Positions 1 to 64,000 are shown, counted from the first letter of the stretch. The stretch: DNA of 64,000 nt from an uncultured Dehalococcoidia bacterium (GCA_958295935.1 OY282385.1:496001-560000), one strand, 5' to 3'. Notes: generated by a model from the sequence alone, not told the origin. A program made the numbers and translations.

Positions 1-353
1 TCGGCTGCCTTGCGGGCCAGTTCCTTGAACTTAGGTTCTTTGAAGTAGTCTGACAGCTGGGCGATTATGGCGAGGAGCGGATCGCGGGAAAAGTCGTCCT
101 CCCACGCATTGAAGTAGATGGCACTGTAGCCCTCCTTTTCCAACGCCTTCTGCCAGCGCCTTAGCATGAACGTCTTGCCGGTTCCCCACTGCCCATGCAG
201 GCTGACGGTCAGCGGCTCTTCCTGATAGGCGATGAGGTTCGTGAGCCGCCCAGCGATCTCTTCCCGCTTCAGCAGGTCGTCCCCCCAGGGGTTGTCACAA
301 TCGACCTTCGGCTCCACTAGCTTCAACGCAATAGGCTTCTGCACGTCTACCAT
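1..353 (-). CDS. KAP family P-loop NTPase, N-terminal part (cut by window edge)
   Basis: The gene reads leftward and leaves the window after 117 codons. A Walker A motif GQWGTGKT lies at about residues 54-61, after a short N-terminus with NPWGDD. It is followed by FNAWEDD near residue 81. This combination is typical of KAP P-loop NTPases, which are often membrane-associated and recurrent in phage-defence loci. The start is the ATG at 353, about 100 bases after the stop of the TIR-like gene on the same strand, so it is probably the last gene of the operon that begins at 3128. The C-terminal part, including Walker B and any membrane hairpin, is not visible. The KAP assignment comes from motif recognition only. 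Confidence 0.75.
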   Translation of the reverse strand, partial: MVDVQKPIALKLVEPKVDCDNPWGDDLLKREEIAGRLTNLIAYQEEPLTVSLHGQWGTGKTFMLRRWQKALEKEGYSAIYFNAWEDDFSRDPLLAIIAQLSDYFKEPKFKELARKAA

Positions 354-452
354 CTGCTGGATCCTCTAGCCACAGTTGCCTCGCTCGCGTCCCGCCAAGC
401 ACCACGCGCCCTGTAGGCAGAACACGGGCGAATACCGGGGCTCATTGCCACT

Positions 453-1016
453 CTATCCCTGCCAGCCCCTAGAACAGTCTCCGCTTCTGTTGTGTCGGAA
501 TTGATCCCGGCCATTGTTTGGAGATGCTCCATCTCTACGCTGGAATGCCTTATGGATCCAATTGCGAATGTCGGACGGTTGGTATGACCAATCATAAACT
601 AGCGCATAGGGATCGCCGCCGCCCACGTTATCCGCCAGTCTGGGAGGGATGAGATTGAGCTTGTATTGCGCCATGCCGTGGTCTGGATGATTGGGCAGCA
701 AGATGCCCAAAAGTCCGCACCTGGGGTTGCGCCTAGTGGCTCGTAGGCTAGAACCGATCTCCCAATCCACGTGTTTGCGCTGCCAGGTACAAGGGCCTAT
801 CAACACGATGGTGACGCTGGCATCCCGTATGTATTCGTCACGAATCTTCTGACGCACCCGAGCCGTTTTCAAACCGGTATCGTCAATGTCCCCAGTATCA
901 ACCGATTCATCTACTATACCGTCTCCCATCATTTGTACAAACCGATCTTTGTACGCTTGGTCATCATGGTGAAAACTGATGAACACTCTATGTCTTGGGG
1001 CTTCATACACCGTCAT
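453..1016 (-). CDS. TIR-like protein (DUF1863/ThsB type), copy 1
   Basis: This 187-residue protein starts with a beta strand and the motif HRVFISFHHDD, then has SVTIVLIGPCTWQRKHVDWEI around residues 65-90. Both are hallmarks of the MTH538-type TIR-like fold (PF08937) found in the ThsB sensors of Thoeris anti-phage systems. ThsB proteins make a cyclic ADP-ribose-type signal on infection; whether this one has enzymatic activity cannot be told. The start overlaps the stop of the upstream gene by four bases, which suggests translational coupling. It is a paralogue of the gene at 4145-4723: both share the RKHVDWEI motif and end in nearly the same residues (NRSGDC then RGWQG). No Thoeris ThsA (SIR2 or Macro effector) is present in the window. 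Confidence 0.8.
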   Translation of the reverse strand: MTVYEAPRHRVFISFHHDDQAYKDRFVQMMGDGIVDESVDTGDIDDTGLKTARVRQKIRDEYIRDASVTIVLIGPCTWQRKHVDWEIGSSLRATRRNPRCGLLGILLPNHPDHGMAQYKLNLIPPRLADNVGGGDPYALVYDWSYQPSDIRNWIHKAFQRRDGASPNNGRDQFRHNRSGDCSRGWQG

Positions 1017-1495
1017 TCTCCTTCCACCTGCTCCAGGTCCGTCAAATCTTCCACGCCGGCGATCTCCGCCAGCATACGATTGTAGTTTCGCAGCTCATTT
1101 TGCAGGGTCACCAGTTCGTCGCGGAACTCCCTGCATTTGTCATCGTCGCCGAAGGCCCCGGCCAAGCTCGCCTTGTGCCACTTTGCCGTAAAGGGCCGGA
1201 CTACCTGGTTCAGAACAGGTATGGCAACCTTGGTGAACTCGATCGTCGCTCTCCCATGGCGGCGGAGAACCTCACGGGTAATCGGGAAAAGCGAATAGGC
1301 GCTATCCAGGGCCGTCTTCTCGTCGCCCGACTCGGCAGGCAACGGCTGAGTAACTATCCTGGTCAGCATCTCGATATACAGTTCCCAAGCCGCGTCCTCG
1401 TCCGCCGATTGGAAAGCTATCTCCGCATTGGCCCACTTGGGGCCCAATTTTACTCTCTCCAAACGAAAATTACTGAACCATTTTTCCAAATTCAT
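1013..1495 (-). CDS. Conserved-looking helical protein of unknown function in defence operon
   Basis: This 160-residue protein is acidic and predicted mostly helical, with no membrane segment or known catalytic motif. Tracts such as AWELYIEMLTRI, EKTALDSAYSLFPITRE and RPFTAKWHKASLAG look like conserved helices rather than disorder. It sits between the OLD-type ATPase gene and the TIR-like gene, overlapping the latter by four bases. I have an impression of similar proteins beside NTPase and TIR genes in other bacteria but cannot confirm it here. It could be a regulator, adaptor or structural partner of the NTPases. No function is claimed. Confidence 0.7.
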   Translation of the reverse strand: MNLEKWFSNFRLERVKLGPKWANAEIAFQSADEDAAWELYIEMLTRIVTQPLPAESGDEKTALDSAYSLFPITREVLRRHGRATIEFTKVAIPVLNQVVRPFTAKWHKASLAGAFGDDDKCREFRDELVTLQNELRNYNRMLAEIAGVEDLTDLEQVEGE

Positions 1496-1574
1496 CCTTG
1501 GTACCCTCCCACAACCTTGATCTGCGGGCTGTCAGACTCACGCTCAGGAGCCGACGTATCGCCGTATCTCCCCC

Positions 1575-3128
1575 TTACGAGCTGCGCCATTCGAGCAGAA
1601 CCCCCTCCAAGCCCTGCACCAGGAGTTGAATGTCGCTTCCCTCTTGGCCGGCCTCCCGCCGCGCTACTATCCTGCAAATGTCCGGAACACCCCGATTCGA
1701 GAATTCCGCCAGACCGCGGATCTTGTACTTGGCAATGTTCGATGGGCTGTCCGAAGCAGAGTCATAGAGCGAGTTCAGTTGGCCCATGCGAGCCGTCAGA
1801 CGGGTTCTGTCTGCGCCTAACTCATCGGAGTATTCCTCATGGTGGCCATCTAATTTCTCCCATATCCATGCTTCCGGCGATTCGCTGCCAGGAAGAAAAA
1901 CCACCGTAACATTGCCCTCTGCTCTGTCCTTAATTTTTTGTTCGATATCGCTACTGCGCTTGTCGCCATCGAGAACGAAGACGAAGTTCTCTATCTGGCC
2001 GAATTTTCTGAAAGCCGCGGCGTGGGCGGGGAACTCCTCGGCGCCCGTGTCCCTTCCGATTCGGACAGTCTCGGCGCTGATTCCCTGCTTGATCGACAAG
2101 CAATCGATAACGCCTCGGAGCAAGCCTTCGGCGGTTTCGTCCTCGCAGAGCAGATTGAGCGCCTCGTTGGAACGCCCATAGAGGGCGTCCTGCACCACGT
2201 CCCGATAAGGCGGGCTCACGGTGACCTTGCCAGTCCTTTCGTCGCGGTCGAGGAAGATGCGCCCATGGGCGGGTACCGAGTCCAAGACCACAGGGCTGTG
2301 AGTGGTCACGATGATCTGCAAGTCGTTGCGCAAGGCGAGTTGCTGCAACTGCAACATGAGAAGTTGCTGCACCCAGGGATGCAGGCCGGCTTCCACTTCA
2401 TCTATCAGAACCAGCGCGCCATTGAGCCGAGCAATTTCTTGTGACAGCCGCAAAATCGCGCGTTCTCCGGCGGCCATGTGTAGCTCGGAATAAACGGCGC
2501 CGCCTTCCTGAGACGCAAAGAGCAGGTTCTTGCTGCCGCTGGATAAGTCGACGACCTCCGAGTACTTGAAGGGAAGAACCTGCTGCGCGAATTCGATCTG
2601 GGACGCCGTCAAAGGCTTTTCGTGAGGAAGACCGGCCTGACGGGACATGCTGAGAACGCCGCGCACTTCGGACGGGTTCGTGAGGTTGCTCAAGGTTCTG
2701 AGATACACCTTACGTTCCGGCTGGCTTGCGTCCTTGCGCCCCAGAAAACTGCGGTTCCAACCCTTGTAACGCCGCCACCGCATCGCGTAGCGCCCGTCAC
2801 GAGTGGAATAATCGAAATTCAGAAGAATTTCGCCGCTGTCGTCCATGCGCCCAGGAAGCTTTGGACGATAGGACGGAAAGAGCGTGGAAGGCACGAAATC
2901 CTTAACGCCCGCTCCGGGTACCTTGTAAGCGCAGGCGGCGGCGAAGAGCACTGTCGATTTGCCGCTCGCATTGCCGCCGGCAATGACGCTTACCGGATAA
3001 TCGAACACTACCCGCAGGTTGTCGATTCCCCGAATGCCCTCAAGGCGGATCTCTGTAAGGAAATGAGGCAGGTGAGGCTTTTTACCCTGTAACCGTTCCC
3101 AGAGACCTCTCAGGCGCTTCTCCATCAT
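1575..3128 (-). CDS. OLD-type ATPase with C-terminal TOPRIM-like nuclease region
   Basis: The protein has 517 residues. The ABC-type ATPase has Walker A GGNASGKST at 51-59, a signature-like region around 196-224, Walker B ALVLIDEVEAGLHP ending near residue 251, and the switch THSP at 276-279. C-terminal to it is a TOPRIM-like region with the acidic motif CEDETAE at 328-334 and the DGD motif at 387-389. This is the architecture of OLD (overcoming lysogenization defect) family nucleases, some of which act in phage defence. It is the first gene of a probable four-gene operon (OLD, helical protein, TIR-like, KAP). About 80 bases separate it from the next gene. It could equally be called an AAA_15/AAA_21 ATPase if the TOPRIM residues prove inactive. 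Confidence 0.8.
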   Translation of the reverse strand: MMEKRLRGLWERLQGKKPHLPHFLTEIRLEGIRGIDNLRVVFDYPVSVIAGGNASGKSTVLFAAACAYKVPGAGVKDFVPSTLFPSYRPKLPGRMDDSGEILLNFDYSTRDGRYAMRWRRYKGWNRSFLGRKDASQPERKVYLRTLSNLTNPSEVRGVLSMSRQAGLPHEKPLTASQIEFAQQVLPFKYSEVVDLSSGSKNLLFASQEGGAVYSELHMAAGERAILRLSQEIARLNGALVLIDEVEAGLHPWVQQLLMLQLQQLALRNDLQIIVTTHSPVVLDSVPAHGRIFLDRDERTGKVTVSPPYRDVVQDALYGRSNEALNLLCEDETAEGLLRGVIDCLSIKQGISAETVRIGRDTGAEEFPAHAAAFRKFGQIENFVFVLDGDKRSSDIEQKIKDRAEGNVTVVFLPGSESPEAWIWEKLDGHHEEYSDELGADRTRLTARMGQLNSLYDSASDSPSNIAKYKIRGLAEFSNRGVPDICRIVARREAGQEGSDIQLLVQGLEGVLLEWRSS

Positions 3129-3199
3129 TTTGAGTTCCCTATATTTGCCCCTACCGAAACCGCTCTCAGTATGACAATCTCCGTCGGAAGACCGCCTGT

Positions 3200-3298
3200 C
3201 TACAACGCAAGGGCGAGTATATCAACCCGTATCTCCCCCAACGAACGCATCGCGGCTGCGTCTCGTAGGCGGAGCCGCCATATCGTGGCGGTCGAGGC
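3200..3298 (-). pseudogene. Possible C-terminal remnant with an LGEI..ILAL tail
   Basis: In the 211-base gap between the OLD gene and the PIN toxin, the minus strand encodes a short open tail (residues like MRSLGEIRVDILALAL, then stop) without a convincing start. A similar tail occurs at 5664-5800. Such LGEI..I.ALE ends recall the C-terminal coiled tails of type I restriction specificity subunits. The match is short and this is a tentative reading. The rest of the gap shows no gene. Confidence 0.25.
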
Positions 3299-3339
3299 TG
3301 CCACCTTGCGCCGCCGCTCCTACGGGCTTCTAGGGGCTT

Positions 3340-3717
3340 CTAGCGCGCGTCGGCCAGCGCTTGGTCGAAGGTCTTTATCTCGCTCACACCGCGACGCCGG
3401 CAGCTGGCAAGATGGCAAAGGTCTCTCGCCCGCAGCCCTGGATGCCGGTCATGGAGTTGACGCGCCAAGGCGACGTCCGCCTCCTCCAGCGGCCACACCT
3501 CCACGCCCGCCCGATTTATCAGCGCCAAGGCATCTTCGAACACCTCATACCGACGGACGGGCAGGTAGACGTGCATCAACTCCTGGATAACCTCGGCTGA
3601 GGTGCATAGCAGCTTGCCGTTGCGCATCGACTCGCTGAAGAACTCGCGGGCACTGATTCGAAGTGGGTGCGAGCGTCCAACCGCGTACATGAAGACATTG
3701 GTGTCGACGAAGGTCAT
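3340..3717 (-). CDS. PIN-domain toxin (VapC-like RNase)
   Basis: This 125-residue protein begins MTFVDTNVFMYA, with the first PIN acidic residue at D5. Further conserved acids are in SAEVIQELMH, LRARDLCHLA and IKTFDQAL, giving a full set for Mg-dependent RNase activity. A longer open frame extends upstream, but the ATG at 3717 gives the canonical PIN N-terminus. It also overlaps the antitoxin stop by four bases, as usual for toxin-antitoxin operons. The toxin likely cleaves tRNA or other structured RNA when released from its antitoxin, but the target is unknown. It lies between the two TIR-containing clusters, consistent with a defence island. Confidence 0.88.
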   Translation of the reverse strand: MTFVDTNVFMYAVGRSHPLRISAREFFSESMRNGKLLCTSAEVIQELMHVYLPVRRYEVFEDALALINRAGVEVWPLEEADVALARQLHDRHPGLRARDLCHLASCRRRGVSEIKTFDQALADAR

Positions 3718-3992
3718 ACGTCCGGCAGGCCGCTGGTCATCGATTCGTGCAGTGTCTGTAGGTGTTCTTCCCAATCCGGTTCCACGCCGGGACCTCGCCG
3801 GGCATCGCACTCCTCGAAGAACCGCCTCAGGTCCTCCGGGGATTTGAACCGCTCGGCGCGCTGCCGCGACTCAAGCCTGTCGTGAGCCGCGGCCCGAAGC
3901 CACGCGCTGAATGTCAGGCCATCTCTGCGCGCCTGATGGACGAACCGGTCGCGGTCCTCGTCCGGGATTATCAGTTGGACCCTGGTCATCAC
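3714..3992 (-). CDS. Ribbon-helix-helix antitoxin of the PIN toxin
   Basis: This 92-residue protein begins with a short beta strand (TRVQLIIPDEDRDRF) followed by two helices (LTFSAWLRAAAHDRLES), the pattern of MetJ/Arc-type DNA-binding antitoxins. The acidic C-terminus (RRFFEECDARRGPGVEPDWEEHL) would be the part that wraps the toxin. It is the first gene of the pair and its stop overlaps the toxin start, so the two are probably co-translated. RHH antitoxins usually repress their own promoter; the roughly 150-base gap upstream (3993-4144) would hold it, but I could not identify an operator there. Confidence 0.85.
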   Translation of the reverse strand: MMTRVQLIIPDEDRDRFVHQARRDGLTFSAWLRAAAHDRLESRQRAERFKSPEDLRRFFEECDARRGPGVEPDWEEHLQTLHESMTSGLPDV

Positions 3993-4144
3993 GACATCCT
4001 TCCTACCCGCCTGTTGTGTGTATGTACGTTACACACTCCCTCCCGAAAGGTCAACCCCCTTCTGCCAGCGCGCCGCTCTGCCGCGGAATCCCCGACCGCC
4101 TGCAGGCAGGATACGAGCGGAAAGGGATGGGGGTCATTGCCGCT

Positions 4145-4723
4145 CTATCCCTGCCAGCCTCTCAAACAATCACCGCTCCGATTATTCACAAACAGATCAA
4201 GACTGTTATCCGGCGATGGAGTCTGATTCCTCCTCAGAAATGCTGCGTGGATTTTCGGCAGGACTTTCCTAGAGAGTCCATTCTGAGGCCAGTCATATAT
4301 GACTGCGAAAGGATCATCGCCGGCAATGTTACACGCCAACCTCGGTGGGATTAGGCGAGGATTACGCTTTTCTGGGGTTTTGCCATAGTCGGGATGCGTC
4401 GGCAGTAGTAGACCTACTATCCCGCATCTCTTGTTGTTCTGCCTATCAATAAGGCTGGCTGAAATCTCCCAATCCACGTGCTTGCGCTGCCAGGTACGAC
4501 GGCCAATCAAAACGACGGTAACGGTGGCGTCCGCGATGTGGTCATCCCGGATCTTGCGGCGGATCTCATCCAGCGGAAGATTTTCGTTGTGAATGTCCCC
4601 TTGACTGACGGACTTATCAACCGACTTGCTCTCCAACGCCTGGACGAGCCGATTCTTATACTCCTGATCGTCCTCATGATAGTAGCTGATGAAGACCTTG
4701 TGCCTGTGTGTCTTGACAGCCAT
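4145..4723 (-). CDS. TIR-like protein (DUF1863/ThsB type), copy 2
   Basis: This 192-residue protein is closely related in order and motif to the protein at 453-1016. It starts HRHKVFISYYHEDD, has VTVVLIGRRTWQRKHVDWEI, and shares the C-terminal NRSGDC..RGWQG ending. The fold is the MTH538 TIR-like domain. It is the last gene of a three-gene minus-strand cluster (TIR-like, membrane protein, TIR-like) with short gaps. Two related TIR-like proteins so close together suggest several sensors served by a shared effector, as reported for multi-ThsB Thoeris loci. No recognised Thoeris effector is visible, so function remains inferred from fold and neighbourhood. Confidence 0.8.
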   Translation of the reverse strand: MAVKTHRHKVFISYYHEDDQEYKNRLVQALESKSVDKSVSQGDIHNENLPLDEIRRKIRDDHIADATVTVVLIGRRTWQRKHVDWEISASLIDRQNNKRCGIVGLLLPTHPDYGKTPEKRNPRLIPPRLACNIAGDDPFAVIYDWPQNGLSRKVLPKIHAAFLRRNQTPSPDNSLDLFVNNRSGDCLRGWQG

Positions 4724-4753
4724 GGTCCGATTCCTCCTACGCAGCAGCCCTTA

Positions 4754-5194
4754 CTAGGGAATGACCAGCATCCAGGCGAGGACCACCATCGCAGCCACCG
4801 GAAAGTAGAACAGCCATATAGAGGGGGATCCCAAGCACCACGCCACCGCCACCGGGCCCATGCCCGTAGGCTTCACACCGTACACGTCCTGCTGAGCCAG
4901 TTCGCCGCCGTGCAATCTGCACACGAAGTCGTTGTACGAGTTGCGGAACGCCCGCTCCAAGGCCAGGTAGTAGGCATCCAGTCCCAGGAACATCAGCGTC
5001 GGAACCAACGCTATCAGGGCATGCTGCGGCTCCCCGGTCCGCGCCACCAGAACCAGGACGGCGGCCACCAAGGTCACGCACCACACCTTGCAGGAACGGC
5101 TGTTATCCGCCATCCGGGCTATCACGCCCTGCACTATCTCGACGTGCTTCTGAACGGCGGTGGACTCGTGATCCAGCTGCGGCTGCTCAGCCAT
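4754..5194 (-). CDS. Small membrane protein between two TIR-like genes
   Basis: From the ATG at 5194 the protein has 146 residues. An N-terminal helix (VQKHVEIVQGVIARMADNS) precedes two adjacent membrane segments (VWCVTLVAAVLVLVA and ALIALVPTLMFLGLDAYYL), a cytosolic stretch with ERAFRNSYNDFV, and a C-terminal membrane segment (IWLFYFPVAAMVVLAWML). A longer frame starts 63 bases upstream, but the 5194 start places the gene 14 bases after the previous stop with a GGGG-containing ribosome site. Its layout recalls small two-helix effector proteins of nucleotide-signalling defence systems (SLATT-like). This makes it a plausible membrane effector for the flanking TIR-like proteins, by inference. 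Confidence 0.7.
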   Translation of the reverse strand: MAEQPQLDHESTAVQKHVEIVQGVIARMADNSRSCKVWCVTLVAAVLVLVARTGEPQHALIALVPTLMFLGLDAYYLALERAFRNSYNDFVCRLHGGELAQQDVYGVKPTGMGPVAVAWCLGSPSIWLFYFPVAAMVVLAWMLVIP

Positions 5195-5208
5195 AATGTT
5201 CAGCCCCG

Positions 5209-5589
5209 TCAATTCACCAGGGCATCCAACTTGGCATTGATGCGCCTCCATCTCCATGGAATCGGCTCCCCAAGACGGGTTAGCCCATTATACGGCCTGT
5301 CTTGGGGCCTGACCTGGATGATCGGTTTCCCAAGGCTGCGTGCCATGTCCGTTTCCACCATGACGCCCTGAGCGTTGTGGGTGTCCTCGCCGATCAGGAC
5401 GACCACGACGTCGCAACGGCGTATGGCCTCCCTTGCTTTGTTCTTCCAGGCATCATCCGGATAAGATTCACGGAGCGAGCAGTTGACAATTCGATGATTG
5501 GTCTCTTGCTTGGCCTGCCCGTAGAAGTTGTTCCTGAGGTCGTTGTCCTTGTCGAACTCGAAACTCACGAAAATGTTGAGAGTGGGCAT
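5209..5589 (-). CDS. TIR-like protein (DUF1863/ThsB type), short copy 3
   Basis: This 126-residue protein starts LNIFVSFEFDKDNDL, followed by CSLRESYPDDAWKNKAREAIRRCDVVVVLIGEDTHNAQGVMVETDMA. That is the core of the MTH538 TIR-like fold, including the central hydrophobic strand and the acidic residue after it. It is shorter than and diverged from copies 1 and 2, lacking the RKHVDWEI motif. It is the first gene of the three-gene cluster that reads through 4145. Its end (RLGEPIPWRWRRINAKLDALV) looks complete. A role as infection sensor or signal synthase is inferred from family membership. Confidence 0.78.
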   Translation of the reverse strand: MPTLNIFVSFEFDKDNDLRNNFYGQAKQETNHRIVNCSLRESYPDDAWKNKAREAIRRCDVVVVLIGEDTHNAQGVMVETDMARSLGKPIIQVRPQDRPYNGLTRLGEPIPWRWRRINAKLDALVN

Positions 5590-5663
5590 AGATCCTCCTC
5601 TGCCGGATTGGCCTGCCCCTGCTTTCCCGCCTATTCCCTACTGAGAAAGCGCGCCTCACTCCG

Positions 5664-5800
5664 TCACCCCACTATCCCCGCCAGCAACCCCTCCGTCTCC
5701 CGCTCCAGCGCCAGGATACCGGCCTGTATCTCCCCCAGCGGGCGCAACGGCCGCGGCCTAGTCGTCGAGGCGGGGGTCGGAATGCAGCCACACCGAGACT
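5664..5800 (-). pseudogene. Possible restriction-specificity-like C-terminal remnant
   Basis: The 372-base stretch from 5590 to 5961 has no complete gene. On the minus strand it encodes a tail reading LRPLGEIQAGILALERETEG and ending in a stop at 5664, without a recognisable upstream body or start. The heptad-like end resembles the C-terminal helix of type I restriction specificity subunits. The same LGEI..ILAL signature appears at 3200-3298. Both may be leftovers of restriction genes lost from the island. The remaining bases show nothing I can identify. Confidence 0.3.
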
Positions 5801-5961
5801 AACCGCGTCCTCACGGCTCAGGACAGGCATCCGCTAGCCCCTATCGAAACGGAATCGGGCAAGCATAGCACGGCCCGGCGCGGCCGTCCGAGGCGCCGCG
5901 CGGAGAGGAACGCAGAGGCAAACTCAACCCGATTCCACCATCCGCACCCCCGGCGGCCCCA

Positions 5962-8142
5962 CTACTCAGCAAGCCGTATCTCCCCCTCCCACAGAGCCCC
6001 CGAAGCGTCGTACTGGCCGGTCCTGATATGGGCTATGGCATATTCCCGTAGAGCCACCGTCGCCATACATCTCCCGTCGAATATCCCGCCTCGTCCGTCG
6101 AAGTCGAAGTCGAGGTTGTCGAAGCCATACTGCTTGCGCTGTCTGGGGAGGTCGCTCGCGTCAACGGGCAAGACATGTACGAAGAAAGTCGCCTCCGTGT
6201 CGGCGCGGGCGCACGGCTCCTTGACGTACACCAGCCGATCCTCGCCGAGATACACGTCCCAGTCCGATCGAATTGACGGCGGGCTGTCTCCGAACAGTCC
6301 TGACAGGTAATCGTCGGCCGACATTATTTCAATCAAATCCCGCAAGTCGTGTCCTGCGAAACTTGCCGTGACCCAATCATGGTCGTCGGAGTTGAAGGGC
6401 ATCCACAGGCCGGGGCCGACCCTCACGGCGTATCGACCTCGCTCGAGGGCCTGCGCTTCGCTGGAGGCCGCAGGGTGCACCGCGATGTTGATGCCGCGCT
6501 GCTCCAGGTATCCGGGCGGCGGTTGGCGGTCATGAGCGATTACGCGTTGATGGTTGGGTGTTGTGACAGGATTGCGCGCCACCGTCGCATCGGTCAAGCC
6601 GTCGAGGTCGATGACCTTCAGGTCCGGAAGGTAATAGAACCTGCCGAGACCTCCGCCTGCCATCAGCGCGTCATCAGGAATCAATCCCCGCTTCATGTTC
6701 TCGTAGGGCTGCCATAGACGCCGTTGCTGGTTGGTGAATTCTCGGTGTTCCGCGAATGGTGCAGCGACACCCTGCACGGCAGACTGACGGCGCAGGTCGT
6801 TGGAGACAGCGGCCAGTGCGGACATCCCCGGCGCAGCCAGCAGCCGGCCGGTGCGGCCATCGTCGAGTTCTATGTGAAGTCTCCAGACGTACTCGTCAAT
6901 CCTGGCGCCCTTGAACAATAGGGATCCCTGTATGGCCCCGCAGTAGAAGACCACGGGGACGAACAGGATGAGCGCGCAAGCCCGCGCCCCCGGCCGCCAG
7001 AGCCGGTAACTATCGAGACTCTGCCTACTCTCAGCTTGTCGAAGTACGGCCTTGACCTTAGCCAGCAGAGCCGTGGGGAGGGGTATGCGCCGCCAATCGA
7101 AGGCGGCCAGCCGCGAGCCGATACAGGCAATCCCCTCAGCAGCAGGCAGCGCAAGCAACGGCCAGTAGAAGTCCAGCGGGCGATACTCGAAATGGTCGCC
7201 CCCTATCCGCATCACGTAGGCCATGTGGACACCGATTAGCAGCAGGACCAAGCCATAGATCCCGTCGCGGCTCTCCCCCCACCGGCGCCGCAGAGCGACC
7301 CAGGCTAGGGGAACCAACAGGTACAGACCCGTATCCAGCGCCGCCGCCCACAGGTAGCGGAAGCCCGACTCATACCATGGGCGGACGTGCTTGGCGTAAT
7401 AGGTGTTCGGCAGCCACTCGCCGTAGTAGGCGTAGCGGAACAGGAAATGGGCCGACACCAGGATGACGAAGGGCCCTGCCAGGTACGCCAACTCGCGCCA
7501 GTCCACCCTCATACGCTTGGCCTCGACCATACGCTGCACCGCGAACCAGCCGAAGCAGCACACGGCAATCAGCGGGCCCTCGGGTCGGGTCAGGGCAGCG
7601 CCGGCAAGGCTCAAAGACGCCGCCAGCAGGCCGGCGCGACTGTCGCGGTAGAGGCTCAGGCAAACGACGGCCAGGACGATGAAGAAGGTGAACTGACGCG
7701 TTTCCAGTCCGCCAGCCGAGGTCCACACGGCGAAAGTCGCACTGCTGCACACCAACCCCAACGCCATCCAGCAGACCAATCCACGCTTTCGAAGCGAGGG
7801 AAGGCGATAGACCCACCACGCCAGCGCCCCTACGGTCCCCGCTGTGAAGACCACCGACAGCCAAGGCGCAGCGTACTCCGGGGCCCAGCCCAACGCCCAC
7901 CAGATGGCGGCCAACTCCAACACCCACAGGAAATTGGAGTAACCTTCCACACGCTCGCCCGGGTTGAACACTAGGCCGTGACCCTCCAGCAGGTTCCGCA
8001 CGTAGCGAAAGCTGATGAAGGCGTCGTCCGTCAGAAACCAAGACACCGAGGCCAGAAAGACCAACAGGGCCAACCAAGGCAGGCAGGCCAGAATGAGACC
8101 GAGGGACGCCTTTAGCGGCTCGCTTGACATCCGTCCCTTCAT
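5962..8142 (-). CDS. GT-C membrane glycosyltransferase-like protein with two-Cys tail domain (array 1, type A)
   Basis: This 726-residue protein is multi-spanning, with about 10 or more hydrophobic segments in its first 450 residues. The first membrane helix is followed by [18 protein letters not shown] (DD at 39-40) and [14 protein letters not shown], typical of GT-C enzymes (PMT/GT39-like) that transfer sugars from polyprenyl phosphates on the outer membrane face. The C-terminal half is soluble. It ends in the tail domain shared by all nine array genes ([16 protein letters not shown] ... GFDNLDFDF ... [10 protein letters not shown] ... [10 protein letters not shown]). The ATG chosen gives the same 16-base gap from the preceding stop as in the sister genes at 8159 and 47328; another ATG lies four codons later. 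It is a near-duplicate of the next gene. Acceptor and sugar are unknown. Confidence 0.82.
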
Positions 8143-8158
8143 CCACACCCGTGGCCCA

Positions 8159-10342
8159 CTACTCAGCAAGCCGTATCTCCCCCTCCCACAGAGCCCCCGA
8201 AGCGTCGTATTGGCCAGTCTTGATTTCGGCTATGGCGTATTCCCGCAGAGCCACCGTCGCCATACATCTCCCGTCGAATATCGCGCCTCGTCCGTCGAAG
8301 TCGAAGTCCAGGTTGTCGAAGCCGTACTGCTTGCGCTGTCTGTGGAGGTCGCTCGCGTCAACGGGCAAGACATGTACGAAGAAAGTCGCCTCCGTGTCGG
8401 CCAGGGCGCACGGCTCCTTGACGTACACCAGCCGATCCTCGCCGAGATACACGTCCCAGTCCGATCGAATTGACGGCGGGCTGTCTCCGAACAGTCCTGA
8501 CAGGTAATCGTCGGCCGACATTCTTTCAACCAAAGACCCCAAGTCGTGTCCTGCGAAGCTGGCCGCGACCCACTCATGGTCGTCAGAGTTGAAGGGCATC
8601 CACACGCCGGGGCCGACACTCACGGCGTATAGACCTCGCTCGAGGGCCTGCGCTTCGCTGGAGGCCGCAGGGTGCACTGTGATGTTGATGCCGCGTTGCT
8701 CCAGGTATCCGGCCGGCGGGCGGCGGTCATGAGCGATTACGCGCTGGTGGTTGGGCGTTGTGACAGGATTGCGAGCCACCGTCGCATCGGTCAAGCCCGC
8801 GACGTCGATGACCTTCAGGTCCGGAAGATAATAGGACTCTATTCCGAGAGCTCCGCCTTTCTTCAGCGCATCATCAGGAATCACTCCCCGCTTCATGTTC
8901 CCATAGGGCTGCCACTCACGCAGTCGGTCGTTGGCGGCCTCGCGGTGCTCCGCGAATGGTGCAGCGACAGCTTGCACGGCAGACTGACGGCGCAGGTCGT
9001 TGGAAATAGCGGCCAGTGCGGACATCCCCGGCGCAGCCAGCAGCCAGCCGGCGTTGTCCTCGTCAAGCTCTATGTGAAGTTGCCCCACGTACCAGTCAAT
9101 CCTCGCGCCCTCGAACAACAGGGCGCCCTGCATGGCCCCGCAGTAGAAGACCACGGGGACGAACAGGATGAGCGCGCAAGCCCGCGCCCCCGGCCGCCAG
9201 AGCCGGTAACTGTTCAGACTCTGCCTACTCTCAGCTTGTCGAAGTACGGCCTTGACCTTAGCCAGCAGAGCCGTGGGGAGGGGTATGCGCCGCCAATCGA
9301 AGGCGGCCAACCGCGAGCCGATACAGGCAATCCCCTCAGCAGCAGGCAGCGCCAGCAACGGCCAGTAGAAGTCCAGCGGGCGATACTCGAAATGGTCGCC
9401 GCCTATCCGCATCACGTAGGCCATGTGGACACCGATTAGCAGCAGGACCAGCCCATAGATCCCGTCGCGGCTCTCCCCCCACCGGCGCCGCAGAGCAACC
9501 CAGGCTAGGGGAACCAACAGGTACAGACCCGTATCCAGCGCCGCCGCCCACAGGTAGCGAAAGCCTGACTCGTACCATGGGCGGACGTGCTTGGCGTAGT
9601 AGGTGTTCGGCAGCCACTCGCCGTAGTAGGCGTAGCGGAACAGGAAATGGGCCGACACCAGCATGACGAAGGGCCCTGCCAGGTACGCCAACTCGCGCCA
9701 ATCCACCCTCAACCCTTTGGCGTCGGCCATACGCTGCACCGCGAACCAGCCGAAGCAGCACACGGCAATCAACGGGCCCTCGGGTCGGGTCAGGGCAGCG
9801 CCGGCAAGGCTCAACGACGACGCCATAAGGCCGGCGCGACTGTCGCGGTAGAGACTCAGGCAGACGACGGCCAAGACGATGAAGAAGGTGAACTGCCGCG
9901 TTTCCAGCCCGCCGCCCGAGGTCCACACGGCGAAAGTCGCACTGCTGCACACCAACCCCAACGCCATCCAGCCGACCAATCCACGCTTTCGAAGCGAGGG
10001 AAGGCGATAGACCCACCACGTCAGCGCCCCGACGGTCCCCGCAGTGAAGACCACCGACAGCCAAGGCGCAGCGTACTCCGGGGCCCAGCCCAGCGCCCAC
10101 CAGATGGCGGCCAATTCCAACACCCACAGGAAGTTGGAGTAACCTTCCACACGCTCGCCCGGGTTGAACACTAGGCCGTGACCCTCCAGCAGGTTCCGCA
10201 CGTAGCGGAAGCTGATGAAGGCGTCGTCCGTCAGAAACCAAGACACCGAGGCCAGAAAGACCAACAGGGCCAACCAGGGCAGGCAGACTAGGATGAGACC
10301 TAGGAATGCCTTTAGCGGCTCGCTTGACATCCGTCCCTTCAT
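8159..10342 (-). CDS. GT-C membrane glycosyltransferase-like protein, tandem near-duplicate (array 1, type A)
   Basis: At 727 residues, this copy matches the gene at 5962-8142 almost throughout its membrane half, including DDAFISFRY and [14 protein letters not shown]. Differences cluster in the soluble middle (about 8670-9120). The tail domain repeats the two cysteines (KEPC and DGRC) and the closing [10 protein letters not shown]. The start [12 protein letters not shown] lies 16 bases beyond the stop of the upstream gene, so the genes are probably co-transcribed from the right. The near-identity indicates a recent tandem duplication or gene conversion. A short segment at about 9235-9255 carries the CTTCGACAAGCTGAG-like sequence common as an interspersed repeat, read in frame as [10 protein letters not shown]. 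Confidence 0.82.
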
Positions 10343-10358
10343 CCGCACCCGTGGCCCA

Positions 10359-12749
10359 CTACTCAGCAAGCCGTATCTCCCCTCCCCACAGAACCCCCGA
10401 AGCGTCGTACTGGCCGGTCTTGATTTCGGCTATGGCGTATTCCCGCAGAGCCACCGTCGCCATACATCTCCCGTCGAATATCCCGCCGAACCTGTAGAAG
10501 CCGAAGTCCAGGTTGTCAAAGCCGTGCTGCATGCGATGGAAGGGGAGGTCCATCCACGTCGCGGGAGTCAGGTGGAGGAAGAAAGTCGCCTCCGTGTCCG
10601 CGCGGGCGCACGGCTCCTTGACGTACGCCAGCCTGTTCTCGATGAAATACACGTCCCAGTCCGATCGAATTGCCGGCGGGCTGTCTCCGACCAGTCCTGC
10701 CAGGTAATCGTCGACCGTCACCGTCTCCACCCGCACCGGAGGGAAGGCTTCGCGGGGCAGCATGAGGGCGGCCACGCACAGCCCCGTCTCCGTTTGCGCC
10801 CAGGCCTTGACGGCCAGGGCATCCGCTGCGCCGGTCCATGACCACACTGCCAACTCGTCCCGCGCACAATCCTTGGCGAACGCCTGCGCCATCCGCCCGT
10901 CCACAATCGCTCCAAAATCGCCCGATTCATAGTCGAAGTGCGGCTCCATACGCTGCCAAAACCAGTCGGCCGGTTCAACATCCAGCAGCGGTTCAATAGG
11001 CCATAGACTGATCTTCCTTGCACTGAAGGCCAATGGATATTCAAAAAGCGGGTCAATATCGAAGTCCGCCTCTTTAAGCTGGGCAAAGTGAGTTATTCCA
11101 AAGTCTATGGCATATCCATCCCTGTTCACGCCTGTCGCGTGAAAATAGCCCCAGGAATTCACAAGCCCGTCCAGGTTCACCACCGGAAAGCGCGAGAAGT
11201 ACCCGATGATGCCGGCATCCCACGACCCGACCACGCTGTCCTCGGGCAGCACACGATTCATAATCTGGGCCCCTCTATAAAAAGTGGCGGACCATTGGCC
11301 GGGATTGACCGGTGAAGCGCTTCTCGATTCAACAGACCGGAACGGCCCCGTGAAGTCCGCCTTCATAAGCAGGAAGAATGCTCCGACAACTACGATACCC
11401 GCGCTCAGCAGGTTGGCCGCCAAGTGCGACCGCGGCCCGATGAAACGGCGGATGAAGTGGATGGCCGCATAGCACCTTACGGGAATGATAAGCGCCATCA
11501 GCAGGTACGCCGGCGCGAAGTACCAGTCATAACTCCCCCAGTGGGGATCCACGGTGAGAACGGTCTGAGCGAACTTGGCCAGGTGGCCGACCGCCAGGCC
11601 GAACACGCACACCAGGAAGGCCAGCAGCAGCCAGTCTGTACGACCCCCGGAACGGCGGGCGAACCACCAGACCAGAACGACCCAGAGGCAGACCTCCAGA
11701 GCAACCAGCAGCTCGTAGTTGAAGACGGGAATCTGCAAAACGTCCCGGAAGCTCTGAACGAAGCTGTACCCGCCTTCCTGCCCCCATTCCTGCTGCGACC
11801 AAGCCTGCTTGGTCGCGCCGCTCACCGGCGTGATCCCCCCAAAGACGATGCCGTTGTACGCGAAGTACACCAGCAGCCCGGCGACCGCGGCGAAAAACAG
11901 GACGACCGCCCTGATGGAAAGCACGGAACGGGCCAACCCCCTCACCCTGGCCTTCTCCCACAGGGGGAGGAGAAGGAACCGGCCCCCTCTCGCCTCCGGG
12001 GTGCCGAGACCCTCTACCTCAACGGGAGAGGGTTGGGATGAGGGTCGTTCCCGCCGAGACCACTCGATTAGACACAGCGCGGCAGTCGCGGCCAAGGATA
12101 TGGCGACATACTCCAATCGCACCCAGGGCAGGCTGAAGGCGACGGCCGCCAGCAGCCAGCGCCACCGTTGCGAGTCTCGCACGTAGAGCATCACCGCCAG
12201 GAAGAACAGCGCCAGCATGAACAGCCCGGCGGCCGCCTCCAGTCCCGAGAATAGACCGCGCTGTTGGTACAGCAGCGGCAGCAGGGCGAACAGCAGAATC
12301 CACGGCAGGCGGGCAAGACGGGCGGCCGCAACCACCAGCGCCGCCCCGCCGGCGATGAGCATGACCTCGAACACCTTGATGCCGAACAGCGCCGCTTCCT
12401 TGTCGAACACCCAGTAGAAGGGCGTAATGAGCAGCAGCCAGAGGGGATGGTAGCCGTTCGTACGGGTAATGCCGCCGTCGAAGGTCGAGAAGTTCCCCGA
12501 GGCCAGGTTCCAGGCTATCTGGAAGTAATAGAAGGAGTCGTCGTTGTTTACGTCCCGGATGAGGTTGAAGAGGTCGAAGCGGGCCAGCATGTACCAAGCG
12601 AACCCGGCCCCGTATGTCAGGACGCCGCCGATGAATAGGGTGAATAGGACGTTGCGCAGCCGGGAGGAAGGAATACCCCACTCCGCACCTATGCTCTGAT
12701 AACGCGCTGTCAGAGCGCGCAAGAGATTGTTCAGCGCAAAGCCTCTCAT
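10359..12749 (-). CDS. GT-C membrane glycosyltransferase-like protein with capped N-terminus and tail domain (array 1, type B)
   Basis: From the MRGFALN start the protein has 796 residues; the frame stays open upstream to an ATG at 12806, so a longer N-terminus is possible. It begins with the cap [19 protein letters not shown] shared by several array genes. A membrane helix and the GT-C-like motif [15 protein letters not shown] (DD at 70-71) follow, then [17 protein letters not shown] and several more membrane helices. Around residues 235-275 an interspersed palindromic repeat is read in frame (see 11937-12046), giving a Pro/Arg-rich loop. The soluble end carries [16 protein letters not shown] and the common tail domain ending in GEIRLAE. 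Paralogues of the same type are at 44864 and 49543. Confidence 0.8.
11937..12046. repeat. Interspersed palindromic repeat inserted in frame in a glycosyltransferase gene
   Basis: Near-complementary ends CCCTCACCCTGG..TTCTCCC and GGGAGAGGGTTGGGATGAGGG enclose about 60 bases. The sequence resembles the widespread bacterial repeat that reads as SPQPSP...LLPLWEK in proteins. Copies sit at the equivalent place in the genes at 44864 and 49543, so the insertion predates their duplication. It keeps the reading frame and adds about 37 residues between membrane helices. Confidence 0.7.
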
Positions 12750-12818
12750 GCCGTCCCCGCCACTCATCAAGGCGTATTTACTCTTCCTGCGCGCCTGCTC
12801 CGCCACCGCCTGTTCCCG

Positions 12819-15005
12819 CTACTGCTCAAGCCCTATCTCCCCCTCCCACAGAGCCCCCGAAGCGTCGTACTGGCCCGTCCTGACGTGGATAATCTCATAG
12901 GGCAGAGCCGCCGTCGCTATACATCTGCCGTCGGATATCACGCCGCGCCGCTCGAAGCTGAAGTCCAGGTTGTCGAAGCCGTACTGTATACGATGGTCGG
13001 GGAGGTCGTTCGCGTCAACGGGCAAGATATGCACGAAGAACTTCGCCTCCGTGTCGGCGCGGGCGCACGGCTCCCTGACGTAGGCCAGCACGCTTTCGCT
13101 GAGATATACGTCAAAGTAGGAGCGGATTATGGGTTCGCCGGATAAGAGGGCCTGGTAAAAGGAGCGGACCGCCAGTTCGAAGGACTCTTTAGGGTACGTA
13201 ATCATAGCGATACTGAAAATTCCGTCAGTAAGGATAACTTCAACAGAAACCTGCTCTCCCAGCAGTTCAAACAGGGCTGTCCTTATAGGGTCGGCGGCCT
13301 CTGTCTGAACGCGGTGCGTCCCGCCGTTCTTCTCACCGGATGTTGTAGTCTCGGTCCAGCCCGATACTGTCGGCCATGTTGTTCTGCTTTGGTAGGCCAC
13401 GAAGATTCTATTGGGGACATTGGGGAGCGATGCTAATATAATATTGGCCATTTCACCAAGACACAGTTCGGCGAAATTCGGGCACCAGTGGGTTCCATAG
13501 TAGTAATTGGCCGGACTTTCCTCTTTTCCTTGATAGAACCGCATGGCCGGAATTACCGCTGGGTCTACGTAAACTATGTCCTCCTCCCGCACCCGTTCTT
13601 GCAGTACTGCAAGAACGGATTTGATGTCTTCATCCGTCGTATACGGACTGTCCTGCCGCATGGCGCTCACCCCGGCGAGGGCTAGTGCGCCGACGGCCGA
13701 GATGGTTAGCGCGGGCGCCAGCCACCCCCGGCGTGTGAGCGCTGCGAGAGAACCGGCTATCCAATGAAACGCAACGGCGGTGGCCAGAAAGATGATCGGT
13801 CCCAGATAGATAGCCTGTCGGATGTCCTCAAGGGGATATATGCTCAGCAGTGCAGCGGCAACGGAAGCTGCAATGCAAAGCGAGAATAGAACTGCGATGG
13901 CGCTGTCTGGAAATTTTCCTAGAAACTCTCTGAGGACTGCTGCGGCCAGTAGGATAGCGAATGCGGTAAGTGCGGCTATCGCAACAGCGGCTGTCAGATG
14001 ATAGGTCAATAAGTTCCAAATCCCATCAATCGAAAACTCGAAGATTGCGGACGCATCGAATTTCTCTTTATAGTAATACGTCAATAGCCACCCACCCGAT
14101 GTCCAGCCCCCTTCCTGCCACTGATAGCGCAAAGTGGCGGCGTAGCTTATAACGCACCCGGCCAGGAAGCACGCTGCAGGCCAGAGGAGGGCGATTCGGG
14201 GCTTGATCCAGTTGCGAACCCGGCGTAGGTATGAATTTCCTTCCGGCGCACCAATCCGTCCACGCCTACGCCCACGCCTACGCCGCCGGCCTGGATATGA
14301 CTTCCCTTCCGGCGCGCCAAATTCGGGCGTCGGTAGAAGCATAGCGACGCCCATTACGGCGGCGCCAAACAGGACCAACCCGTACTGGAGCAGCGGCGCA
14401 AGGAACAGCGAAGCGCAGAGCAGGGCCTTCCTGCCGTCCCGCAGATACCACAGCAGCCCCGCTATCATCAGCACTGCCAGCAGCGCGTCGATGGAGTACT
14501 CGCGCCCGTCCTGAGCGTGATATATCGCGGCAACCGAAAGAGTCGCCAGCAGGGCCGCCAGAAACGCGGCTCCCCGAGCAACTCCGAGGCGCGGCAGCAG
14601 AAAGAGCATCACGGCGACGGTCAGAACGCTTGCCGCGGCCGGCAGAACGCGGACGCTGAAGGTCGTACTCCCGACTTTTTGGACCGCCCACAGCGCCAGG
14701 GGGTACAGGATCGGCGAGGAGTTCCTGTCGCGGGTATTCGAGACTGTCTCCGAAAATGTTCCCCTCGAATTATTGGCGGCAACCGCTTCGTCATACCGCA
14801 GGAAATTCCCGGTCAGGTCATAGAAGCGCAGCGCGGCCGCGGCTATGAGAAGGCACAGGAACGCCGCAAGGACCAGCCGTTGCGGAGGGACGCGCGTTGT
14901 CAGGCCGTTCCGCAGCCGGGAGGAAGGAATAACCCATTCCGCACCTATGCTCTGATAACGCGCGGCCAAAGCGCGCAAGAGACTGTTCAGCGCGAAGCCC
15001 CTCAT
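12819..15005 (-). CDS. PMT/GT39-like membrane glycosyltransferase with capped N-terminus and tail domain (array 1, type C)
   Basis: From MRGFALNSLLRAL (cap) the protein has 728 residues; an upstream ATG at 15026 would add seven. The first membrane helix leads into LTGNFLRYDEAVAANNS with D72-E73, the acidic pair of classic PMT_2 (GT39/GT83) enzymes. About ten membrane segments follow up to residue 430, then a soluble part with NYYYGTHWCPNFAELCLG. The common tail domain (DVYLSESVLAYVREPC ... DGRCIATAAL) closes the protein. Around 14237-14318 an Arg-rich loop (YPGRRRRRGRRRGRIG) flanked by repeated GAPEG..SY interrupts the membrane part and looks like an inserted repeat. It is the first gene of array 1. 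Donor and acceptor are unknown. Confidence 0.82.
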   Translation of the reverse strand: MRGFALNSLLRALAARYQSIGAEWVIPSSRLRNGLTTRVPPQRLVLAAFLCLLIAAAALRFYDLTGNFLRYDEAVAANNSRGTFSETVSNTRDRNSSPILYPLALWAVQKVGSTTFSVRVLPAAASVLTVAVMLFLLPRLGVARGAAFLAALLATLSVAAIYHAQDGREYSIDALLAVLMIAGLLWYLRDGRKALLCASLFLAPLLQYGLVLFGAAVMGVAMLLPTPEFGAPEGKSYPGRRRRRGRRRGRIGAPEGNSYLRRVRNWIKPRIALLWPAACFLAGCVISYAATLRYQWQEGGWTSGGWLLTYYYKEKFDASAIFEFSIDGIWNLLTYHLTAAVAIAALTAFAILLAAAVLREFLGKFPDSAIAVLFSLCIAASVAAALLSIYPLEDIRQAIYLGPIIFLATAVAFHWIAGSLAALTRRGWLAPALTISAVGALALAGVSAMRQDSPYTTDEDIKSVLAVLQERVREEDIVYVDPAVIPAMRFYQGKEESPANYYYGTHWCPNFAELCLGEMANIILASLPNVPNRIFVAYQSRTTWPTVSGWTETTTSGEKNGGTHRVQTEAADPIRTALFELLGEQVSVEVILTDGIFSIAMITYPKESFELAVRSFYQALLSGEPIIRSYFDVYLSESVLAYVREPCARADTEAKFFVHILPVDANDLPDHRIQYGFDNLDFSFERRGVISDGRCIATAALPYEIIHVRTGQYDASGALWEGEIGLEQ
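14237..14318. repeat. Direct-repeat-flanked Arg-rich insert in glycosyltransferase gene
   Basis: The motif TTCC(C)TTCCGGCGC(A/G)CC occurs at both ends, and the middle holds iterations of CGCCTACGCC. Read in frame on the minus strand it gives GAPEGKSY..RRRRRG..GAPEGNSY. It has the look of a small interspersed repeat that spread into coding sequence. No other copy is seen in the window. Confidence 0.5.
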
Positions 15006-15265
15006 GCCGTTCCCGCCACTACTCATCCAGCCGTGTCTCCCCTTTCAGTCAGTATCACGCGAATAGCCTCCGACCCTCGATCCCGTACATCGCGGTCTTG
15101 AGCCGAAATCCAGACCCCAGCCCACTGCACTCCGGCGCAGGCCGGAAACGACTACGGAAGCCAGTCGGGATTTTCATTCTCTCACACGGCCTTTCCGCCA
15201 AGCGACGACACCAATACCCAGACGACAGCCCACACCGGCAGTCTCCCCACATCAGCACAAAATGG

Positions 15266-15338
15266 TGGGCCCTGTGGGATTCGAACCCACGACCTGCGGA
15301 TTAAAAGTCCGATGCTCTGCCAGCTGAGCTAAGGGCCC
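15266..15338 (-). tRNA. tRNA-Lys (anticodon TTT)
   Basis: The complement folds as a complete cloverleaf. A 7-bp acceptor stem GGGCCCT/AGGGCCC is followed by the D arm with GCTCAGCTGGCAGAGC. The anticodon loop is CTTTTAA and the T arm is GTGGG TTCGAAT CCCAC. The discriminator is A, and an encoded CCA follows at 15265-15263. The anticodon TTT reads lysine codons. The gene lies 260 bases from the start of array 1, so it may mark the border of the glycosyltransferase/defence island. Confidence 0.97.
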
Positions 15339-15590
15339 TTAGAGCATTGTAGGTCCGCCGCGCCCCGCTTGTAACCGCAGCACACCGGCGAACGCCCCGC
15401 GCCGAGACATACCAGCGGCCCGCAACCTCTCCCACAACGACCACTCTCCCACAGACGCGCAGGCCCTTCCACGCCGTCACAAACTTGTATGCTTACCACC
15501 GGTCGATCAGCATGAGAGTTCCGCTCACCACCGGGCCAATACCGACCGACCGGCGGCAGGCACAGGCAAAAGAGAGAAAGGAAGCGCCAC

Positions 15591-16481
15591 GTGGCACGGG
15601 AAACAGTTGGATACGGAGATTTTCGATACGAAATGGCCCCGGACTGGCCCAAGATGCCGGAGTTCTGGGAACTCACCCTGTGCTCCGACGTCGCCATAGA
15701 CTCCCGAGACCGGGTATGGGTCTTCAGCCGAGGCAAGCACCCGGTGAGTATATGGACCACCGACGGAGATTTCGTCGGATCATGGGGAGAGGGAGACTAC
15801 AACGACCCGCACGGCATCTTCATAGATGACCAAGACAACATCTGGCTAACCGACTCGCAGATACACGTCGTCGAGAAGAGACGCCAGGACGGCGCACTGC
15901 AAATGGAACTCGGCGTCCGGGGACGAGCCATGCCCACCACCTCCCAGAAGGGAGACAACGGAGACCCCTTCAACATGCCCAGCGGAGTCGCGATCAGCCC
16001 CAACGGCGACGTCTACGTCTCAGACGGGTACGGAAACCGAAGAGTGCACTGCTTCTCACCCCAGGGCGAACTACGATTCTCCTGGGGACGCTCAGGCGCA
16101 GGACGCGGAGAATTCGCGCTCCTGCACAACATCGGAGTCGACAAGAACGGCAGAGTCTTCATCTGCGACCGCGAAAACAGCCGAATACAGATATTTTCCC
16201 CAACCGGAGACTTCATCGAAGAGTGGACCGACCTACTCAACCCAGGCGACGTCTACATGAGCCCCGATGACCTCGTATACGTCGCCGAACAGGGCGCGCC
16301 CACCGGCGTGTCCATCTTCACGCTGCAAGGCGAACTGGTCTCCAGATGGCGCGGCGCACCGGACGGCGTCCTCGAAGCCCCGCACGGCATATGGGCCGCA
16401 GCCAACGGAGACGTATACGTAGCCGAGATCGGTGCGCCAGGACACGGGCAGCGAGTCCGAAAATTCGCACGCCTCCGCTGA
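15591..16481 (+). CDS. NHL-repeat beta-propeller protein
   Basis: This 296-residue protein has repeated blades with the NHL pattern, for example DPHGIFIDDQDNIWLTD, MPSGVAISPNGDVYVSDGYGNRRVHCFSPQGE, NIGVDKNGRVFICDRENSRIQIF and APHGIWAAANGDVYVAEI. These give a six-bladed propeller like that of peptidyl-alpha-hydroxyglycine alpha-amidating lyase. No signal peptide is apparent, so it is probably cytosolic. The start follows a run of GAAAGGAAG that could serve as ribosome site. Such proteins are common and annotated only as NHL proteins or putative lyases; the catalytic metal site cannot be confirmed from reading alone. Confidence 0.85.
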   Translation: MARETVGYGDFRYEMAPDWPKMPEFWELTLCSDVAIDSRDRVWVFSRGKHPVSIWTTDGDFVGSWGEGDYNDPHGIFIDDQDNIWLTDSQIHVVEKRRQDGALQMELGVRGRAMPTTSQKGDNGDPFNMPSGVAISPNGDVYVSDGYGNRRVHCFSPQGELRFSWGRSGAGRGEFALLHNIGVDKNGRVFICDRENSRIQIFSPTGDFIEEWTDLLNPGDVYMSPDDLVYVAEQGAPTGVSIFTLQGELVSRWRGAPDGVLEAPHGIWAAANGDVYVAEIGAPGHGQRVRKFARLR

Positions 16482-16508
16482 ACGCCCAACTCCCTGAAAC
16501 GGAAAATC

Positions 16509-16841
16509 TCAGGACGAGCCGTTCGAGACATCCACCTTCTGGACCACCTCGAAGGAAAGCAGCCGCGAACCGTGAGACACCGACCCGCCGCCGTGCTCGC
16601 GCGACGCCTGACGGTGCCCGCGCTTGAACGCGTCGCTCTCCACCCAGGCCTGGAAAGCCTCCTCAGACTCCCAACGGGTGTACACGAAATAAGGCGAATC
16701 CCCCTCAACCGGCCGCAACAACTCGAAGCCCTCGAAGCCCGGCATCGACTCCACCTCCCGGGCACGCTCGGAGAATCGCTTCTCCAACTCAGGCCCCAGG
16801 TCCTCGCGCACCTCGATGGCGTTGATCTTTACGACACTCAT
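16509..16841 (-). CDS. Antibiotic biosynthesis monooxygenase (ABM) domain protein
   Basis: From the ATG at 16841 (preceded by a strong GTAGGAGGT site) the protein has 110 residues and starts MSVVKINAIEV. It shows the dimeric ferredoxin-like ABM pattern: RAREVESMPGFEGFELLRPVEG, then YFVYTRWESEEAFQAWVESDAFKRGH. The family includes small-molecule monooxygenases and IsdG/MhuD-type haem-degrading enzymes. Just upstream on the same strand lies the remnant of a haem/iron-type ABC transporter ATPase. This fits a lost haem-uptake context for this gene, though that is inference. A longer frame starting at 16865 is possible but lacks a good ribosome site. Confidence 0.85.
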   Translation of the reverse strand: MSVVKINAIEVREDLGPELEKRFSERAREVESMPGFEGFELLRPVEGDSPYFVYTRWESEEAFQAWVESDAFKRGHRQASREHGGGSVSHGSRLLSFEVVQKVDVSNGSS

Positions 16842-16851
16842 TTCCGACCTC

Positions 16852-17536
16852 CTACCGGTATACAACCGGCTCTAGATCCTTTGAAATCGCTCCACGGGAA
16901 GACCCCATGCTCGCGATCCGAATCTCCTTACGCTCTGCCCTGCAATCCGGGTCAGCCAACACCACCGGACGCCCGGTACAAGGATGACCAAGTACTACGA
17001 CCGGATGGTCGAACACGCCCGACAGGAACGCCTCCTTATACACCTCCCCGGGCGTACCCACCGCAGTCACCCGACCCGCTTGCATTACCACGATACGATC
17101 GGCCCAGGAAGCAGCCAGGTTCAGATCGTGAAGCACGACCAGAACCGCGCACCCGGCACGCGTCCTTTCCCGGCACAAGGACATCATCATCTCCACGTGC
17201 CCAATGTCCAGAGAACTCGTCGGCTCGTCCAGCAACATAACCACCGTGTCCTGCGCAAACACCCGCGCCAAGGTCACGCGCCTCTGTTCCCCGCCGGAGA
17301 GGGTGGGATATGAGCGGTCCCGCAGGCGCCAAACCTCCGTCTTCCTCATCGCATCCGCAACTATACGTCGATCACTCTCCGAAGGAGAGCCCCAACCTTC
17401 CTGATGGGGTGCCCCCCCATCACTACCACTTCACCAACCGTGAATGGAAACCGAACCTCCGTATGCTGAGGCATCACCGCCAGCAGCCCAACTCACTGCC
17501 GCGCTGAGGCTTCCAGACGCCCGCAGGGACCGGCCT
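16852..17536 (-). pseudogene. Decayed iron/haem-type ABC transporter ATPase (HmuV/FecE-like)
   Basis: The C-terminal half is intact, with signature LSGGEQRRV, Walker B VVMLLDEPTSSLDI and switch VVLHDLNLAA. The N-terminal half is broken. Going upstream, the protein can be followed as LAVMPQHTEVRFPFTVGEVVVMG in one frame. It jumps to the GAPH..DRRIVADAM frame at a run of seven Gs (17412-17418 on the plus strand), where eight would restore the frame. An in-frame TGA precedes LLAVMPQ, and the Walker A part is missing before the end of the enolase gene at 17549. A shorter product from 17349 would lack the P-loop. The missing P-loop makes an assembly error alone an unlikely explanation. Confidence 0.8.
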
Positions 17537-17548
17537 CAGCCCGACACT

Positions 17549-18733
17549 TCAGACGGCCCGCTCCTCAAGCCACTCAGCCCCCAGCTCCAGGCCAAACCCA
17601 GGAGCATCCGACGGAACAAGGTAGCCGTTCTCGATGACAGGCGTGCCGGGCAGTATCGCCATCTCCTCCAGAGGCACACCCGGCGGAGACACCCCCTCTG
17701 ACCGTTCTCCCCAAATGATCGACGGCATGGCGAAAGATAGGTGCTGCCCGTATGGATAGTTCATACCGCCGTGGGAAATCATCGAAAGGCCGTGAGCCTC
17801 AGCAAGGTGAGCTATGCGAACGCTCGCAGATATGCCGCCCACCCATTGAACGTCAGGCTGGAATATGTCAACCAATCCGTTCGCAGCAGCCAGCGCAAAC
17901 GGATAAACCCCGTACCAGTGCTCGCCCGTAGCCAACGTATGCCCCGGAGCTCTCTGCCTGACACGGAAGTAACTTGCCATGTCCTCCGGACGCAAGTAGT
18001 CCTCGAACCACTTGATGCGGTAGGGCTCCAGAACCTGCAACAAACGTATCGTGAACTCCGCGTCCGAAGACGTCCACGCGTCGACCATCAACTCGACGCC
18101 CTCGCCCACCTGCTCACGAGCCCGCGCAACTAGCTCTTCACTGCGGCGCAGGCCGTCCAGTCCGTCGTCCGGGCCGTGTTGCAGAAACACCTTGACCGCA
18201 CGGAAACCCAGCTCCAGGAACCACTCGATACTGTTCTCAAGCCCGTACCCCGCGTCCGTCGCGCTGGCGTAGCAGAAGATACGATCCTTCTGAGGACCGC
18301 CCAGGAGCTCGTACACCGGACGACCCAACAACTTGCCCTTCAGATCCCACAGCGCGTTGTCCACCGCGCTTATGGCGTAGCTCGCCAGCCCCGCCGTGCC
18401 GTACTGCGCCGTAGCCCGCTGCATGATGTCCCAAAGCTTCTCCGTCGCCATGCAGTTCTGCCCTGCCAGCGTCGGGCCAAGATGGTCGTTGATGATGCTG
18501 GACACAGGGCCGGAGTGAATCGTGAACCCCACGCCCCGCGTACCGTCCTGAGCGGTAACCGTGCACGCAGTACGCACCCAGCCGCGAGGCGACCAACCAG
18601 CCCGCTCGAACTCCCGATAACGGCGCATAGGGCTGACCATGTCGGGCGCATCCTCCAGCCGAGGCGTTCGCGGCTTGGTCCGCGGCTCGGGACGCAGGTC
18701 TACCGCAATGGCACGGACGTCCGCGATCTTCAT
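17549..18733 (-). CDS. Enolase-superfamily sugar acid dehydratase, L-rhamnonate dehydratase-like
   Basis: The ATG at 18733 (MKIADVRAIAV) gives 394 residues, a normal length for the family. The N-terminal capping domain leads to a barrel. Likely metal and catalytic residues sit in LMVDAWTSS, KWFEDYLRPED and ATGEHWYG, and the His in MISHGGMNYPYGQH, the order expected for the rhamnonate dehydratase branch. The likely reaction is dehydration of an aldonic acid to a 2-keto-3-deoxy acid, but substrate cannot be read from motifs. It starts four bases after the glycosidase-like gene stop, so the two are probably an operon for sugar breakdown. Expanded enolase families are a known trait of SAR202 bacteria. 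Confidence 0.88.
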   Translation of the reverse strand: MKIADVRAIAVDLRPEPRTKPRTPRLEDAPDMVSPMRRYREFERAGWSPRGWVRTACTVTAQDGTRGVGFTIHSGPVSSIINDHLGPTLAGQNCMATEKLWDIMQRATAQYGTAGLASYAISAVDNALWDLKGKLLGRPVYELLGGPQKDRIFCYASATDAGYGLENSIEWFLELGFRAVKVFLQHGPDDGLDGLRRSEELVARAREQVGEGVELMVDAWTSSDAEFTIRLLQVLEPYRIKWFEDYLRPEDMASYFRVRQRAPGHTLATGEHWYGVYPFALAAANGLVDIFQPDVQWVGGISASVRIAHLAEAHGLSMISHGGMNYPYGQHLSFAMPSIIWGERSEGVSPPGVPLEEMAILPGTPVIENGYLVPSDAPGFGLELGAEWLEERAV

Positions 18734-18737
18734 GGCC

Positions 18738-20192
18738 CTAGTACCCCGGCGCCGCTTTCGGCGCACGACCCGACTGGAGATAGTTCCGAGCCTGCGGCAT
18801 CGTCAAGAACTGATAGTCGCCGCGCAGCGCGTACACCCGCCCGTTCGCCACGCGCACCCCAAACTTGATCACTCGACCCGACAACGCAGAAAGCGTCTTG
18901 CCGTCCCGCCATACCGGAGTCCAGCCCGTCGAGTCGCCCCGGAAAGACCAGCAGTCCGCATACGAATACCCCGAGAGCGGCTCGCCGTGATGATCCATTA
19001 CCTCCACCATCACCTCGCCGTCAGGGACCTCCACGTTCAAAGACGCCTCTCCCCCGCCCCACAGGATCCACTTGGTCGTGAACTCCCCGGTCCCGCCCGG
19101 CGGCTCCAGATAGACGAACCCATCCCGCCGCAACTCATGCAGCAGGATCGAGCTCTGTCCGCTCGACGGATCCGCCCTGAACTGCGCATGTTCCCCCTTC
19201 GACGCGCTGGAGTAGATCCGTAGAGTCTCCCCCATGCTGACCATAGAGGACGGATAGATACAGCCGGACGACGGATCGCCAGGACCGCCGTTCGGTATCA
19301 AAGGTTCCCGCACCGTGCGCTGGAAATGCCAGCCGTTGACGCTGTAAGCCAAATGGCAATCGATCTTACCCATGATCCGCGCGCTGTCGTCCCCTTTGAA
19401 CATCGACAATAGACCCTGGAACTTCTCCTCCGGATGGACGATAGGGTCCGTGTGGTACACCCACAACAGGCCAACAAACATCTGCTCGTAGGGAAACACC
19501 GGCATCCCGTACAACAGCGCCGAAGGCGTATCCAGCGCGTCCGCCTGCAGCGCAAGCTCCGGCCGAGTGAACTCACGCCAGTCCCTCGTCTCAGAAAGAG
19601 CGATTCGGCGGTCCGCAACACGGGGCCTGAAGGACAAGACGTAAGAACCCCTGTACGGATTCCAAAAAGCGAACTGACCAGGATCATTTCCGGTAGGGTG
19701 CCAAAGGACGTCCTCGTAGCGCTCCCAGCGCATACCGTCTCCCGAAGTGGCCAGGTACGAGATCAGGTTGAGGCCCGGCCCTTCCCGCCAGGTGATCATC
19801 GCCTTCAGCCATTCATCCGTGCCTTCGGCGCGTGGATCGGGGTAGATGCCGCACCACTCGTGGAATCTCTCCGTCCCAAACAGCTGGTTGGGCGCCATCC
19901 GGTTGGAGATCTCGATCCTCTCAGACAGATCCGGCAACTCCCATCGAACCCCGTCGTCGCTTTCTGCCAGCAGAGGCACGATGTAAGCGCTCGTCTCAGG
20001 AACCTCGCCCTGGTAGTAGCACCTCCACTTGCCGGATTCCGGATCCTGAATCACACTCGGATAGCCCCATGCAGTATCGGCGTTCGGATCCCGCAGAGTC
20101 CCCTCCGGGACCATACGAGCCCTGCCCGTATGCCGATCCAGGTTGGTCCGGCTGTGCAGGTGCCAGTCATCGAAGAACAGCAGACAGTACAT
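18738..20192 (-). CDS. Glycosidase-like five-bladed propeller protein (GH32/GH43-like)
   Basis: From the ATG at 20192 (GGAGG eight bases upstream) the protein has 484 residues and starts MYCLLFFDDWHLH. It shows the repeats of a five-bladed propeller: WGYPSVIQDPESGKWRCYYQG, CGIYPDPRAEGTDEWLKAMITWR, FAFWNPYRGSYVLSFRP and GCIYPSSMVSMGETLRIY. The C-terminus is a beta-sandwich-like region (WILWGGGEASLNVEV). No signal peptide is seen. It probably binds or hydrolyses a sugar whose acid product is then handled by the coupled enolase-superfamily enzyme. I cannot assign it to a specific glycoside hydrolase family or prove its catalytic acids. Confidence 0.75.
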   Translation of the reverse strand: MYCLLFFDDWHLHSRTNLDRHTGRARMVPEGTLRDPNADTAWGYPSVIQDPESGKWRCYYQGEVPETSAYIVPLLAESDDGVRWELPDLSERIEISNRMAPNQLFGTERFHEWCGIYPDPRAEGTDEWLKAMITWREGPGLNLISYLATSGDGMRWERYEDVLWHPTGNDPGQFAFWNPYRGSYVLSFRPRVADRRIALSETRDWREFTRPELALQADALDTPSALLYGMPVFPYEQMFVGLLWVYHTDPIVHPEEKFQGLLSMFKGDDSARIMGKIDCHLAYSVNGWHFQRTVREPLIPNGGPGDPSSGCIYPSSMVSMGETLRIYSSASKGEHAQFRADPSSGQSSILLHELRRDGFVYLEPPGGTGEFTTKWILWGGGEASLNVEVPDGEVMVEVMDHHGEPLSGYSYADCWSFRGDSTGWTPVWRDGKTLSALSGRVIKFGVRVANGRVYALRGDYQFLTMPQARNYLQSGRAPKAAPGY

Positions 20193-20397
20193 ACGAAATG
20201 CCTCCAGACGCAGTAGACGCAGTAGCCGGTCAAAACTCGAAACCACCCGGACACGGTCCCGCAAACTCGCCGCAAGAGAGGCGCCCGGCTCATCTCGAGC
20301 CGTCGGAACCGTACCCCGTGCCGCCGCACCCCAAGGGAACGGCTTCGCGTTTAGCCTAACTTAAGCCATTTCAACCCGGCGCGGAGTGCGGGCAAGG

Positions 20398-20946
20398 TCA
20401 ACGAAACATACGGAAACTGTCGAACGGCCAGTAGGTAAACCACACTCGCCCTGCCACGTCATCGGCGTTCACCAACCCCCACCGACGGGAGTCCGACGAC
20501 ATATCCCTGTTGTCACCCAGCACGAAGTAACGATTGGGGGGCACGACCAGCGGGTAGTCCAAGGATTGAGAATACGTCGGCTCGTCCACGTAAGCGCTCA
20601 CCTCCCCGTTCACGATCACGGAGCCGTCCGCGATCGTCACCTCGTCTCCGGGAACCCCTATGACGCGCTTGACGAACTCCGTCTCCGCTCCCAACGGTGG
20701 AACGAAGACGATCACTTCACCCCGCTGTGGACCGCCAAACAGGTAGACGTTCTCTCCGAACAGGCCGCCATCCCGCGCATAGACGAAGCGGTTAACCATG
20801 ATGCGCTGCTCGGGTACTAGTGTCGGGGACATGCTCCGACCCTCGACCACGTAACTCTGCGTAGCCAACTGCAGCGCCACGAAGAGAACTACGGCGATTA
20901 TCACCGCTTCAGCAGTGTCCCTCAAACCGACTATCACGGTGTACAT
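20398..20946 (-). CDS. lepB: Signal peptidase I
   Basis: This 182-residue protein has one N-terminal membrane anchor (AEAVIIAVVLFVALQLA). Next comes VVEGRSMSPTL with the nucleophile Ser38, then EFVKRVIGVPGDEV with the general base Lys93. The conserved box YFVLGDNRDMSSDSRRWGLV follows. All catalytic elements of a Gram-positive-type signal peptidase I are present. It removes signal peptides from exported proteins at the outer face of the membrane. It is transcribed divergently from the ECF sigma factor gene, with about 130 bases between them. Confidence 0.95.
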   Translation of the reverse strand: MYTVIVGLRDTAEAVIIAVVLFVALQLATQSYVVEGRSMSPTLVPEQRIMVNRFVYARDGGLFGENVYLFGGPQRGEVIVFVPPLGAETEFVKRVIGVPGDEVTIADGSVIVNGEVSAYVDEPTYSQSLDYPLVVPPNRYFVLGDNRDMSSDSRRWGLVNADDVAGRVWFTYWPFDSFRMFR

Positions 20947-21074
20947 GTCAGAGCAGGGAACTTTCTTGCCGGTACCGGAGAATGGGAAATCAAGCTTAAT
21001 GCAGTCACGGGCCTATACGATAGCGCCAGGCGCACCTAAGCGCGTTCCGGCACCTACCTTCTGCGGCGGTCACC

Positions 21075-21683
21075 GTGGCAAATCTGGAAGACCAAGTTCT
21101 GGTGAACCTCAGCCGAGGAGGCGACCTCGACGCGTTCAATACGCTCGTCGAGCGATACCAGGACGCCGTGTTCAGCGTGACGCTGAAGATGTCAGGCAAC
21201 CGGGCCGTCGCTGAAGACCTCACCCAAAACACCTTCATCTCAGCATTTCGCAACATCCTCAAGTTCCGCGGCGGCAACTTCCGGGCCTGGCTGCTCAGAA
21301 TCGCCCGAAACGCCTCCTATGACCACCTGAGGAGCTACCGGAGAAGGCGCGAAATCTCCATGGACGAGGACGCTATCGCTTTCTCCGAGACCATGGAATC
21401 CACCGACCCGGGCCCCGAGGAACTCGTGCTCACCGACGAGCTCGCCAGGATGCTCGCACGAGGACTGCACACTCTCTCAAACGACCACAGGCTAGCCGTC
21501 GTTATGGTGGACATCGAGGGCTACGCCTATGAAGAAACGGCCCAGGTCATGGGCGTCTCACTCGGTACCCTGAAGTCCAGGCTCAACCGGGCAAGAGGAC
21601 GCTTGAGAGATTTCCTGACGTCCACACCCGGAACTATTGCCCCGCGGGATGCGTCTGTAAGTACGGAGAGCCGCGCAAAGTGA
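21075..21683 (+). CDS. ECF-type RNA polymerase sigma factor
   Basis: The GTG start gives 202 residues. Region 2 is clear (FNTLVERYQDAVFSVTLKMSGNRAVAEDLTQNTFISAFRNI, followed by FRAWLLRIARNASYDHLRSYRRRRE). Region 4 is a helix-turn-helix (LSNDHRLAVVMVDIEGYAYEETAQVMGVSLGTLKSRLNRARGRL). Its stop overlaps the start of the anti-sigma gene as GTGA, so the two are made together. The trigger and regulon are unknown. The promoter probably lies in the 128-base gap shared with lepB. Confidence 0.93.
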   Translation: MANLEDQVLVNLSRGGDLDAFNTLVERYQDAVFSVTLKMSGNRAVAEDLTQNTFISAFRNILKFRGGNFRAWLLRIARNASYDHLRSYRRRREISMDEDAIAFSETMESTDPGPEELVLTDELARMLARGLHTLSNDHRLAVVMVDIEGYAYEETAQVMGVSLGTLKSRLNRARGRLRDFLTSTPGTIAPRDASVSTESRAK

Positions 21684-22465
21684 AACTCAACTGGCGCAGA
21701 TTGCTCAGCCGAAGCAGCAATCCTGACGAAACCGTTACAGCCTACGTTGAAGGCAGGGCAAGCCCCGCCGAGATCGAGCGCGTACGACGTATGGCCGCCC
21801 AATCTCCCGAATGGGCGAGAAAAGTCGAAGAACTCCGGAAGACAGTCACCCTGCTCAGGTCGGTCGAGTCCTCACCTGCTCCCAGGTCGTTCGCACTCCG
21901 GCCTGAAATGGCCCCGGAACAGCGCCCTGCTCTCACCTATTCTAGGCTAGCGGCCATCCCCGCCGTTGCAGCCGCCGTACTGACCTTGTTCGTCGGTGTA
22001 CTCGTCGCAGGCGGCTTGACAGGTCTACTCAGACAGAGCGAGCCGGGCGGCCAGGTAACACAGGTACCAGAGAAAGCCGCGGAGACGATAATCGCCGAAA
22101 ACAGGATGGACGTACCAGCGGACAGGACAGTTGATCAAGAATACTCCGCCGACGCCGAAGCTCCCGGGGCAGCCGCGCCCATACCTACTCCGGCCCTTGC
22201 TATTGAAGCAATTCAGTCTGGGTCAATAACGGAGAGCGCCCCGGAAACCGCAGCCCATTCAGAACAAGGCGCTGCCGCGACGCCATACCAGCCAAGCTCG
22301 AAGGCTCATAAGCCAGAGGAACGTTCCGAAACCACACCCCCAGGCCCTACGGCCGGGGACGACTCCGGCCTGGCCATACCCCTCTGGCAGCTGGAGCTCC
22401 TGTTCGTTTCCCTTGCCGTCCTCATGCTCTCCGCGTGGGCCTACTTGAGACGCCGCGCCAGGTAG
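21680..22465 (+). CDS. Membrane-bound anti-sigma factor
   Basis: This 261-residue protein is encoded from the overlapping GTG. A cytosolic N-terminal helical domain (ETVTAYVEGRASPAEIERVRRM, EWARKVEELRKTVTLL) resembles anti-sigma sensing domains but lacks the zinc-binding HxxxCxxC motif. One membrane segment (IPAVAAAVLTLFVGVLVAGGL, about residues 92-112) is followed by a Pro/Ala/Glu-rich linker. A second membrane segment lies at the C-terminus (LLFVSLAVLMLSAWAYL). Translational coupling to the sigma factor supports the role. The signal sensed is unknown. Confidence 0.82.
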   Translation: MKLNWRRLLSRSSNPDETVTAYVEGRASPAEIERVRRMAAQSPEWARKVEELRKTVTLLRSVESSPAPRSFALRPEMAPEQRPALTYSRLAAIPAVAAAVLTLFVGVLVAGGLTGLLRQSEPGGQVTQVPEKAAETIIAENRMDVPADRTVDQEYSADAEAPGAAAPIPTPALAIEAIQSGSITESAPETAAHSEQGAAATPYQPSSKAHKPEERSETTPPGPTAGDDSGLAIPLWQLELLFVSLAVLMLSAWAYLRRRAR

Positions 22466-22609
22466 TTGCCCGCTCCACGCGCCGCCATGAGGCTGGATCT
22501 AACCGCCAGCAATCTATTGACTCACCGCCCAATGCGCTCCAGACAGTAGCCCAAAACTACTAAACTGACCCCAACGCTACGGATCCACACACCACGAAAG
22601 GCCACCCAC

Positions 22610-23533
22610 GTGCAGCGAGCCACTCCCGACGTCCTCTACTACGAAACTGGGCCGGACAATCCGGTCACCATGACCGTCAAGCCCGGTGAAACATTCGAGA
22701 TCGAGACCCAGATGAACCGAGGACGAGACTCCTCGGAAGTTCCCGAAGAACTCAGAGACCTGTGGAACTCGAAACGCAGCGACGCCAGCCCAACCGACAG
22801 GGGAAACGCATCCTCAGGCGCCATATGGGTTGAAGGAGCCAAGCCCGGCCACGTCCTCACAGTCCACGTCGAAGACATACAGGTGCATGGGATCGGATAC
22901 ACACAGTACAGAGGCTCCACCGGAGCAGCCCCCGGATTCCTTGGCCCAAGCGGCATAGGCCCACAGTTCAAGGCCGTACCCATCGAAAACGGCAGAATCA
23001 TATGGAACGACCGCCTCTCATTCCCCGTCGAACCAATGCTAGGCGTCGTAGGCGTTGCCCCCCGGAGGGAGCGCCGGCATAACGGATGGGCAGGCGAATG
23101 GGGAGGCAACTTCGACATACAGGAAATTACCGCCGGCGCCTCTGTTTCAATCCCCGTACAGGTACCCGGCGCACTGCTGCACGTCGGCGACATGCACGCA
23201 CGGCAGGGCGACGGAGAAATATGCGGTGGAGGCGGCATCGAAACCGGAGGCATAGCAACGCTGCACGTCGAATTGTCAGACAAGCCACAATCCATGACCT
23301 GGCCAAGGATCGAAAACGACACACATATCATCACCACCGCACAGGGAAAACCCGCTGAGGACGCCTTCCGAATCGCCCTCTCCGAAATGATCCTGTGGCT
23401 AGGCGATGACTACGGAATGGACAAGGGCGAAGCCTTCATGTTCCTCGCACAGTGCCTCGAGGCAAGAGTCACACAGTTCGTCAACCCAACCTACTCATAC
23501 GTCGCCAAGGTAAACAGGAAGTATCTCGTGTAG
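22610..23533 (+). CDS. Acetamidase/formamidase family protein
   Basis: The GTG start gives 307 residues, typical for FmdA/AmdA amidases. Recognisable parts are the N-terminal ETGPDNPVTMTVKPGET and GAIWVEGAKPGHVLTVHVEDI. Further on are the metal/active-site region GNFDIQEITAGASVSIPVQVPGALLHVGDMHARQGDGEICGGGGIE and the tail GEAFMFLAQCLEARVTQFVNP. The enzyme would hydrolyse short amides such as formamide or acetamide to ammonia and the acid in the cytoplasm. It stands alone and converges with the FMN reductase gene. Substrate choice cannot be read from the sequence. Confidence 0.9.
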   Translation: MQRATPDVLYYETGPDNPVTMTVKPGETFEIETQMNRGRDSSEVPEELRDLWNSKRSDASPTDRGNASSGAIWVEGAKPGHVLTVHVEDIQVHGIGYTQYRGSTGAAPGFLGPSGIGPQFKAVPIENGRIIWNDRLSFPVEPMLGVVGVAPRRERRHNGWAGEWGGNFDIQEITAGASVSIPVQVPGALLHVGDMHARQGDGEICGGGGIETGGIATLHVELSDKPQSMTWPRIENDTHIITTAQGKPAEDAFRIALSEMILWLGDDYGMDKGEAFMFLAQCLEARVTQFVNPTYSYVAKVNRKYLV

Positions 23534-23537
23534 ACGC

Positions 23538-24089
23538 CTATCCAGTAGCCTCGGCCAGGTCATTCAACACGCCCGCAAGCATCTCCAGCGTCCCCGCATC
23601 TCTGATCTCGCCAGCCGCGTCAACCAAATTTCCCACGCCGCTCACAGGATGCGGACCGCCGACCACCTTCGCACGTGCGCTGCGGAGAACCGAAATAGCG
23701 GTCTCCTGGGACCGCTTCGCCCCAAAACGGGACGGACTCGCCCCCACGACCGACACCGGTTTGCCGCGGAACGACGACTCGCCGTAGGGGCGCGATGCCC
23801 AATCGATCAGGTTCTTCAATACCCCGGAGATGCTGCCGTTGTACTCAGGCGACGCAATCAGCAAAGCGTCTGCTGAGCGAATCCTGCTCCGGAATTCCAG
23901 AACCGACTGAGGGGTCAGGTCGCCCTCTAGGTCTTGGCTGAACAAAGGTATCCTTCCCGCGTCCTCGTAGATATCGACCTCCACCGAATCCCGAGCCAAG
24001 ACCCTGGCAGCTTCGAGCAGCGCCCGGTTGTACGAACCCGAACGGATACTCCCGGGTATGGCCAGCACGCGTAAGCGTTGTGTCGCCAA
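23538..24089 (-). CDS. NAD(P)H-dependent FMN reductase
   Basis: This 183-residue flavodoxin-fold protein has the FMN phosphate loop IPGSIRSGSYNRALL near the N-terminus. The central motif is LLIASPEYNGSISGVLKNLIDWASRP, followed by FRGKPVSVVGASPSRFGA. These are diagnostic for the NADPH-dependent FMN reductase/azoreductase family. It may reduce quinones, azo compounds or free FMN. It ends four bases from the amidase gene on the other strand. The ATG at 24089 is the natural start. Confidence 0.9.
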   Translation of the reverse strand: MATQRLRVLAIPGSIRSGSYNRALLEAARVLARDSVEVDIYEDAGRIPLFSQDLEGDLTPQSVLEFRSRIRSADALLIASPEYNGSISGVLKNLIDWASRPYGESSFRGKPVSVVGASPSRFGAKRSQETAISVLRSARAKVVGGPHPVSGVGNLVDAAGEIRDAGTLEMLAGVLNDLAEATG

Positions 24090-24443
24090 ATCTAACCTCG
24101 CCCTCGATTGTGTTCACCCAACCCGCGCCGACCCAAACGGCCAAGCCATGGCCATCTTCACCCTCTGAAAGCACGTGCCCGCCCCACCGCGGCCACCTTT
24201 CCCTCACGCGCAGCTGCGGGGCCGCAGGTTACAACGTATTTTCACTCAACCCAAGCGCGTAATCTCACGCCTCGCCGCTGAGCCCTGAAGCGGTGACGGC
24301 GTACCCCCAACCGCGTCAGCACGGCGGGATCCCGCCATCGCCGAAACCATGACCGCTCTCCCATGACGATGCACGCCGCGCAACCCGGCCCGCTCAGATA
24401 CCATCCTCCGCAATAACTCATCGCAACCAGCCCAACCACTCCC
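24090..24443. other. Intergenic region without recognised gene
   Basis: These 354 bases lie between the divergent FMN reductase and aminotransferase genes. Short frames on both strands have no recognisable protein features. I see no tRNA, strong hairpin or riboswitch pattern. It presumably holds the two promoters. Confidence 0.5.
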
Positions 24444-25751
24444 ATGCAAGACCGCTACGCCCGTTCACGCCAACTCTTCGAAAAAGCCCAGAAACTAGTC
24501 GCTGGAGGCGTCTCAAGCCAGATAAGGCGCAGCGAACAGCCCGTGCCACTCTTCTTCGCCAAAGCTAAACACGGCAGTATGCAGGACGTAGACGGCAACC
24601 AATACGTAGATTACGTGCAGGGCATGGGCCCCAACCTCTTCGGACACTCCCCGGACTTCCTCATCGAAGCCGTAGCACGCGCCATGAGAGACGGCCTCAT
24701 CTACACCGGACAGTTCGAACGGGAACTTCAGGTAGCGGAAATGGTGCAGGAAGCCATACCCCTCAAGGGAACCGTCCGATTCGCCAGCTCCGGCACGGAA
24801 ATCGACCAACTAGCTATACGCCTCGCGCGCGGCCACACCGGACGCCCGAAGTTCGTAAAGTTCGAAGGCCATTATCACGGCTGGGCCGATTCAGTGAACT
24901 ATAGCGTACACCCGGAGCTTCACCTCGCAGGCGCAGAACAAACCCCCGTACCCGTACCCGAATCCGCAGGCATGGACCCGGCAACTGGAGAAAACCTCGT
25001 CGTCTGCCCATGGAACGATCTCGACGCGCTCACTCTGGCCTTCAAGCGACACAAGGGGCAGATAGCAGGCGTCATCATGGAACCCATACTTATCAACACC
25101 AACTTCATAGCGCCCCGCAAGGGATACCTGGAAGGAGTCAAGGAACTATGCGCACGCAATGGATCCTTACTCATCTTCGACGAAGTAATCACAGGCTTTC
25201 GAGTCGCATTGGGCGGCGCACAGGAGCTGACCGGAGTTGTCCCCGACCTCGCAACGTACGCAAAATCCCTCGCCGGAGGCTTCCCCATAGCCATGCTCCT
25301 GGGGCGGCCCGACGTAATGCAGACCCTCGGCGACGGCGACGTCCAACATGGCGGCAGCTTCAACTCCAACGTCGTATCCATTGAAGCCGCGCACGCCTCC
25401 CTGAAACACATCATGACCGACGGCAAGCGGTTCTACCAAGACCTGAACAACCAGGGAAATAAACTGATCAACGGCCTCAGAAACGCCGCCGCAGAGACGG
25501 AATCCGATCTGAGAGTGCATGGCCTGGGCTCCGTCTTTTCCACCTCGTTCACCACTCGCGCCAACATCGACGACTACCGTGAACACGCCCTCTACTGTGA
25601 CGAGAACAAGTACCACAGGTTCCGAGTAGCCATGCTTGAGCGGGGAGTCCGCCTCTCCGCAAACGGCCGATGGCACCTCGCCTCCACTCATACCGACCAG
25701 GAGATCGAGCAAACCGTCACCGCCGCAAAAGATGCCCTTAAGTCGGTATGA
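24444..25751 (+). CDS. Class III aminotransferase, glutamate-1-semialdehyde aminomutase-like
   Basis: This 435-residue PLP enzyme of fold type I contains FASSGTEIDQLAIRLARGHTGRPKFVKFEGHYHGWAD, a motif shared with glutamate-1-semialdehyde 2,1-aminomutases. The acidic LLIFDEVITGFRVALGGAQ binds the PLP ring nitrogen, and the Schiff-base lysine is in LATYAKSLAGGFPIAM. Length fits the family. It stands alone, with no haem genes beside it, so a role in haem synthesis is not supported by context. Many relatives in environmental Chloroflexota and Proteobacteria act on other amino donors. Reaction class is confident, substrate is not. Confidence 0.88.
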   Translation: MQDRYARSRQLFEKAQKLVAGGVSSQIRRSEQPVPLFFAKAKHGSMQDVDGNQYVDYVQGMGPNLFGHSPDFLIEAVARAMRDGLIYTGQFERELQVAEMVQEAIPLKGTVRFASSGTEIDQLAIRLARGHTGRPKFVKFEGHYHGWADSVNYSVHPELHLAGAEQTPVPVPESAGMDPATGENLVVCPWNDLDALTLAFKRHKGQIAGVIMEPILINTNFIAPRKGYLEGVKELCARNGSLLIFDEVITGFRVALGGAQELTGVVPDLATYAKSLAGGFPIAMLLGRPDVMQTLGDGDVQHGGSFNSNVVSIEAAHASLKHIMTDGKRFYQDLNNQGNKLINGLRNAAAETESDLRVHGLGSVFSTSFTTRANIDDYREHALYCDENKYHRFRVAMLERGVRLSANGRWHLASTHTDQEIEQTVTAAKDALKSV

Positions 25752-25894
25752 AAGTGATTGTCACCCGAAACCCCTGCGCGGATAGTGTGAATAACGGAAA
25801 ACAGGACGCCGAACCCCCAAGACCCGCCGCGGTCCGGCGCCAGGCAAAACGCTCGACCAGATAGCCCGCAACCAGGCTCCCAGGAGACTCAGGC

Positions 25895-27076
25895 GTGAAG
25901 TGGACCTCAGCCATCTCGGATGCACCGTCATTTACCGACGCAGTAACCGACGTGTGCAACCAGATGATCCACGGAATGGAAGGCCGGCAAATCGACTTCG
26001 CTATCGTCTTCGTGTCCTCCCACCATGCAGAGTCCTACAACCTCGCTCCGGGACTGTTCGATGAAGCGCTTTCGCCAAGCGCCCTCCTAGGCTGCTCCGC
26101 GGCAGGCGTCATCGGGTCAGGCCGAGAGGTCGAAGGACGGCCCGCAGTAGCCGCATGCGCCGCGTCCATGCCCGACGTAGGAATCCACACCTTCGAGATC
26201 GAGCGCAGCGACGTGCCGGACATGGACGCGCCTCCCGAAGCATGGAAGCAACTCATCGGAGCGCCGACCGAGAACTGCCCGGCCATGGTGCTATTGCCCG
26301 ACCCGTTCTCCATACCCGCCGGAGACCTCATATCAGGCCTCGACTACGCATACCCCGATACAGTGAAAGTCGGAGGACTCGTCAGCGGCGGTAACGCGCC
26401 CGGAAGCAACGCCCTGTTCAAAGATGGAAAGGTCAGCGCAGCAGGAGTCGTCGGCGCAGCCTTTACAGGCAATCTCACAGTCGATGCCGTGGTAGCCCAG
26501 GGTTGCAAGCCCGTAGGCAGACCCATAGTCATCACCGGCTCCAACCGAAACGTCATACACACCCTCGACGGCGACCCGCCCCTCGAAATACTCCGCGCAC
26601 TGTTCGAAAAAGCCGACGACGCAGAGCGCAGACTCATAAGCAGTTCGCTTCAGATCGGTATACTCATGGACCCCCTGAACGACTCCTTCACCGCCGGGGA
26701 CTTCCTCATGCGAAACGTTATAGGCGTAGACGAGAAGGATGGCTCCATGGCCATCGGAGAACTGATTCAGGAAGGGCAGGTCGTGCAGTTCCACGTGCGC
26801 GACGCAACCTCCGCAGATGAGGAACTCCGAGTCACCCTCGAACGATACGCTGACAGTCTCGAAGGCGGCCAACCCGTCTCAGCGCTCCTGTTCGAATGCC
26901 TCGGACGAGGCCAGTACCTGTTCGGAACCCCCGACCACGACACCGAAGTGTTCCGATCCACAGTGGCCCCAATCCCCCTGACAGGGTTCTTCTGCAACGG
27001 AGAAATCGGCCCTGTCGGAGGTACCACCTTCCTGCACGGATACACCTCCAGCTTTGCTCTCTTCAGATCCTCGTAA
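25895..27076 (+). CDS. FIST N- and C-domain sensory protein
   Basis: This 393-residue protein starts at a GTG and lacks membrane segments. The N-terminal FIST part contains DFAIVFVSSHHAESY and SALLGCSAAGVIGSGREVEG. The middle has VKVGGLVSGGNAPGSNALF and FTGNLTVDAVVAQGCKPVG. The C-terminal part has ALLFECLGRGQYLFG and IPLTGFFCNGEIGPVGGTTFLHGYTSSFALF. Such proteins are small-ligand binding modules that often feed signalling pathways; here no kinase is attached or adjacent. The ligand is unknown. Confidence 0.88.
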   Translation: MKWTSAISDAPSFTDAVTDVCNQMIHGMEGRQIDFAIVFVSSHHAESYNLAPGLFDEALSPSALLGCSAAGVIGSGREVEGRPAVAACAASMPDVGIHTFEIERSDVPDMDAPPEAWKQLIGAPTENCPAMVLLPDPFSIPAGDLISGLDYAYPDTVKVGGLVSGGNAPGSNALFKDGKVSAAGVVGAAFTGNLTVDAVVAQGCKPVGRPIVITGSNRNVIHTLDGDPPLEILRALFEKADDAERRLISSSLQIGILMDPLNDSFTAGDFLMRNVIGVDEKDGSMAIGELIQEGQVVQFHVRDATSADEELRVTLERYADSLEGGQPVSALLFECLGRGQYLFGTPDHDTEVFRSTVAPIPLTGFFCNGEIGPVGGTTFLHGYTSSFALFRSS

Positions 27077-27183
27077 GACGTCGGCATCGCATGACCGGAT
27101 CCACACTTGGCCCCCGCGCCCCGATTGGGCTATCGTGCCCATGAAGTGGCCATGAAGTGGACCATCCCCCGGAGGTAAGAGCA

Positions 27184-28032
27184 GTGGGCAAGTTCGATGG
27201 ACAAGTTGCAATAGTCACAGGCGGAGCCACTGGCATAGGCGGAGCCGCAGCGCGCACTCTTGCCAAGGGTGGCGCAAAGGTGATCATCGCAGATATAGAT
27301 GACCAGACCGCCGCAGCCAACGCCAAGTCGATCACCGACGCAGGTGGAACAGCCGCCCCAATTCACGCAGACGTGTCAAAATCCGAGGACATCCGCCGGA
27401 TGATCGACGAAGCGGTGGAACGATGGCAGCGGCTCGATATCCTCGTGCAAAACGCTTTCGGAGTGGCGGCCATGACCTCCGGGTTGCAGGGAAGCGCAGA
27501 GGACGTGGAGGAAGACGCCTGGGACTACGGCATCTCCGTCCTCGCCAAGGCGCTGTACCTCGGCGCTAAGTACGCCGTCCCGGTAATGAGACGACAGGGC
27601 GGCGGAAGCATCGTCAACCTCGCCTCCGTTCACAGCCTCCTGCAAGCCCCCGGATGGCTCGTATACGAATCCGGAAAGGCCGCGGTCGTTGGCATGACGA
27701 GGCAGATGGCCGCCGAGTTCGGCCCCGACCGAATACGAGTCAACTGCGTCTGCCCAGGCCACATAGTCACCGAGGGCATCGCCAAAATATGGAAGACAAA
27801 CCCCGAGGGACTCAAGTTCTACGCCGATATGTACCCACTACGCCGAACCGGCGTACCAGATGACATCGCCAACGCCATCGCTTTCCTCTGTTCCAAAGAC
27901 GCCTCCTTCATTACAGGACACGCGCTCGTCGTCGACGGCGGCCTCACAGTACAGATCCAAGAGGACTTCGCCATCAGAATGGCCGAATACGCTCGCGCTC
28001 ACCCCGAGATGGTCCCGCCTCACAACTTCTAG
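27184..28032 (+). CDS. Short-chain dehydrogenase/reductase
   Basis: The GTG at 27184 has a GGAGGTAA ribosome site eight bases upstream and gives 282 residues. The open frame continues to 27157, but that part looks untranslated. The NAD(P) motif is VTGGATGIGGAAA, the NAG-like position reads LVQNAFG, and the active site is SVHSLL...YESGK, with Ser and the YxxxK pair. The C-terminal GHALVVDGG is typical of classical SDRs. It is an oxidoreductase acting on an alcohol or ketone of unknown identity. Confidence 0.9.
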   Translation: MGKFDGQVAIVTGGATGIGGAAARTLAKGGAKVIIADIDDQTAAANAKSITDAGGTAAPIHADVSKSEDIRRMIDEAVERWQRLDILVQNAFGVAAMTSGLQGSAEDVEEDAWDYGISVLAKALYLGAKYAVPVMRRQGGGSIVNLASVHSLLQAPGWLVYESGKAAVVGMTRQMAAEFGPDRIRVNCVCPGHIVTEGIAKIWKTNPEGLKFYADMYPLRRTGVPDDIANAIAFLCSKDASFITGHALVVDGGLTVQIQEDFAIRMAEYARAHPEMVPPHNF

Positions 28033-28115
28033 GCAACCCGCGAGACCATACGACGCGCGCCCGACCGAACGTAAAGGCCGAGACCGCCGGCCCGGCCCCT
28101 ACCCCTGCACGACCG

Positions 28116-28628
28116 CTACAACTTCAACAGCGAAAACGCCTCCACGGCGGGCAGCTCCGCCCTGCCCCCCAGTTCTTCCAACTCGATCACGAAAGCCGCA
28201 ATCCGAACCTCCGCACCCAGCCGGTTCACCAACCGCACCGCCGCAGCCGCCGTGCCCCCGGTCGCAAGCAGATCGTCCAGTATCGCTACTCGATACCCAG
28301 GCGAAATCGTCTCGGAATTCACCTCTATGCGGGCGGATCCGTACTCAAGATCGAAATCCACCCCAACCGTCCTCGGCGGAAGCTTCCCCGCCTTCCGGAA
28401 AAGTACCAGCGGCAAGCTGAGAGCCCGCGCCACCGGAGCCCCAAACAGGAATCCGCGAGCGTCGATTGCCCCTATCGAGTCAGCCCCGCGGTCTCCCACC
28501 GCCTCCGCCAGTCTGTCCACCGCGTAGCAAAAAGCCGGGGGATGAACCAGCAAAGGCGTTATGTCACGGAACAGTACCCCCGGACGAGGGTAATCGGGTA
28601 TCTCACGTATCCAGCGGGTCAGGTCCAA
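28116..28628 (-). CDS. apt: Adenine phosphoribosyltransferase
   Basis: This 170-residue protein begins LTRWIREIPDYPRPGVLFRDITPLL, the typical Apt N-terminus. It has GAIDARGFLFGAPVA and RKAGKLP, and the PRPP-binding loop AILDDLLATGGTAAAA. It salvages adenine to AMP using phosphoribosyl pyrophosphate in the cytoplasm. Length is normal. No other purine genes are adjacent. Confidence 0.95.
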   Translation of the reverse strand: MDLTRWIREIPDYPRPGVLFRDITPLLVHPPAFCYAVDRLAEAVGDRGADSIGAIDARGFLFGAPVARALSLPLVLFRKAGKLPPRTVGVDFDLEYGSARIEVNSETISPGYRVAILDDLLATGGTAAAAVRLVNRLGAEVRIAAFVIELEELGGRAELPAVEAFSLLKL

Positions 28629-28853
28629 TTCAATCCTCCAAGACTAAACCGGCCACGGCCTTCTTCGCATCTGCCGCACCTCACCTACTCAGGCGGCGTA
28701 CGCCCCAGGATTCCCAACTGCCGCACGCAGCCTTTCGTCCCGGGATGACCATGGCAAACCCAGATAGCATCTCATATCGCCGAAACGGTGTGGAACAGCC
28801 AATGTGCGGCTAGAATACGATGCCCGCAGCCGCGGGGTATTCGGAGGCCCAAG

Positions 28854-29615
28854 ATGCAAGAACCTCAAACCATCACAGTAAACCGGGACGGACCGGTAGC
28901 CGTCATCACCCTATGCCGGCCCAAAGTGCTGAACGCCCTGAACTCTACCTTGCAGGACGAGTTCTACGACGCGTTCAACCATCTAGACTCCGACCCAGCC
29001 GTTCATGCCATCGTCGTGACAGGCGCGGGCGACAGGGCCTTCTCAGCCGGCGCCGACATAAAGGAAATGGCTCGACTACAGCAAAAGGGCCAGACGTCGC
29101 CCAGCTCAGACCACAAGGAAGACGTGTGGACAGTCGCCTGCTCCAGGAAACCCACCATAGGCGCCCTCAATGGTCTCGCATACGGCGGCGGAGCCGTACT
29201 AGCTTCCTCCTTTGACATACGCGTGGGATCCAACCGCTCAAAATTCCGATTCCTGGCAGTCTCTTACAGCCGCATCAACTCGACCTGGCTACTGCCCGAA
29301 ATCGTCGGAATGCCCGCCGCAAGAGACCTGCTCATGACCGCGCGCGTCGTAGAGGCCGACGAGGCTTATAGAATCGGCCTACTCAACAGGCTCGTGGAAC
29401 CTGAACGAGTGCTGCCGGAAGCTGTGAAAATTGGACACGCCATAGCCGCAAATGACGCACACGCGGTACAGAGCGTAAAAGCCCTGCTCGACCAAGCCCC
29501 GGGCGCCACTCGCAGAGAATGGTACGACGGCGAACTGGCCGCCATGCAAGGAGAAAACGCGCCGCCGCCCGTCACAGAGGCATTCGCCGATTTCATAGCG
29601 CGAAAAGGCACGTAA
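28854..29615 (+). CDS. Enoyl-CoA hydratase/isomerase (crotonase) family protein
   Basis: From the ATG at 28854 (GGAGG six bases before) the protein has 253 residues. The crotonase oxyanion-hole segments are RAFSAGADIKEM and IGALNGLAYGGGAVLASSFDIRV. The catalytic region near PEIVGMPAARDLLMTARVVEADEAYRIGLLNRLVEPE has a Pro/Glu pair consistent with hydratase activity. Acyl-CoA chemistry also fits the following CoA-transferase gene on the same strand, 70 bases downstream. The natural substrate is not deducible. Confidence 0.9.
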   Translation: MQEPQTITVNRDGPVAVITLCRPKVLNALNSTLQDEFYDAFNHLDSDPAVHAIVVTGAGDRAFSAGADIKEMARLQQKGQTSPSSDHKEDVWTVACSRKPTIGALNGLAYGGGAVLASSFDIRVGSNRSKFRFLAVSYSRINSTWLLPEIVGMPAARDLLMTARVVEADEAYRIGLLNRLVEPERVLPEAVKIGHAIAANDAHAVQSVKALLDQAPGATRREWYDGELAAMQGENAPPPVTEAFADFIARKGT

Positions 29616-29685
29616 AAAACCCACTACCCCATCGCCGCTTCCAACAACCGCGCACGCGTGGAGAAAGAACAACGGAGAAGACGAC

Positions 29686-30903
29686 TTGACCTCTGACATC
29701 ATCGAAGGATTCCAGGACCACTCCGGGCCCGGCCCCCTTGACGGCGTGCGAGTCCTCGATCTCGGACGCTACCAGGCAGGACCCCGATGCGGCCTGGTTT
29801 TCGCCAGGCTCGGGGCGGACGTTATCAAAGTGGAACCGCCCGAAAGAGGAGATGAAAGCCGAACCAACACCCCAAGGGTGAGAGGACAAAGCGCCTACTG
29901 GGTCCAGTACAACTCCGGAAAGCGCAGCCTCTCCCTAAATCTGCGGTCAGAGCAGGGGAAGAACGTACTCAGGCAGTTGGTCAAGCAGTCAGACGTACTC
30001 ATACAGAACTTCCGGCCCGGAACCATAGACAAGATGGGATTCGGCTACGAAACCCTCAAAGCCCTCAATCCGCGCATCATAATGATCAACGTATCCGCAT
30101 ACGGACAGTACGGCCCATACAGCGAACGAGTAGGTTTCGATCAGGTTGGACAGGCCATATCAGGTTTGATGTCCCTCAACGGAGACCCCGACGGACAGCC
30201 CACCCTCGTGCCCTTCCCCCTAGTGGACCGCATAACCGCGCTTCACGCAGCCATCGGCGCGCTCGCCGCACTTCAGGAACGCTCCCGATCCGGACAGGGA
30301 CAGGCCCTCGAAGTCTGCCTCGCAGACTCCGCATACACCACCGTCGAAATCCCCATCTCGGCATACCTGGGAACCGGGGAAGATACCCCGCGCGCAGGGA
30401 ATCGCTATGGAACCGGCAACATGTTCCAAACCCTCGACGGCCACGTTTACCTCGCCACCTACTCCAGCGACAACATATTCCCCCGCTTCGCAAAAGCCAT
30501 CGGACATCCCGAGTGGGCCGCGGACCCCCGCTTCACGTCCCGAAGCGGGCGTGCAGAAAACTCCGAAATCATCGAGCCGGAACTGAATCAGTGGTTCGCT
30601 GACCGCACCACCGAGCAGGCCGTGGCAGAGCTGGCTCAGGCCGGCGTGCCCTGCTCCCCCATCAACGACATCAAGAGCGCAGCCACAGACCCCCACCGGG
30701 CCGCGCGGGACGTGATAGTAGAGGTCGACGACAAGCGCGCAGGATCCATACACGTTACCGGACGAGTCATCAAGTTCAGCCGAAGCGGAATGCCCGTCAG
30801 CCGAGCGCCCGAAATCGGCGAACACACCGAGGAAATACTCGGCGGCCTCCTAAATATGTCCGAAGACGAAATCCTGGATCTGAGAGAGCAAGGCGCGGTC
30901 TAG
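29686..30903 (+). CDS. CaiB/BaiF family CoA-transferase
   Basis: This 405-residue protein appears to start at a TTG with GGAG eleven bases upstream. It carries LDGVRVLDLGRYQAGPRCGLVFARLGADVIKVEPPERGDE, then NLRSEQGKNVLRQLVKQSDVLIQNFRPGTIDKMGFGYETLKALNPRIIMINVSAYGQYGPY. The Asp expected for the acyl-enzyme is in the LADSAYTTV region. Family III CoA-transferases move CoA between carboxylic acids. It likely works with the enoyl-CoA hydratase just upstream on an organic acid. A different start a few codons away cannot be excluded. Confidence 0.9.
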   Translation: MTSDIIEGFQDHSGPGPLDGVRVLDLGRYQAGPRCGLVFARLGADVIKVEPPERGDESRTNTPRVRGQSAYWVQYNSGKRSLSLNLRSEQGKNVLRQLVKQSDVLIQNFRPGTIDKMGFGYETLKALNPRIIMINVSAYGQYGPYSERVGFDQVGQAISGLMSLNGDPDGQPTLVPFPLVDRITALHAAIGALAALQERSRSGQGQALEVCLADSAYTTVEIPISAYLGTGEDTPRAGNRYGTGNMFQTLDGHVYLATYSSDNIFPRFAKAIGHPEWAADPRFTSRSGRAENSEIIEPELNQWFADRTTEQAVAELAQAGVPCSPINDIKSAATDPHRAARDVIVEVDDKRAGSIHVTGRVIKFSRSGMPVSRAPEIGEHTEEILGGLLNMSEDEILDLREQGAV

Positions 30904-30907
30904 CAAC

Positions 30908-32032
30908 TCACGCCCAAGGCTGCACCACTACCCGCGTAGCCGACGACCCTCCCTCCTTCCCTACCCACTCCGCCGTCTCGAAAGCCTCGTTGATACGCGT
31001 CAGCGGAAAGGTGTGCGACACAAGATCGAAGAGAGGGTACTTGTCCTTGACCCTCACCAGCCAGTTCACCGCCGCATCCAGTATCCAAGGGTTGTAGTGC
31101 ATGATGCCGATCCACTGAGTCTGGTTCAGGATCACCTTGCTGCCCGGAAGCTCATAGCTCCCGCCCGAAATGTTCCCAACGTCCACGTAGCGCCCACCGG
31201 CCCGCACCATGTCCAGCCCCTCGAGCGCAGCCGCGGCCACACCCACCACCTCCACCACGACGTCCGCGCCAACGCCCCTGGTCAGCTCCATCACCCGCTC
31301 CACCCGCGACTGGGGGGTCGGAAACTCCTTCATGTCTATCGTGGAGCTCGCCCCGCACCTGGACGCCAAGCTCAGACGGGCATCCTGCCCGTCGATCGCT
31401 ATCACCTGCGACGCCCCCGAATCCGCGGCTATCGCGCAGGCGTATATCCCCAACCCCCCGGCGCCCTGCACCACTACCGTGTCGCCGAAACGCAGCTTCG
31501 CCTGATGAAGCGCCCACGCAACCTGCGTGAGTGAGCAGTTCGCCGTAACCATCGCCGAGTCGGGTATCTCCTCAGGGGCCTTGAATATCCAATGATTGCG
31601 AGGAAGCTTGTAGTACTGCGCGAAGCCCCCGTCGCAGTACGGATAGTCTTCCCATGAATCTCCCCGCATACGGGGATGGCCGCGATAAGTGCAGGCGTGC
31701 ATCTCGCCATGGCTGCACTGATAGCAGCGCTGACAGGGGAAAAAGAAGGGAAATACCACCCTGTCACCCTCCTCGAGAGGCCGCCCCATCGAGTCGGTAC
31801 TGATGCCGCCGGTAAGCCTATCCACCACGCCCGCGCACTCATGACCCCCCACGAACCGCTTCTTCCTCATAGGCTTGTCGTTGTCGCCCCGCCAACCGTG
31901 CAGATCAGACCCACACACGGCTCCACCCATGTTGCGGATCAGAACCGAGCCCTCCTCCAGCTCCGGCACGTCGATCTCCTCGACCAGAATTTCCTTCCCG
32001 GCCTCCTGAAAAATACCTGCCAAGCCCTTCAT
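30908..32032 (-). CDS. Zinc-dependent medium-chain alcohol dehydrogenase
   Basis: The ATG at 32032 (MKGLAGIFQEAGKEI, ribosome site AAAGGA) gives 374 residues; the frame is open another 450 bases upstream but with no protein-like sequence. Catalytic zinc ligands are in GAVCGSDLHGW and FVGGHECAGVV. The structural zinc site is FPFFFPCQRCYQCSHGEMHAC. The cofactor motif GAGGLGIYA and the acidic IDGQDAR suggest NAD. It ends four bases from the CoA-transferase gene, convergently. The alcohol or polyol substrate is unknown. Confidence 0.92.
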   Translation of the reverse strand: MKGLAGIFQEAGKEILVEEIDVPELEEGSVLIRNMGGAVCGSDLHGWRGDNDKPMRKKRFVGGHECAGVVDRLTGGISTDSMGRPLEEGDRVVFPFFFPCQRCYQCSHGEMHACTYRGHPRMRGDSWEDYPYCDGGFAQYYKLPRNHWIFKAPEEIPDSAMVTANCSLTQVAWALHQAKLRFGDTVVVQGAGGLGIYACAIAADSGASQVIAIDGQDARLSLASRCGASSTIDMKEFPTPQSRVERVMELTRGVGADVVVEVVGVAAAALEGLDMVRAGGRYVDVGNISGGSYELPGSKVILNQTQWIGIMHYNPWILDAAVNWLVRVKDKYPLFDLVSHTFPLTRINEAFETAEWVGKEGGSSATRVVVQPWA

Positions 32033-32208
32033 CGCGTAGTCCTTTCGCGCTAGGCAACTCAACGTTGCCACTTCCGAGCCGCAGTGACGTGCCCGTTCCA
32101 ACTCGCAGCCCCTACGACCGAGTCGAAGCCCAAGCCAAACCTGATCGCGCAGTTTACGCCTTGCCGGGCGCACTGTGGAAGAAACCGCCTCATGTAGCAT
32201 GAGCCGCC

Positions 32209-33192
32209 ATGACCATCCGTACACAACCCGACGCCAGCCGCGCACTTGCCGCCGACGTCGGCGGCACCTCCATGCGCGCCGCCGTCGTATCGCGCAGCGG
32301 AGACGTGATCGGTAGAGAAGCCATACCCACCAGGCCGGAACTCGGAATCGAAAACGCCGCAGCCCGTCTCGCCGAGGCCATTCGGCGAGTACACCGGCAG
32401 GCCGGCGCCCCCCCCGTTGCAGCAGCAGGCGTTGCAACCGCAGGGCCCATCGACCCACATACCGGCGTATACGACAACCCACCAAACCTGACCGGCTGGC
32501 ACGGCCTATCGCTCAAGCCAAGCCTCGAAAAGGCCCTTGGCTTACAGGTGTCGATAGGACACGACGCTACCCTGGCCGCGCTCGCCGAGACCACCCTGGG
32601 CCCATACAGAGGAGCCCAAAACCTGCTGTACGTAACCGTAAGCACCGGGATAGGCGGAGGCATCGTGGCCAATGGGCAGCCGGTAACCGGCAGCAGAGGC
32701 GGCGCTGGTGAGGTCGGATACATCACCATCCACCCCGGCGAAGAACGCTGCGTCCCCGGCGGACCGGACTCGCTCGAAGGAAACGCCTCGGGCATGGGCA
32801 TAGCGCGCATTGCCAGGGAGAGAGCCGCAGCCGGAGAAGCCCCCGCCATCCTCGACCTCGCCCGCCAAGACCTGTCCGCCATAACCAGCGAAATCGTCTT
32901 TCAGGCCGCGAACGACGGAGACGGTCCCGCCGGAGAAATAGTTGACCACGCAATAGAAAGCCTGGGCATCGGCCTCGGCAGCCTCAACAACATCCTCGAC
33001 CCCGACGCCATCGTCCTGGGCGGAGGCGTCGCCAACGCTCTGCAAACCCGCTGGCAGCAGCTGGTGAACGCCATAGTGCGCCGCTCCCTGCCAGATAGAG
33101 GCGACCCTGGCCGAATAGCCCTGACCACCCTCGGAGATGACGTAAGCCTACTCGGAGCCGCCCAACAGGCTTTCCGCAGCGTCCGCAGGTAG
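32209..33192 (+). CDS. ROK family sugar kinase (glucokinase-like) lacking the zinc site
   Basis: This 327-residue protein has the ATP-binding ALAADVGGTSMRAAVV and the sugar-binding GVATAGPIDPHTG. The catalytic Asp lies in SIGHDATLAALAE, and STGIGGGIVANGQ and EVGYITIHPGEERC are also present. ROK proteins normally follow this with a CxCGxxGCxE zinc motif; here the region reads RCVPGGPDSLEGNASG and keeps only one cysteine. Such zinc-less ROK kinases exist, and the glutamate (E of SLEG) is retained. It probably phosphorylates glucose or a related hexose; regulatory (NagC-like) activity is unlikely because no HTH domain is present. Confidence 0.88.
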   Translation: MTIRTQPDASRALAADVGGTSMRAAVVSRSGDVIGREAIPTRPELGIENAAARLAEAIRRVHRQAGAPPVAAAGVATAGPIDPHTGVYDNPPNLTGWHGLSLKPSLEKALGLQVSIGHDATLAALAETTLGPYRGAQNLLYVTVSTGIGGGIVANGQPVTGSRGGAGEVGYITIHPGEERCVPGGPDSLEGNASGMGIARIARERAAAGEAPAILDLARQDLSAITSEIVFQAANDGDGPAGEIVDHAIESLGIGLGSLNNILDPDAIVLGGGVANALQTRWQQLVNAIVRRSLPDRGDPGRIALTTLGDDVSLLGAAQQAFRSVRR

Positions 33193-33211
33193 ACCCGCCG
33201 GCAGGCCGCAC

Positions 33212-34243
33212 CTACGAGCGGCCATTCTCCAGCAGGTGCGACCAGCCCTCCCGCTCCGCAGCCTCGTACTCATCATCCGTCGAAACCCCAACCCCGGACA
33301 GGCCGGCGTACGAACCAGCGTCAGGCAAGGCGTCTTCAAGAAGCCCCTCCTCAGACGCCAACGCGCTCAACGCCTCACGAGCCGCGCTCGCGACGACCGG
33401 CTCAGGACTCTCACGAGCTCCTGACAACAGACCCATCGCTTCCACTCCTCCCAACATCGCCAGGGACGCAACCGCCGCCGCCTGAACAGCCAGATCCTGG
33501 TCGTCCAGCGAAGCCGCCAAACGTGGGGCATGTTCCTCCCCGCCTACCTCGCCCAACGCACGTACAGCCTCACGCCTAACCTCTACGTCAAAATGATCGA
33601 GAAACCTCGTCACGCGAGGAAGCCAACACGGGTCCGACGTTCTGCCCATCGCGATCAAAACCGACCTGATAGTCGCAGGGTCAGACTCACCGCTCATCGC
33701 TTCTATGTAGCGACCCGCGCGCCCAACCCCAAAGTAGCCCAGCGTCTCCAACGCACGCCGCTTCACCGCTATGTTCTCATCGCACCGTTCCAGCGCCCCG
33801 CAAAGAGCAGCGCAAAGCCGTTCACCATCGCGCTTGTGCAGCCGCCCGGTCGAGGCAAGAAAAGCCAGCCCCGAGGACGCCTGAGCCGCGGCAGCCCGCA
33901 CGTCCGATGCCGCATCGACGCTCATCGATGAAGCGAACCTCGCCGCCATGCTGCGGTCCTGGCTGTCGCAAAGACCCCGCAGAGACGCCGCCCGGACGCG
34001 GGGGTCCGCAAGACGGAGACCCTTCTTGAAAACCACCTCGAACTCCAGCCCCGCATGATCCTCCTGAAGACCCGCCAGCCGTTCGATCAGCTCCAGCCGA
34101 CGCCCAAGCGTCCACTCCTCCCAGGTCAGCGCAAGCTCATCCGCCTCTGCCTCTGAAATACCGGAAAGCTCAGACAACGCGGCGTAGCCGAGCGGCTCAT
34201 CATCCGACTCGGGAAATACGTCGAGGAATTCAATCAGGCCCAT
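33212..34243 (-). CDS. HEAT-repeat protein
   Basis: This 343-residue all-helical protein has repeats such as DPRVRAASLRGLCDSQD, RRALETLGYFGVGRAGRYIEAMSGESDPATIRSVLIAMGR, DVEVRREAVRALGEVGGEEHAPRLAASLDDQDLAVQAAAVASLAMLGG and EPVVASAAREALSAL. These are HEAT/PBS-lyase-like units that form a protein-binding solenoid. The N-terminus is acidic. It has no catalytic motif and presumably acts as a scaffold or as an assembly factor. It converges on the ROK kinase with a 19-base gap. Confidence 0.8.
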   Translation of the reverse strand: MGLIEFLDVFPESDDEPLGYAALSELSGISEAEADELALTWEEWTLGRRLELIERLAGLQEDHAGLEFEVVFKKGLRLADPRVRAASLRGLCDSQDRSMAARFASSMSVDAASDVRAAAAQASSGLAFLASTGRLHKRDGERLCAALCGALERCDENIAVKRRALETLGYFGVGRAGRYIEAMSGESDPATIRSVLIAMGRTSDPCWLPRVTRFLDHFDVEVRREAVRALGEVGGEEHAPRLAASLDDQDLAVQAAAVASLAMLGGVEAMGLLSGARESPEPVVASAAREALSALASEEGLLEDALPDAGSYAGLSGVGVSTDDEYEAAEREGWSHLLENGRS

Positions 34244-34403
34244 GTCGCTTTCAAAGTACTGTCGCCCAGGAGGCTTCCCAAAATCGTGGGCCCGCTAGCA
34301 ACTACCCCGCACAGGCCGAGCCTCGACGAATCCGCCTCAACCCGCAGGCCGCCTCACCTTGGCGCTTGAACGTGAAACCAAAGCGAGGAAGCACGCGGCC
34401 GGC

Positions 34404-35237
34404 CTAGTTCCTCGCCGTGCTGATCGAAAGCCAGAGACGGGGGACGACTGTAAGATTGAGCTCCTGAAACACTTGGCGCACACCCTTTTGCAGTGACGCC
34501 CGGCCCGCATCCAGAGGCACGCCAGGCATGATCCCCTCGATCCAGTCGCTAAAAGAGCTTATGTGATACCAGCCGGCCTCAGGAACGTCGAACTCCTCGA
34601 TTTCGCTGCGAACCACCCTGAAACCCGTACTCTCCAGCAGAGCCTCGTACTCGTCAGCCGTCAGATGCTGACGAGCCTGCACCTTCTTGCTCTTGTCCGG
34701 CGAAAGGCCATGCTCGCGCTTGAGAATCCGAAAGGAGCGCATCATCCAGCGACGATAGAATTCCGCAGATTCCGGCGGGTGAGAACCCTCGAAGAAAGAG
34801 GTGTTTATAGCCAGCCTCCCACCGGGGCGCAGCCGCTCGCGGATCTGCCGCAACAGAAGGCGCTTGTCCTGAACGTAATGAATCGAGTTGCAGTAGACGA
34901 CCGCATCCACCTGATCCTTGATCGCGCTTGTCAGCTGCTGAACCTCAGCCTGGACGAACTGGATCGCCGCGTCCTTCCGACCCCCCAACTCCGCCACGGC
35001 CCCCCGCAACGCCGTCGCCGAGTGGTCCACGGCGTATATCACCGACTCACGCGCTGTATGAAGCCGCTCCAGGATCATCTTCGTCACCGCGCCGGTGCCG
35101 CAACCAAGGTCTACGATCCGCCGCTCCTTCCCTATCTCCGCTATGTCCAGCAGTCGGGCATTCACCGCACTATAGAAAGGCAATGACGCAAAGGAAGTAA
35201 AGGAAAAATCATCGCTACGTTCACCACGCTCATCCAT
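34404..35237 (-). CDS. Class I SAM-dependent methyltransferase
   Basis: The ATG at 35237 gives 277 residues beginning MDERGERSDDFSF; eleven more codons are open upstream. The SAM-binding motif I is RIVDLGCGTGAVTKMI, motif II has VIYAVDHSATALRGA, and the middle has VDAVVYCNSIHYVQDKRLLLRQIRERLRPGGRLAIN. The C-terminal cap (EYEALLESTGFRVVRSEIEEFDVPEAGWYHISSFSDWIEG) is typical for small-molecule methyltransferases. Substrate is unknown, and neighbours do not help. Confidence 0.88.
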   Translation of the reverse strand: MDERGERSDDFSFTSFASLPFYSAVNARLLDIAEIGKERRIVDLGCGTGAVTKMILERLHTARESVIYAVDHSATALRGAVAELGGRKDAAIQFVQAEVQQLTSAIKDQVDAVVYCNSIHYVQDKRLLLRQIRERLRPGGRLAINTSFFEGSHPPESAEFYRRWMMRSFRILKREHGLSPDKSKKVQARQHLTADEYEALLESTGFRVVRSEIEEFDVPEAGWYHISSFSDWIEGIMPGVPLDAGRASLQKGVRQVFQELNLTVVPRLWLSISTARN

Positions 35238-35342
35238 ATTACAGGCCCTCGCTGGTACTCTGCGCGGCACTCTCGCCGAGGCGGTACGCGCGACGCTGCC
35301 GCCTCAACCAAACCGATTCTAGCAGAGGCAAGTTAAATCCGT

Positions 35343-36140
35343 ATGACGGCGAAAGGCCAAAATTCTGTCCGAGGGCATTCACAAACCGCCGCGACGTGGA
35401 TCATAGCCGCCCTTATCCTGTCCGCCGCGCTCACCGCTTCATGCCGCCCGGATCCATCTACTCCGCTGATCTTTGCAGCCGCTTCCCTGTCAGAAGTACT
35501 CGCCGAGGTCAGCGATGAGTACGAGCAGAAAACCGGCCAACGGGTGAGATTCAGCTTCGGCGGTTCGCGCGCCCTTGCCGTCCAGATTGCAAACTTGGGA
35601 GCACCTGCCGATGCCGTGATATTCGCCGGACAATCGCCCATGACAACCCTACTGGAAGCGGGAAAGGTTGCTCAAGACCGCCAAACGAACGTGGCGCGCA
35701 ACCGCCTGGTCGTCGTCTCGAACGGAGAGCAGATACACGAACTAAGCGACCTCGCCGCGGAACGCGCCGGACTCGTTGCCATAGCCGACCCCCTGCTCGC
35801 CCCCGCAGGTGAGTACGCTGTCTCCATGCTGCAATACGCAGGCATACTGGACGCCCTGTCCCCACGGATGGTCAGGACACTCGACGTGCGGTCGGCTCTG
35901 GCCGCCGTATCCTCCGGCGCCGCCAGCTTCGCCGTCGTCTACCGCACAGACGCAATAGCCGCCGATGAAGTGAACGTCGTACTCGCCGCGCCCGAAGGGT
36001 CACACCCCCCGATCACGTACCCCGCCGCCGTCATCCAAGGATCCGCAAGCGCCAACGAAGCCGCAAGATTCATACAGTATCTAACCGGCGACCGCGCACA
36101 GGCCATCTTCACGCGCCGCGCCTTCGAGCCCCCAAAATGA
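35343..36140 (+). CDS. modA: Molybdate ABC transporter, substrate-binding lipoprotein
   Basis: This 265-residue protein has an N-terminal signal with lipobox ALTASC, so it is a membrane-anchored lipoprotein. The mature part starts LIFAAASLSEVLAEVSDEYEQKTGQRVRFSFGGSRALAVQIANLGAPADAVIFAG, the classic ModA pattern with Ser residues that bind the oxyanion. Later segments (SAASF..VVYRTDA) close the site. It is first in a modABC operon with short gaps. Tungstate binding is an alternative that motifs do not exclude. Confidence 0.93.
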   Translation: MTAKGQNSVRGHSQTAATWIIAALILSAALTASCRPDPSTPLIFAAASLSEVLAEVSDEYEQKTGQRVRFSFGGSRALAVQIANLGAPADAVIFAGQSPMTTLLEAGKVAQDRQTNVARNRLVVVSNGEQIHELSDLAAERAGLVAIADPLLAPAGEYAVSMLQYAGILDALSPRMVRTLDVRSALAAVSSGAASFAVVYRTDAIAADEVNVVLAAPEGSHPPITYPAAVIQGSASANEAARFIQYLTGDRAQAIFTRRAFEPPK

Positions 36141-36200
36141 AAATACCCTTGCGAGACCTACAGAGCCGCGCCGAGCCGAGCCGGGTAGACTGACCCCGCA

Positions 36201-36893
36201 ATGGCGTCCGATCTTTCGATCGTCCTGCTCTCGCTCAGGGCTGCCGCGCTCGCAACCGCGCTACTGCTGCCCGTGGCCCTCGTAGTCTCATGGCTACTCG
36301 CCAGACGCCATTTTCCCGGTAAATTCGCATTAGACGTCATAGTCACGCTGCCGCTGGCGCTACCCCCGGTGGTCATCGGGTACGCCCTCCTATGGGCCGT
36401 CGGAGGCTCAAGCCCCGCGGGACGCGCCATACAATCCATCTTTGGATCAGCCGTCGTATTCACTTGGGTAGCCGCCGCGCTCGCCGGAGCCATCGTTGCC
36501 CTGCCGCTTGCAGTCAGAGCCTTCACCCTCGCACTCGCCCAGGTCGATCCCGTACTCGAAGGTGCAGCGCGCGGACTCGGAGCAGGCCCGATCAGAGTAT
36601 TCCTTACCATCACCCTGCCCCTCGCAGGACGAGGACTGCTAGCCGGTCTCCTACTGGGATTCGTAAGAGCCTTCTCCGAGTTTGGAGCCACCATCGTAGT
36701 CGCTGGCAACATACCCGGCGAAACCCAGACCGCGCCGCTGGCCATATTCACACGCCTGTCAGCAGGAGACGACGGCGGAGCCGCGCGACTCGCCGTCATC
36801 TCCATAGTCATCGCCGTAATAGCCATAGCCGCACACAACTATATGCTCCGCAGGACCGACCGCTCAGACCTGCACCGAACCCCCGCCAGATAG
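36201..36893 (+). CDS. modB: Molybdate ABC transporter, permease
   Basis: This 230-residue protein has about five membrane helices. The ATPase-coupling EAA loop reads EGAARGLGAGPIRVFLTITLPLAGRGLLAGLLLGFVRAFSEFGAT, with the GEFG-like end typical of ModB/CysT permeases. The start ATG lies 60 bases after the modA stop. It pairs with the ATPase encoded 23 bases downstream. Confidence 0.93.
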   Translation: MASDLSIVLLSLRAAALATALLLPVALVVSWLLARRHFPGKFALDVIVTLPLALPPVVIGYALLWAVGGSSPAGRAIQSIFGSAVVFTWVAAALAGAIVALPLAVRAFTLALAQVDPVLEGAARGLGAGPIRVFLTITLPLAGRGLLAGLLLGFVRAFSEFGATIVVAGNIPGETQTAPLAIFTRLSAGDDGGAARLAVISIVIAVIAIAAHNYMLRRTDRSDLHRTPAR

Positions 36894-36916
36894 CCCCCTT
36901 TGGAGATCAGGCCCGA

Positions 36917-37975
36917 ATGCTTAGCTTCGACGTCCGCTTGAGACGAAACGGCTTCACCCTCGAAGCCTCGGCGGTGTTCGGAAACGGAACAACCGCGGTG
37001 TTCGGCCCGTCCGGCGCCGGAAAGACGACCCTGCTCTCCTGCATCGCAGGCGCTACTGAGCCGGACGAGGGAGAAATCACGCTGGGCCGAAGAACCCTAT
37101 GGTCATCGTCCAAGCGGGTTAACACCCCCCCTGAGAAGCGCCGCATCGGATACGTCTACCAGGACGGCGCGCTGTTTCCCCACATGAGCGCACGCGATAA
37201 CCTCACGTACGGATTCCGCCTAACCCCCCCGGAAAGACGCCGCATCAATCCCGAAGCGATGATCGGGCTACTGGATCTGGGCGAACTGATGGATCGGCGG
37301 CCCGGTCAACTGTCCGGCGGTGAAAGGCAGCGAGTCGCTCTGGCCAGAGCCCTAGCAACGTCCCCCGAACTCCTTCTGCTGGACGAACCCATGGCCTCCC
37401 TCGACGCACGACGACGGGGAGTTGCCATCGGTTACCTCAAACGCGTCGGGCAGGAACTAGCCATACCCATGGTATACGTGTCGCACTCGGTCTCCGAAGT
37501 CATGGCCCTGGCCTCACAGGCCCTCCTGCTCGACCGCGGAAAGGTCGTAGGCCTCGATAAACCCGGCAAAATGCTCCCTCAGGCCGCGGCAGGATACGAC
37601 CGAGAGGCCGAGCCATTCGAAAACCTGCTGGACGGTGTGATCGGCAAGCGGCCAGGACAGGTTGCCGTCGGGAATGTCGAACTCATCGCGCAAACCGGCA
37701 ACCGCAAAGAGGGCGAACCGGTGATACTCTCCATACGCGCCGGAGAGATAATCGTGGCTGCAACTCCGCCGGAAGCCCTGAGCGCAAGAAACGTGATACC
37801 AGGCACGATTGCCGAACTGTCCGGCAATAGCGGAACCGTATACGCCGCAGTCGACGTCGGAGTACCGATAGTCGTCGAACTGACCGAGTGGTCGGCAGAC
37901 AGCCTGCGACTCGCCCCAGGGCGCAGCGTGTTCCTAGTGTTCAAGGCCAGCAGCATACAACTACTGGACGCCTGA
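36917..37975 (+). CDS. modC: Molybdate ABC transporter, ATPase with Mop/TOBE domain
   Basis: The ATG at 36917, preceded by a GGAG site, gives 352 residues; the open frame begins far upstream inside modB but that part is not coding. Walker A is GPSGAGKTT at 30-38, the signature is LSGGERQRVALARAL, Walker B is LLLLDEPMASLD, and the switch is VSHSVSE. The last 65 residues (NVIPGTIAELSGNSGTVYAAVDVG) form the Mop-like TOBE domain, which binds molybdate. It powers ModB. Molybdate would serve molybdoenzymes located outside the window. Confidence 0.95.
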   Translation: MLSFDVRLRRNGFTLEASAVFGNGTTAVFGPSGAGKTTLLSCIAGATEPDEGEITLGRRTLWSSSKRVNTPPEKRRIGYVYQDGALFPHMSARDNLTYGFRLTPPERRRINPEAMIGLLDLGELMDRRPGQLSGGERQRVALARALATSPELLLLDEPMASLDARRRGVAIGYLKRVGQELAIPMVYVSHSVSEVMALASQALLLDRGKVVGLDKPGKMLPQAAAGYDREAEPFENLLDGVIGKRPGQVAVGNVELIAQTGNRKEGEPVILSIRAGEIIVAATPPEALSARNVIPGTIAELSGNSGTVYAAVDVGVPIVVELTEWSADSLRLAPGRSVFLVFKASSIQLLDA

Positions 37976-38004
37976 CCCCGCCCTGCCCCAATCTCAACCA
38001 CACA

Positions 38005-38433
38005 ATGCAGACCCAAGAAACCAAAATCCAAAGCCACACCGCAGAAGAACACTTCAGACGCGGCCTCGAAGCAGCCCAACTCGGATTCCCGGACAAAGCC
38101 GCCGCCGAGTTTGAGCAGGCAGCCATCCTCGATCCGCGCAACCCCCAACTCCAATTCAACCTGGGAACCGCCTACCTGACCATGGGAGAGTTTGAACAGG
38201 CCATCATAAACCTGTCGAAAGCGGTGTCACTCGACCCAGCCATGTCAGACGGATGGGGAAACCTCGCAGTGGCCCATACGGCCATCGGAGAAGATGAGCG
38301 GGCCGAGAGAGCCGCCGCAGAAGCAATGAAACTCGGAGCCTTCCCGGACGGACTGAAAGCCGTAATCGATCACGTAAGAAACCTGCGAACCCCCGCCGCC
38401 AAGATGCCGAGCCGTCGGCTAGGAAATCCCTGA
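38005..38433 (+). CDS. Tetratricopeptide-repeat protein
   Basis: From the ATG at 38005 (MQTQETKIQSH) the protein has 142 residues. Three TPR units are visible: AEEHFRRGLEAAQLGFPDKAAAEFEQAAILDP, AQFNLGTAYLTMGEFEQAIINLSKAVSLDP-like, and GWGNLAVAHTAIGEDERAERAAAEAMKLG. It is probably a small protein-interaction scaffold. It lies 29 bases after modC on the same strand. The function is unknown. Confidence 0.8.
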   Translation: MQTQETKIQSHTAEEHFRRGLEAAQLGFPDKAAAEFEQAAILDPRNPQLQFNLGTAYLTMGEFEQAIINLSKAVSLDPAMSDGWGNLAVAHTAIGEDERAERAAAEAMKLGAFPDGLKAVIDHVRNLRTPAAKMPSRRLGNP

Positions 38434-38501
38434 ACAGCAACGAGAAAACGCCCGGCGCCCGCCGGAAGCCGTCAACACGGGACAATCTTAGGGAGCGACC
38501 A

Positions 38502-38786
38502 ATGAGCAGACTGACCGAGAGCGAAATAAACCAAAGAATGGACCGCGTTCCACACTGGCAGCGAGATGGAAGCGTCATATCGCGCACCGTACGATTCGAC
38601 ACTTTCGCAGACGGCATCGAGTTCGTGCGTAGAGTAGCCCCTATGGCCGACGAGATGGACCATCACCCGGACATAGACGTCCGATACCGCAACGTCACCT
38701 TCGCACTGACCACCCACGACTCCGGCGGCCTCACCGCGCGAGACTTCGCACTGGCTTCAGAAATCGACAAACTCCTCGCCCAGTAA
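38502..38786 (+). CDS. phhB: Pterin-4a-carbinolamine dehydratase
   Basis: This 94-residue protein is of typical PCD/DCoH length. WQRDGSVISRTVRFDTFADGIEFVRRVAPMADEMDHHPDIDVRYRNVTFALTTHDSGGLT, read in parts, contains the active-site histidines of MDHHPD and the conserved THDSGGLT. The enzyme dehydrates 4a-hydroxytetrahydrobiopterin during recycling of pterin cofactor. In bacteria without aromatic hydroxylases the same fold has been linked to molybdopterin metabolism, which would fit the modABC neighbours. Confidence 0.93.
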   Translation: MSRLTESEINQRMDRVPHWQRDGSVISRTVRFDTFADGIEFVRRVAPMADEMDHHPDIDVRYRNVTFALTTHDSGGLTARDFALASEIDKLLAQ

Positions 38787-38964
38787 GCCGCGCACCCGTA
38801 GCCGCACCTTCTTTGACGTTGTGGATTGCCGTATTTAACGCAAAAACCGCACACGCGTAGCCGCACGCCGAGGCCGTAAGGATGCGCCGCAACTTCGTAG
38901 CGACCGGCAACTCCATACCGGAAAGCCGCGCCCCAGATTTGAAGATGCAGCTCCCCGCGCGCAT

Positions 38965-39684
38965 CTAATCCCCCAGCCAGCCCGGATATGCAGCCTCCGC
39001 CTGCACCCGCCGCAGATACCCGCGCAGAGCATCGAACCACAGCTCGATCTCCGATGAATCCTGACGCACCGCACCGACCGATCCCGACGCCGCGATGATG
39101 TGCTCCGCCAGAAGATGCGCCTCAGCCCTCGCCAGAGGCTCGTACTCCGCATGGCGGGAAAGCACGTCCAGACCAACACCCGCTGATAGCAGCTGAAAAC
39201 AGGAACGAGCCGCCTCCAGATCCCGACGAGTGAGGCCGCGCTCATATCCCTTCACGCGGCGCGGACCCCGCAACAAACCAATCCGGGCAAGCCTGCCGTA
39301 CTGCTCCGCGCTCAGCCCCGACTCCTTGAGAAACCCATCGACCGACATAGCATCGTCAGCCGCTACGCCGGAGGCCCGCTCGCCCGCGCGGGCAGGCCGA
39401 CCCCCGGCAATTCCCAGTTCCTCAACCGGGTCATCGCTGTACAACGCCCGCTTGATCACTCGCAGGGTAAGACCCCGCCCTTTCAACTCTATGATCCGCC
39501 CGATCAGCCGCTCGTGAGAGGATGTATAGAGCGCTCGCGTACGCCCGGTCTTTCGCGGCTTGGGCAACAGGCCAAGACTCACGTAGTAGTTGATCGCAGA
39601 GGTACTCACACCCGACCGGCGCGCCAACTCCCCAACCGGAATGGCGGACTCCTCGATCTCGTTGTCGCTCAATTCCATGCTCAT
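38965..39684 (-). CDS. MerR-family transcriptional regulator
   Basis: This 239-residue protein has an N-terminal winged helix IPVGELARRSGVSTSAINYYVSLGLLPKPRKTGRTRALYTSSHERLIGRIIELKGRGLTLRVIKRAL, the MerR DNA-binding pattern. A second helix-turn-helix-like segment (LKESGLSAEQYGRLARIGLLRGPRRVKGYERGLTRRDLEAARS) is also MerR-like, suggesting a duplicated reader. The C-terminal part has no metal-binding cysteines, so it is probably not a metal sensor. It faces the aldo/keto reductase gene divergently over 262 bases, a likely target promoter. Confidence 0.88.
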   Translation of the reverse strand: MSMELSDNEIEESAIPVGELARRSGVSTSAINYYVSLGLLPKPRKTGRTRALYTSSHERLIGRIIELKGRGLTLRVIKRALYSDDPVEELGIAGGRPARAGERASGVAADDAMSVDGFLKESGLSAEQYGRLARIGLLRGPRRVKGYERGLTRRDLEAARSCFQLLSAGVGLDVLSRHAEYEPLARAEAHLLAEHIIAASGSVGAVRQDSSEIELWFDALRGYLRRVQAEAAYPGWLGD

Positions 39685-39946
39685 GACGCAGAGCCCCGAT
39701 ACCGACTAAAAGCCATGACCCCCATTTTGGCAGGAAAAGGCTATCTCGATAAACCGGAGCAGCCGGGCGGAGACGAACCCCGCTTCCGCCTGCTCCCCAA
39801 ATCACCGGCCTCGAAAACCGCAAAGACGATGAACCGCCGCCGCGCCCGGATCGCAAGGCTGATATGGTCGCGCAACGGGAAGCCCATGCCGCACCCGGCC
39901 CGATCGAGCGGCCGACTCTGCCAGCCGGTGAAGAGAGAATCAATAC

Positions 39947-40930
39947 ATGGAATACAGGAACTTCGGCAGCGCGGGAGTAAAAGTGTCTCCCATCGCCCTC
40001 GGCCTCGGTTTCAGAGGCCAGAGCGACCCCGCAGCAGCAGAGCGCACCATTCTCGCCGCCATCGACTCCGGCATAAACCTCATCGACTGCGCCAACGTCT
40101 ACGGCCTCATGGATCACCGAGACAACGCCGGATCTTCCGAACGCATACTCGGCAAAGTCCTCAAGGGACACAGAGACGACCTCGTAATCACCTCGAAGGT
40201 GTGCAGCCCCATTGGTACCAAACCCAATGATAGAGGGCTCTCCAGATACCACGTTATGAGAGAGATCGAACGCTCACTCAAGAGGCTCGACACAGACCAC
40301 CTCGACGTATACCTGCTGCACGCCTTCGACCAAGACGCCCCATTGCAGGAGCAGTTTCGCGCCATCGACGACCTCGTAACCCAGGGCAAGACTCGCTACG
40401 TCGGAGTCTGCAACTACCAGGCATGGCAGGTCGTCAAGGCCCTCGGAGTACAGCGGCAGATCCGCGCAGACCCCCTGATGACCATCCAAAACCCGTACAG
40501 CCTGCTGAACAGAGCCCTGGAACGAGAGATGTTTCCGATGCTGCGAGACACCGGAATAGGGGCCATGGCCTACAGCCCGCTCGCCGTCGGCCTGCTTAGC
40601 GGAGAATACGAGCCCGAAGAGCTCCCGCCCGATCACACCCTATGGGGATCCATTCGACGGGACTGGTACCCAAAAGCCCTCAGAGGAAGAGCCGCAAAGA
40701 CCCTCCGCGCAGTTAGGGATGTCGCCAGAGAGCGCTCCCTCACCGCTCCCCAGATCGCCTTTGCCTGGGTACTCTCCCATCCCGAGGTAACAGTCGCCAT
40801 ATCAGGAGCCGACTCCGAAGAGCAGATCGTAGAGGTCGCCAAAGCAGCCCGCGTTAGACTTTCCCAAGATGAGGTCAACCGATTGGACGAAGCCTCCTCT
40901 GGCCTCTCGATGGTGCTGGACGACGGCTAG
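39947..40930 (+). CDS. Aldo/keto reductase
   Basis: This 327-residue protein starts MEYRNFGSAGVKVSPIALGLGF. The catalytic tetrad is present: Asp and Tyr in NLIDCANVYG, Lys in VITSKV and His in VYLLHAFD. NADPH-binding segments include GAMAYSPLAVGLLSG and the C-terminal TVAISGADSEEQIVE. The reaction is reversible reduction of an aldehyde or ketone, often a sugar. The gene has its own upstream region, which it shares with the MerR regulator. Confidence 0.92.
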   Translation: MEYRNFGSAGVKVSPIALGLGFRGQSDPAAAERTILAAIDSGINLIDCANVYGLMDHRDNAGSSERILGKVLKGHRDDLVITSKVCSPIGTKPNDRGLSRYHVMREIERSLKRLDTDHLDVYLLHAFDQDAPLQEQFRAIDDLVTQGKTRYVGVCNYQAWQVVKALGVQRQIRADPLMTIQNPYSLLNRALEREMFPMLRDTGIGAMAYSPLAVGLLSGEYEPEELPPDHTLWGSIRRDWYPKALRGRAAKTLRAVRDVARERSLTAPQIAFAWVLSHPEVTVAISGADSEEQIVEVAKAARVRLSQDEVNRLDEASSGLSMVLDDG

Positions 40931-41110
40931 ACCCGAACCGCGAGGCAACCGCGACCCAGGAACCCTTTCAAGATCCCCCACCCGCCCACCTGCTAAAGTA
41001 GAAAACCTCCAAGGGTTGAGTAACTACGCGTGAAAGCTCCCTGAGTCCCCGTGCCGTAAGCCCCGCGGAGCAAGTCATCGCCCTGAATCGCAGCCAGGAG
41101 GCGAAAGACC

Positions 41111-41878
41111 ATGAATATCTTGCTAGCCGGCGGCTCCGGCCTCGTCGGTTCTTTCATAACGCCCTATCTCAGCCGCCAGCACAACCTCCGCGTACTGGAC
41201 ACTAAACCCCCGCGCCACAAAGTCGAATTCGTCGAAGGATCGGTCACGAACCATGAAGACGTCCTGAAGGCCCTCGAAGGAATGGACACCTTCATATGGC
41301 TCGTGATGCTTTCACCGCAAGGAGGCAGCCTCACGTACCAGGACCCGGAGATCATCGCCAACAACTTCGACGTCAACTGCAAGGGCCTTCACACCTTCCT
41401 ATGGACCGCGCAACAGGCGGGTATGAAGCACGGCGTATACACCTCCACCATGAGCGTCCACTACAGGGGCAGAAGGCGGTACCGCTCGGAAGAAACCGTC
41501 CCCCTGGACACGCCCAGCCCATACGGGCTCAGCAAGGGCTTCGGAGAACTGATCTGCCAATACTTCGCCCGCTGGTTCGACATGAACATCATCGGACTCA
41601 GAATCACCGCCCCCAGAACCAGAGAACAGTGGATACAAGAGCGAAAGAGCCCCCGCATGAAGGACGGAAACGAGGTCCGCTTTCCAACTGACGAGGAAGA
41701 CCTCGCCAACGCGTTTCTGGCCGCCGTAGAGGTTGCACGCCAGGGTAACGGACGTTTCGAGCCAATTTTCATCGTCGGGGATGAAAACGAAATAGAACAC
41801 AACCTGACCAAGGCCAAGCGAATACTCGGATGGGAACCCAAAACCCACCTGAAGGTAAACGTACACCGCGACCCCTAA
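41111..41878 (+). CDS. NAD-dependent epimerase/dehydratase family protein
   Basis: This 255-residue extended SDR has the GGSGLVG dinucleotide motif at residues 7-13 and the active pair in PYGLSKGFGE (YxxxK). The STMSV segment supplies the catalytic Ser/Thr. The C-terminus (VGDENEIEHNLTKAKRILGWEPK) is typical for nucleotide-sugar epimerases. A GCCAGGAGGCG site precedes the ATG. It lies 173 bases upstream of the GrdB-like selenoprotein gene on the same strand. A functional link is possible but not shown. Confidence 0.9.
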   Translation: MNILLAGGSGLVGSFITPYLSRQHNLRVLDTKPPRHKVEFVEGSVTNHEDVLKALEGMDTFIWLVMLSPQGGSLTYQDPEIIANNFDVNCKGLHTFLWTAQQAGMKHGVYTSTMSVHYRGRRRYRSEETVPLDTPSPYGLSKGFGELICQYFARWFDMNIIGLRITAPRTREQWIQERKSPRMKDGNEVRFPTDEEDLANAFLAAVEVARQGNGRFEPIFIVGDENEIEHNLTKAKRILGWEPKTHLKVNVHRDP

Positions 41879-42051
41879 CCGCGATACTCCTCCCCCATTC
41901 CGGCAAACTCGGAACCCGAAGCGCCCAGCTGCCGCCCAGCTTCACAGTCACCCAACGCGGGCATCGAACCAAACGGAATTGGGATAAGATACCGTCGCCT
42001 TCACAAAAACCCCCAGCTCTCACTACTTTCACCAAGGAGGCAGATTGAGCC

Positions 42052-43374
42052 GTGCCTGAAACAGTAAGAGTCGTACACTTCCTCAACCAATTCTTCGCCG
42101 GAATTGGAGGCGAGGAACAGGCCAACCTGCCGGTCGAAGTACGGGACGGCCCGGCAGGGCCCGGTCGCGCGCTTCAGGCCGCACTGGGATCCTACGGTGA
42201 GGTCGTAGCCACCATTGTCAGCGGAGACAACTACTTCATCGAAGAGAGGCCCGCAGCCACCAAGGCAGTACTCGCAGCCCTACACGAATTGAACCCCGAC
42301 GTCGTCGTAGCCGGGCCAGCATTCAACGCAGGACGCTACGGGCTGGCAGCCGGAGAAGTCTGCGCGCTGGCAACCGATTCCGCCGGCATACCCGCGGTCA
42401 CCGCCATGTACCCGGAAAACCCCGGCGTACTGGAGTACGACACCAGGGTATACGTCGTGCCGACCGATGAAACCCCCGCGCGGATGCAACAGGTCATCGC
42501 GCATCTCGCCAGGCTAGCGGTGAAACTCGGGTCCGAAGGTACCCTCGGAACCGCCGAGGAAGACGGCTTCATGCCCAGGGGCATCCGAAGACCGGGGATG
42601 AGGCAGCACTCCGTTGCCAAACGAGCCGTAGACATGCTCACCGCCAGAATGTCGGGACGCCATTGGGTAACCGAGTTGCCCATTCGTATGCCCGACGGCG
42701 TGACCCCGGCGCCCCCCATCCACGGGTTGACCCAAGCCAGAATCGGACTCGTGACCACCGGAGGACTTGTACCAAAGGGAAACCCCGACAGGTTGGTACG
42801 AGGCGGCGCAAACCAGTATCTCAGGTACTCCATAGAGGGCATCGACTCCCTCTCCGCGCAAGAGTGGGAGAGCGTGCACAGGGGGTTCTATACGGCCATA
42901 GTCAATGAAAACCCCAACTACGTGCTCCCGCTGCACGTCATCAGGGACGCTCAGCGCGCCGGGACCGTCGAATCCGTCTACCCGTGGTTCCTCACCACCA
43001 GCGGCGTCGGAACCGCAGTCGCAGAGGCGCGAAAGATCGGCGCAGACATGGCCGCAGAACTGAAGGATGCAGGCGTCGACGGAGCCCTGATGGTCGCCAC
43101 CTGAGGCACCTGCAACCGTTGCGGCGCAACGGTAGCAAAGGAAATCGAGAAAGCCGGCATACCGGTCGCGTTGATCTCAGCCATATTCTCCCTCGCCCTC
43201 ACCACCGGCGCCCCGCGCGTCGTGCGCGGAAGCAGGATCGAGCACGTCTGCGGCAACCCATCCCTTGGCCCGGAAAAAGACCGCGCATACAGCAAAGAAA
43301 TCGTCCGCGCCGCCCTGACGGCCCTGACGACGGAAGTCACGGAACCAACACTCTTCGAGCCCGCCATTCCGTAA
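42052..43374 (+). CDS. GrdB-like reductase selenoprotein (Sec351 encoded by TGA), copy 1
   Basis: Read through one TGA at 43102-43104, the protein has 440 residues, the normal length of glycine/betaine/sarcosine reductase selenoprotein B. The first 350 residues contain VVHFLNQFFAGIGGEEQAN, VVAGPAFNAGRYGLAAGEV and GLVTTGGLVPKGNPDRL, all GrdB marks. The TGA lies in the catalytic motif U-GTCNRCGAT followed by KEIEKAGIPVALIS, exactly where GrdB has selenocysteine. A perfect 7-bp hairpin starts 12 bases after it. The start is a GTG with AAGGAGG upstream. Canonical GrdB cleaves the C-N bond of its substrate through a Sec-bound carboxymethyl group. No GrdA, GrdC or GrdD is in the window, so substrate and product are unknown. 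Confidence 0.9.
43116..43132 (+). promoter_or_regulatory. Bacterial SECIS-like hairpin of GrdB-like gene 1
   Basis: The sequence CCGTTGC-GGC-GCAACGG forms seven perfect pairs with a three-base loop whose first base is G. The loop starts 19 bases after the TGA, within the 16-37 base window described for bacterial SECIS elements. The second GrdB-like gene has the same hairpin with one pair changed from C-G to T-A, a compensatory change. Confidence 0.8.
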
Positions 43375-43445
43375 GCCGGACCAACACCCTTACCCGACCA
43401 TCTCCACAAACCCTGGCGCGCATAGACAACGCGGGAAACAAAACG

Positions 43446-44729
43446 ATGAAACTTGAACTTGGCAACTTTCCGGTGACGGAAGTAGCGTTCGGCCGCGAGA
43501 CGAGATGGGCCGAAAGCAGATTGGAAATCGACCGCGCCGAACTGGTTGGAAGGATCCTGGAAGACCCGCGCATCCTGTCGGCGGAACTGCACCTGGCGCG
43601 GCCCCGCGAGTCCGTAAGAATCACTCTGATACGAGACGTAATACAGCCCATGGTAAAAGTCTCCGGCGGAGGCGCCGTATATCCGGGCATATGCGGACGC
43701 CCAGTAGAAACCGTGGGCAGAGGACGAACTCACCGACTCGACGGAGCCGCAGTCGTCGAAGTCTCCGACACACCCCTGTACATGGGCCCCGGAATGGGCA
43801 ACTACACCGACCGGGCAGTCATCGACATGCGCGGAAACGGCGACCGTAGCCCTCCCTTCTCCAAACTGAACAACGTATGCGTCGTGCTCGAAACCGACCC
43901 GACGCGCGACGTGCTGGACAGGAACGACGCCGCCCATTCAGCCGCCCTGCTCGTGTCCGACGCCCTGGCCGAAACCGTCAGGAATTTGGAACCGCCTGAA
44001 TTGGAGACGTTCGAACTTCACCCCACAGACACCGCGCTCCCCAAGGTTGCCTACGTGCTCTGCCAACACTCGCCGGAACATCACGCCGGCTCCGTTCGAG
44101 GATGGGGAGACCACCTCTACGGCATCACACGACTGCACCCGCCATGGGTGATACACCCAAACGAACTGATCGACGGCGCCCTTTCCTTCGATAACTCATG
44201 GGGCTTCGCAAACAACCACATGCTCCGAGAGCTATACCAAAGACACGGTGAAGACCTCAACTTCGTAGGATGCATAGTCGTTCGCACACGCTGGAGCTCG
44301 CAGCTCGAGAAGAACGTGGCCGCCCGCCAGTCAGCCAAGACCGCCAAGATGCTGGGAGCCGAGGGCGCAATAGTCGTGGGAATGGTCGGCGGAAACGACT
44401 TCATGGAAGCCGTCCGAACCGCCCAGGCGTGCGAACTTGAAGGTTTGGACACCGTCTTCGTCGTGATGGAGGACGAGCCAAGCGAGGGAGGGCCGCCAAT
44501 ACTGGAACCCCTACCGGAGGTCAAGGCCATCGTAAGCGTAGGCGTTGGACGTGCAGAACTCTCACCGGAACCAACCAGCCCCGTATCCCGAGTTATAGGA
44601 CGACGAAACATCACCCTCAACATGAGCACCGGCGTAGGAAAAGTCGACGCCCAAGGCCAACTCCCGTTCTACAGGTCCGGCCTGGGATGGTCCTCCCTGG
44701 ACAGCCGCACCAGCTGCTTCGAAGTCTGA
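43446..44729 (+). CDS. GrdE-like reductase component (glycine reductase B alpha/beta family), copy 1
   Basis: This 427-residue protein starts MKLELGNFPVTEVAFG, like the GrdE proprotein. It shares VRITLIRDVIQPMVKVSG, GGGAVYPGICGRPVETVG, RHGEDLNFVGCIVVRT and LGAEGAIVVGMVGGNDFM. In clostridial GrdE, as I remember it, the stretch between DGA and NNP holds the Asn-Cys site that self-cleaves to give a pyruvoyl group. Here that stretch is shortened to DGALSFDNSWGFANNHM and lacks the cysteine, so self-cleavage is not expected. All three copies in the window instead share a cysteine after the glycine-rich region (NNVC, Cys145). It starts 71 bases after the GrdB-like gene and probably forms a complex with it. 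Confidence 0.88.
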   Translation: MKLELGNFPVTEVAFGRETRWAESRLEIDRAELVGRILEDPRILSAELHLARPRESVRITLIRDVIQPMVKVSGGGAVYPGICGRPVETVGRGRTHRLDGAAVVEVSDTPLYMGPGMGNYTDRAVIDMRGNGDRSPPFSKLNNVCVVLETDPTRDVLDRNDAAHSAALLVSDALAETVRNLEPPELETFELHPTDTALPKVAYVLCQHSPEHHAGSVRGWGDHLYGITRLHPPWVIHPNELIDGALSFDNSWGFANNHMLRELYQRHGEDLNFVGCIVVRTRWSSQLEKNVAARQSAKTAKMLGAEGAIVVGMVGGNDFMEAVRTAQACELEGLDTVFVVMEDEPSEGGPPILEPLPEVKAIVSVGVGRAELSPEPTSPVSRVIGRRNITLNMSTGVGKVDAQGQLPFYRSGLGWSSLDSRTSCFEV

Positions 44730-44771
44730 CCGCCCCCGACCGCAGCGCCCGCCGTAGGGCCGAAAGCCCTT

Positions 44772-44833
44772 CACTCGCCGGAACATCACGCCGGCTCCGT
44801 TCGAGGATGGGGAGACCACCTCTACGGCATCAC
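44772..44833 (+). repeat. 62-bp duplicated fragment of the upstream GrdE-like gene
   Basis: These 62 bases repeat 44067-44128 of the GrdE-like gene exactly (CACTCGCCGGAACATCACGC and onward). The copy lies downstream of the stop, just before the end of array 2. It marks a recombination junction where the glycosyltransferase array meets the reductase locus. Confidence 0.9.
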
Positions 44834-44863
44834 CCGCCTACTCCACCGCCGCCCGTTCCACCG

Positions 44864-47257
44864 CTACCGCTCAAGCCCTATCTCCCCCTCCCAGAAGTGC
44901 TTGTAACCGCCGTCCACGGGGACGTACTGGCCCGTCCCGATGCGGGCAATGTCATACTCAGGGAGAGCCGCCGCCGCCGCACATCTCCCGTCGAATATCG
45001 CACCGCGCTGGTCGAAGCGGAAGTCCAGGTTGTCGAAGCCGTGCCGCTTGCGATCGTCGGGAAGGTCGTTCACGTCAACAGGATACAGGTGGAGGAAGAA
45101 CATCGCCTCCACGTCGGCCAGGGCGCACGGCTCCCTGACGTAGATGAGGTGGTCTTCAATGAGATGCACGTCAAAGCCGGAGCGGATTGACGGCGGACGG
45201 TCTTCGACCAGCCCTGCCAGATAATCGACCGCTGCTATAGCTTCAACCCTGACCGGCGGGAGCGCATCGTGGGGCAGCACAACGGCGTCCGCGCACAGCC
45301 CCGTCTCCGTTTGTGTCCAGGCGTTGAAGACCGGTCCATCCGCTGCGCCAACCCAAGACCACACTACCAACTCGTTCGACCCACAACTCCTGGCGAACGC
45401 CAGCGCCAGCCGGCCCTCCACCATCAGCCCGACGCCAGCCGACTGATGGTCGAAGTGGGGTTCAATCCTCTCCCAAGTCCCGGCGGCCGTATTTTCATCT
45501 GCCGGCAGACCGATGGGCCGTAGTTGGAGTTCGAATCTATTGAATCTATTTAGTGGTGAACCTTCAAGCCTCGTAGGTTCGGCAAAATGAGTTATACCGA
45601 ATTCTCGATACAGAGGAGCATCGTCTATAGCCAGTTTTCTCGCATGGAAATAGTCGTAGGAGTTGACCAGCCCATCCAGGTTCACCACCGGAAAACGCGA
45701 GAAGTACCCGATGCCGCCGGCTTCCCGCGACCCGACCACGCTGTCCTCGGGAAGCACGCGATTCATAAACTGCGTACCCCCATAAACAGCTTCAGTCCAT
45801 TCGATCCATGAGTCGTCAGTTCTGGTTGAAACCCTAAGCGTTTCAACACGCTGAAATGGCTCGGTGAAATCGGCCTCGATAAGCAGGAAGGCCGCGCCCG
45901 TAAGGACGATGCCCAAACTCAGGATGTTGGCCGCGCGCTGCGACTTCGACCCGATGAACCGGCGAATGAAGTAGATGGCGACGTAACATCGTACCGGAAC
46001 GATCAGCGCCATCATCAGGTACGCCGGGACAAAATACCAACGCCAAGGCCCCAAGGAAGGGTGAATCGTGAGAACAGTCTGCGCGAACTTCGCGAGGTGG
46101 CCGGCCGCCAAGCCGAACACGCACACCAGGAAGGCCAGCAGAAGCCAATCTTTCCGACTCCCGGAGCGGCGAGCGAACCACCAGACCAGCAGCAAATAGG
46201 CGCAAACCTCCAGCGCAACCAGCAGCTCGTAGTCGAAGACGGAAATCTGCAACATATCCTGGAAGTTCTGCGCCAAGCTGTATCCGCCTTCCTGCTCCCA
46301 CCTGACCTGCGACCAGAAATTCTTGGTCGCCGCGCTCACCGGCACGATGCCGCCGAACACGAGCCGGTTGTAGGCGAAATACACCAGGATGCTCGCGACC
46401 CCGGCGAGAAACGGAACAACCGCCTTGACGGAGAGCACGGAACGGGCCAACCCCCTCACCCTGCCCTTCTCCCACAAGGGAAGGAGAGGGAACCCGCCCC
46501 CTCTCGCCTCCGGCGCGCCGAGAGCCTCTACATCAACGGGAGAGGGTTGGAGTGAGGGCGCCCGCTCCCGCCGCGACCACTCGATTAGACACAGCGCGGC
46601 GGTGACCGCCAACGATATAGCGATGTACTCCAGGCGCACCCAAGGCAGGGCGAAGGCCGCGGCGGCCAGCGGCCATCTCCAGCGAGCCGGGTTCCGCGCG
46701 TAGAGCATCACGGCCAAGAAGAACAGCCCCAGCATGAACAGCGCCGCCCCCGCCTCCATTCCTGTAATCAGGGGCCATTGCGGGTAGAACATCGGCAGCG
46801 CGGCGAACATCAGATACCACGGCAGGCGCGCCAGACGGGCGGCCGCCGCGGCGAGGGCTACGCCGCCGGCGATGAGCATGATCTCGAACGCCTTGATGGC
46901 GAACAGCGCCGCTTCCTTGTCGAATACCCAGTAGAACGGCGTGAGCAGAAACAGCCAGAGGGGGTGATATCCGTTGGTGCGCGTGATGCCGCCGTCGAAG
47001 GTCGAGAAGTTCCCAGAGGCCAGGTTGTAGGCTATCTGGAAGTAGTAGAAGGCGTCATCGTGCATGTTGGAGATGAGGTTGATGACGTCGAAGCGGGCCA
47101 GCATGTACCAGGCCAACCCGGCCCCGTAGGCCAGGACGCCGCCGATGAACAGGAAGAACAGCCCGTTCCGCAGCAGGGAGGAAGGATACCCCGCGCACAA
47201 TTGTTCTGGCAGCGCGGCCAAGGCGCGCAAGAAACTGTTCAGCGCAAAGCCCCTCAT
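44864..47257 (-). CDS. GT-C membrane glycosyltransferase-like protein with cap and tail domain (array 2, type B)
   Basis: From MRGFALNSFLRAL the protein has 797 residues. Its cap continues in frame as LPEQLCAGYPSSLLRNG, into a membrane helix, and then MHDDAFYYFQIAYNL with the acidic pair, [17 protein letters not shown], and further helices. It is the intact reference for the frameshifted sister gene at 49543. An in-frame palindromic repeat sits at 46451-46559. The soluble end has the pre-tail region (FDHQSAGVGLMVEGRLALAFARSCGSNELVVWSW) and the tail domain with its two cysteines (REPC, DGRC), ending LWEGEIGLER-like (FWEGEIGLER). It is the last gene of array 2, abutting the duplicated GrdE fragment. 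Confidence 0.8.
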   Translation of the reverse strand: MRGFALNSFLRALAALPEQLCAGYPSSLLRNGLFFLFIGGVLAYGAGLAWYMLARFDVINLISNMHDDAFYYFQIAYNLASGNFSTFDGGITRTNGYHPLWLFLLTPFYWVFDKEAALFAIKAFEIMLIAGGVALAAAAARLARLPWYLMFAALPMFYPQWPLITGMEAGAALFMLGLFFLAVMLYARNPARWRWPLAAAAFALPWVRLEYIAISLAVTAALCLIEWSRRERAPSLQPSPVDVEALGAPEARGGGFPLLPLWEKGRVRGLARSVLSVKAVVPFLAGVASILVYFAYNRLVFGGIVPVSAATKNFWSQVRWEQEGGYSLAQNFQDMLQISVFDYELLVALEVCAYLLLVWWFARRSGSRKDWLLLAFLVCVFGLAAGHLAKFAQTVLTIHPSLGPWRWYFVPAYLMMALIVPVRCYVAIYFIRRFIGSKSQRAANILSLGIVLTGAAFLLIEADFTEPFQRVETLRVSTRTDDSWIEWTEAVYGGTQFMNRVLPEDSVVGSREAGGIGYFSRFPVVNLDGLVNSYDYFHARKLAIDDAPLYREFGITHFAEPTRLEGSPLNRFNRFELQLRPIGLPADENTAAGTWERIEPHFDHQSAGVGLMVEGRLALAFARSCGSNELVVWSWVGAADGPVFNAWTQTETGLCADAVVLPHDALPPVRVEAIAAVDYLAGLVEDRPPSIRSGFDVHLIEDHLIYVREPCALADVEAMFFLHLYPVDVNDLPDDRKRHGFDNLDFRFDQRGAIFDGRCAAAAALPEYDIARIGTGQYVPVDGGYKHFWEGEIGLER
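46451..46559. repeat. Interspersed palindromic repeat, in-frame copy 2
   Basis: This copy corresponds to 11937-12046. It has the same near-complementary ends (CCCTCACCCTGCCCTTCTCCC and GGGAGAGGGTTGGAGTGAGGG) at the same place in a type B gene. It is read in frame as SLQPSPVDVEALGAPEARGG and LLPLWEKGRVRG. Confidence 0.7.
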
Positions 47258-47327
47258 GCCGCCCCCGCTACCGCTCAAGGTGTATTTACTCTCCCACGCG
47301 CCCGCCCGCCACCGCCCGTTCCCGCCA

Positions 47328-49526
47328 CTACTCATCCAGCCGTATCTCCCCCTCCCAGAGGTGCTCGAAGCCGCCGTCCATCGGCACGTACTGGCCCGTC
47401 CCGATGCGGGCAATGTCATACTCAGGGAGAGCCACCGTCGCCATGCACGTCCCGTCGAATATCATGTTGCGCTGGTCGAAGAAGTCGAAGTCCAGGTTGT
47501 CGAAGCCGTGCCGATTGCGATCGTCGGGAAGGTCGTTCACGTCAACAGGATACAGGTGGAGGAAGAACCTCGCCTCCGTGTCGGCCAGGGCGCACGGCTC
47601 CCTGACGTACACCAGCGTATTTTCGCTGAGATAAACGTCGAAGTCAGAGCGGATTGCGGGCGGGCTGTCTTCAACCTGTCCTGCCAGATAATCGCCCGTC
47701 GGCACTGTTTCAATCCAAGACCGCAAGTCGTGTCCGGCGAAACTTGCCGCGACCCACTCGTGGTCGTCGGAGTCGAAGGGCATCCACAGGCCGGGGCCGA
47801 CCTTCACCGCGTACTGACCTAGGTCGAGGGCCTGGGCTTCGCTGGAGGAGGCAGCGAACACATAAATGTTAACCCCGCGCTGATCCAAATACCCGGGCGG
47901 CGGGCTGCGGTCATGAGCGATTATGCGCTGGTGGTTGGGCGTTGTGACAGGATTGCGCGCCACCGTCGCATCGGTCAAGCCCTGGCGGTCTACGACTTTC
48001 AGGTCCGGAAGGTAATAGAACCGTATACCGAGAGAGCCGGCTGCCATCAGCGCGTCTTCAGGAATCACTCCACGCTTCATGTTCTCGTAGGGCTGGTACC
48101 CACGCAGTCGGACGTTGGCGAACTCGCGGTGTTCCGCGAATGGTGCAGCGACAGCTTGCACGGCAGACTGACGGCGCAGGTCGTTGGAGATAGCGGCCAG
48201 CGCAGGCATCCCAGGCGCGGCCAGCAGCCAGCTGGCGTTGCCCTCGTCGAGTTCTATGTGAAGATGCATAATGCGCTCGTCAATCTTGGCGCCCTCGAAA
48301 AACAGGGCTGCTTGTATGGCCCCGCAGTAGAAGATCACGGGGACGAACAGGATGAGCGCGCAAGTCCTCGCTCCCGGCAACCAAAGCCGGTAACTATCTA
48401 GATTCTGCCTACTCTCAGCTTGTCGAAGTACGGTCTTGCCCTTAGCCAGCAGAGCCGTGGGGATGGGTATGCGCCGCCAATCGAAGGCGGCGAGCCGCGA
48501 GCCGATGCAGGCAATACCCTCGGCAGCAGGCAGCGCAAGCAACGGCCAGTAGAAGTCCAGCGGGCGATACTCGAAATGGTCGCCCCCTATCCGCATCACG
48601 TAGGCCATGTGGACAACGATTAGCAGCAGGACCAAGCCATAGATCCCGTCGCGGCTCTCCCGCCACCGATGCCGCAAAGCAACCCAGGCTAGGGGAACCA
48701 ACAGGTACAGACCCGTATCCAGCGCCGCCGCCAACAGGTAGCGGAAGCCTGACTCGTACCATGGGCGAACGTCCTTGGCGTAGTAGGTGTTGGGCAGCCA
48801 CTCGCCGTAGTAGGCGTAGCGGAACAGAAAATGGGCAGACACCAGGATGACGAAGGGCGCGGCCAAGTACGCCAACTCGCGCCAGTCTACCCTCATACGC
48901 TTGGCGTCGGACATACGCTGCACCGCGAACCAGCCGAAGCAGCACACGGCAATCAACGGGCCCTCAGGCCGGGTCAGGGCAGCGCCGGCCAAGCTGAACG
49001 ACGCCGCCAGCAGGCCGGCACGCCTGTCGCGATAGAGGCTCAGGCAGACGACGGCCAGGACGATGAAGAAGGTGAACTGACGCGTTTCCAGCCCGCCAGC
49101 CGAGGTCCACACGGCGAAAGTCGCGCTGCTGCACACCAGCCCCAACGCCATCCAACCGACCAATCCCCGGTTTGGCAGCGAGGGCAGGCGATAGACCCAC
49201 CATGCCAGAGCCCCGACGGTTCCGGCTGTGAAGACCACCGACAGCCATGGGGCCGCGTCCTCCGGGGCCCAGCCCAGCGCCCGCCAGATGGCGGCCAACT
49301 CCAACACCCACAGGAAGTTGGAGTAACCTTCCACACGCTCGCCCGGGTTGAACACCAGGCCGTGACCCTCCAGCAGGTTGCGCACGTAGCGAAAGCTGAT
49401 GAAGGCGTCGTCCGTCAGGAACCACGACACCGAGGCCAGCCAAGCCAGCAGGGCCAACCAGGGCAGGCAGGTCAGGATGAGAACGGGGGATGCCTTCAGC
49501 GGCTCACTCGACGTCGATCCCTTCAT
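47328..49526 (-). CDS. GT-C membrane glycosyltransferase-like protein with tail domain (array 2, type A)
   Basis: This 732-residue protein is the third copy of the type A enzyme of array 1. Its start [13 protein letters not shown] lies 16 bases after the stop of the gene at 49543, the same spacing as in array 1. The open frame is longer upstream but overlaps the neighbour's coding end. It carries [20 protein letters not shown] and [14 protein letters not shown], at least ten membrane helices, and a soluble half with [15 protein letters not shown]. The tail domain ends [26 protein letters not shown]-like repeat is read in frame ([10 protein letters not shown]). Presence of type A and type B copies in both arrays shows that the arrays share ancestry by duplication. 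Confidence 0.82.
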   Translation of the reverse strand: MKGSTSSEPLKASPVLILTCLPWLALLAWLASVSWFLTDDAFISFRYVRNLLEGHGLVFNPGERVEGYSNFLWVLELAAIWRALGWAPEDAAPWLSVVFTAGTVGALAWWVYRLPSLPNRGLVGWMALGLVCSSATFAVWTSAGGLETRQFTFFIVLAVVCLSLYRDRRAGLLAASFSLAGAALTRPEGPLIAVCCFGWFAVQRMSDAKRMRVDWRELAYLAAPFVILVSAHFLFRYAYYGEWLPNTYYAKDVRPWYESGFRYLLAAALDTGLYLLVPLAWVALRHRWRESRDGIYGLVLLLIVVHMAYVMRIGGDHFEYRPLDFYWPLLALPAAEGIACIGSRLAAFDWRRIPIPTALLAKGKTVLRQAESRQNLDSYRLWLPGARTCALILFVPVIFYCGAIQAALFFEGAKIDERIMHLHIELDEGNASWLLAAPGMPALAAISNDLRRQSAVQAVAAPFAEHREFANVRLRGYQPYENMKRGVIPEDALMAAGSLGIRFYYLPDLKVVDRQGLTDATVARNPVTTPNHQRIIAHDRSPPPGYLDQRGVNIYVFAASSSEAQALDLGQYAVKVGPGLWMPFDSDDHEWVAASFAGHDLRSWIETVPTGDYLAGQVEDSPPAIRSDFDVYLSENTLVYVREPCALADTEARFFLHLYPVDVNDLPDDRNRHGFDNLDFDFFDQRNMIFDGTCMATVALPEYDIARIGTGQYVPMDGGFEHLWEGEIRLDE

Positions 49527-51190
49527 CGCTGCACTTGGGCCGCTACTCCACAAGCCGTATCTCCCCCTCCCAGAAGTGGTTGTAGCCGCCATCCACGGGT
49601 ACGTACTGGCCTGTCCCGATGCGGGCAATGTCATACTCAGGGAGAGCCGCCCTCGCCATGCATATCCCGTCGAATATCGCACCGCGCTGGTCGAAGTAGA
49701 AGTCCAGGTTGTCGAAGCCGTGCCGCTTGCGACCGTCGGGAAGGTCGTTCACGTCAACCGGATACAGGTGGAGGAAGAACGTCGCCTCCGTGTCGGCCAA
49801 GGCGCACGGCTCCTTGACGTACACCAGCCCGTTCTCGACGAGATACACGTCCCAGTCGGAGCGGATTGCCGGCTCGCGGTCGCCGACCAGTCTTGCTATG
49901 TAATCGCCGGCCGTCATCGCCTCCGCCCGCACCGGAGGGGAGGCGTCATGGGGCAGCACGAGCGTGGCCGCGCACAGCCCAGTTTGCGTTTGCGTCCAGG
50001 CTTTGGGTAACGGTTCATCCCCGGCGCCGGTCCATGACCACACTGCCAACTCGTCCGGCGCGCAATCTCCCACGAACGCCTGCGCCATCCGTCCGTCCAC
50101 AATCACTCCGATATTGCCCGATCGATAGTCGAACTGCGGCTCCATCCGCTGCCAGAACCAGTCGGCGGCGTCTCTCGTTGGGGAGTAGGACCAGAGTTTG
50201 AACCGTAGTCCGCTGACGTCAGACTCGGGAAATAGTGTGCCCTCGAACATGACGTTGTCCAAGGCGAATCCACGCTTTACATTCAAATCGCCTCCAGCGA
50301 CGTTCGCGAACCAGGTGACCCCGTAATGCTGATAGAACGCGGACGCGGCAGCGGGTACCTCCTTGCGGGCCTGCCAGTAAGGGTAGCGATTGCGGGCGCG
50401 ATAGAAATCGTAAGAGTTGACCAGACCGTCCAGGTTCACCACCGGGAAACGCGAGAAATACCCGATGACGCCGGCGTCCCACGACCCGACCACGCTGTCT
50501 CCGGGCAGCACACGGTCCATAACCTGCACGCCCATATGAGAAGCAACCTCATAGTTCCGGTACGTTGACTCGCTTGCCGAGTCAACGTACCGGAACGGTC
50601 CTGTGAAGTCCGCCTTTGTAAGCAGAAAGGCCGCACCTCCAATGACGATACCCGCGCTCACAATGTTGGCTGCCAAGGGCCGCCTCGGGCCGATGAAACG
50701 GCGGATGAAGTGGATGGCGACATAGCACCTTACGGGAATGAGAAGCGTCAGCAGCAGATACGCAGGCGTGAAGTACCAAGCGAATTTCCCCCAGAAGGGA
50801 TGCACGGTGAGAACGGTCTGAGCGAACTTGGCGAGGTGCCCGACCGCCAAGCCGAACACGCACAACAGGAAGCCCAGCAGCAACCAGTCCTTCCGGTTCT
50901 TGGAACGACGGGCGAACCACCAGACCAGAACGAAGTAGGCGCAGACCTCCAGCGCAACCAGCAGCTCGTAGTCGAAGGCGGGAATCTGCAAGACGTCACG
51001 GAAGTTCTGAACCAAGCTGTATCCGCCTTCGTTATCCCACCAGGCTTGCGACCACATCCGCTTGGTCGCGCCGCTCACCGGCGTGATACCCCCGAAGACG
51101 ATGCCGTTGTACGCGAAGTACACCAGCAGCCCGGCGACCGCGCCGAAAAACGGGACGACCGCCCTGATGGAGAGCACGGAACGGGCCAAC

Positions 51191-51299
51191 CCCCTCACCC
51201 TGCCCTTCTCCCACAAGGGAAGGAGAGGGAACCTGCCCCCTCTCGCCTCCGGGGCGCCGAGAGCCTCCACCTCAACGGGAGAGGGTTGGGGTGAGGGCG
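51191..51299. repeat. Interspersed palindromic repeat, in-frame copy 3
   Basis: This is the third copy of the element seen at 11937 and 46451, at the same place in a type B gene. Read on the minus strand it gives [20 protein letters not shown] and LLPLWEKGRVRG. The ends are near-complementary, so the transcript could form a long hairpin. Confidence 0.7.
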
Positions 51300-51930
51300 C
51301 CCGCTCCCGCCGCGACCACTCGATTAGACACAGCGCGGCGGTGACCGCCAGCGATATGGCGACGTACTCCAACCGCACCCACGGCAAACTGAAGGCCACG
51401 GCGGCAAGCGGCCAGCGCCACCGGTGCGAGTCTCGAACGTAGAGCATCACCGCCAAGAAGAACAGCCCAAGCATGAACAGCGCGGCGGCCGCTTCCATTC
51501 CCAGGAATAGGTTGTGCTGCTGGTACAGCATCGGCAGTGCGGCGAACAGCAGAATCCACGGCAAGCGGGCAAGACGGGCCGCCGCGACCACCAGCGCCGC
51601 CCCGCCGGCGATGAGCATCACCTCGAACGCCTTGATGCCGAACAGCGCCGCTTCCTTGTCGAATACCCAGTAGAAAGGCGTGATCAGCAGCAGCCAGAGG
51701 GGATGATAGCCGTTCGTACGGGTGATGCCGCCGTCGAACGTGGAGAACCTGCCCTCGGCCAGGTTGTAGGCTATCTGGAAGTAGTAAAAGGCGTCGTCGC
51801 GGTTTACGTCCCGGAGCAGGTTGACAAGGTCGAAGCGGGCCAGCATGTACCAGGCCAACCCCGCCCCGTAGGCCAGGACGCCGCCGATGAATAGGAAGAA
51901 CAGGCCGTTCCGCAGCCGGGAAGAAGGATA

Positions 51931-51938
51931 CCCCCCCC
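51931..51938. repeat. C8 (G8 on coding strand) tract in the cap of the gene at 49543
   Basis: The homopolymer interrupts the cap reading frame by one base. It occupies the same cap position as the C14 tract at 54135. Sister caps at 44864, 10359 and 12819 have no such tract and are in frame. Confidence 0.8.
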
Positions 51939-53961
51939 ACCCCGCACAATTGTTCTAGTAGCGCGGCCAAGGCGCGCAAGAGACTGTTCAGCGCAAAGCC
52001 CCTCATGCCGCCCCCGCTACTCATCAAGGCGTATCTTCTCTCCCCACGCGCCCGCCCGCCGCCGCCCGTTCCCGCCACTACTCATCCAGCCCTATCTCCC
52101 CCTCCCAGAAGTGCTCGAAGCCGCCGTCCATCGGCACGTACTGGCCGGTCTCGATGCGGTCAATGTCATACTCAGGGAGAGCCGCCGTCGCCATGCATAT
52201 CCCGTCGAATATCATGCCGCGCTGGTCGAAGTAGAAGTCCAGGTTGTCGAAGCCGTGTTGCCGGCGGTCGTCGGGAAGGTCATTCACGGCGACGGGGTAC
52301 AGGTGGAGGAAGAAAGTCGCCTCGGTGTCGGCGCGGGCGCACGGCTCACTGACGTACACCAGTGTATTTTCGCTGAGATATACGTCCCAGTCAGAGCGGA
52401 TTGCCGGCTGGCTGTCTCTGACCAACCGGGACAGATGATTGAGACTATCGAGATAGTCGGCTATAGCGCGGGCTTCCACTTCGCCAATGCCAGGTGAGGA
52501 CATCGACGTGCCTGGGGCAAACTGCTCCGGGTCGGTGAGAAATTGCATGATGCTGTCCCGCGTCCAGACGACGTCCAACGAATCGAACGCAGCCGAAAAT
52601 CGGTAGCCGCCTACCTCGCCCGCTCGACGCCCGATTACGCCAACGAGGTGCGGACCGACGCCGTGCCGCTCGACGTTCAGGTCGTGGCAGGCGCTGCACT
52701 GCACACCGAATAGCTGAGCGCCTGCCGACGTATCTATACCCGAGTCCCCCCGCACCGGTAAGTCCAGCCACGGCAATGCGGGGGCAGACTCGCAGTCGAC
52801 CGAGTAGACGTCGCGGCGATTCCGAGATTCCTCATCGCAGTACCTTGGGGAACGGCTTAAGAAGTAGACCACCCCTCCATCGCGCAACAGGGCTATGCGT
52901 CCGTCCGGCATGAACGTCAGGTCTCGGATGCGGTAGCCGACTTCGATTCGCTCGAAGTATTGCACCTCAGTCTCATGACGGCGGACTCGGAAGAGGGATT
53001 GAGCAGCCATCGTAGCAACCAGCAGGTCGTCTTTCCACAGGGGGAACCGCTGCTCGTCGTTGACCGCGATGGCGGAAACGGCAGGCGACGGCACCCATGC
53101 GAAGGTAGGCCGCAGGAAGCCATCATGCCGGCCCGCCTCCTCGTCCTCCATGGTCGGGGGAATCTCACCGCCATATTCAATTCCGTAGGAGACCAGGGGC
53201 CAGCCGTAGTTGCCTCCCGGCTCCAGCAGGTTCAACTCGTCCCCGCCTTGCGGCCCGTGGTCCGGCGCCCACAGGTGGCCATCCGCATCCCGCGCCAGCC
53301 CTTGTGAGTTGCGAAAACCGATGGCCAGCGCCTCCGCCTCTCCTGTTTCGATCTCAATACGAAGGAGTTTGCCCAAGTGGACGTCAGGACTGAACGTCGG
53401 CCGCGCCCGCCATCCGTCTATTCCGTGGGCCCCGATTATTACCAACAAGTGGTCCGCGCCGTCCGTCAACATCTTCCCGCCTCCCTCGTGCCCTGCGAAC
53501 CAAGGAACGGACATGCAGGGTTCCGCGTCGAATATCGTCCTCCACTCCGGCATGACCGTGACGCCCTCTTCATCTCGCATAATCGTCGTGGACGACAACC
53601 TGAACCGGATGCACTCGCCGGTAAAGTAATGATGAGTTGCAAACAACTCGTAACGCCCTTCTCCAAGTTGCTTCAACAGAATATCGGCAACGCGAAATCT
53701 CCCTGGCGTGAATTCCGGACTATCGTAATCCGGATGAGTTTCAAACGCCGTCTCATTCATTGGAACGCTGCCGTTCAGATATTCCACGGTCCCGTCCCGG
53801 AAGACTAGGGCAAACTTTCCCTTCGGAGTGACCACGAGTAGGTCCTCACCCATGACTTCAATGGCCCCGCCCCTCCCGGCAAAACGTTCCAGTCTGACGG
53901 ACTCGCTCTCAAGCGCGTACAGATGAGTGGTGAGAGCCGGTCCTTCTTCGGGAGTGGATGT

Positions 53962-54047
53962 CGGCACAGGCGAGACCGGCACAGGCGAGACCGGCACAGG
54001 CGAGACCGGCATAGGCGAGACCGTCACAGGCGAGACCGGCACAGGAG
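53962..54047. repeat. 15-bp minisatellite encoding a VPVSP linker
   Basis: About five head-to-tail units of GCGAGACCGGCACAG follow the lipobox of the dehydrogenase gene. On the coding strand they give repeated PVPVS residues, a flexible spacer from the membrane. Length changes by one unit keep the frame. Confidence 0.85.
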
Positions 54048-54134
54048 GATCATCAGAGCAGGCGGCCGCCGCCGCGAGCAGACAGACGAACGCCGCGAGA
54101 GTCAGGACGTTGCGCAGCCGGGAGGAAGTAATTA

Positions 54135-54148
54135 CCCCCCCCCCCCCC
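54135..54148. repeat. C14 (G14 on coding strand) tract between start and lipoprotein signal
   Basis: Fourteen Cs in a row separate the cap from RLRNVLTLAAF. With 14 the cap frame and body frame differ by one base; 13 or 16 would join them. Tracts of this length are typical slippage sites. Confidence 0.85.
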
Positions 54149-54228
54149 GAACAATTGTTCTGGTAGCGCGGCCAAGGCGCGCAAGAGACTGTTCAGCGCA
54201 AAGCCCCTCATGCCGCCCCCGCTACTCA

Positions 54229-54594
54229 TCAAGGTGTATTTACTCTCCCCACGCACCCGCTCCACCGCCGCCCGTTCCCCCCACTACCGCCCAGCCCTAT
54301 CTCCCCCTCCCAGAGGTGCTCGAAGCCACCATCCACCGGCACGTACTGCCCGGTCCCGATGCGGGCAATGTCATACTCAGGGAGAGCCACCGCCGCCATA
54401 CATCTCCCGTCGAATATCGCGCCTCGCCCGTCGAAGCCGTGCCGCTTGCGACCGTCGGGAAGATCATCCATGTCCGCAGGAATCAGGTGCAGAAAAAACA
54501 TCGCCTCCGCGGCGGCCGGGGCGCACGGCTCCTTGCCCCGCTGCACTGGCAGACAGGGGGCTATGCGGTCGTATTGAGCTTCCGTGATTTCCAT
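54229..54594 (-). pseudogene. Chimera of IS5-like transposase start and array tail domain
   Basis: The frame begins MEITEAQYDRIAPCLPVQRG, the N-terminus of IS5-family (DUF4096) transposases. After about 20 residues it switches to the tail domain (MFFLHLIPADMDDLPDGRKRHGFD, DGRCMAAVALPEYDIARIGTGQYVPVDGG, LWEGEIGL). The tail is missing its first part (the DVYL..KEP segment) and part of the middle, and its usual stop is lost, so reading continues to 54229. No catalytic transposase residues remain. It arose by a recombination between an insertion sequence and an array gene and is unlikely to work. Confidence 0.75.
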
Positions 54595-54641
54595 TCCCGT
54601 ATCACAACAGGCTCAGACCCATTAGTGTTAACAGACCCTAG
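54530..54641 (-). mobile_element. Left end of an IS5-family insertion sequence (remnant)
   Basis: Upstream of the transposase start, the sequence GGGTCTGTTAACACTAATGG looks like an IS end. It begins directly at a CTAG (54638-54641), the preferred target type of many IS5-family elements. That CTAG overlaps the stop codon of the GrdE-like gene. Only about 100 bases of the element remain; the right end was lost at the junction with the tail domain. Confidence 0.6.
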
Positions 54642-55930
54642 TAGCCGAAAGCCGTCTCTTTCATGAAGCCGTACCGGTCCGCCCACGCGATAGCGGAAAG
54701 AGGACCCCCGGCATCGTGCTTGACGAATTGATTGGAAGTCGGGTCCACCCGCCAGATTTCACGCCGACCGATAACGCGCTCAGGCGCCGAGAGCTCAGCC
54801 ACCCGGCCGCCGGCAGGGCCGTGAAACCCGGTGGTCACTATGGCATCCGCCTCCGGAAGAGGCTCCAACAGCGGCGGCCCGCCGCTCGCAGGACTCTCCT
54901 CCATCGTCAGGAAGACCGTCTTGACCCCAACCTTCTCGCAAGCCTCGATCGTGCGGACGACCTCCATGAAATCGTTCCCGCCGGAATCCCATCCCACCAC
55001 CGCCCCGTCCGCCCTCAGAGTCCTGCACAGAGAAGCCACCTGCTGCGCAGTAAGGAACTTCTCGCTCTGTGCAGACCAACGAGTCCGAATGACGATGCAC
55101 CCAACGAAATTAACCTCGCTCCCGTGCCGCTGCGACAAACCCCGCGCCACAGGGTTGTTTACGATCTCCCACGACGCACGGCCAGATACCGCCCCGTCGA
55201 ACAGCTCGTTGGGGCTCAGCAACCACGGAGGCGTAAGCCTCGTAATGCCGTATACCGCCGTCCAGTGCGCATACTGCGAGTTGGAGTAATGCTCCGGAGA
55301 ACGCAACGACATCACGTACACGATCCGAGGCAAGCCCGAACATTCGACGCTGAGGTTCGACACCTCCACCGAAGCCGGCTCCAGATCCCTCACCGTTTCG
55401 GCGAGCGCATCCGAAACCTTCAACACCGCTCCGTGTATAGCCTGGTTCTGGTCCTCCACGTGCACACCCCCGCGAGGCGTGATCATCATGCAAAGATTGT
55501 GCAGAGAGCCAAACGGGGTCGCCGCCCCCCCAGGTCCAAACATGTCCAGGTACGTCTCCACGTCCCCATCGTGCCCCGGATACCAACGAGTATCCGACAC
55601 CTCGAAGATCGACATGCCGCGCAGCACGTGCGTACGCCCTGCACCCACTGTGTCTACCGGCCTGCCGTCCAGACCCGGGTACACCACCCCCTGCCCAGCC
55701 ACCTTTACACGAGGCTCCACCTGGTCGCGGACAGTGGTAACGCGTATCCGGTCGCCGGGGTGAACCACGTCGAAACGGATGTCGTCCAGGCGCACGTCCC
55801 GGAGCAGACTTTCACGCAGCCCGGACGCATCCACCTCCACCACCCCGTCGCGATAGGCCGTCGCCGCGCCCAACCGGACGTCGGTGACCGGAAAGATCCC
55901 CAACTCCAACCTCTTGTCAGCTCGGCTCAT
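54638..55930 (-). CDS. GrdE-like reductase component, copy 2
   Basis: From the ATG at 55930 (AGGTG six bases upstream; a GTG three codons earlier is possible) the protein has 430 residues and begins MSRADKRLELGIFPVTDVRLG. Shared family blocks are VRDQVEPRVKVAGQGVVYPGLDGRP, RHGSEVNFVGCIVIRTRW and SGGNDFMEVVRTIEACEKVG. The region that carries the pyruvoyl cysteine in clostridial GrdE, as I recall it, reads DGAVSGRASWEIVNNPV and lacks it. The family cysteine is in HNLC (Cys147). It lies about 150 bases downstream of the second GrdB-like selenoprotein gene, the same order as at 42052-44729. An insertion sequence end touches its stop codon. Confidence 0.88.
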   Translation of the reverse strand: MSRADKRLELGIFPVTDVRLGAATAYRDGVVEVDASGLRESLLRDVRLDDIRFDVVHPGDRIRVTTVRDQVEPRVKVAGQGVVYPGLDGRPVDTVGAGRTHVLRGMSIFEVSDTRWYPGHDGDVETYLDMFGPGGAATPFGSLHNLCMMITPRGGVHVEDQNQAIHGAVLKVSDALAETVRDLEPASVEVSNLSVECSGLPRIVYVMSLRSPEHYSNSQYAHWTAVYGITRLTPPWLLSPNELFDGAVSGRASWEIVNNPVARGLSQRHGSEVNFVGCIVIRTRWSAQSEKFLTAQQVASLCRTLRADGAVVGWDSGGNDFMEVVRTIEACEKVGVKTVFLTMEESPASGGPPLLEPLPEADAIVTTGFHGPAGGRVAELSAPERVIGRREIWRVDPTSNQFVKHDAGGPLSAIAWADRYGFMKETAFGY

Positions 55931-56081
55931 GCTCTGCACCTGTGATCATTACTCGTGAGGCCCCGGCCCGTCATTCGCATCTCCGAATTCCGCTTGCAAT
56001 TGCCGCTCCCGCCGCTCTGAAGCCGCTTGGCGCGCACGCCCTCAAGTGGAGCCGCCGCCCTACTCGCGACCCTCTTGCGCG

Positions 56082-57407
56082 TCAGGTAACCGCAGGCTCG
56101 AACAACGTCGGCTCAGCGACCTCCGTGGTCAGAGACTCCAACGCCGTCTCCACAATGTTCGTCGAGTAAGCGAGGTCGTCTTGAGCGGACAGACGAGGAT
56201 TCCCGCAAACATGCTCGATCCGACCACCCCGAACCACACGCGGAGCCCCCGTCGTCAGCGCCAGGCTGAACAGAGCCGAAATCAGCGCAACCGGAATCCC
56301 CGCCCGCTCTATCTCTTTCGCTATCGTTGCGCCGCAACGATTGCAAGTACCTCAGGTAGCCACCATCACGACCCCGTCAACGCCTCCCGCCCGGAGAACC
56401 TCCGCCATCTCCCGCCCCATCCGCCTCGAATCAGCCACAGTCGTCCCCCGCCCGGAAGTGGTCAGGTACTCCGAATAGACCGACTCGATAGCGCCCCGGT
56501 CCTCCAGGGAACGCATGACGTTCAGCGGCAGCACGTAATTCGGGTTCCCATTGGTCACGTCCGTGTAGAAACCCACGTGAACCGACTCCCACTCCCCCGC
56601 CTCCATCGAAGCGAGGTCGCCAATGTCGTACCGGTACCACACCTGCGACGGCCCGCCAGGCAGACGATCCGGGTTCCCAATAGGCACAAGCCCGCCCGAA
56701 GTGACGAGCCCTATCCGGGCCGCCCCGAGATCCACGAGCGGACCCGCAGGCTCCACCACTTCAGGCAACTCTATAGGCAACTCCGTCGTAAAAGGCTCGC
56801 CCCGAACCTTCCTCAAAACCATCTCCACCGCGCGATCCGCAGCACGCACACTACGGCGCCCCGCCTTTCGGATACCTCGCGGAATGTAACCCTCCTCGCT
56901 AGCAGGGCCCAGCTCTTCGCCGCGTGCCATCTTTAGGCCGATTCGCGCAACCGCAGCGACAGCCTGAGACATCCCCCCTACCCCCTCGCTAGTCGGCACG
57001 ATCACCACCTCGGACTTATACGTCAGAGTGCCGGGATTCTCCTCGAACATCGCCGTGACCGCCGGAATCCCATCCGCCAACGCCAGGTGACACACCTCCG
57101 CACACGCCAGCCCGTAGCGGCCAGCATTGAACGCCGGCCCGGCTATCACCAGATCGGGACGGTAATTCGCAAGTGCGTCGACTACCCCCCGGATCGAGCT
57201 CTCGCGCTCCTCATTGAAATAGTTATCCCCCGCGACCACCGTCGCAACGATCTCCGCATCGCCCCCGAATACTCCCCGGAACGCGTTCCCAGGACCAACC
57301 GGGCCATCGCGAATCTCGATAGGGTGATTCGCAGCCTCTTCACCTCCCACCCCGCCGAAGAACTGGTTCAGGAAATGAACAACCCTAAACCTCGCCTGTC
57401 CGTTCAA
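56082..57407 (-). CDS. GrdB-like reductase selenoprotein (Sec352 encoded by TGA), copy 2
   Basis: Reading through the TGA at 56354-56352 gives 441 residues. The start is a TTG with a strong TAGGAGGTG site. GrdB marks are VVHFLNQFFGGVGGEEAAN, IAGPAFNAGRYGLACAEV and GLVTSGGLVPIGNPDRL. After the TGA the frame continues GTCNRCGATIAKEIERAGIP and remains open for 90 codons with clear similarity to copy 1 (FSLALTTGAPRVVRG, IEHVCGNP, EPTLFEP). A hairpin equivalent to that of copy 1 follows the TGA. The gene is downstream of two peptide-type permease genes on the same strand, which suggests that the imported compound is the substrate. Confidence 0.9.
56324..56340 (-). promoter_or_regulatory. Bacterial SECIS-like hairpin of GrdB-like gene 2
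   Basis: On the minus strand, TCGTTGC-GGC-GCAACGA forms seven pairs with a GGC loop starting 19 bases after the TGA. The outermost pair is T-A here and C-G in copy 1. One partner is a silent third-base change (AAC to AAT, Asn) and the other changes Val to Ile, so the pair is kept. This supports selection on RNA structure. Confidence 0.8.
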
Positions 57408-57517
57408 AGTGCACCTCCTATCACTTTCTTTCGCTTACTGGCAGCCCCGTCGCTCCAGAGAAGCCGGGAACCAAACGCTCTCCGTTTTTGTACGCCCAAT
57501 GCCCGACGAGACGCATC

Positions 57518-58435
57518 CTAGTCCACCTGCCTCAACCTTGGGTCCAGACGGTCGCGCAGCCAGTCCCCAAGAAAATTGCTCGCCAGCACCAAAAGGAATA
57601 TCGAAAAACCCGGGAAGAACGCAATCCACCACGAGGTGCCAAGATAGTCCCGACCGTCCGCCACCATCACCCCCCAGGCCGGCGTCGGCTTTGGTATCCC
57701 CGCGCCGAGAAAACTCAGAATAGCCTCCGACAGTATCAGCGACCCGACCCGAAGCGAGGCCACCACGGTCATCGTATTGACCACCCCGGGAAAGATGTGC
57801 TTCCACATGATCCGAAGAGTCGACGCCCCGGCCACACGAGCCGACGACACGTAATCCGTCGTCTTGATCTGCAACGCGTCAGCCCGGATCTGCCGAGCAA
57901 ACCCGTTCCAACTGAAAACAGCCAGCAGCGCTATGACAAGCGTAAGGCTCTGACCTAACACGATCACCGCTACCAGAGCAACCAGGATGAACGGAAGAGC
58001 CAACGTCAAGTCCACCAGCCGCATGATGAACTCGTCCACGTGACGACCGTACCAGGCCGCAATGATGCCAAGAGCCGTGCCCACCGTCCCGCCAATCGCC
58101 ACCACTATCGTCACTATGAGGATCGATATCCGAGCGCCAAATATCACACGGCTAAGAAGGTCCCGGCCCTGCTGATCAGTACCCAGCAAAAATTTGGTCG
58201 ATCCCTCCCCATACCACACCGGCGGCTCCTCACGGTCCCCAAGGTAACCAAAAAGCGGATCATGCGGCGCCACCAGAGGAGCAAATAACGCACACACCAC
58301 CATGACCGCCATGATCAATACGGGAATGACCGGATAACGGTTGACTTCGTGCACCCAGCCACGGATCCGACCGCGCTTCTTGCCAAATACGCTCGGCCCC
58401 TCCTCCACGGCCGACGCTGCCGGTTGAACGCTCAT
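57518..58435 (-). CDS. Oligopeptide-type ABC transporter permease (DppC-like)
   Basis: The ATG at 58435 overlaps the stop of the preceding permease (ATGA), giving 305 residues. A longer frame upstream lies inside that permease gene. The N-terminal helix is followed by FLLGTDQQGRDLLSRVIFGARISI, the classic DppC/OppC segment. The EAA loop is DYVSSARVAGASTLRIMWKHIFPGVVNTM, followed by SEAILSFLGAGIPKPTPAWGVMVADGR. About six membrane helices. No ATPase genes are seen in the window, so those subunits must come from elsewhere. Substrates of the family include peptides, amines and opines. Confidence 0.93.
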   Translation of the reverse strand: MSVQPAASAVEEGPSVFGKKRGRIRGWVHEVNRYPVIPVLIMAVMVVCALFAPLVAPHDPLFGYLGDREEPPVWYGEGSTKFLLGTDQQGRDLLSRVIFGARISILIVTIVVAIGGTVGTALGIIAAWYGRHVDEFIMRLVDLTLALPFILVALVAVIVLGQSLTLVIALLAVFSWNGFARQIRADALQIKTTDYVSSARVAGASTLRIMWKHIFPGVVNTMTVVASLRVGSLILSEAILSFLGAGIPKPTPAWGVMVADGRDYLGTSWWIAFFPGFSIFLLVLASNFLGDWLRDRLDPRLRQVD

Positions 58436-59349
58436 TCCAGACGTATCCGTGGATCGATCACCGCGTATAGAAGGTCCGTAAGAAAATTCACTGTCACGTA
58501 TAGAGCCGTCAACACCAATACAACCCCGGAGAGCACCGCCAGATCCAAACTCTTGACCGACTCTACCGCAAGCCGCCCAAGCCCCGGCCAGGCAAAAACC
58601 GTCTCCGTAACCACCGCACCCGTCAGAAAGGCCACGAACACCAGCGCAGCGTAGGTCAACGGCGCGATCAGCGCATTGCGGAAGGCATGCTTCCAAACGA
58701 TGCCGCCCTCGCCCACACCCTTCGCCCTAGCCATCTTCACGTACTCCGAATCCAACACGTCCAGCATCGCCGAACGCACCAAACGCAGCAATCCCGCCGC
58801 CGTAAGCCAGCCAAGCGTGATCGAGGGAAGGACGAAGTGCGGTATACCCTCGCGACGACTCGTCGGAAGCCATTCCAGCTGCACCGAGAACAACAGGATC
58901 AACATGATACCCAGCCAAAACGGCGGCAGAGCCTGCCCGAACAACGCAATCGTCCTGCCAAGATAGTCCCACCAACTGCCGCGCTTGACCGCCGAAAGAA
59001 CCCCGAACGGAAGACCCAACGCCAACGCAAAGATGAAAGCTCCCAGCGCCAGTTGAGCCGTGGCAGGCACCCGCTCCATCACCACGTCCCAGACAGGACG
59101 GTTCTCACGTAGAGAATTGCCCAGGTTCCCCTGCAAAGCCCTCCCAAGCCAAAGGAAATACTGCGCGATGAGAGGCCGATCCAAGCCCCATTGACGACCC
59201 CACTCATCCCACTGCTCCTGAGTCGTGTACTCGTTCAGGAACACAGTTCGGGGGTCGCCCGAAAGACGAGACATCACGAACACTATCAACGTAACCAGGA
59301 TCACAACCACTATCGCGTAGAGGATCCGCCTTAATAGAAACCTGGCCAT
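58432..59349 (-). CDS. Oligopeptide-type ABC transporter permease (DppB-like)
   Basis: This 305-residue protein starts MARFLLRRILYAIVVVILVTLIVFVMSRLSGDP, the signature of DppB/OppB. The EAA loop is EYVKMARAKGVGEGGIVWKHAFRNALIAPLTYAAL, followed by VETVFAWPGLGRLAVESVKSLDLAVLSG. About six helices. It overlaps the next permease gene by four bases and lies 150 bases after the binding-protein gene. It forms the membrane channel with its partner. Confidence 0.94.
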   Translation of the reverse strand: MARFLLRRILYAIVVVILVTLIVFVMSRLSGDPRTVFLNEYTTQEQWDEWGRQWGLDRPLIAQYFLWLGRALQGNLGNSLRENRPVWDVVMERVPATAQLALGAFIFALALGLPFGVLSAVKRGSWWDYLGRTIALFGQALPPFWLGIMLILLFSVQLEWLPTSRREGIPHFVLPSITLGWLTAAGLLRLVRSAMLDVLDSEYVKMARAKGVGEGGIVWKHAFRNALIAPLTYAALVFVAFLTGAVVTETVFAWPGLGRLAVESVKSLDLAVLSGVVLVLTALYVTVNFLTDLLYAVIDPRIRLE

Positions 59350-59499
59350 CTAATGGAGCCCGTCGCTAACCCTTCAGCACGTGGACGAAAGAACGAGGCT
59401 CGCGGCCAAGCCGCGGCCCCATGACCCCCGCTCCATCGCCAGAGCGCTCGCGGGAGGCGGCCAAGGCAATAGATACCCTGGCCGCCGCTCCCGTCCTGA

Positions 59500-61338
59500 T
59501 TACTTCAGCACCACGGACTCGAAAGTCCCCGCATAGCCGGCGCCCTCCGTGAAAGGCGTCCACTCCGCAACATCCGAACTGACCGCCCAAAGGTTGGAAA
59601 CACCCACCACAGGCGCTACCACCATCCAGTGGTTCGCCATGTCCTCAGCCTGAATGTTCAGAGCAATGCGCTTGGCCTGATCGTCCTCGGCATCCACCTG
59701 CTCCCAGATGTCCAGAACCCACTGCAGCTCCATACCCCGGTTCCAGCCCTTCGAGGGAATCACTCCATGACTGTGCGCCCGGTCTATCTGACCCACGGAA
59801 GCATTGGAAACCCACATCCATACCACGTCTATCGAACGGTCCACCATCGTCGGCCGCCGAGCCTGGTACGCCGTGTTCTCGATCTCCACGTTGAGGCCGA
59901 TGTTCTGCCACATCTGCGCAATCGCCTCACCTATCTCCGAGCTCACGATCGCAGGTACGTCGGGAGGCAGGTAGAAGGGAACCTTGAAGCCGTTCGGAAA
60001 GCCCTGCTCGCTTATCGTCTGCCTGGCGCCCTCGGGATCATACGGAATGATCCACTCGTCCTTGAACTCTGGGTTCGTGCCCTTGTCAAACCCGTACCAC
60101 GTGTACTGAGCAGAGCCAAACCCGTCCAGCACCTCCGTGTTGATCAGCTCACGGTCTATCGCCCTGGCCATCGCGTGCCGGATGAGCCGCGCACGCTCCA
60201 TGTTCGCAGGGTCGTCGGGATTCCCTATCCATGGATGCTCGTCATCCGCATTCAGACCCGGCCGGGGGAAGATGTTCTCCCCCGTAGTGTGGTCCGTCTT
60301 CATCCAGTAGTTGCCCGCATAGGCCACGTGCTTGCTCTGAGGGTTCCCAATGTGCTGGAAGCGCCCGCCCGTCGCGTCAATCGCCTCGCGAAGGAAGTTC
60401 GTAGGCAACTCCGTGATCACGATCTCGCCAACCTTGAATGCCGCAAGACGGGCAGCAACCTCGGGAATCTCCACGATCTTCACAGACTCCACGTTCGGAG
60501 TCTGCCGCCAATGAGGGTTCACCGCGCTCAGCTGCACTACGTCGTTGGCCTTCCACTCATCCACCGAGAACGGACCAGTGAAAACAGGCGTCAAAACCGC
60601 CGCCTCGTACCCCAAATCATCGTGAGCCTTCTTGCTCACCATCGGAACTGCACCGGTGTTCTGGTACATCCACTGGTACCAAAGAGCGCTCCACTTCTTG
60701 AAACGGAACTCCAAAGTGCGGTCGTCAATCGCCGCCGCCTCGGACATGAAGTCGCCCATCTCGATCCGCGCCCAGGTGCTCCCGGCGATCTGAGTCTCGT
60801 TGAAACTGAACGCAACGTCATGCGCAGTCAACTCACCATATCCGCCATGAAACTCAACGCCCTCGCGAATCTGGAACGTGATCTTCGACAAATCAGTGGC
60901 TACCTCCCAACTCGGAGAAATGCCCTGATTGTTCAACGGACCCTCTGCCGGAGGCGGCGCATACTCGGTACGAACCAGGCCCTCGCCAACGCCCCACGAA
61001 ATGATGTTCAGGTTGCCAGGCCAGGGAATCTTGCTAGGAAGAAAATTGCCCGGCGTTATCAGCGCAACTCCCACCGTCAGCTCCCCGGTGGGGCCGCTCG
61101 GCAAAGGAGTAGCCGTCGGCCGAGGCGTAGCCGTAGGCTGCGCAGGCGCAGGCGTAGGCGTGGACTGAACAGGCTGGATCGTAGGTATAGGTATCGCCGT
61201 AGACGTCGGCTCCGCAGCCATCGCGGTCGGAGTGGCAGGAACCGGCGTAGCAGTCGCATCCGAGCCTCCCCCACAAGACGATACCGCAATCGCCCCAATG
61301 ACCAGAACGGCCAAACTTAGAAATTTCTTGCCGAGCAA
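59500..61338 (-). CDS. Oligopeptide-type ABC transporter substrate-binding lipoprotein
   Basis: A TTG at 61338 with GGAGG seven bases upstream gives 612 residues, MLGKKFLSLAVLVIGAIAVSSC with the lipobox VSSC. A long Thr/Pro linker (TATPVPATPTAM...TPRPTATPLP) follows, as in many Chloroflexota lipoproteins. The body is SBP_bac_5 type: WEVATDLSKITFQIREGVEFHGGYGELTAHDVAFSFNE, VFTGPFSVDEWKANDVVQLSAVNPHW and LIRHAMARAIDRELINTEVLDG. The ligand could be a peptide or an amine. A decayed C-terminal copy of the same kind of gene lies just upstream (61429-61540). Confidence 0.92.
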   Translation of the reverse strand: MLGKKFLSLAVLVIGAIAVSSCGGGSDATATPVPATPTAMAAEPTSTAIPIPTIQPVQSTPTPAPAQPTATPRPTATPLPSGPTGELTVGVALITPGNFLPSKIPWPGNLNIISWGVGEGLVRTEYAPPPAEGPLNNQGISPSWEVATDLSKITFQIREGVEFHGGYGELTAHDVAFSFNETQIAGSTWARIEMGDFMSEAAAIDDRTLEFRFKKWSALWYQWMYQNTGAVPMVSKKAHDDLGYEAAVLTPVFTGPFSVDEWKANDVVQLSAVNPHWRQTPNVESVKIVEIPEVAARLAAFKVGEIVITELPTNFLREAIDATGGRFQHIGNPQSKHVAYAGNYWMKTDHTTGENIFPRPGLNADDEHPWIGNPDDPANMERARLIRHAMARAIDRELINTEVLDGFGSAQYTWYGFDKGTNPEFKDEWIIPYDPEGARQTISEQGFPNGFKVPFYLPPDVPAIVSSEIGEAIAQMWQNIGLNVEIENTAYQARRPTMVDRSIDVVWMWVSNASVGQIDRAHSHGVIPSKGWNRGMELQWVLDIWEQVDAEDDQAKRIALNIQAEDMANHWMVVAPVVGVSNLWAVSSDVAEWTPFTEGAGYAGTFESVVLK

Positions 61339-61428
61339 TTCATTTCCTCCCTGAATTAACCCTATGGCGCTCTCAGCGCCGCTAACTCTGCACACCATGA
61401 GCGGCGCGCAGCATCGATTCCGTTCGAC

Positions 61429-61540
61429 TTATTTCGCAACTGAACCGACTCGAAGCTACCCGCATAGCCCGCGGCCTCCGTGAACGGTCCAGAACAGCGC
61501 CTCCGGGCGCACCACCCATAGCTTGGAGATGTCTCACCGC
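61429..61540 (-). pseudogene. C-terminal remnant of a second substrate-binding protein gene
   Basis: The 388-base gap between the GrdE-like gene and the binding-protein start encodes, in two frames, ISKLWVVRPEALFWT and FTEAAGYAGSFESVQLRNK. This matches the end of the intact protein (VSNLWAVSSDVAEW, then PFTEGAGYAGTFESVVLK). The two parts are joined by a small deletion. A stop lies upstream. The remnant shows that a second binding-protein gene once followed the GrdE-like gene. The rest of the gap shows nothing else. Confidence 0.75.
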
Positions 61541-61726
61541 CCACGCAATCGCCAGAACAACCTGCAAGAGACGGGCTCGCTTGAACAACCTCTGTTTTCC
61601 CTCTAGCAACGCGCAAACTCCCGGAAAAGCGCACGGTCAAACCTTCTCCACGGGGCTTTATGTTACCTGCTTTCCTGCGTACCTGACGAAACCTCATACG
61701 AGTTTCGATCAGCAGACTCCAAGCCA

Positions 61727-63043
61727 TCAGTAACTGAAGCAACTGCGGAAGCCGAAGCCATAGTGGTCCTCGGATTGCAAAGTCGCCAGCTCGCTGTACG
61801 AGTCCAACACCAGCAACGGCTCGTTGGGACCCAAGTTCAGTTGTACCTGCTCAGTTCCCACGACCCGGTCCACCGCAGGCATCGGCGTTCGCTCGAACCA
61901 CATGTTCGACCCGATTCCCGAACTGACGACCGCCGTCATCTCCGGCAGAGGCTCCAGCAGCGCCGGACCCTCATTCCCAGGATCCTCTTCACCCGTAAGT
62001 AGAACCGTGCCTATTCCCGAACGTTCGCACGCCTGCACCACCCGCGCCACCTCCATGAAATCGTTACCGCCCGCATCCCACGTGACGATCGCTCCGTCCG
62101 CCCCAAGATCACGCGCGATACGAGCAGCCTGGTTCGACTGTACGTTCTTTTCCCACTGCGCGCTCCACCTCGTGCGCACGGTTATCACCCCAAGGAAATT
62201 GCACTCTCCGGCCATGTGACGGCGCAGCAAACCCAGCGTCACCGGATTGTTGACCATCTGCCAGCTGTAAGAGCCGCAGATCGCCCCGTCCAATATCTCA
62301 GTCGGGCGCAAAGCCCAGGGAGGAGTCTGGCGCGTCAAGCCGTAGATAGCCGCTCCATACGCGCTCAGGCTGTTCGAGTAATGCTGGGGAGAGTTCATAC
62401 ATGCAACGTATACGATGCCCGGAACGCCCTCGTTCAGCGGGAGGCTGCCCAGAAGCTCGGTCTCGTCAGGCTCCGCATGCAAAGTCGTAGCCGCAAGCAG
62501 GTCAGACACCCGCAGCGCAGCCGCGTGTATCGCCTCGTTCTGGTCGTCCAGGTGCAGGGAAGGGCTAACCTCCATGATGAGGCACAGATGGTGCAAACCC
62601 CCATAAGGAGACGCCTCAGCGCCGGGGCCGCTCATGTCGAACAAATTCGATCCGGGGCCGGCCGCACCCCCTGCCGCGCTCGCAGCAGGTTCAGCAGGGC
62701 TGGAAAGCACATACGACTTGATAGGGCTGAGCGGAGTTACCGCCACGCCGGACATAAGGTTGGTAGCCCCCGTACCCACCGCAGTCACGGGCCGACCCGC
62801 CGCGCCGGGGTAAACCTGCCCGGGGCCCGAAATCTTCACACGCGGCTCTATCACGTCCTTGATCGCAGTAACCCTCGCCGACTCACCGGGATGCACGAGC
62901 TCCGACCGCAAACCCAAGATACGGGGATCCGACCTCACCGCAGAGTTCACCTGATCGAGCGACACGCTGAGAGCCCCCGACTCCAAAGATGTATCCGCTC
63001 CAAACTCCACGCTCCCAACCCTGAAAGTGTTTAGCCGGAGCAT
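61727..63043 (-). CDS. GrdE-like reductase component, copy 3
   Basis: The ATG at 63043 (MLRLNTFRVGSVEFG) matches the family N-terminus; a TTG seven codons upstream would add MTPVVDE. The product has 438 residues. Shared blocks are VTAIKDVIEPRVKISGPGQVYPGAAGRP, GVITVRTRWSAQWEKN and DAGGNDFMEVARVVQACERSG. It has an Ala/Ser/Gly-rich insert around residues 115-132. The pyruvoyl-type stretch is again short (DGAICGSYSWQMVNNPV). It has a cysteine, but not in the Asn-Cys context I recall from clostridial GrdE. The family cysteine is in HHLC (Cys154). It begins 24 bases after the selenocysteine FTR gene, with no GrdB partner directly beside it. Confidence 0.87.
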   Translation of the reverse strand: MLRLNTFRVGSVEFGADTSLESGALSVSLDQVNSAVRSDPRILGLRSELVHPGESARVTAIKDVIEPRVKISGPGQVYPGAAGRPVTAVGTGATNLMSGVAVTPLSPIKSYVLSSPAEPAASAAGGAAGPGSNLFDMSGPGAEASPYGGLHHLCLIMEVSPSLHLDDQNEAIHAAALRVSDLLAATTLHAEPDETELLGSLPLNEGVPGIVYVACMNSPQHYSNSLSAYGAAIYGLTRQTPPWALRPTEILDGAICGSYSWQMVNNPVTLGLLRRHMAGECNFLGVITVRTRWSAQWEKNVQSNQAARIARDLGADGAIVTWDAGGNDFMEVARVVQACERSGIGTVLLTGEEDPGNEGPALLEPLPEMTAVVSSGIGSNMWFERTPMPAVDRVVGTEQVQLNLGPNEPLLVLDSYSELATLQSEDHYGFGFRSCFSY

Positions 63044-63067
63044 CTCGTCCACGACGGGTGTCAAGGA

Positions 63068-63505
63068 TTACGACTCCCTTCCACTCTCGCCGCGCTGCTT
63101 CGCCTTGGCGCTCGCCTTGGACTCATACTCCCCCTCGAAAAGACCGGTACCCCGAGGAACCGCCTCATCAATCGTCTGCTCGAACTCCTCACCTGCCGCA
63201 TATGAGCGAAGAAACTCCTCGCTTACGAAGAACATTCATATGCAAAATCCGTCACGGATGATGTCCTCGTGGTGACGGTCGCAGGGGCATATCTTCTTGC
63301 GATCCTCCACGGGATCGCCGCTCAGCGGCATTCAGGGACAGTAGCGGTAGCCGTGTTCCACCTGGTTTTCGGCCAGCCCCTCTTGCACCACCTTGACCAC
63401 CTCCGCATCCGGGAAAAACTCGTAAGGACCTCTTTCGACGTACTTCTCCGAAAATTTGACCGCCCCCTCAAAAGCCTTTTCCGGGCTCAACTTCTTTCTC
63501 GCCAT
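63068..63505 (-). CDS. Ferredoxin:thioredoxin reductase catalytic chain-like protein with two selenocysteines
   Basis: Read through two TGA codons, the frame from the ATG at 63505 (GGGGAG upstream) gives 145 residues. The TGAs are at 63334-63332 (residue 58) and 63238-63236 (residue 90). Motifs are GYRYCP-U-M, then DRKKICPCDRHHEDIIRDG, then FCI-U-MFFVSEEF. FTR catalytic chains have CPC, CPC and CxC in this order. The second Cys of the first motif and the last Cys of the third form the active disulfide, while the other four hold a 4Fe-4S cluster. Both redox cysteines, and only those, are TGA here. Each TGA has a 7-bp hairpin at SECIS spacing. It would reduce a protein disulfide or selenyl partner using ferredoxin electrons. 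Downstream lies a GrdE-like gene. Confidence 0.88.
63206..63222 (-). promoter_or_regulatory. Bacterial SECIS-like hairpin 2 of the FTR-like gene
   Basis: On the minus strand, GCGAGGA-GTT-TCTTCGC forms seven pairs (one G-T) with a GTT loop. The loop starts 21 bases after the second TGA, the same distance as in hairpin 1. The first loop base is G. Confidence 0.78.
63299..63318 (-). promoter_or_regulatory. Bacterial SECIS-like hairpin 1 of the FTR-like gene
   Basis: On the minus strand, GCGATCC-CGTGGA-GGATCGC forms seven perfect pairs with a six-base loop. The loop starts 21 bases after the first TGA, and its second base is G followed by T. This fits the bacterial SECIS description (G in the first two loop bases, loop 16-37 bases from the TGA). 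Confidence 0.8.
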
Positions 63506-63559
63506 CTCAAGAGCTCCCCATGCTTGAACGCCTGTGCAGGTCTCTCCGACCGGCGCATT

Positions 63560-63913
63560 CTATTTGAATTGCGCCGACCTTAGACGCTCGTGCGCCTTGC
63601 ATGACATCTGTTTGAAGTGGTCCCGCTGTCGCATGAGACGATCCAGCAACGCAGGCATCGCCCGCTCCAAGTCCCCCTCTGTCTTGTCGGAAGCTACCTC
63701 CACGCTCAACACCGCAGAGGTGCCGCACCCGCAACGCGCTCCGAAGTAGACCTTCTGGAAACCCATACCCCCGGGCGTGGAAACGTTGAGACGCGGCAGA
63801 GGAATCAATCCGTGACCATCCGGCAGCGCCGCCGTCACAACCTCCATTATCCGATTGCGGTCCATCATCTGATCACAAGAATCGTACCTTACCCGCGCAA
63901 ACCGCGCATCCAA
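63560..63913 (-). CDS. Small CxC-containing protein of unknown function upstream of the FTR-like gene
   Basis: A TTG at 63913 gives 117 residues; the frame stays open upstream for about 14 codons (AIGLAYLARLFTLD) to a stop, with no standard start codon, so the true start is uncertain. The middle reads VYFGARCGCGTSAVLSVEVASDKTEGD, with a CxC pair, and the C-terminus is helical (ERAMPALLDRLMRQRDHFKQMSC). I do not recognise the family. It lies 54 bases upstream of the selenocysteine FTR-like gene on the same strand, so it may be a partner or target of that reductase. A position at the head of the operon also fits. Confidence 0.6.
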   Translation of the reverse strand: MDARFARVRYDSCDQMMDRNRIMEVVTAALPDGHGLIPLPRLNVSTPGGMGFQKVYFGARCGCGTSAVLSVEVASDKTEGDLERAMPALLDRLMRQRDHFKQMSCKAHERLRSAQFK

Positions 63914-64000
63914 CGTGAACAGCCGCGCCAGGTAAGCCAGCCCGATTGCCTATACAATTGCTCCAATCGAATCCGCCGGCAACACAATCCGCCCCCGGAG

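Follow-up and report, generated by a model that had tools for sequence, protein, structure and literature searches.

The window, by which we mean the whole 64-kb stretch of DNA analysed here, contains nine ORFs on the minus strand, each of which closes with the same domain of about 115 residues, hereafter called the tail. All nine tails claimed by the first-pass annotation are present on that strand, but the positions that it gave as their beginnings are in fact the 3' ends of the ORFs. When the first tail is taken as the reference in an alignment, the nine are 58-96% identical and both of their cysteines are invariant. The ORFs and their tails are as follows.

ORF 5962-8169, minus strand, tail at 5965..6312: P1, GT-C type A
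ORF 8159-10369, minus strand, tail at 8162..8509: P2, GT-C type A
ORF 10359-12806, minus strand, tail at 10362..10709: P3, type B
ORF 12819-15026, minus strand, tail at 12822..13157: P4, GT-C type C
ORF 44864-47419, minus strand, tail at 44867..45226: P5, type B
ORF 47328-49682, minus strand, tail at 47331..47693: P6, GT-C type A, source of the tail modelled by AlphaFold
ORF 49543-51858, minus strand, tail at 49546..49905: P7, type B
ORF 52078-54042, minus strand, tail at 52081..52437: P8, GSDH(PQQ)-cytochrome c lipoprotein
54229..54594, minus strand: remnant of a tail, headed by 20 N-terminal residues of an IS5-family transposase

The last ORF had been described as an IS chimera. Its N-terminal 20 residues are indeed 65-80% identical to the N-termini of IS5-family transposases, but the tail that follows carries internal deletions, and because only 20 transposase residues and a deleted tail are left we call it a remnant. 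A profile search of the same genome, a single contig of 2.75 Mb, gave 46 tail matches with E-values down to 2.7e-70, which excludes chance, and these matches form several arrays, tandem copies included.

The proteins that carry the tail are diverse. Types A and C show weak GT-C matches in NCBIfam, below the cut-off, and type B matches no family in Pfam or NCBIfam, so that the earlier description of GT-C enzymes of three types has some backing for two of the types but none for the third. Some other partners match PMT_2 above the cut-off. P8 matches GSDH (1e-44) and cytochrome c, in the order GSDH-cytochrome c-tail, as expected of the PQQ-dehydrogenase/cytochrome partner named at first reading. 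Together with arylsulfotransferases, an SGNH-like protein and an O-antigen ligase, these GT-C types and GSDH-cytochrome c lipoproteins belong to the partner list; the largest partner cluster, with 128 members, contains both GT-C types and PQQ proteins, and its size is not taken as the number of GT-C enzymes. One partner family of membrane proteins, marked by the motif GEEISWGQRIFGF, matches nothing in Pfam. The arylsulfotransferase, GSDH/PQQ-cytochrome c and O-antigen ligase parts match their families above the cut-off and resemble the known enzymes in their catalytic parts, but the Pfam models of these families do not include the tail domain. No cytosolic partner was seen among the fusions examined, the partners being membrane or exported proteins, which agrees with the earlier view that the tail is fused to unrelated extracytoplasmic proteins. 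The commonest untailed neighbour is a gene for a polysaccharide-deacetylase-like lipoprotein.

The tail had no sequence match in Pfam, NCBIfam, PHROGs or the PDB, bearing out the suggestion that the domain might be undescribed, and with respect to these libraries it appears to be a new protein family with hundreds of members. Two cysteines are a constant feature, as first noticed in the window: 239 of the 242 full-length tails have exactly two and the other three have three, so that at least two are found in 242/242. The pair presumably forms a disulfide bond. When the tail of P6 alone was modelled by AlphaFold, with an alignment of 50 diverse tails as the input, a mostly beta structure was obtained with a pLDDT of 88.7 and a pTM of 0.82. 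Foldseek matched this model to Ig, FN3 and cytokine-receptor chains, weakly (best E 9e-3) and with CBM56/CBM31 chains among the weak matches, and VIA gave Z up to 7.2 against Ig, cytokine-receptor and FN3 chains; the fn3 and Ig profiles of Pfam did not match the tail. The modelled fold is thus probably an Ig/FN3-like beta-sandwich. The search for a functional relative with Foldseek and VIA returned generic Ig/FN3-like chains only, an absence that does not exclude other families, and because the fold matches are weak no function can be derived from the fold.

The side of the membrane on which the tail lies was estimated by crude hydropathy. The type B, WaaL-like and cluster-1 partners have the N-terminus inside and an odd number of TM segments, which places their tails outside the membrane. 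The type C partner has an even TM count, the pattern of positive charges in type A is ambiguous, and the model of a full-length type B protein is unusable (pLDDT 41), so that for types A, B and C the topology is a matter of deduction. Taken as a whole, the tail is probably an extracytoplasmic module that envelope enzymes carry on their outer face.

The first-pass annotation had suggested that the tail acts in sorting, anchoring or glycan attachment, which would require a signal read by a dedicated enzyme. The tail is C-terminal in most genes and sits on many unrelated exported proteins, as such a signal would, but several observations speak against this reading, which we regard as very improbable. 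The tail is not always C-terminal: three Caldilineales proteins that we read (L130-L132) have the order GSDH-tail-cytochrome c, and a 2788-aa ORF (L137) has one internal tail amid cadherin, FN3 and LRR domains. Because of these internal tails, in the Caldilineales and in the 2788-aa ORF, a C-terminal sorting role is rejected. Tails also occur in tandem, with 2-10 per protein, the extreme being a Wzy_C/O-antigen-ligase-like protein of 1869 aa (L103) with ten, encoded in the same genome as the window. No TM-like segment was found within or after the tail in any of 266 copies, the main partners are polytopic membrane proteins anyway, and no processing enzyme recurs in the flanks of tailed genes. 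Compared with PEP-CTERM, LPXTG and secretion-CTD signals, the tail is therefore neither strictly C-terminal nor single, and it differs from the membrane-anchored sorting signals in having neither a TM segment with a charged end nor a linked enzyme. Secretion CTDs need no TM segment, and the TM test thus covers only the membrane-anchored kinds.

Outside this genome, 20 other genomes from several phyla, which were reached via the first search matches, have 17-64 tail copies each. Carriers belong to Dehalococcoidia, Caldilineaceae, Tepidiformaceae, Binatia, Entotheonella, Bryobacterales, Nitrospirales, Latescibacteria and Gammaproteobacteria, and 13 genomes of Caldilineales have just one or two copies. 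Carriers are rare among their relatives, amounting to 7/400 genomes in the phylum of the window's genome, 3/294 in its class and 1/76 in its family, where single-contig relatives lack the tail, and to 2/64 in Latescibacterota and 1/247 in the phylum of Binatia. Close relatives of carriers mostly have zero tails, and outside the Caldilineales the distribution is nearly all-or-none; since repeats may drop out of short-read MAGs, absence from fragmented genomes counts for less. The type B enzyme of the window is 79% identical over 648 aa to a Binatia gene, and this whole-gene similarity across phyla indicates lateral transfer. The sequences point to the movement of whole tailed genes between phyla. 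Phage records held no match to the full-length P6 protein, IMG/VR held none to the tail, and plasmids gave one marginal match with 29.5% identity; these searches, which among mobile elements covered phages and plasmids, lower the case for carriage by either.

The carrier genomes bear OY282/CATQ accessions. The literature that we found did not name a sponge for the accessions of the carrier MAGs, and OY282-prefix accessions appear in Wellcome Open Research genome notes, those listed describing insects, one fish and one plant; the genome notes of this series that deal with sponges report similar phyla. From these phyla and the genome-note series, we infer that the carriers are likely to be sponge symbionts from a common sequencing centre. 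That FN3 and cadherin genes are transferred laterally within sponge communities has already been reported (PMC8163846).

How tails are related within and between arrays was seen by comparing their identities. For the second half of the tail DNA, the mean identity is 0.857 between tails of the same array with different partners and 0.750 between tails of the other array with the same partner, so at the sequence level the tail DNA is shown to follow the array rather than the partner. Across genomes, tails in the same genome with unrelated partners are 64.4% identical, those in other genomes with close partners 62.8% and those sharing neither 57.0%, and both genome and partner shape tail identity at this scale. 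One can therefore ask whether the tail serves mainly as a recombination handle, that is, as a repeated homology at gene ends for the exchange and amplification of cassettes, with the protein domain itself little needed. That tail DNA tracks the array over the partner, that copies have been amplified to the numbers given above, and that tail fragments and the IS remnant exist would all suit such a role. On the other hand, the dN/dS of the tail is about 0.43, which means that its protein sequence is constrained and that the tail is a protein-level feature; moreover, both cysteines are kept in every full copy, the predicted fold is a confident one, and internal low-copy homologues occur outside any array. 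We consider it unlikely that the tail is mainly such a handle.

The other end of the genes has a shared feature as well. Many array genes begin with a common leader, whose ATG overlaps the stop of the previous tail or sits just after it, and the leaders often end in a poly-G run of G8-G18. The shared leader and the poly-G tracts are new here and go beyond the first-pass annotation. In the window they are located as follows.

12660..12767, minus strand: P3 leader, with a short G run, in frame
14910..15026, minus strand: P4 leader, with no long G run, in frame
47165..47257, minus strand: P5 leader, ATG near 47257, with a short or no G run, in frame
51910..52024, minus strand: P7 leader, out of frame with its gene, ATG at about 52024
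51931..51938, minus strand: poly-G tract of the P7 leader, G8 preceded by GGGGT
54111..54229, minus strand: P8 leader, out of frame with its gene, ATG at about 54229
54135..54148, minus strand: poly-G tract of the P8 leader, G14

Type A genes do not have the leader. Some downstream genes may possess starts of their own.

G8 runs are no commoner in the window than in dinucleotide shuffles, so the argument on the tracts is based on their position and length, not on their count. Tracts lie at one position in homologous leaders of unrelated genes from several taxa. Leaders are in frame in 29/39 cases when the G run is shorter than 8 and in 6/16 cases when it is at least 8 (Fisher p=0.014), a count that includes a few chance matches that are not true leaders. 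In Entotheonella, the alignment of two gene copies (L050 and L051) spans 2,322 nt at 99.35% identity and has just one gap, where one copy has G11 and the other G9, and the two copies have opposite frames; this is one pair only, of paralogues within one genome, and homopolymer sequencing error could change the length of individual tracts. Further long tracts of the genome disrupt the frame of DNA methylase genes and of a PMT-type gene. A 5' simple repeat of variable length, with mixed frames when it is long, is what the leaders present, and it matches the slipped-strand genes. As part of our best overall explanation, the pattern would thus reflect translational phase variation of the cassettes, which we consider rather probable from the sequences at hand.

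The surroundings of the G runs have a peculiarity of their own. TA follows directly after 51% of runs of at least 8, compared with 4% of runs of 4-5, and the same context also occurs at tracts that read as C on the coding strand. This context partly comes from shared ancestry of the leaders, and it is present at tracts of unrelated genes too. Counted against its reversed control, GGGGGGGGGTA occurs 141 to 22 times in 21 tail-rich genomes and 19 to 25 times in 26 tail-less relatives. These figures may be the trace of a sequence-specific process, either mutational or mobile. Selection for stop codons had been considered as a cause of the TA, and it was set aside because tracts in genes coded on the C strand have the same context.

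An alternative is that the tracts are not switches of the coding frame. They might act on the initiation of transcription or translation, or be neutral expansions by a sequence-specific mutation whose footprint is the TA. The frequency of TA after long runs, the C-strand cases included, and the confinement of the GGGGGGGGGTA excess to the tail-rich genomes would fit this explanation, as would the weak codon bias in the leader (0.255/0.252/0.292 over the three codon positions), which suggests that the leader may work chiefly at the DNA or RNA level. It fits less well with the frame being kept when tracts are short and mixed when they are long, or with the several tracts that break the frame inside methylase or glycosyltransferase coding regions, and we give this alternative a low probability.

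We thus favour, as the fairly probable explanation of the whole, horizontally shared, phase-variable and recombining envelope-glycan cassettes that carry an extracytoplasmic Ig-like module. A cassette would consist of a start that overlaps or abuts the previous stop, a leader often with poly-G, a variable enzyme and one or more tails; the tail would be a disulfide-type Ig/FN3-like module on the outer face, borne mostly by GT-C glycosyltransferases and by other glycan-assembly proteins. Replication slippage in the tract would shift the reading frame and turn each cassette on or off, so that the cells of one population would come to have differing sets of active surface-glycan enzymes. Recombination at the repeated tail/leader junctions would homogenise the tails within an array and would also add or swap cassettes, and whole genes would have moved between phyla. 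Support is good for the cassette and the frame and moderate for the fold, and we infer that the cassettes actually switch, that the tail binds a ligand or glycan and that the habitat is a sponge. More tentatively, and with rather low confidence, one may imagine a community of several phyla that pools phase-variable envelope-glycan cassettes, all with one kind of slippage leader and one Ig-like tail, in which the poly-G element is spread or extended by a sequence-specific process (context C-Gn-TA) and unrelated symbionts of one host diversify their surfaces with a single toolkit that they can exchange.

The best-known examples of G-tract phase variation come from pathogens adapted to a host, among them Neisseria, Campylobacter and Helicobacter. 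Our limited literature search found no report of it in sponge symbionts. The cassettes resemble the poly-G/C contingency genes described for the Neisseria phasome (PMC5953494), for the repeats of Helicobacter canadensis (PMC2823697) and for homopolymeric tracts generally (PMC2831843), in that surface-glycan and methylase genes carry a G/C tract close to their 5' end and the frames are mixed among copies. They differ in that here unrelated genes share one tract-bearing leader and one 3' domain, and in that one cassette layout recurs in several phyla. The FN3, Ig-like and cadherin domains of sponge symbionts (PMC8163846) are similar in being extracellular beta-sandwich modules found across phyla, probably in sponge communities, and the tailed protein with cadherin, FN3 and LRR domains parallels these adhesion domains. 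Unlike them, the tail has no FN3, Ig or other Pfam match, has a conserved cysteine pair and is carried mostly by membrane glycan enzymes.

If our explanation is true, uncultured symbionts of several phyla would vary their envelope sugars by one shared, recombining cassette system, and this would offer a testable explanation for a possible escape of dense sponge communities from phages or from phagocytosis by the host. The tail profile, the leader and the tracts would serve as marker sequences that can be measured in metagenomes.

Runs of at least eight G in the genome that contains the window, and in loci L031-L099 read beyond the window, mostly have C before them and TA or CA after them, and this context occurs on either strand relative to coding. 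Long tracts were also found inside glycosyltransferase genes:

L156 2540-4622 (-), tailless PMT-type glycosyltransferase gene split by G13
L101 11602 (+), G21 tract in a GT-C gene of type C

The G13 of the PMT-type gene follows TAGAACAATTGTGC, which is also found in the window's leaders, the common 5' stretches of many tailed genes. The G21 tract codes for a proline run within the type C gene, whose frame it shifts, and tracts resembling it are also present in L061, L075 and L082.

Proteins of one membrane family, at L038, L054, L092, L098 and L147, share the motif GEEISWGQRIFGF. This family is without a match in Pfam and consists mostly of tailed members, and in Binatia it carries poly-C tracts close to the N-terminus. 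The PQQ lipoproteins (window 52078-54042; L104 4642-6870) have a PMPVSP/PVPVSP-type repeat whose length differs between paralogues.

Genes noted in the window outside its two tail arrays:

453-1016 (-), ThsB-like TIR protein
1575-3128 (-), AAA_21 ATPase
4145-4723 (-), ThsB-like TIR protein
16852-17349 (-), ABC transporter ATPase fragment, probably a pseudogene
42052-44729 (+), 54638-57407 (-) and 61727-63064 (-), glycine/sarcosine/betaine reductase component B genes

The TIR/AAA_21 trio, possibly a Thoeris-like defence locus, adjoins the first array, and the several component B copies ring the second.

Three N6_N4 DNA methylase genes of the genome that contains the window also have poly-G or poly-C tracts:

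L158 2473-4331
L152 2003-5115
L159 2069-3334

The tract breaks the frame in at least two of the three (L158 and L152), while the gene at L159 is one uninterrupted ORF. These three genes are candidates for phase-variable methylation.
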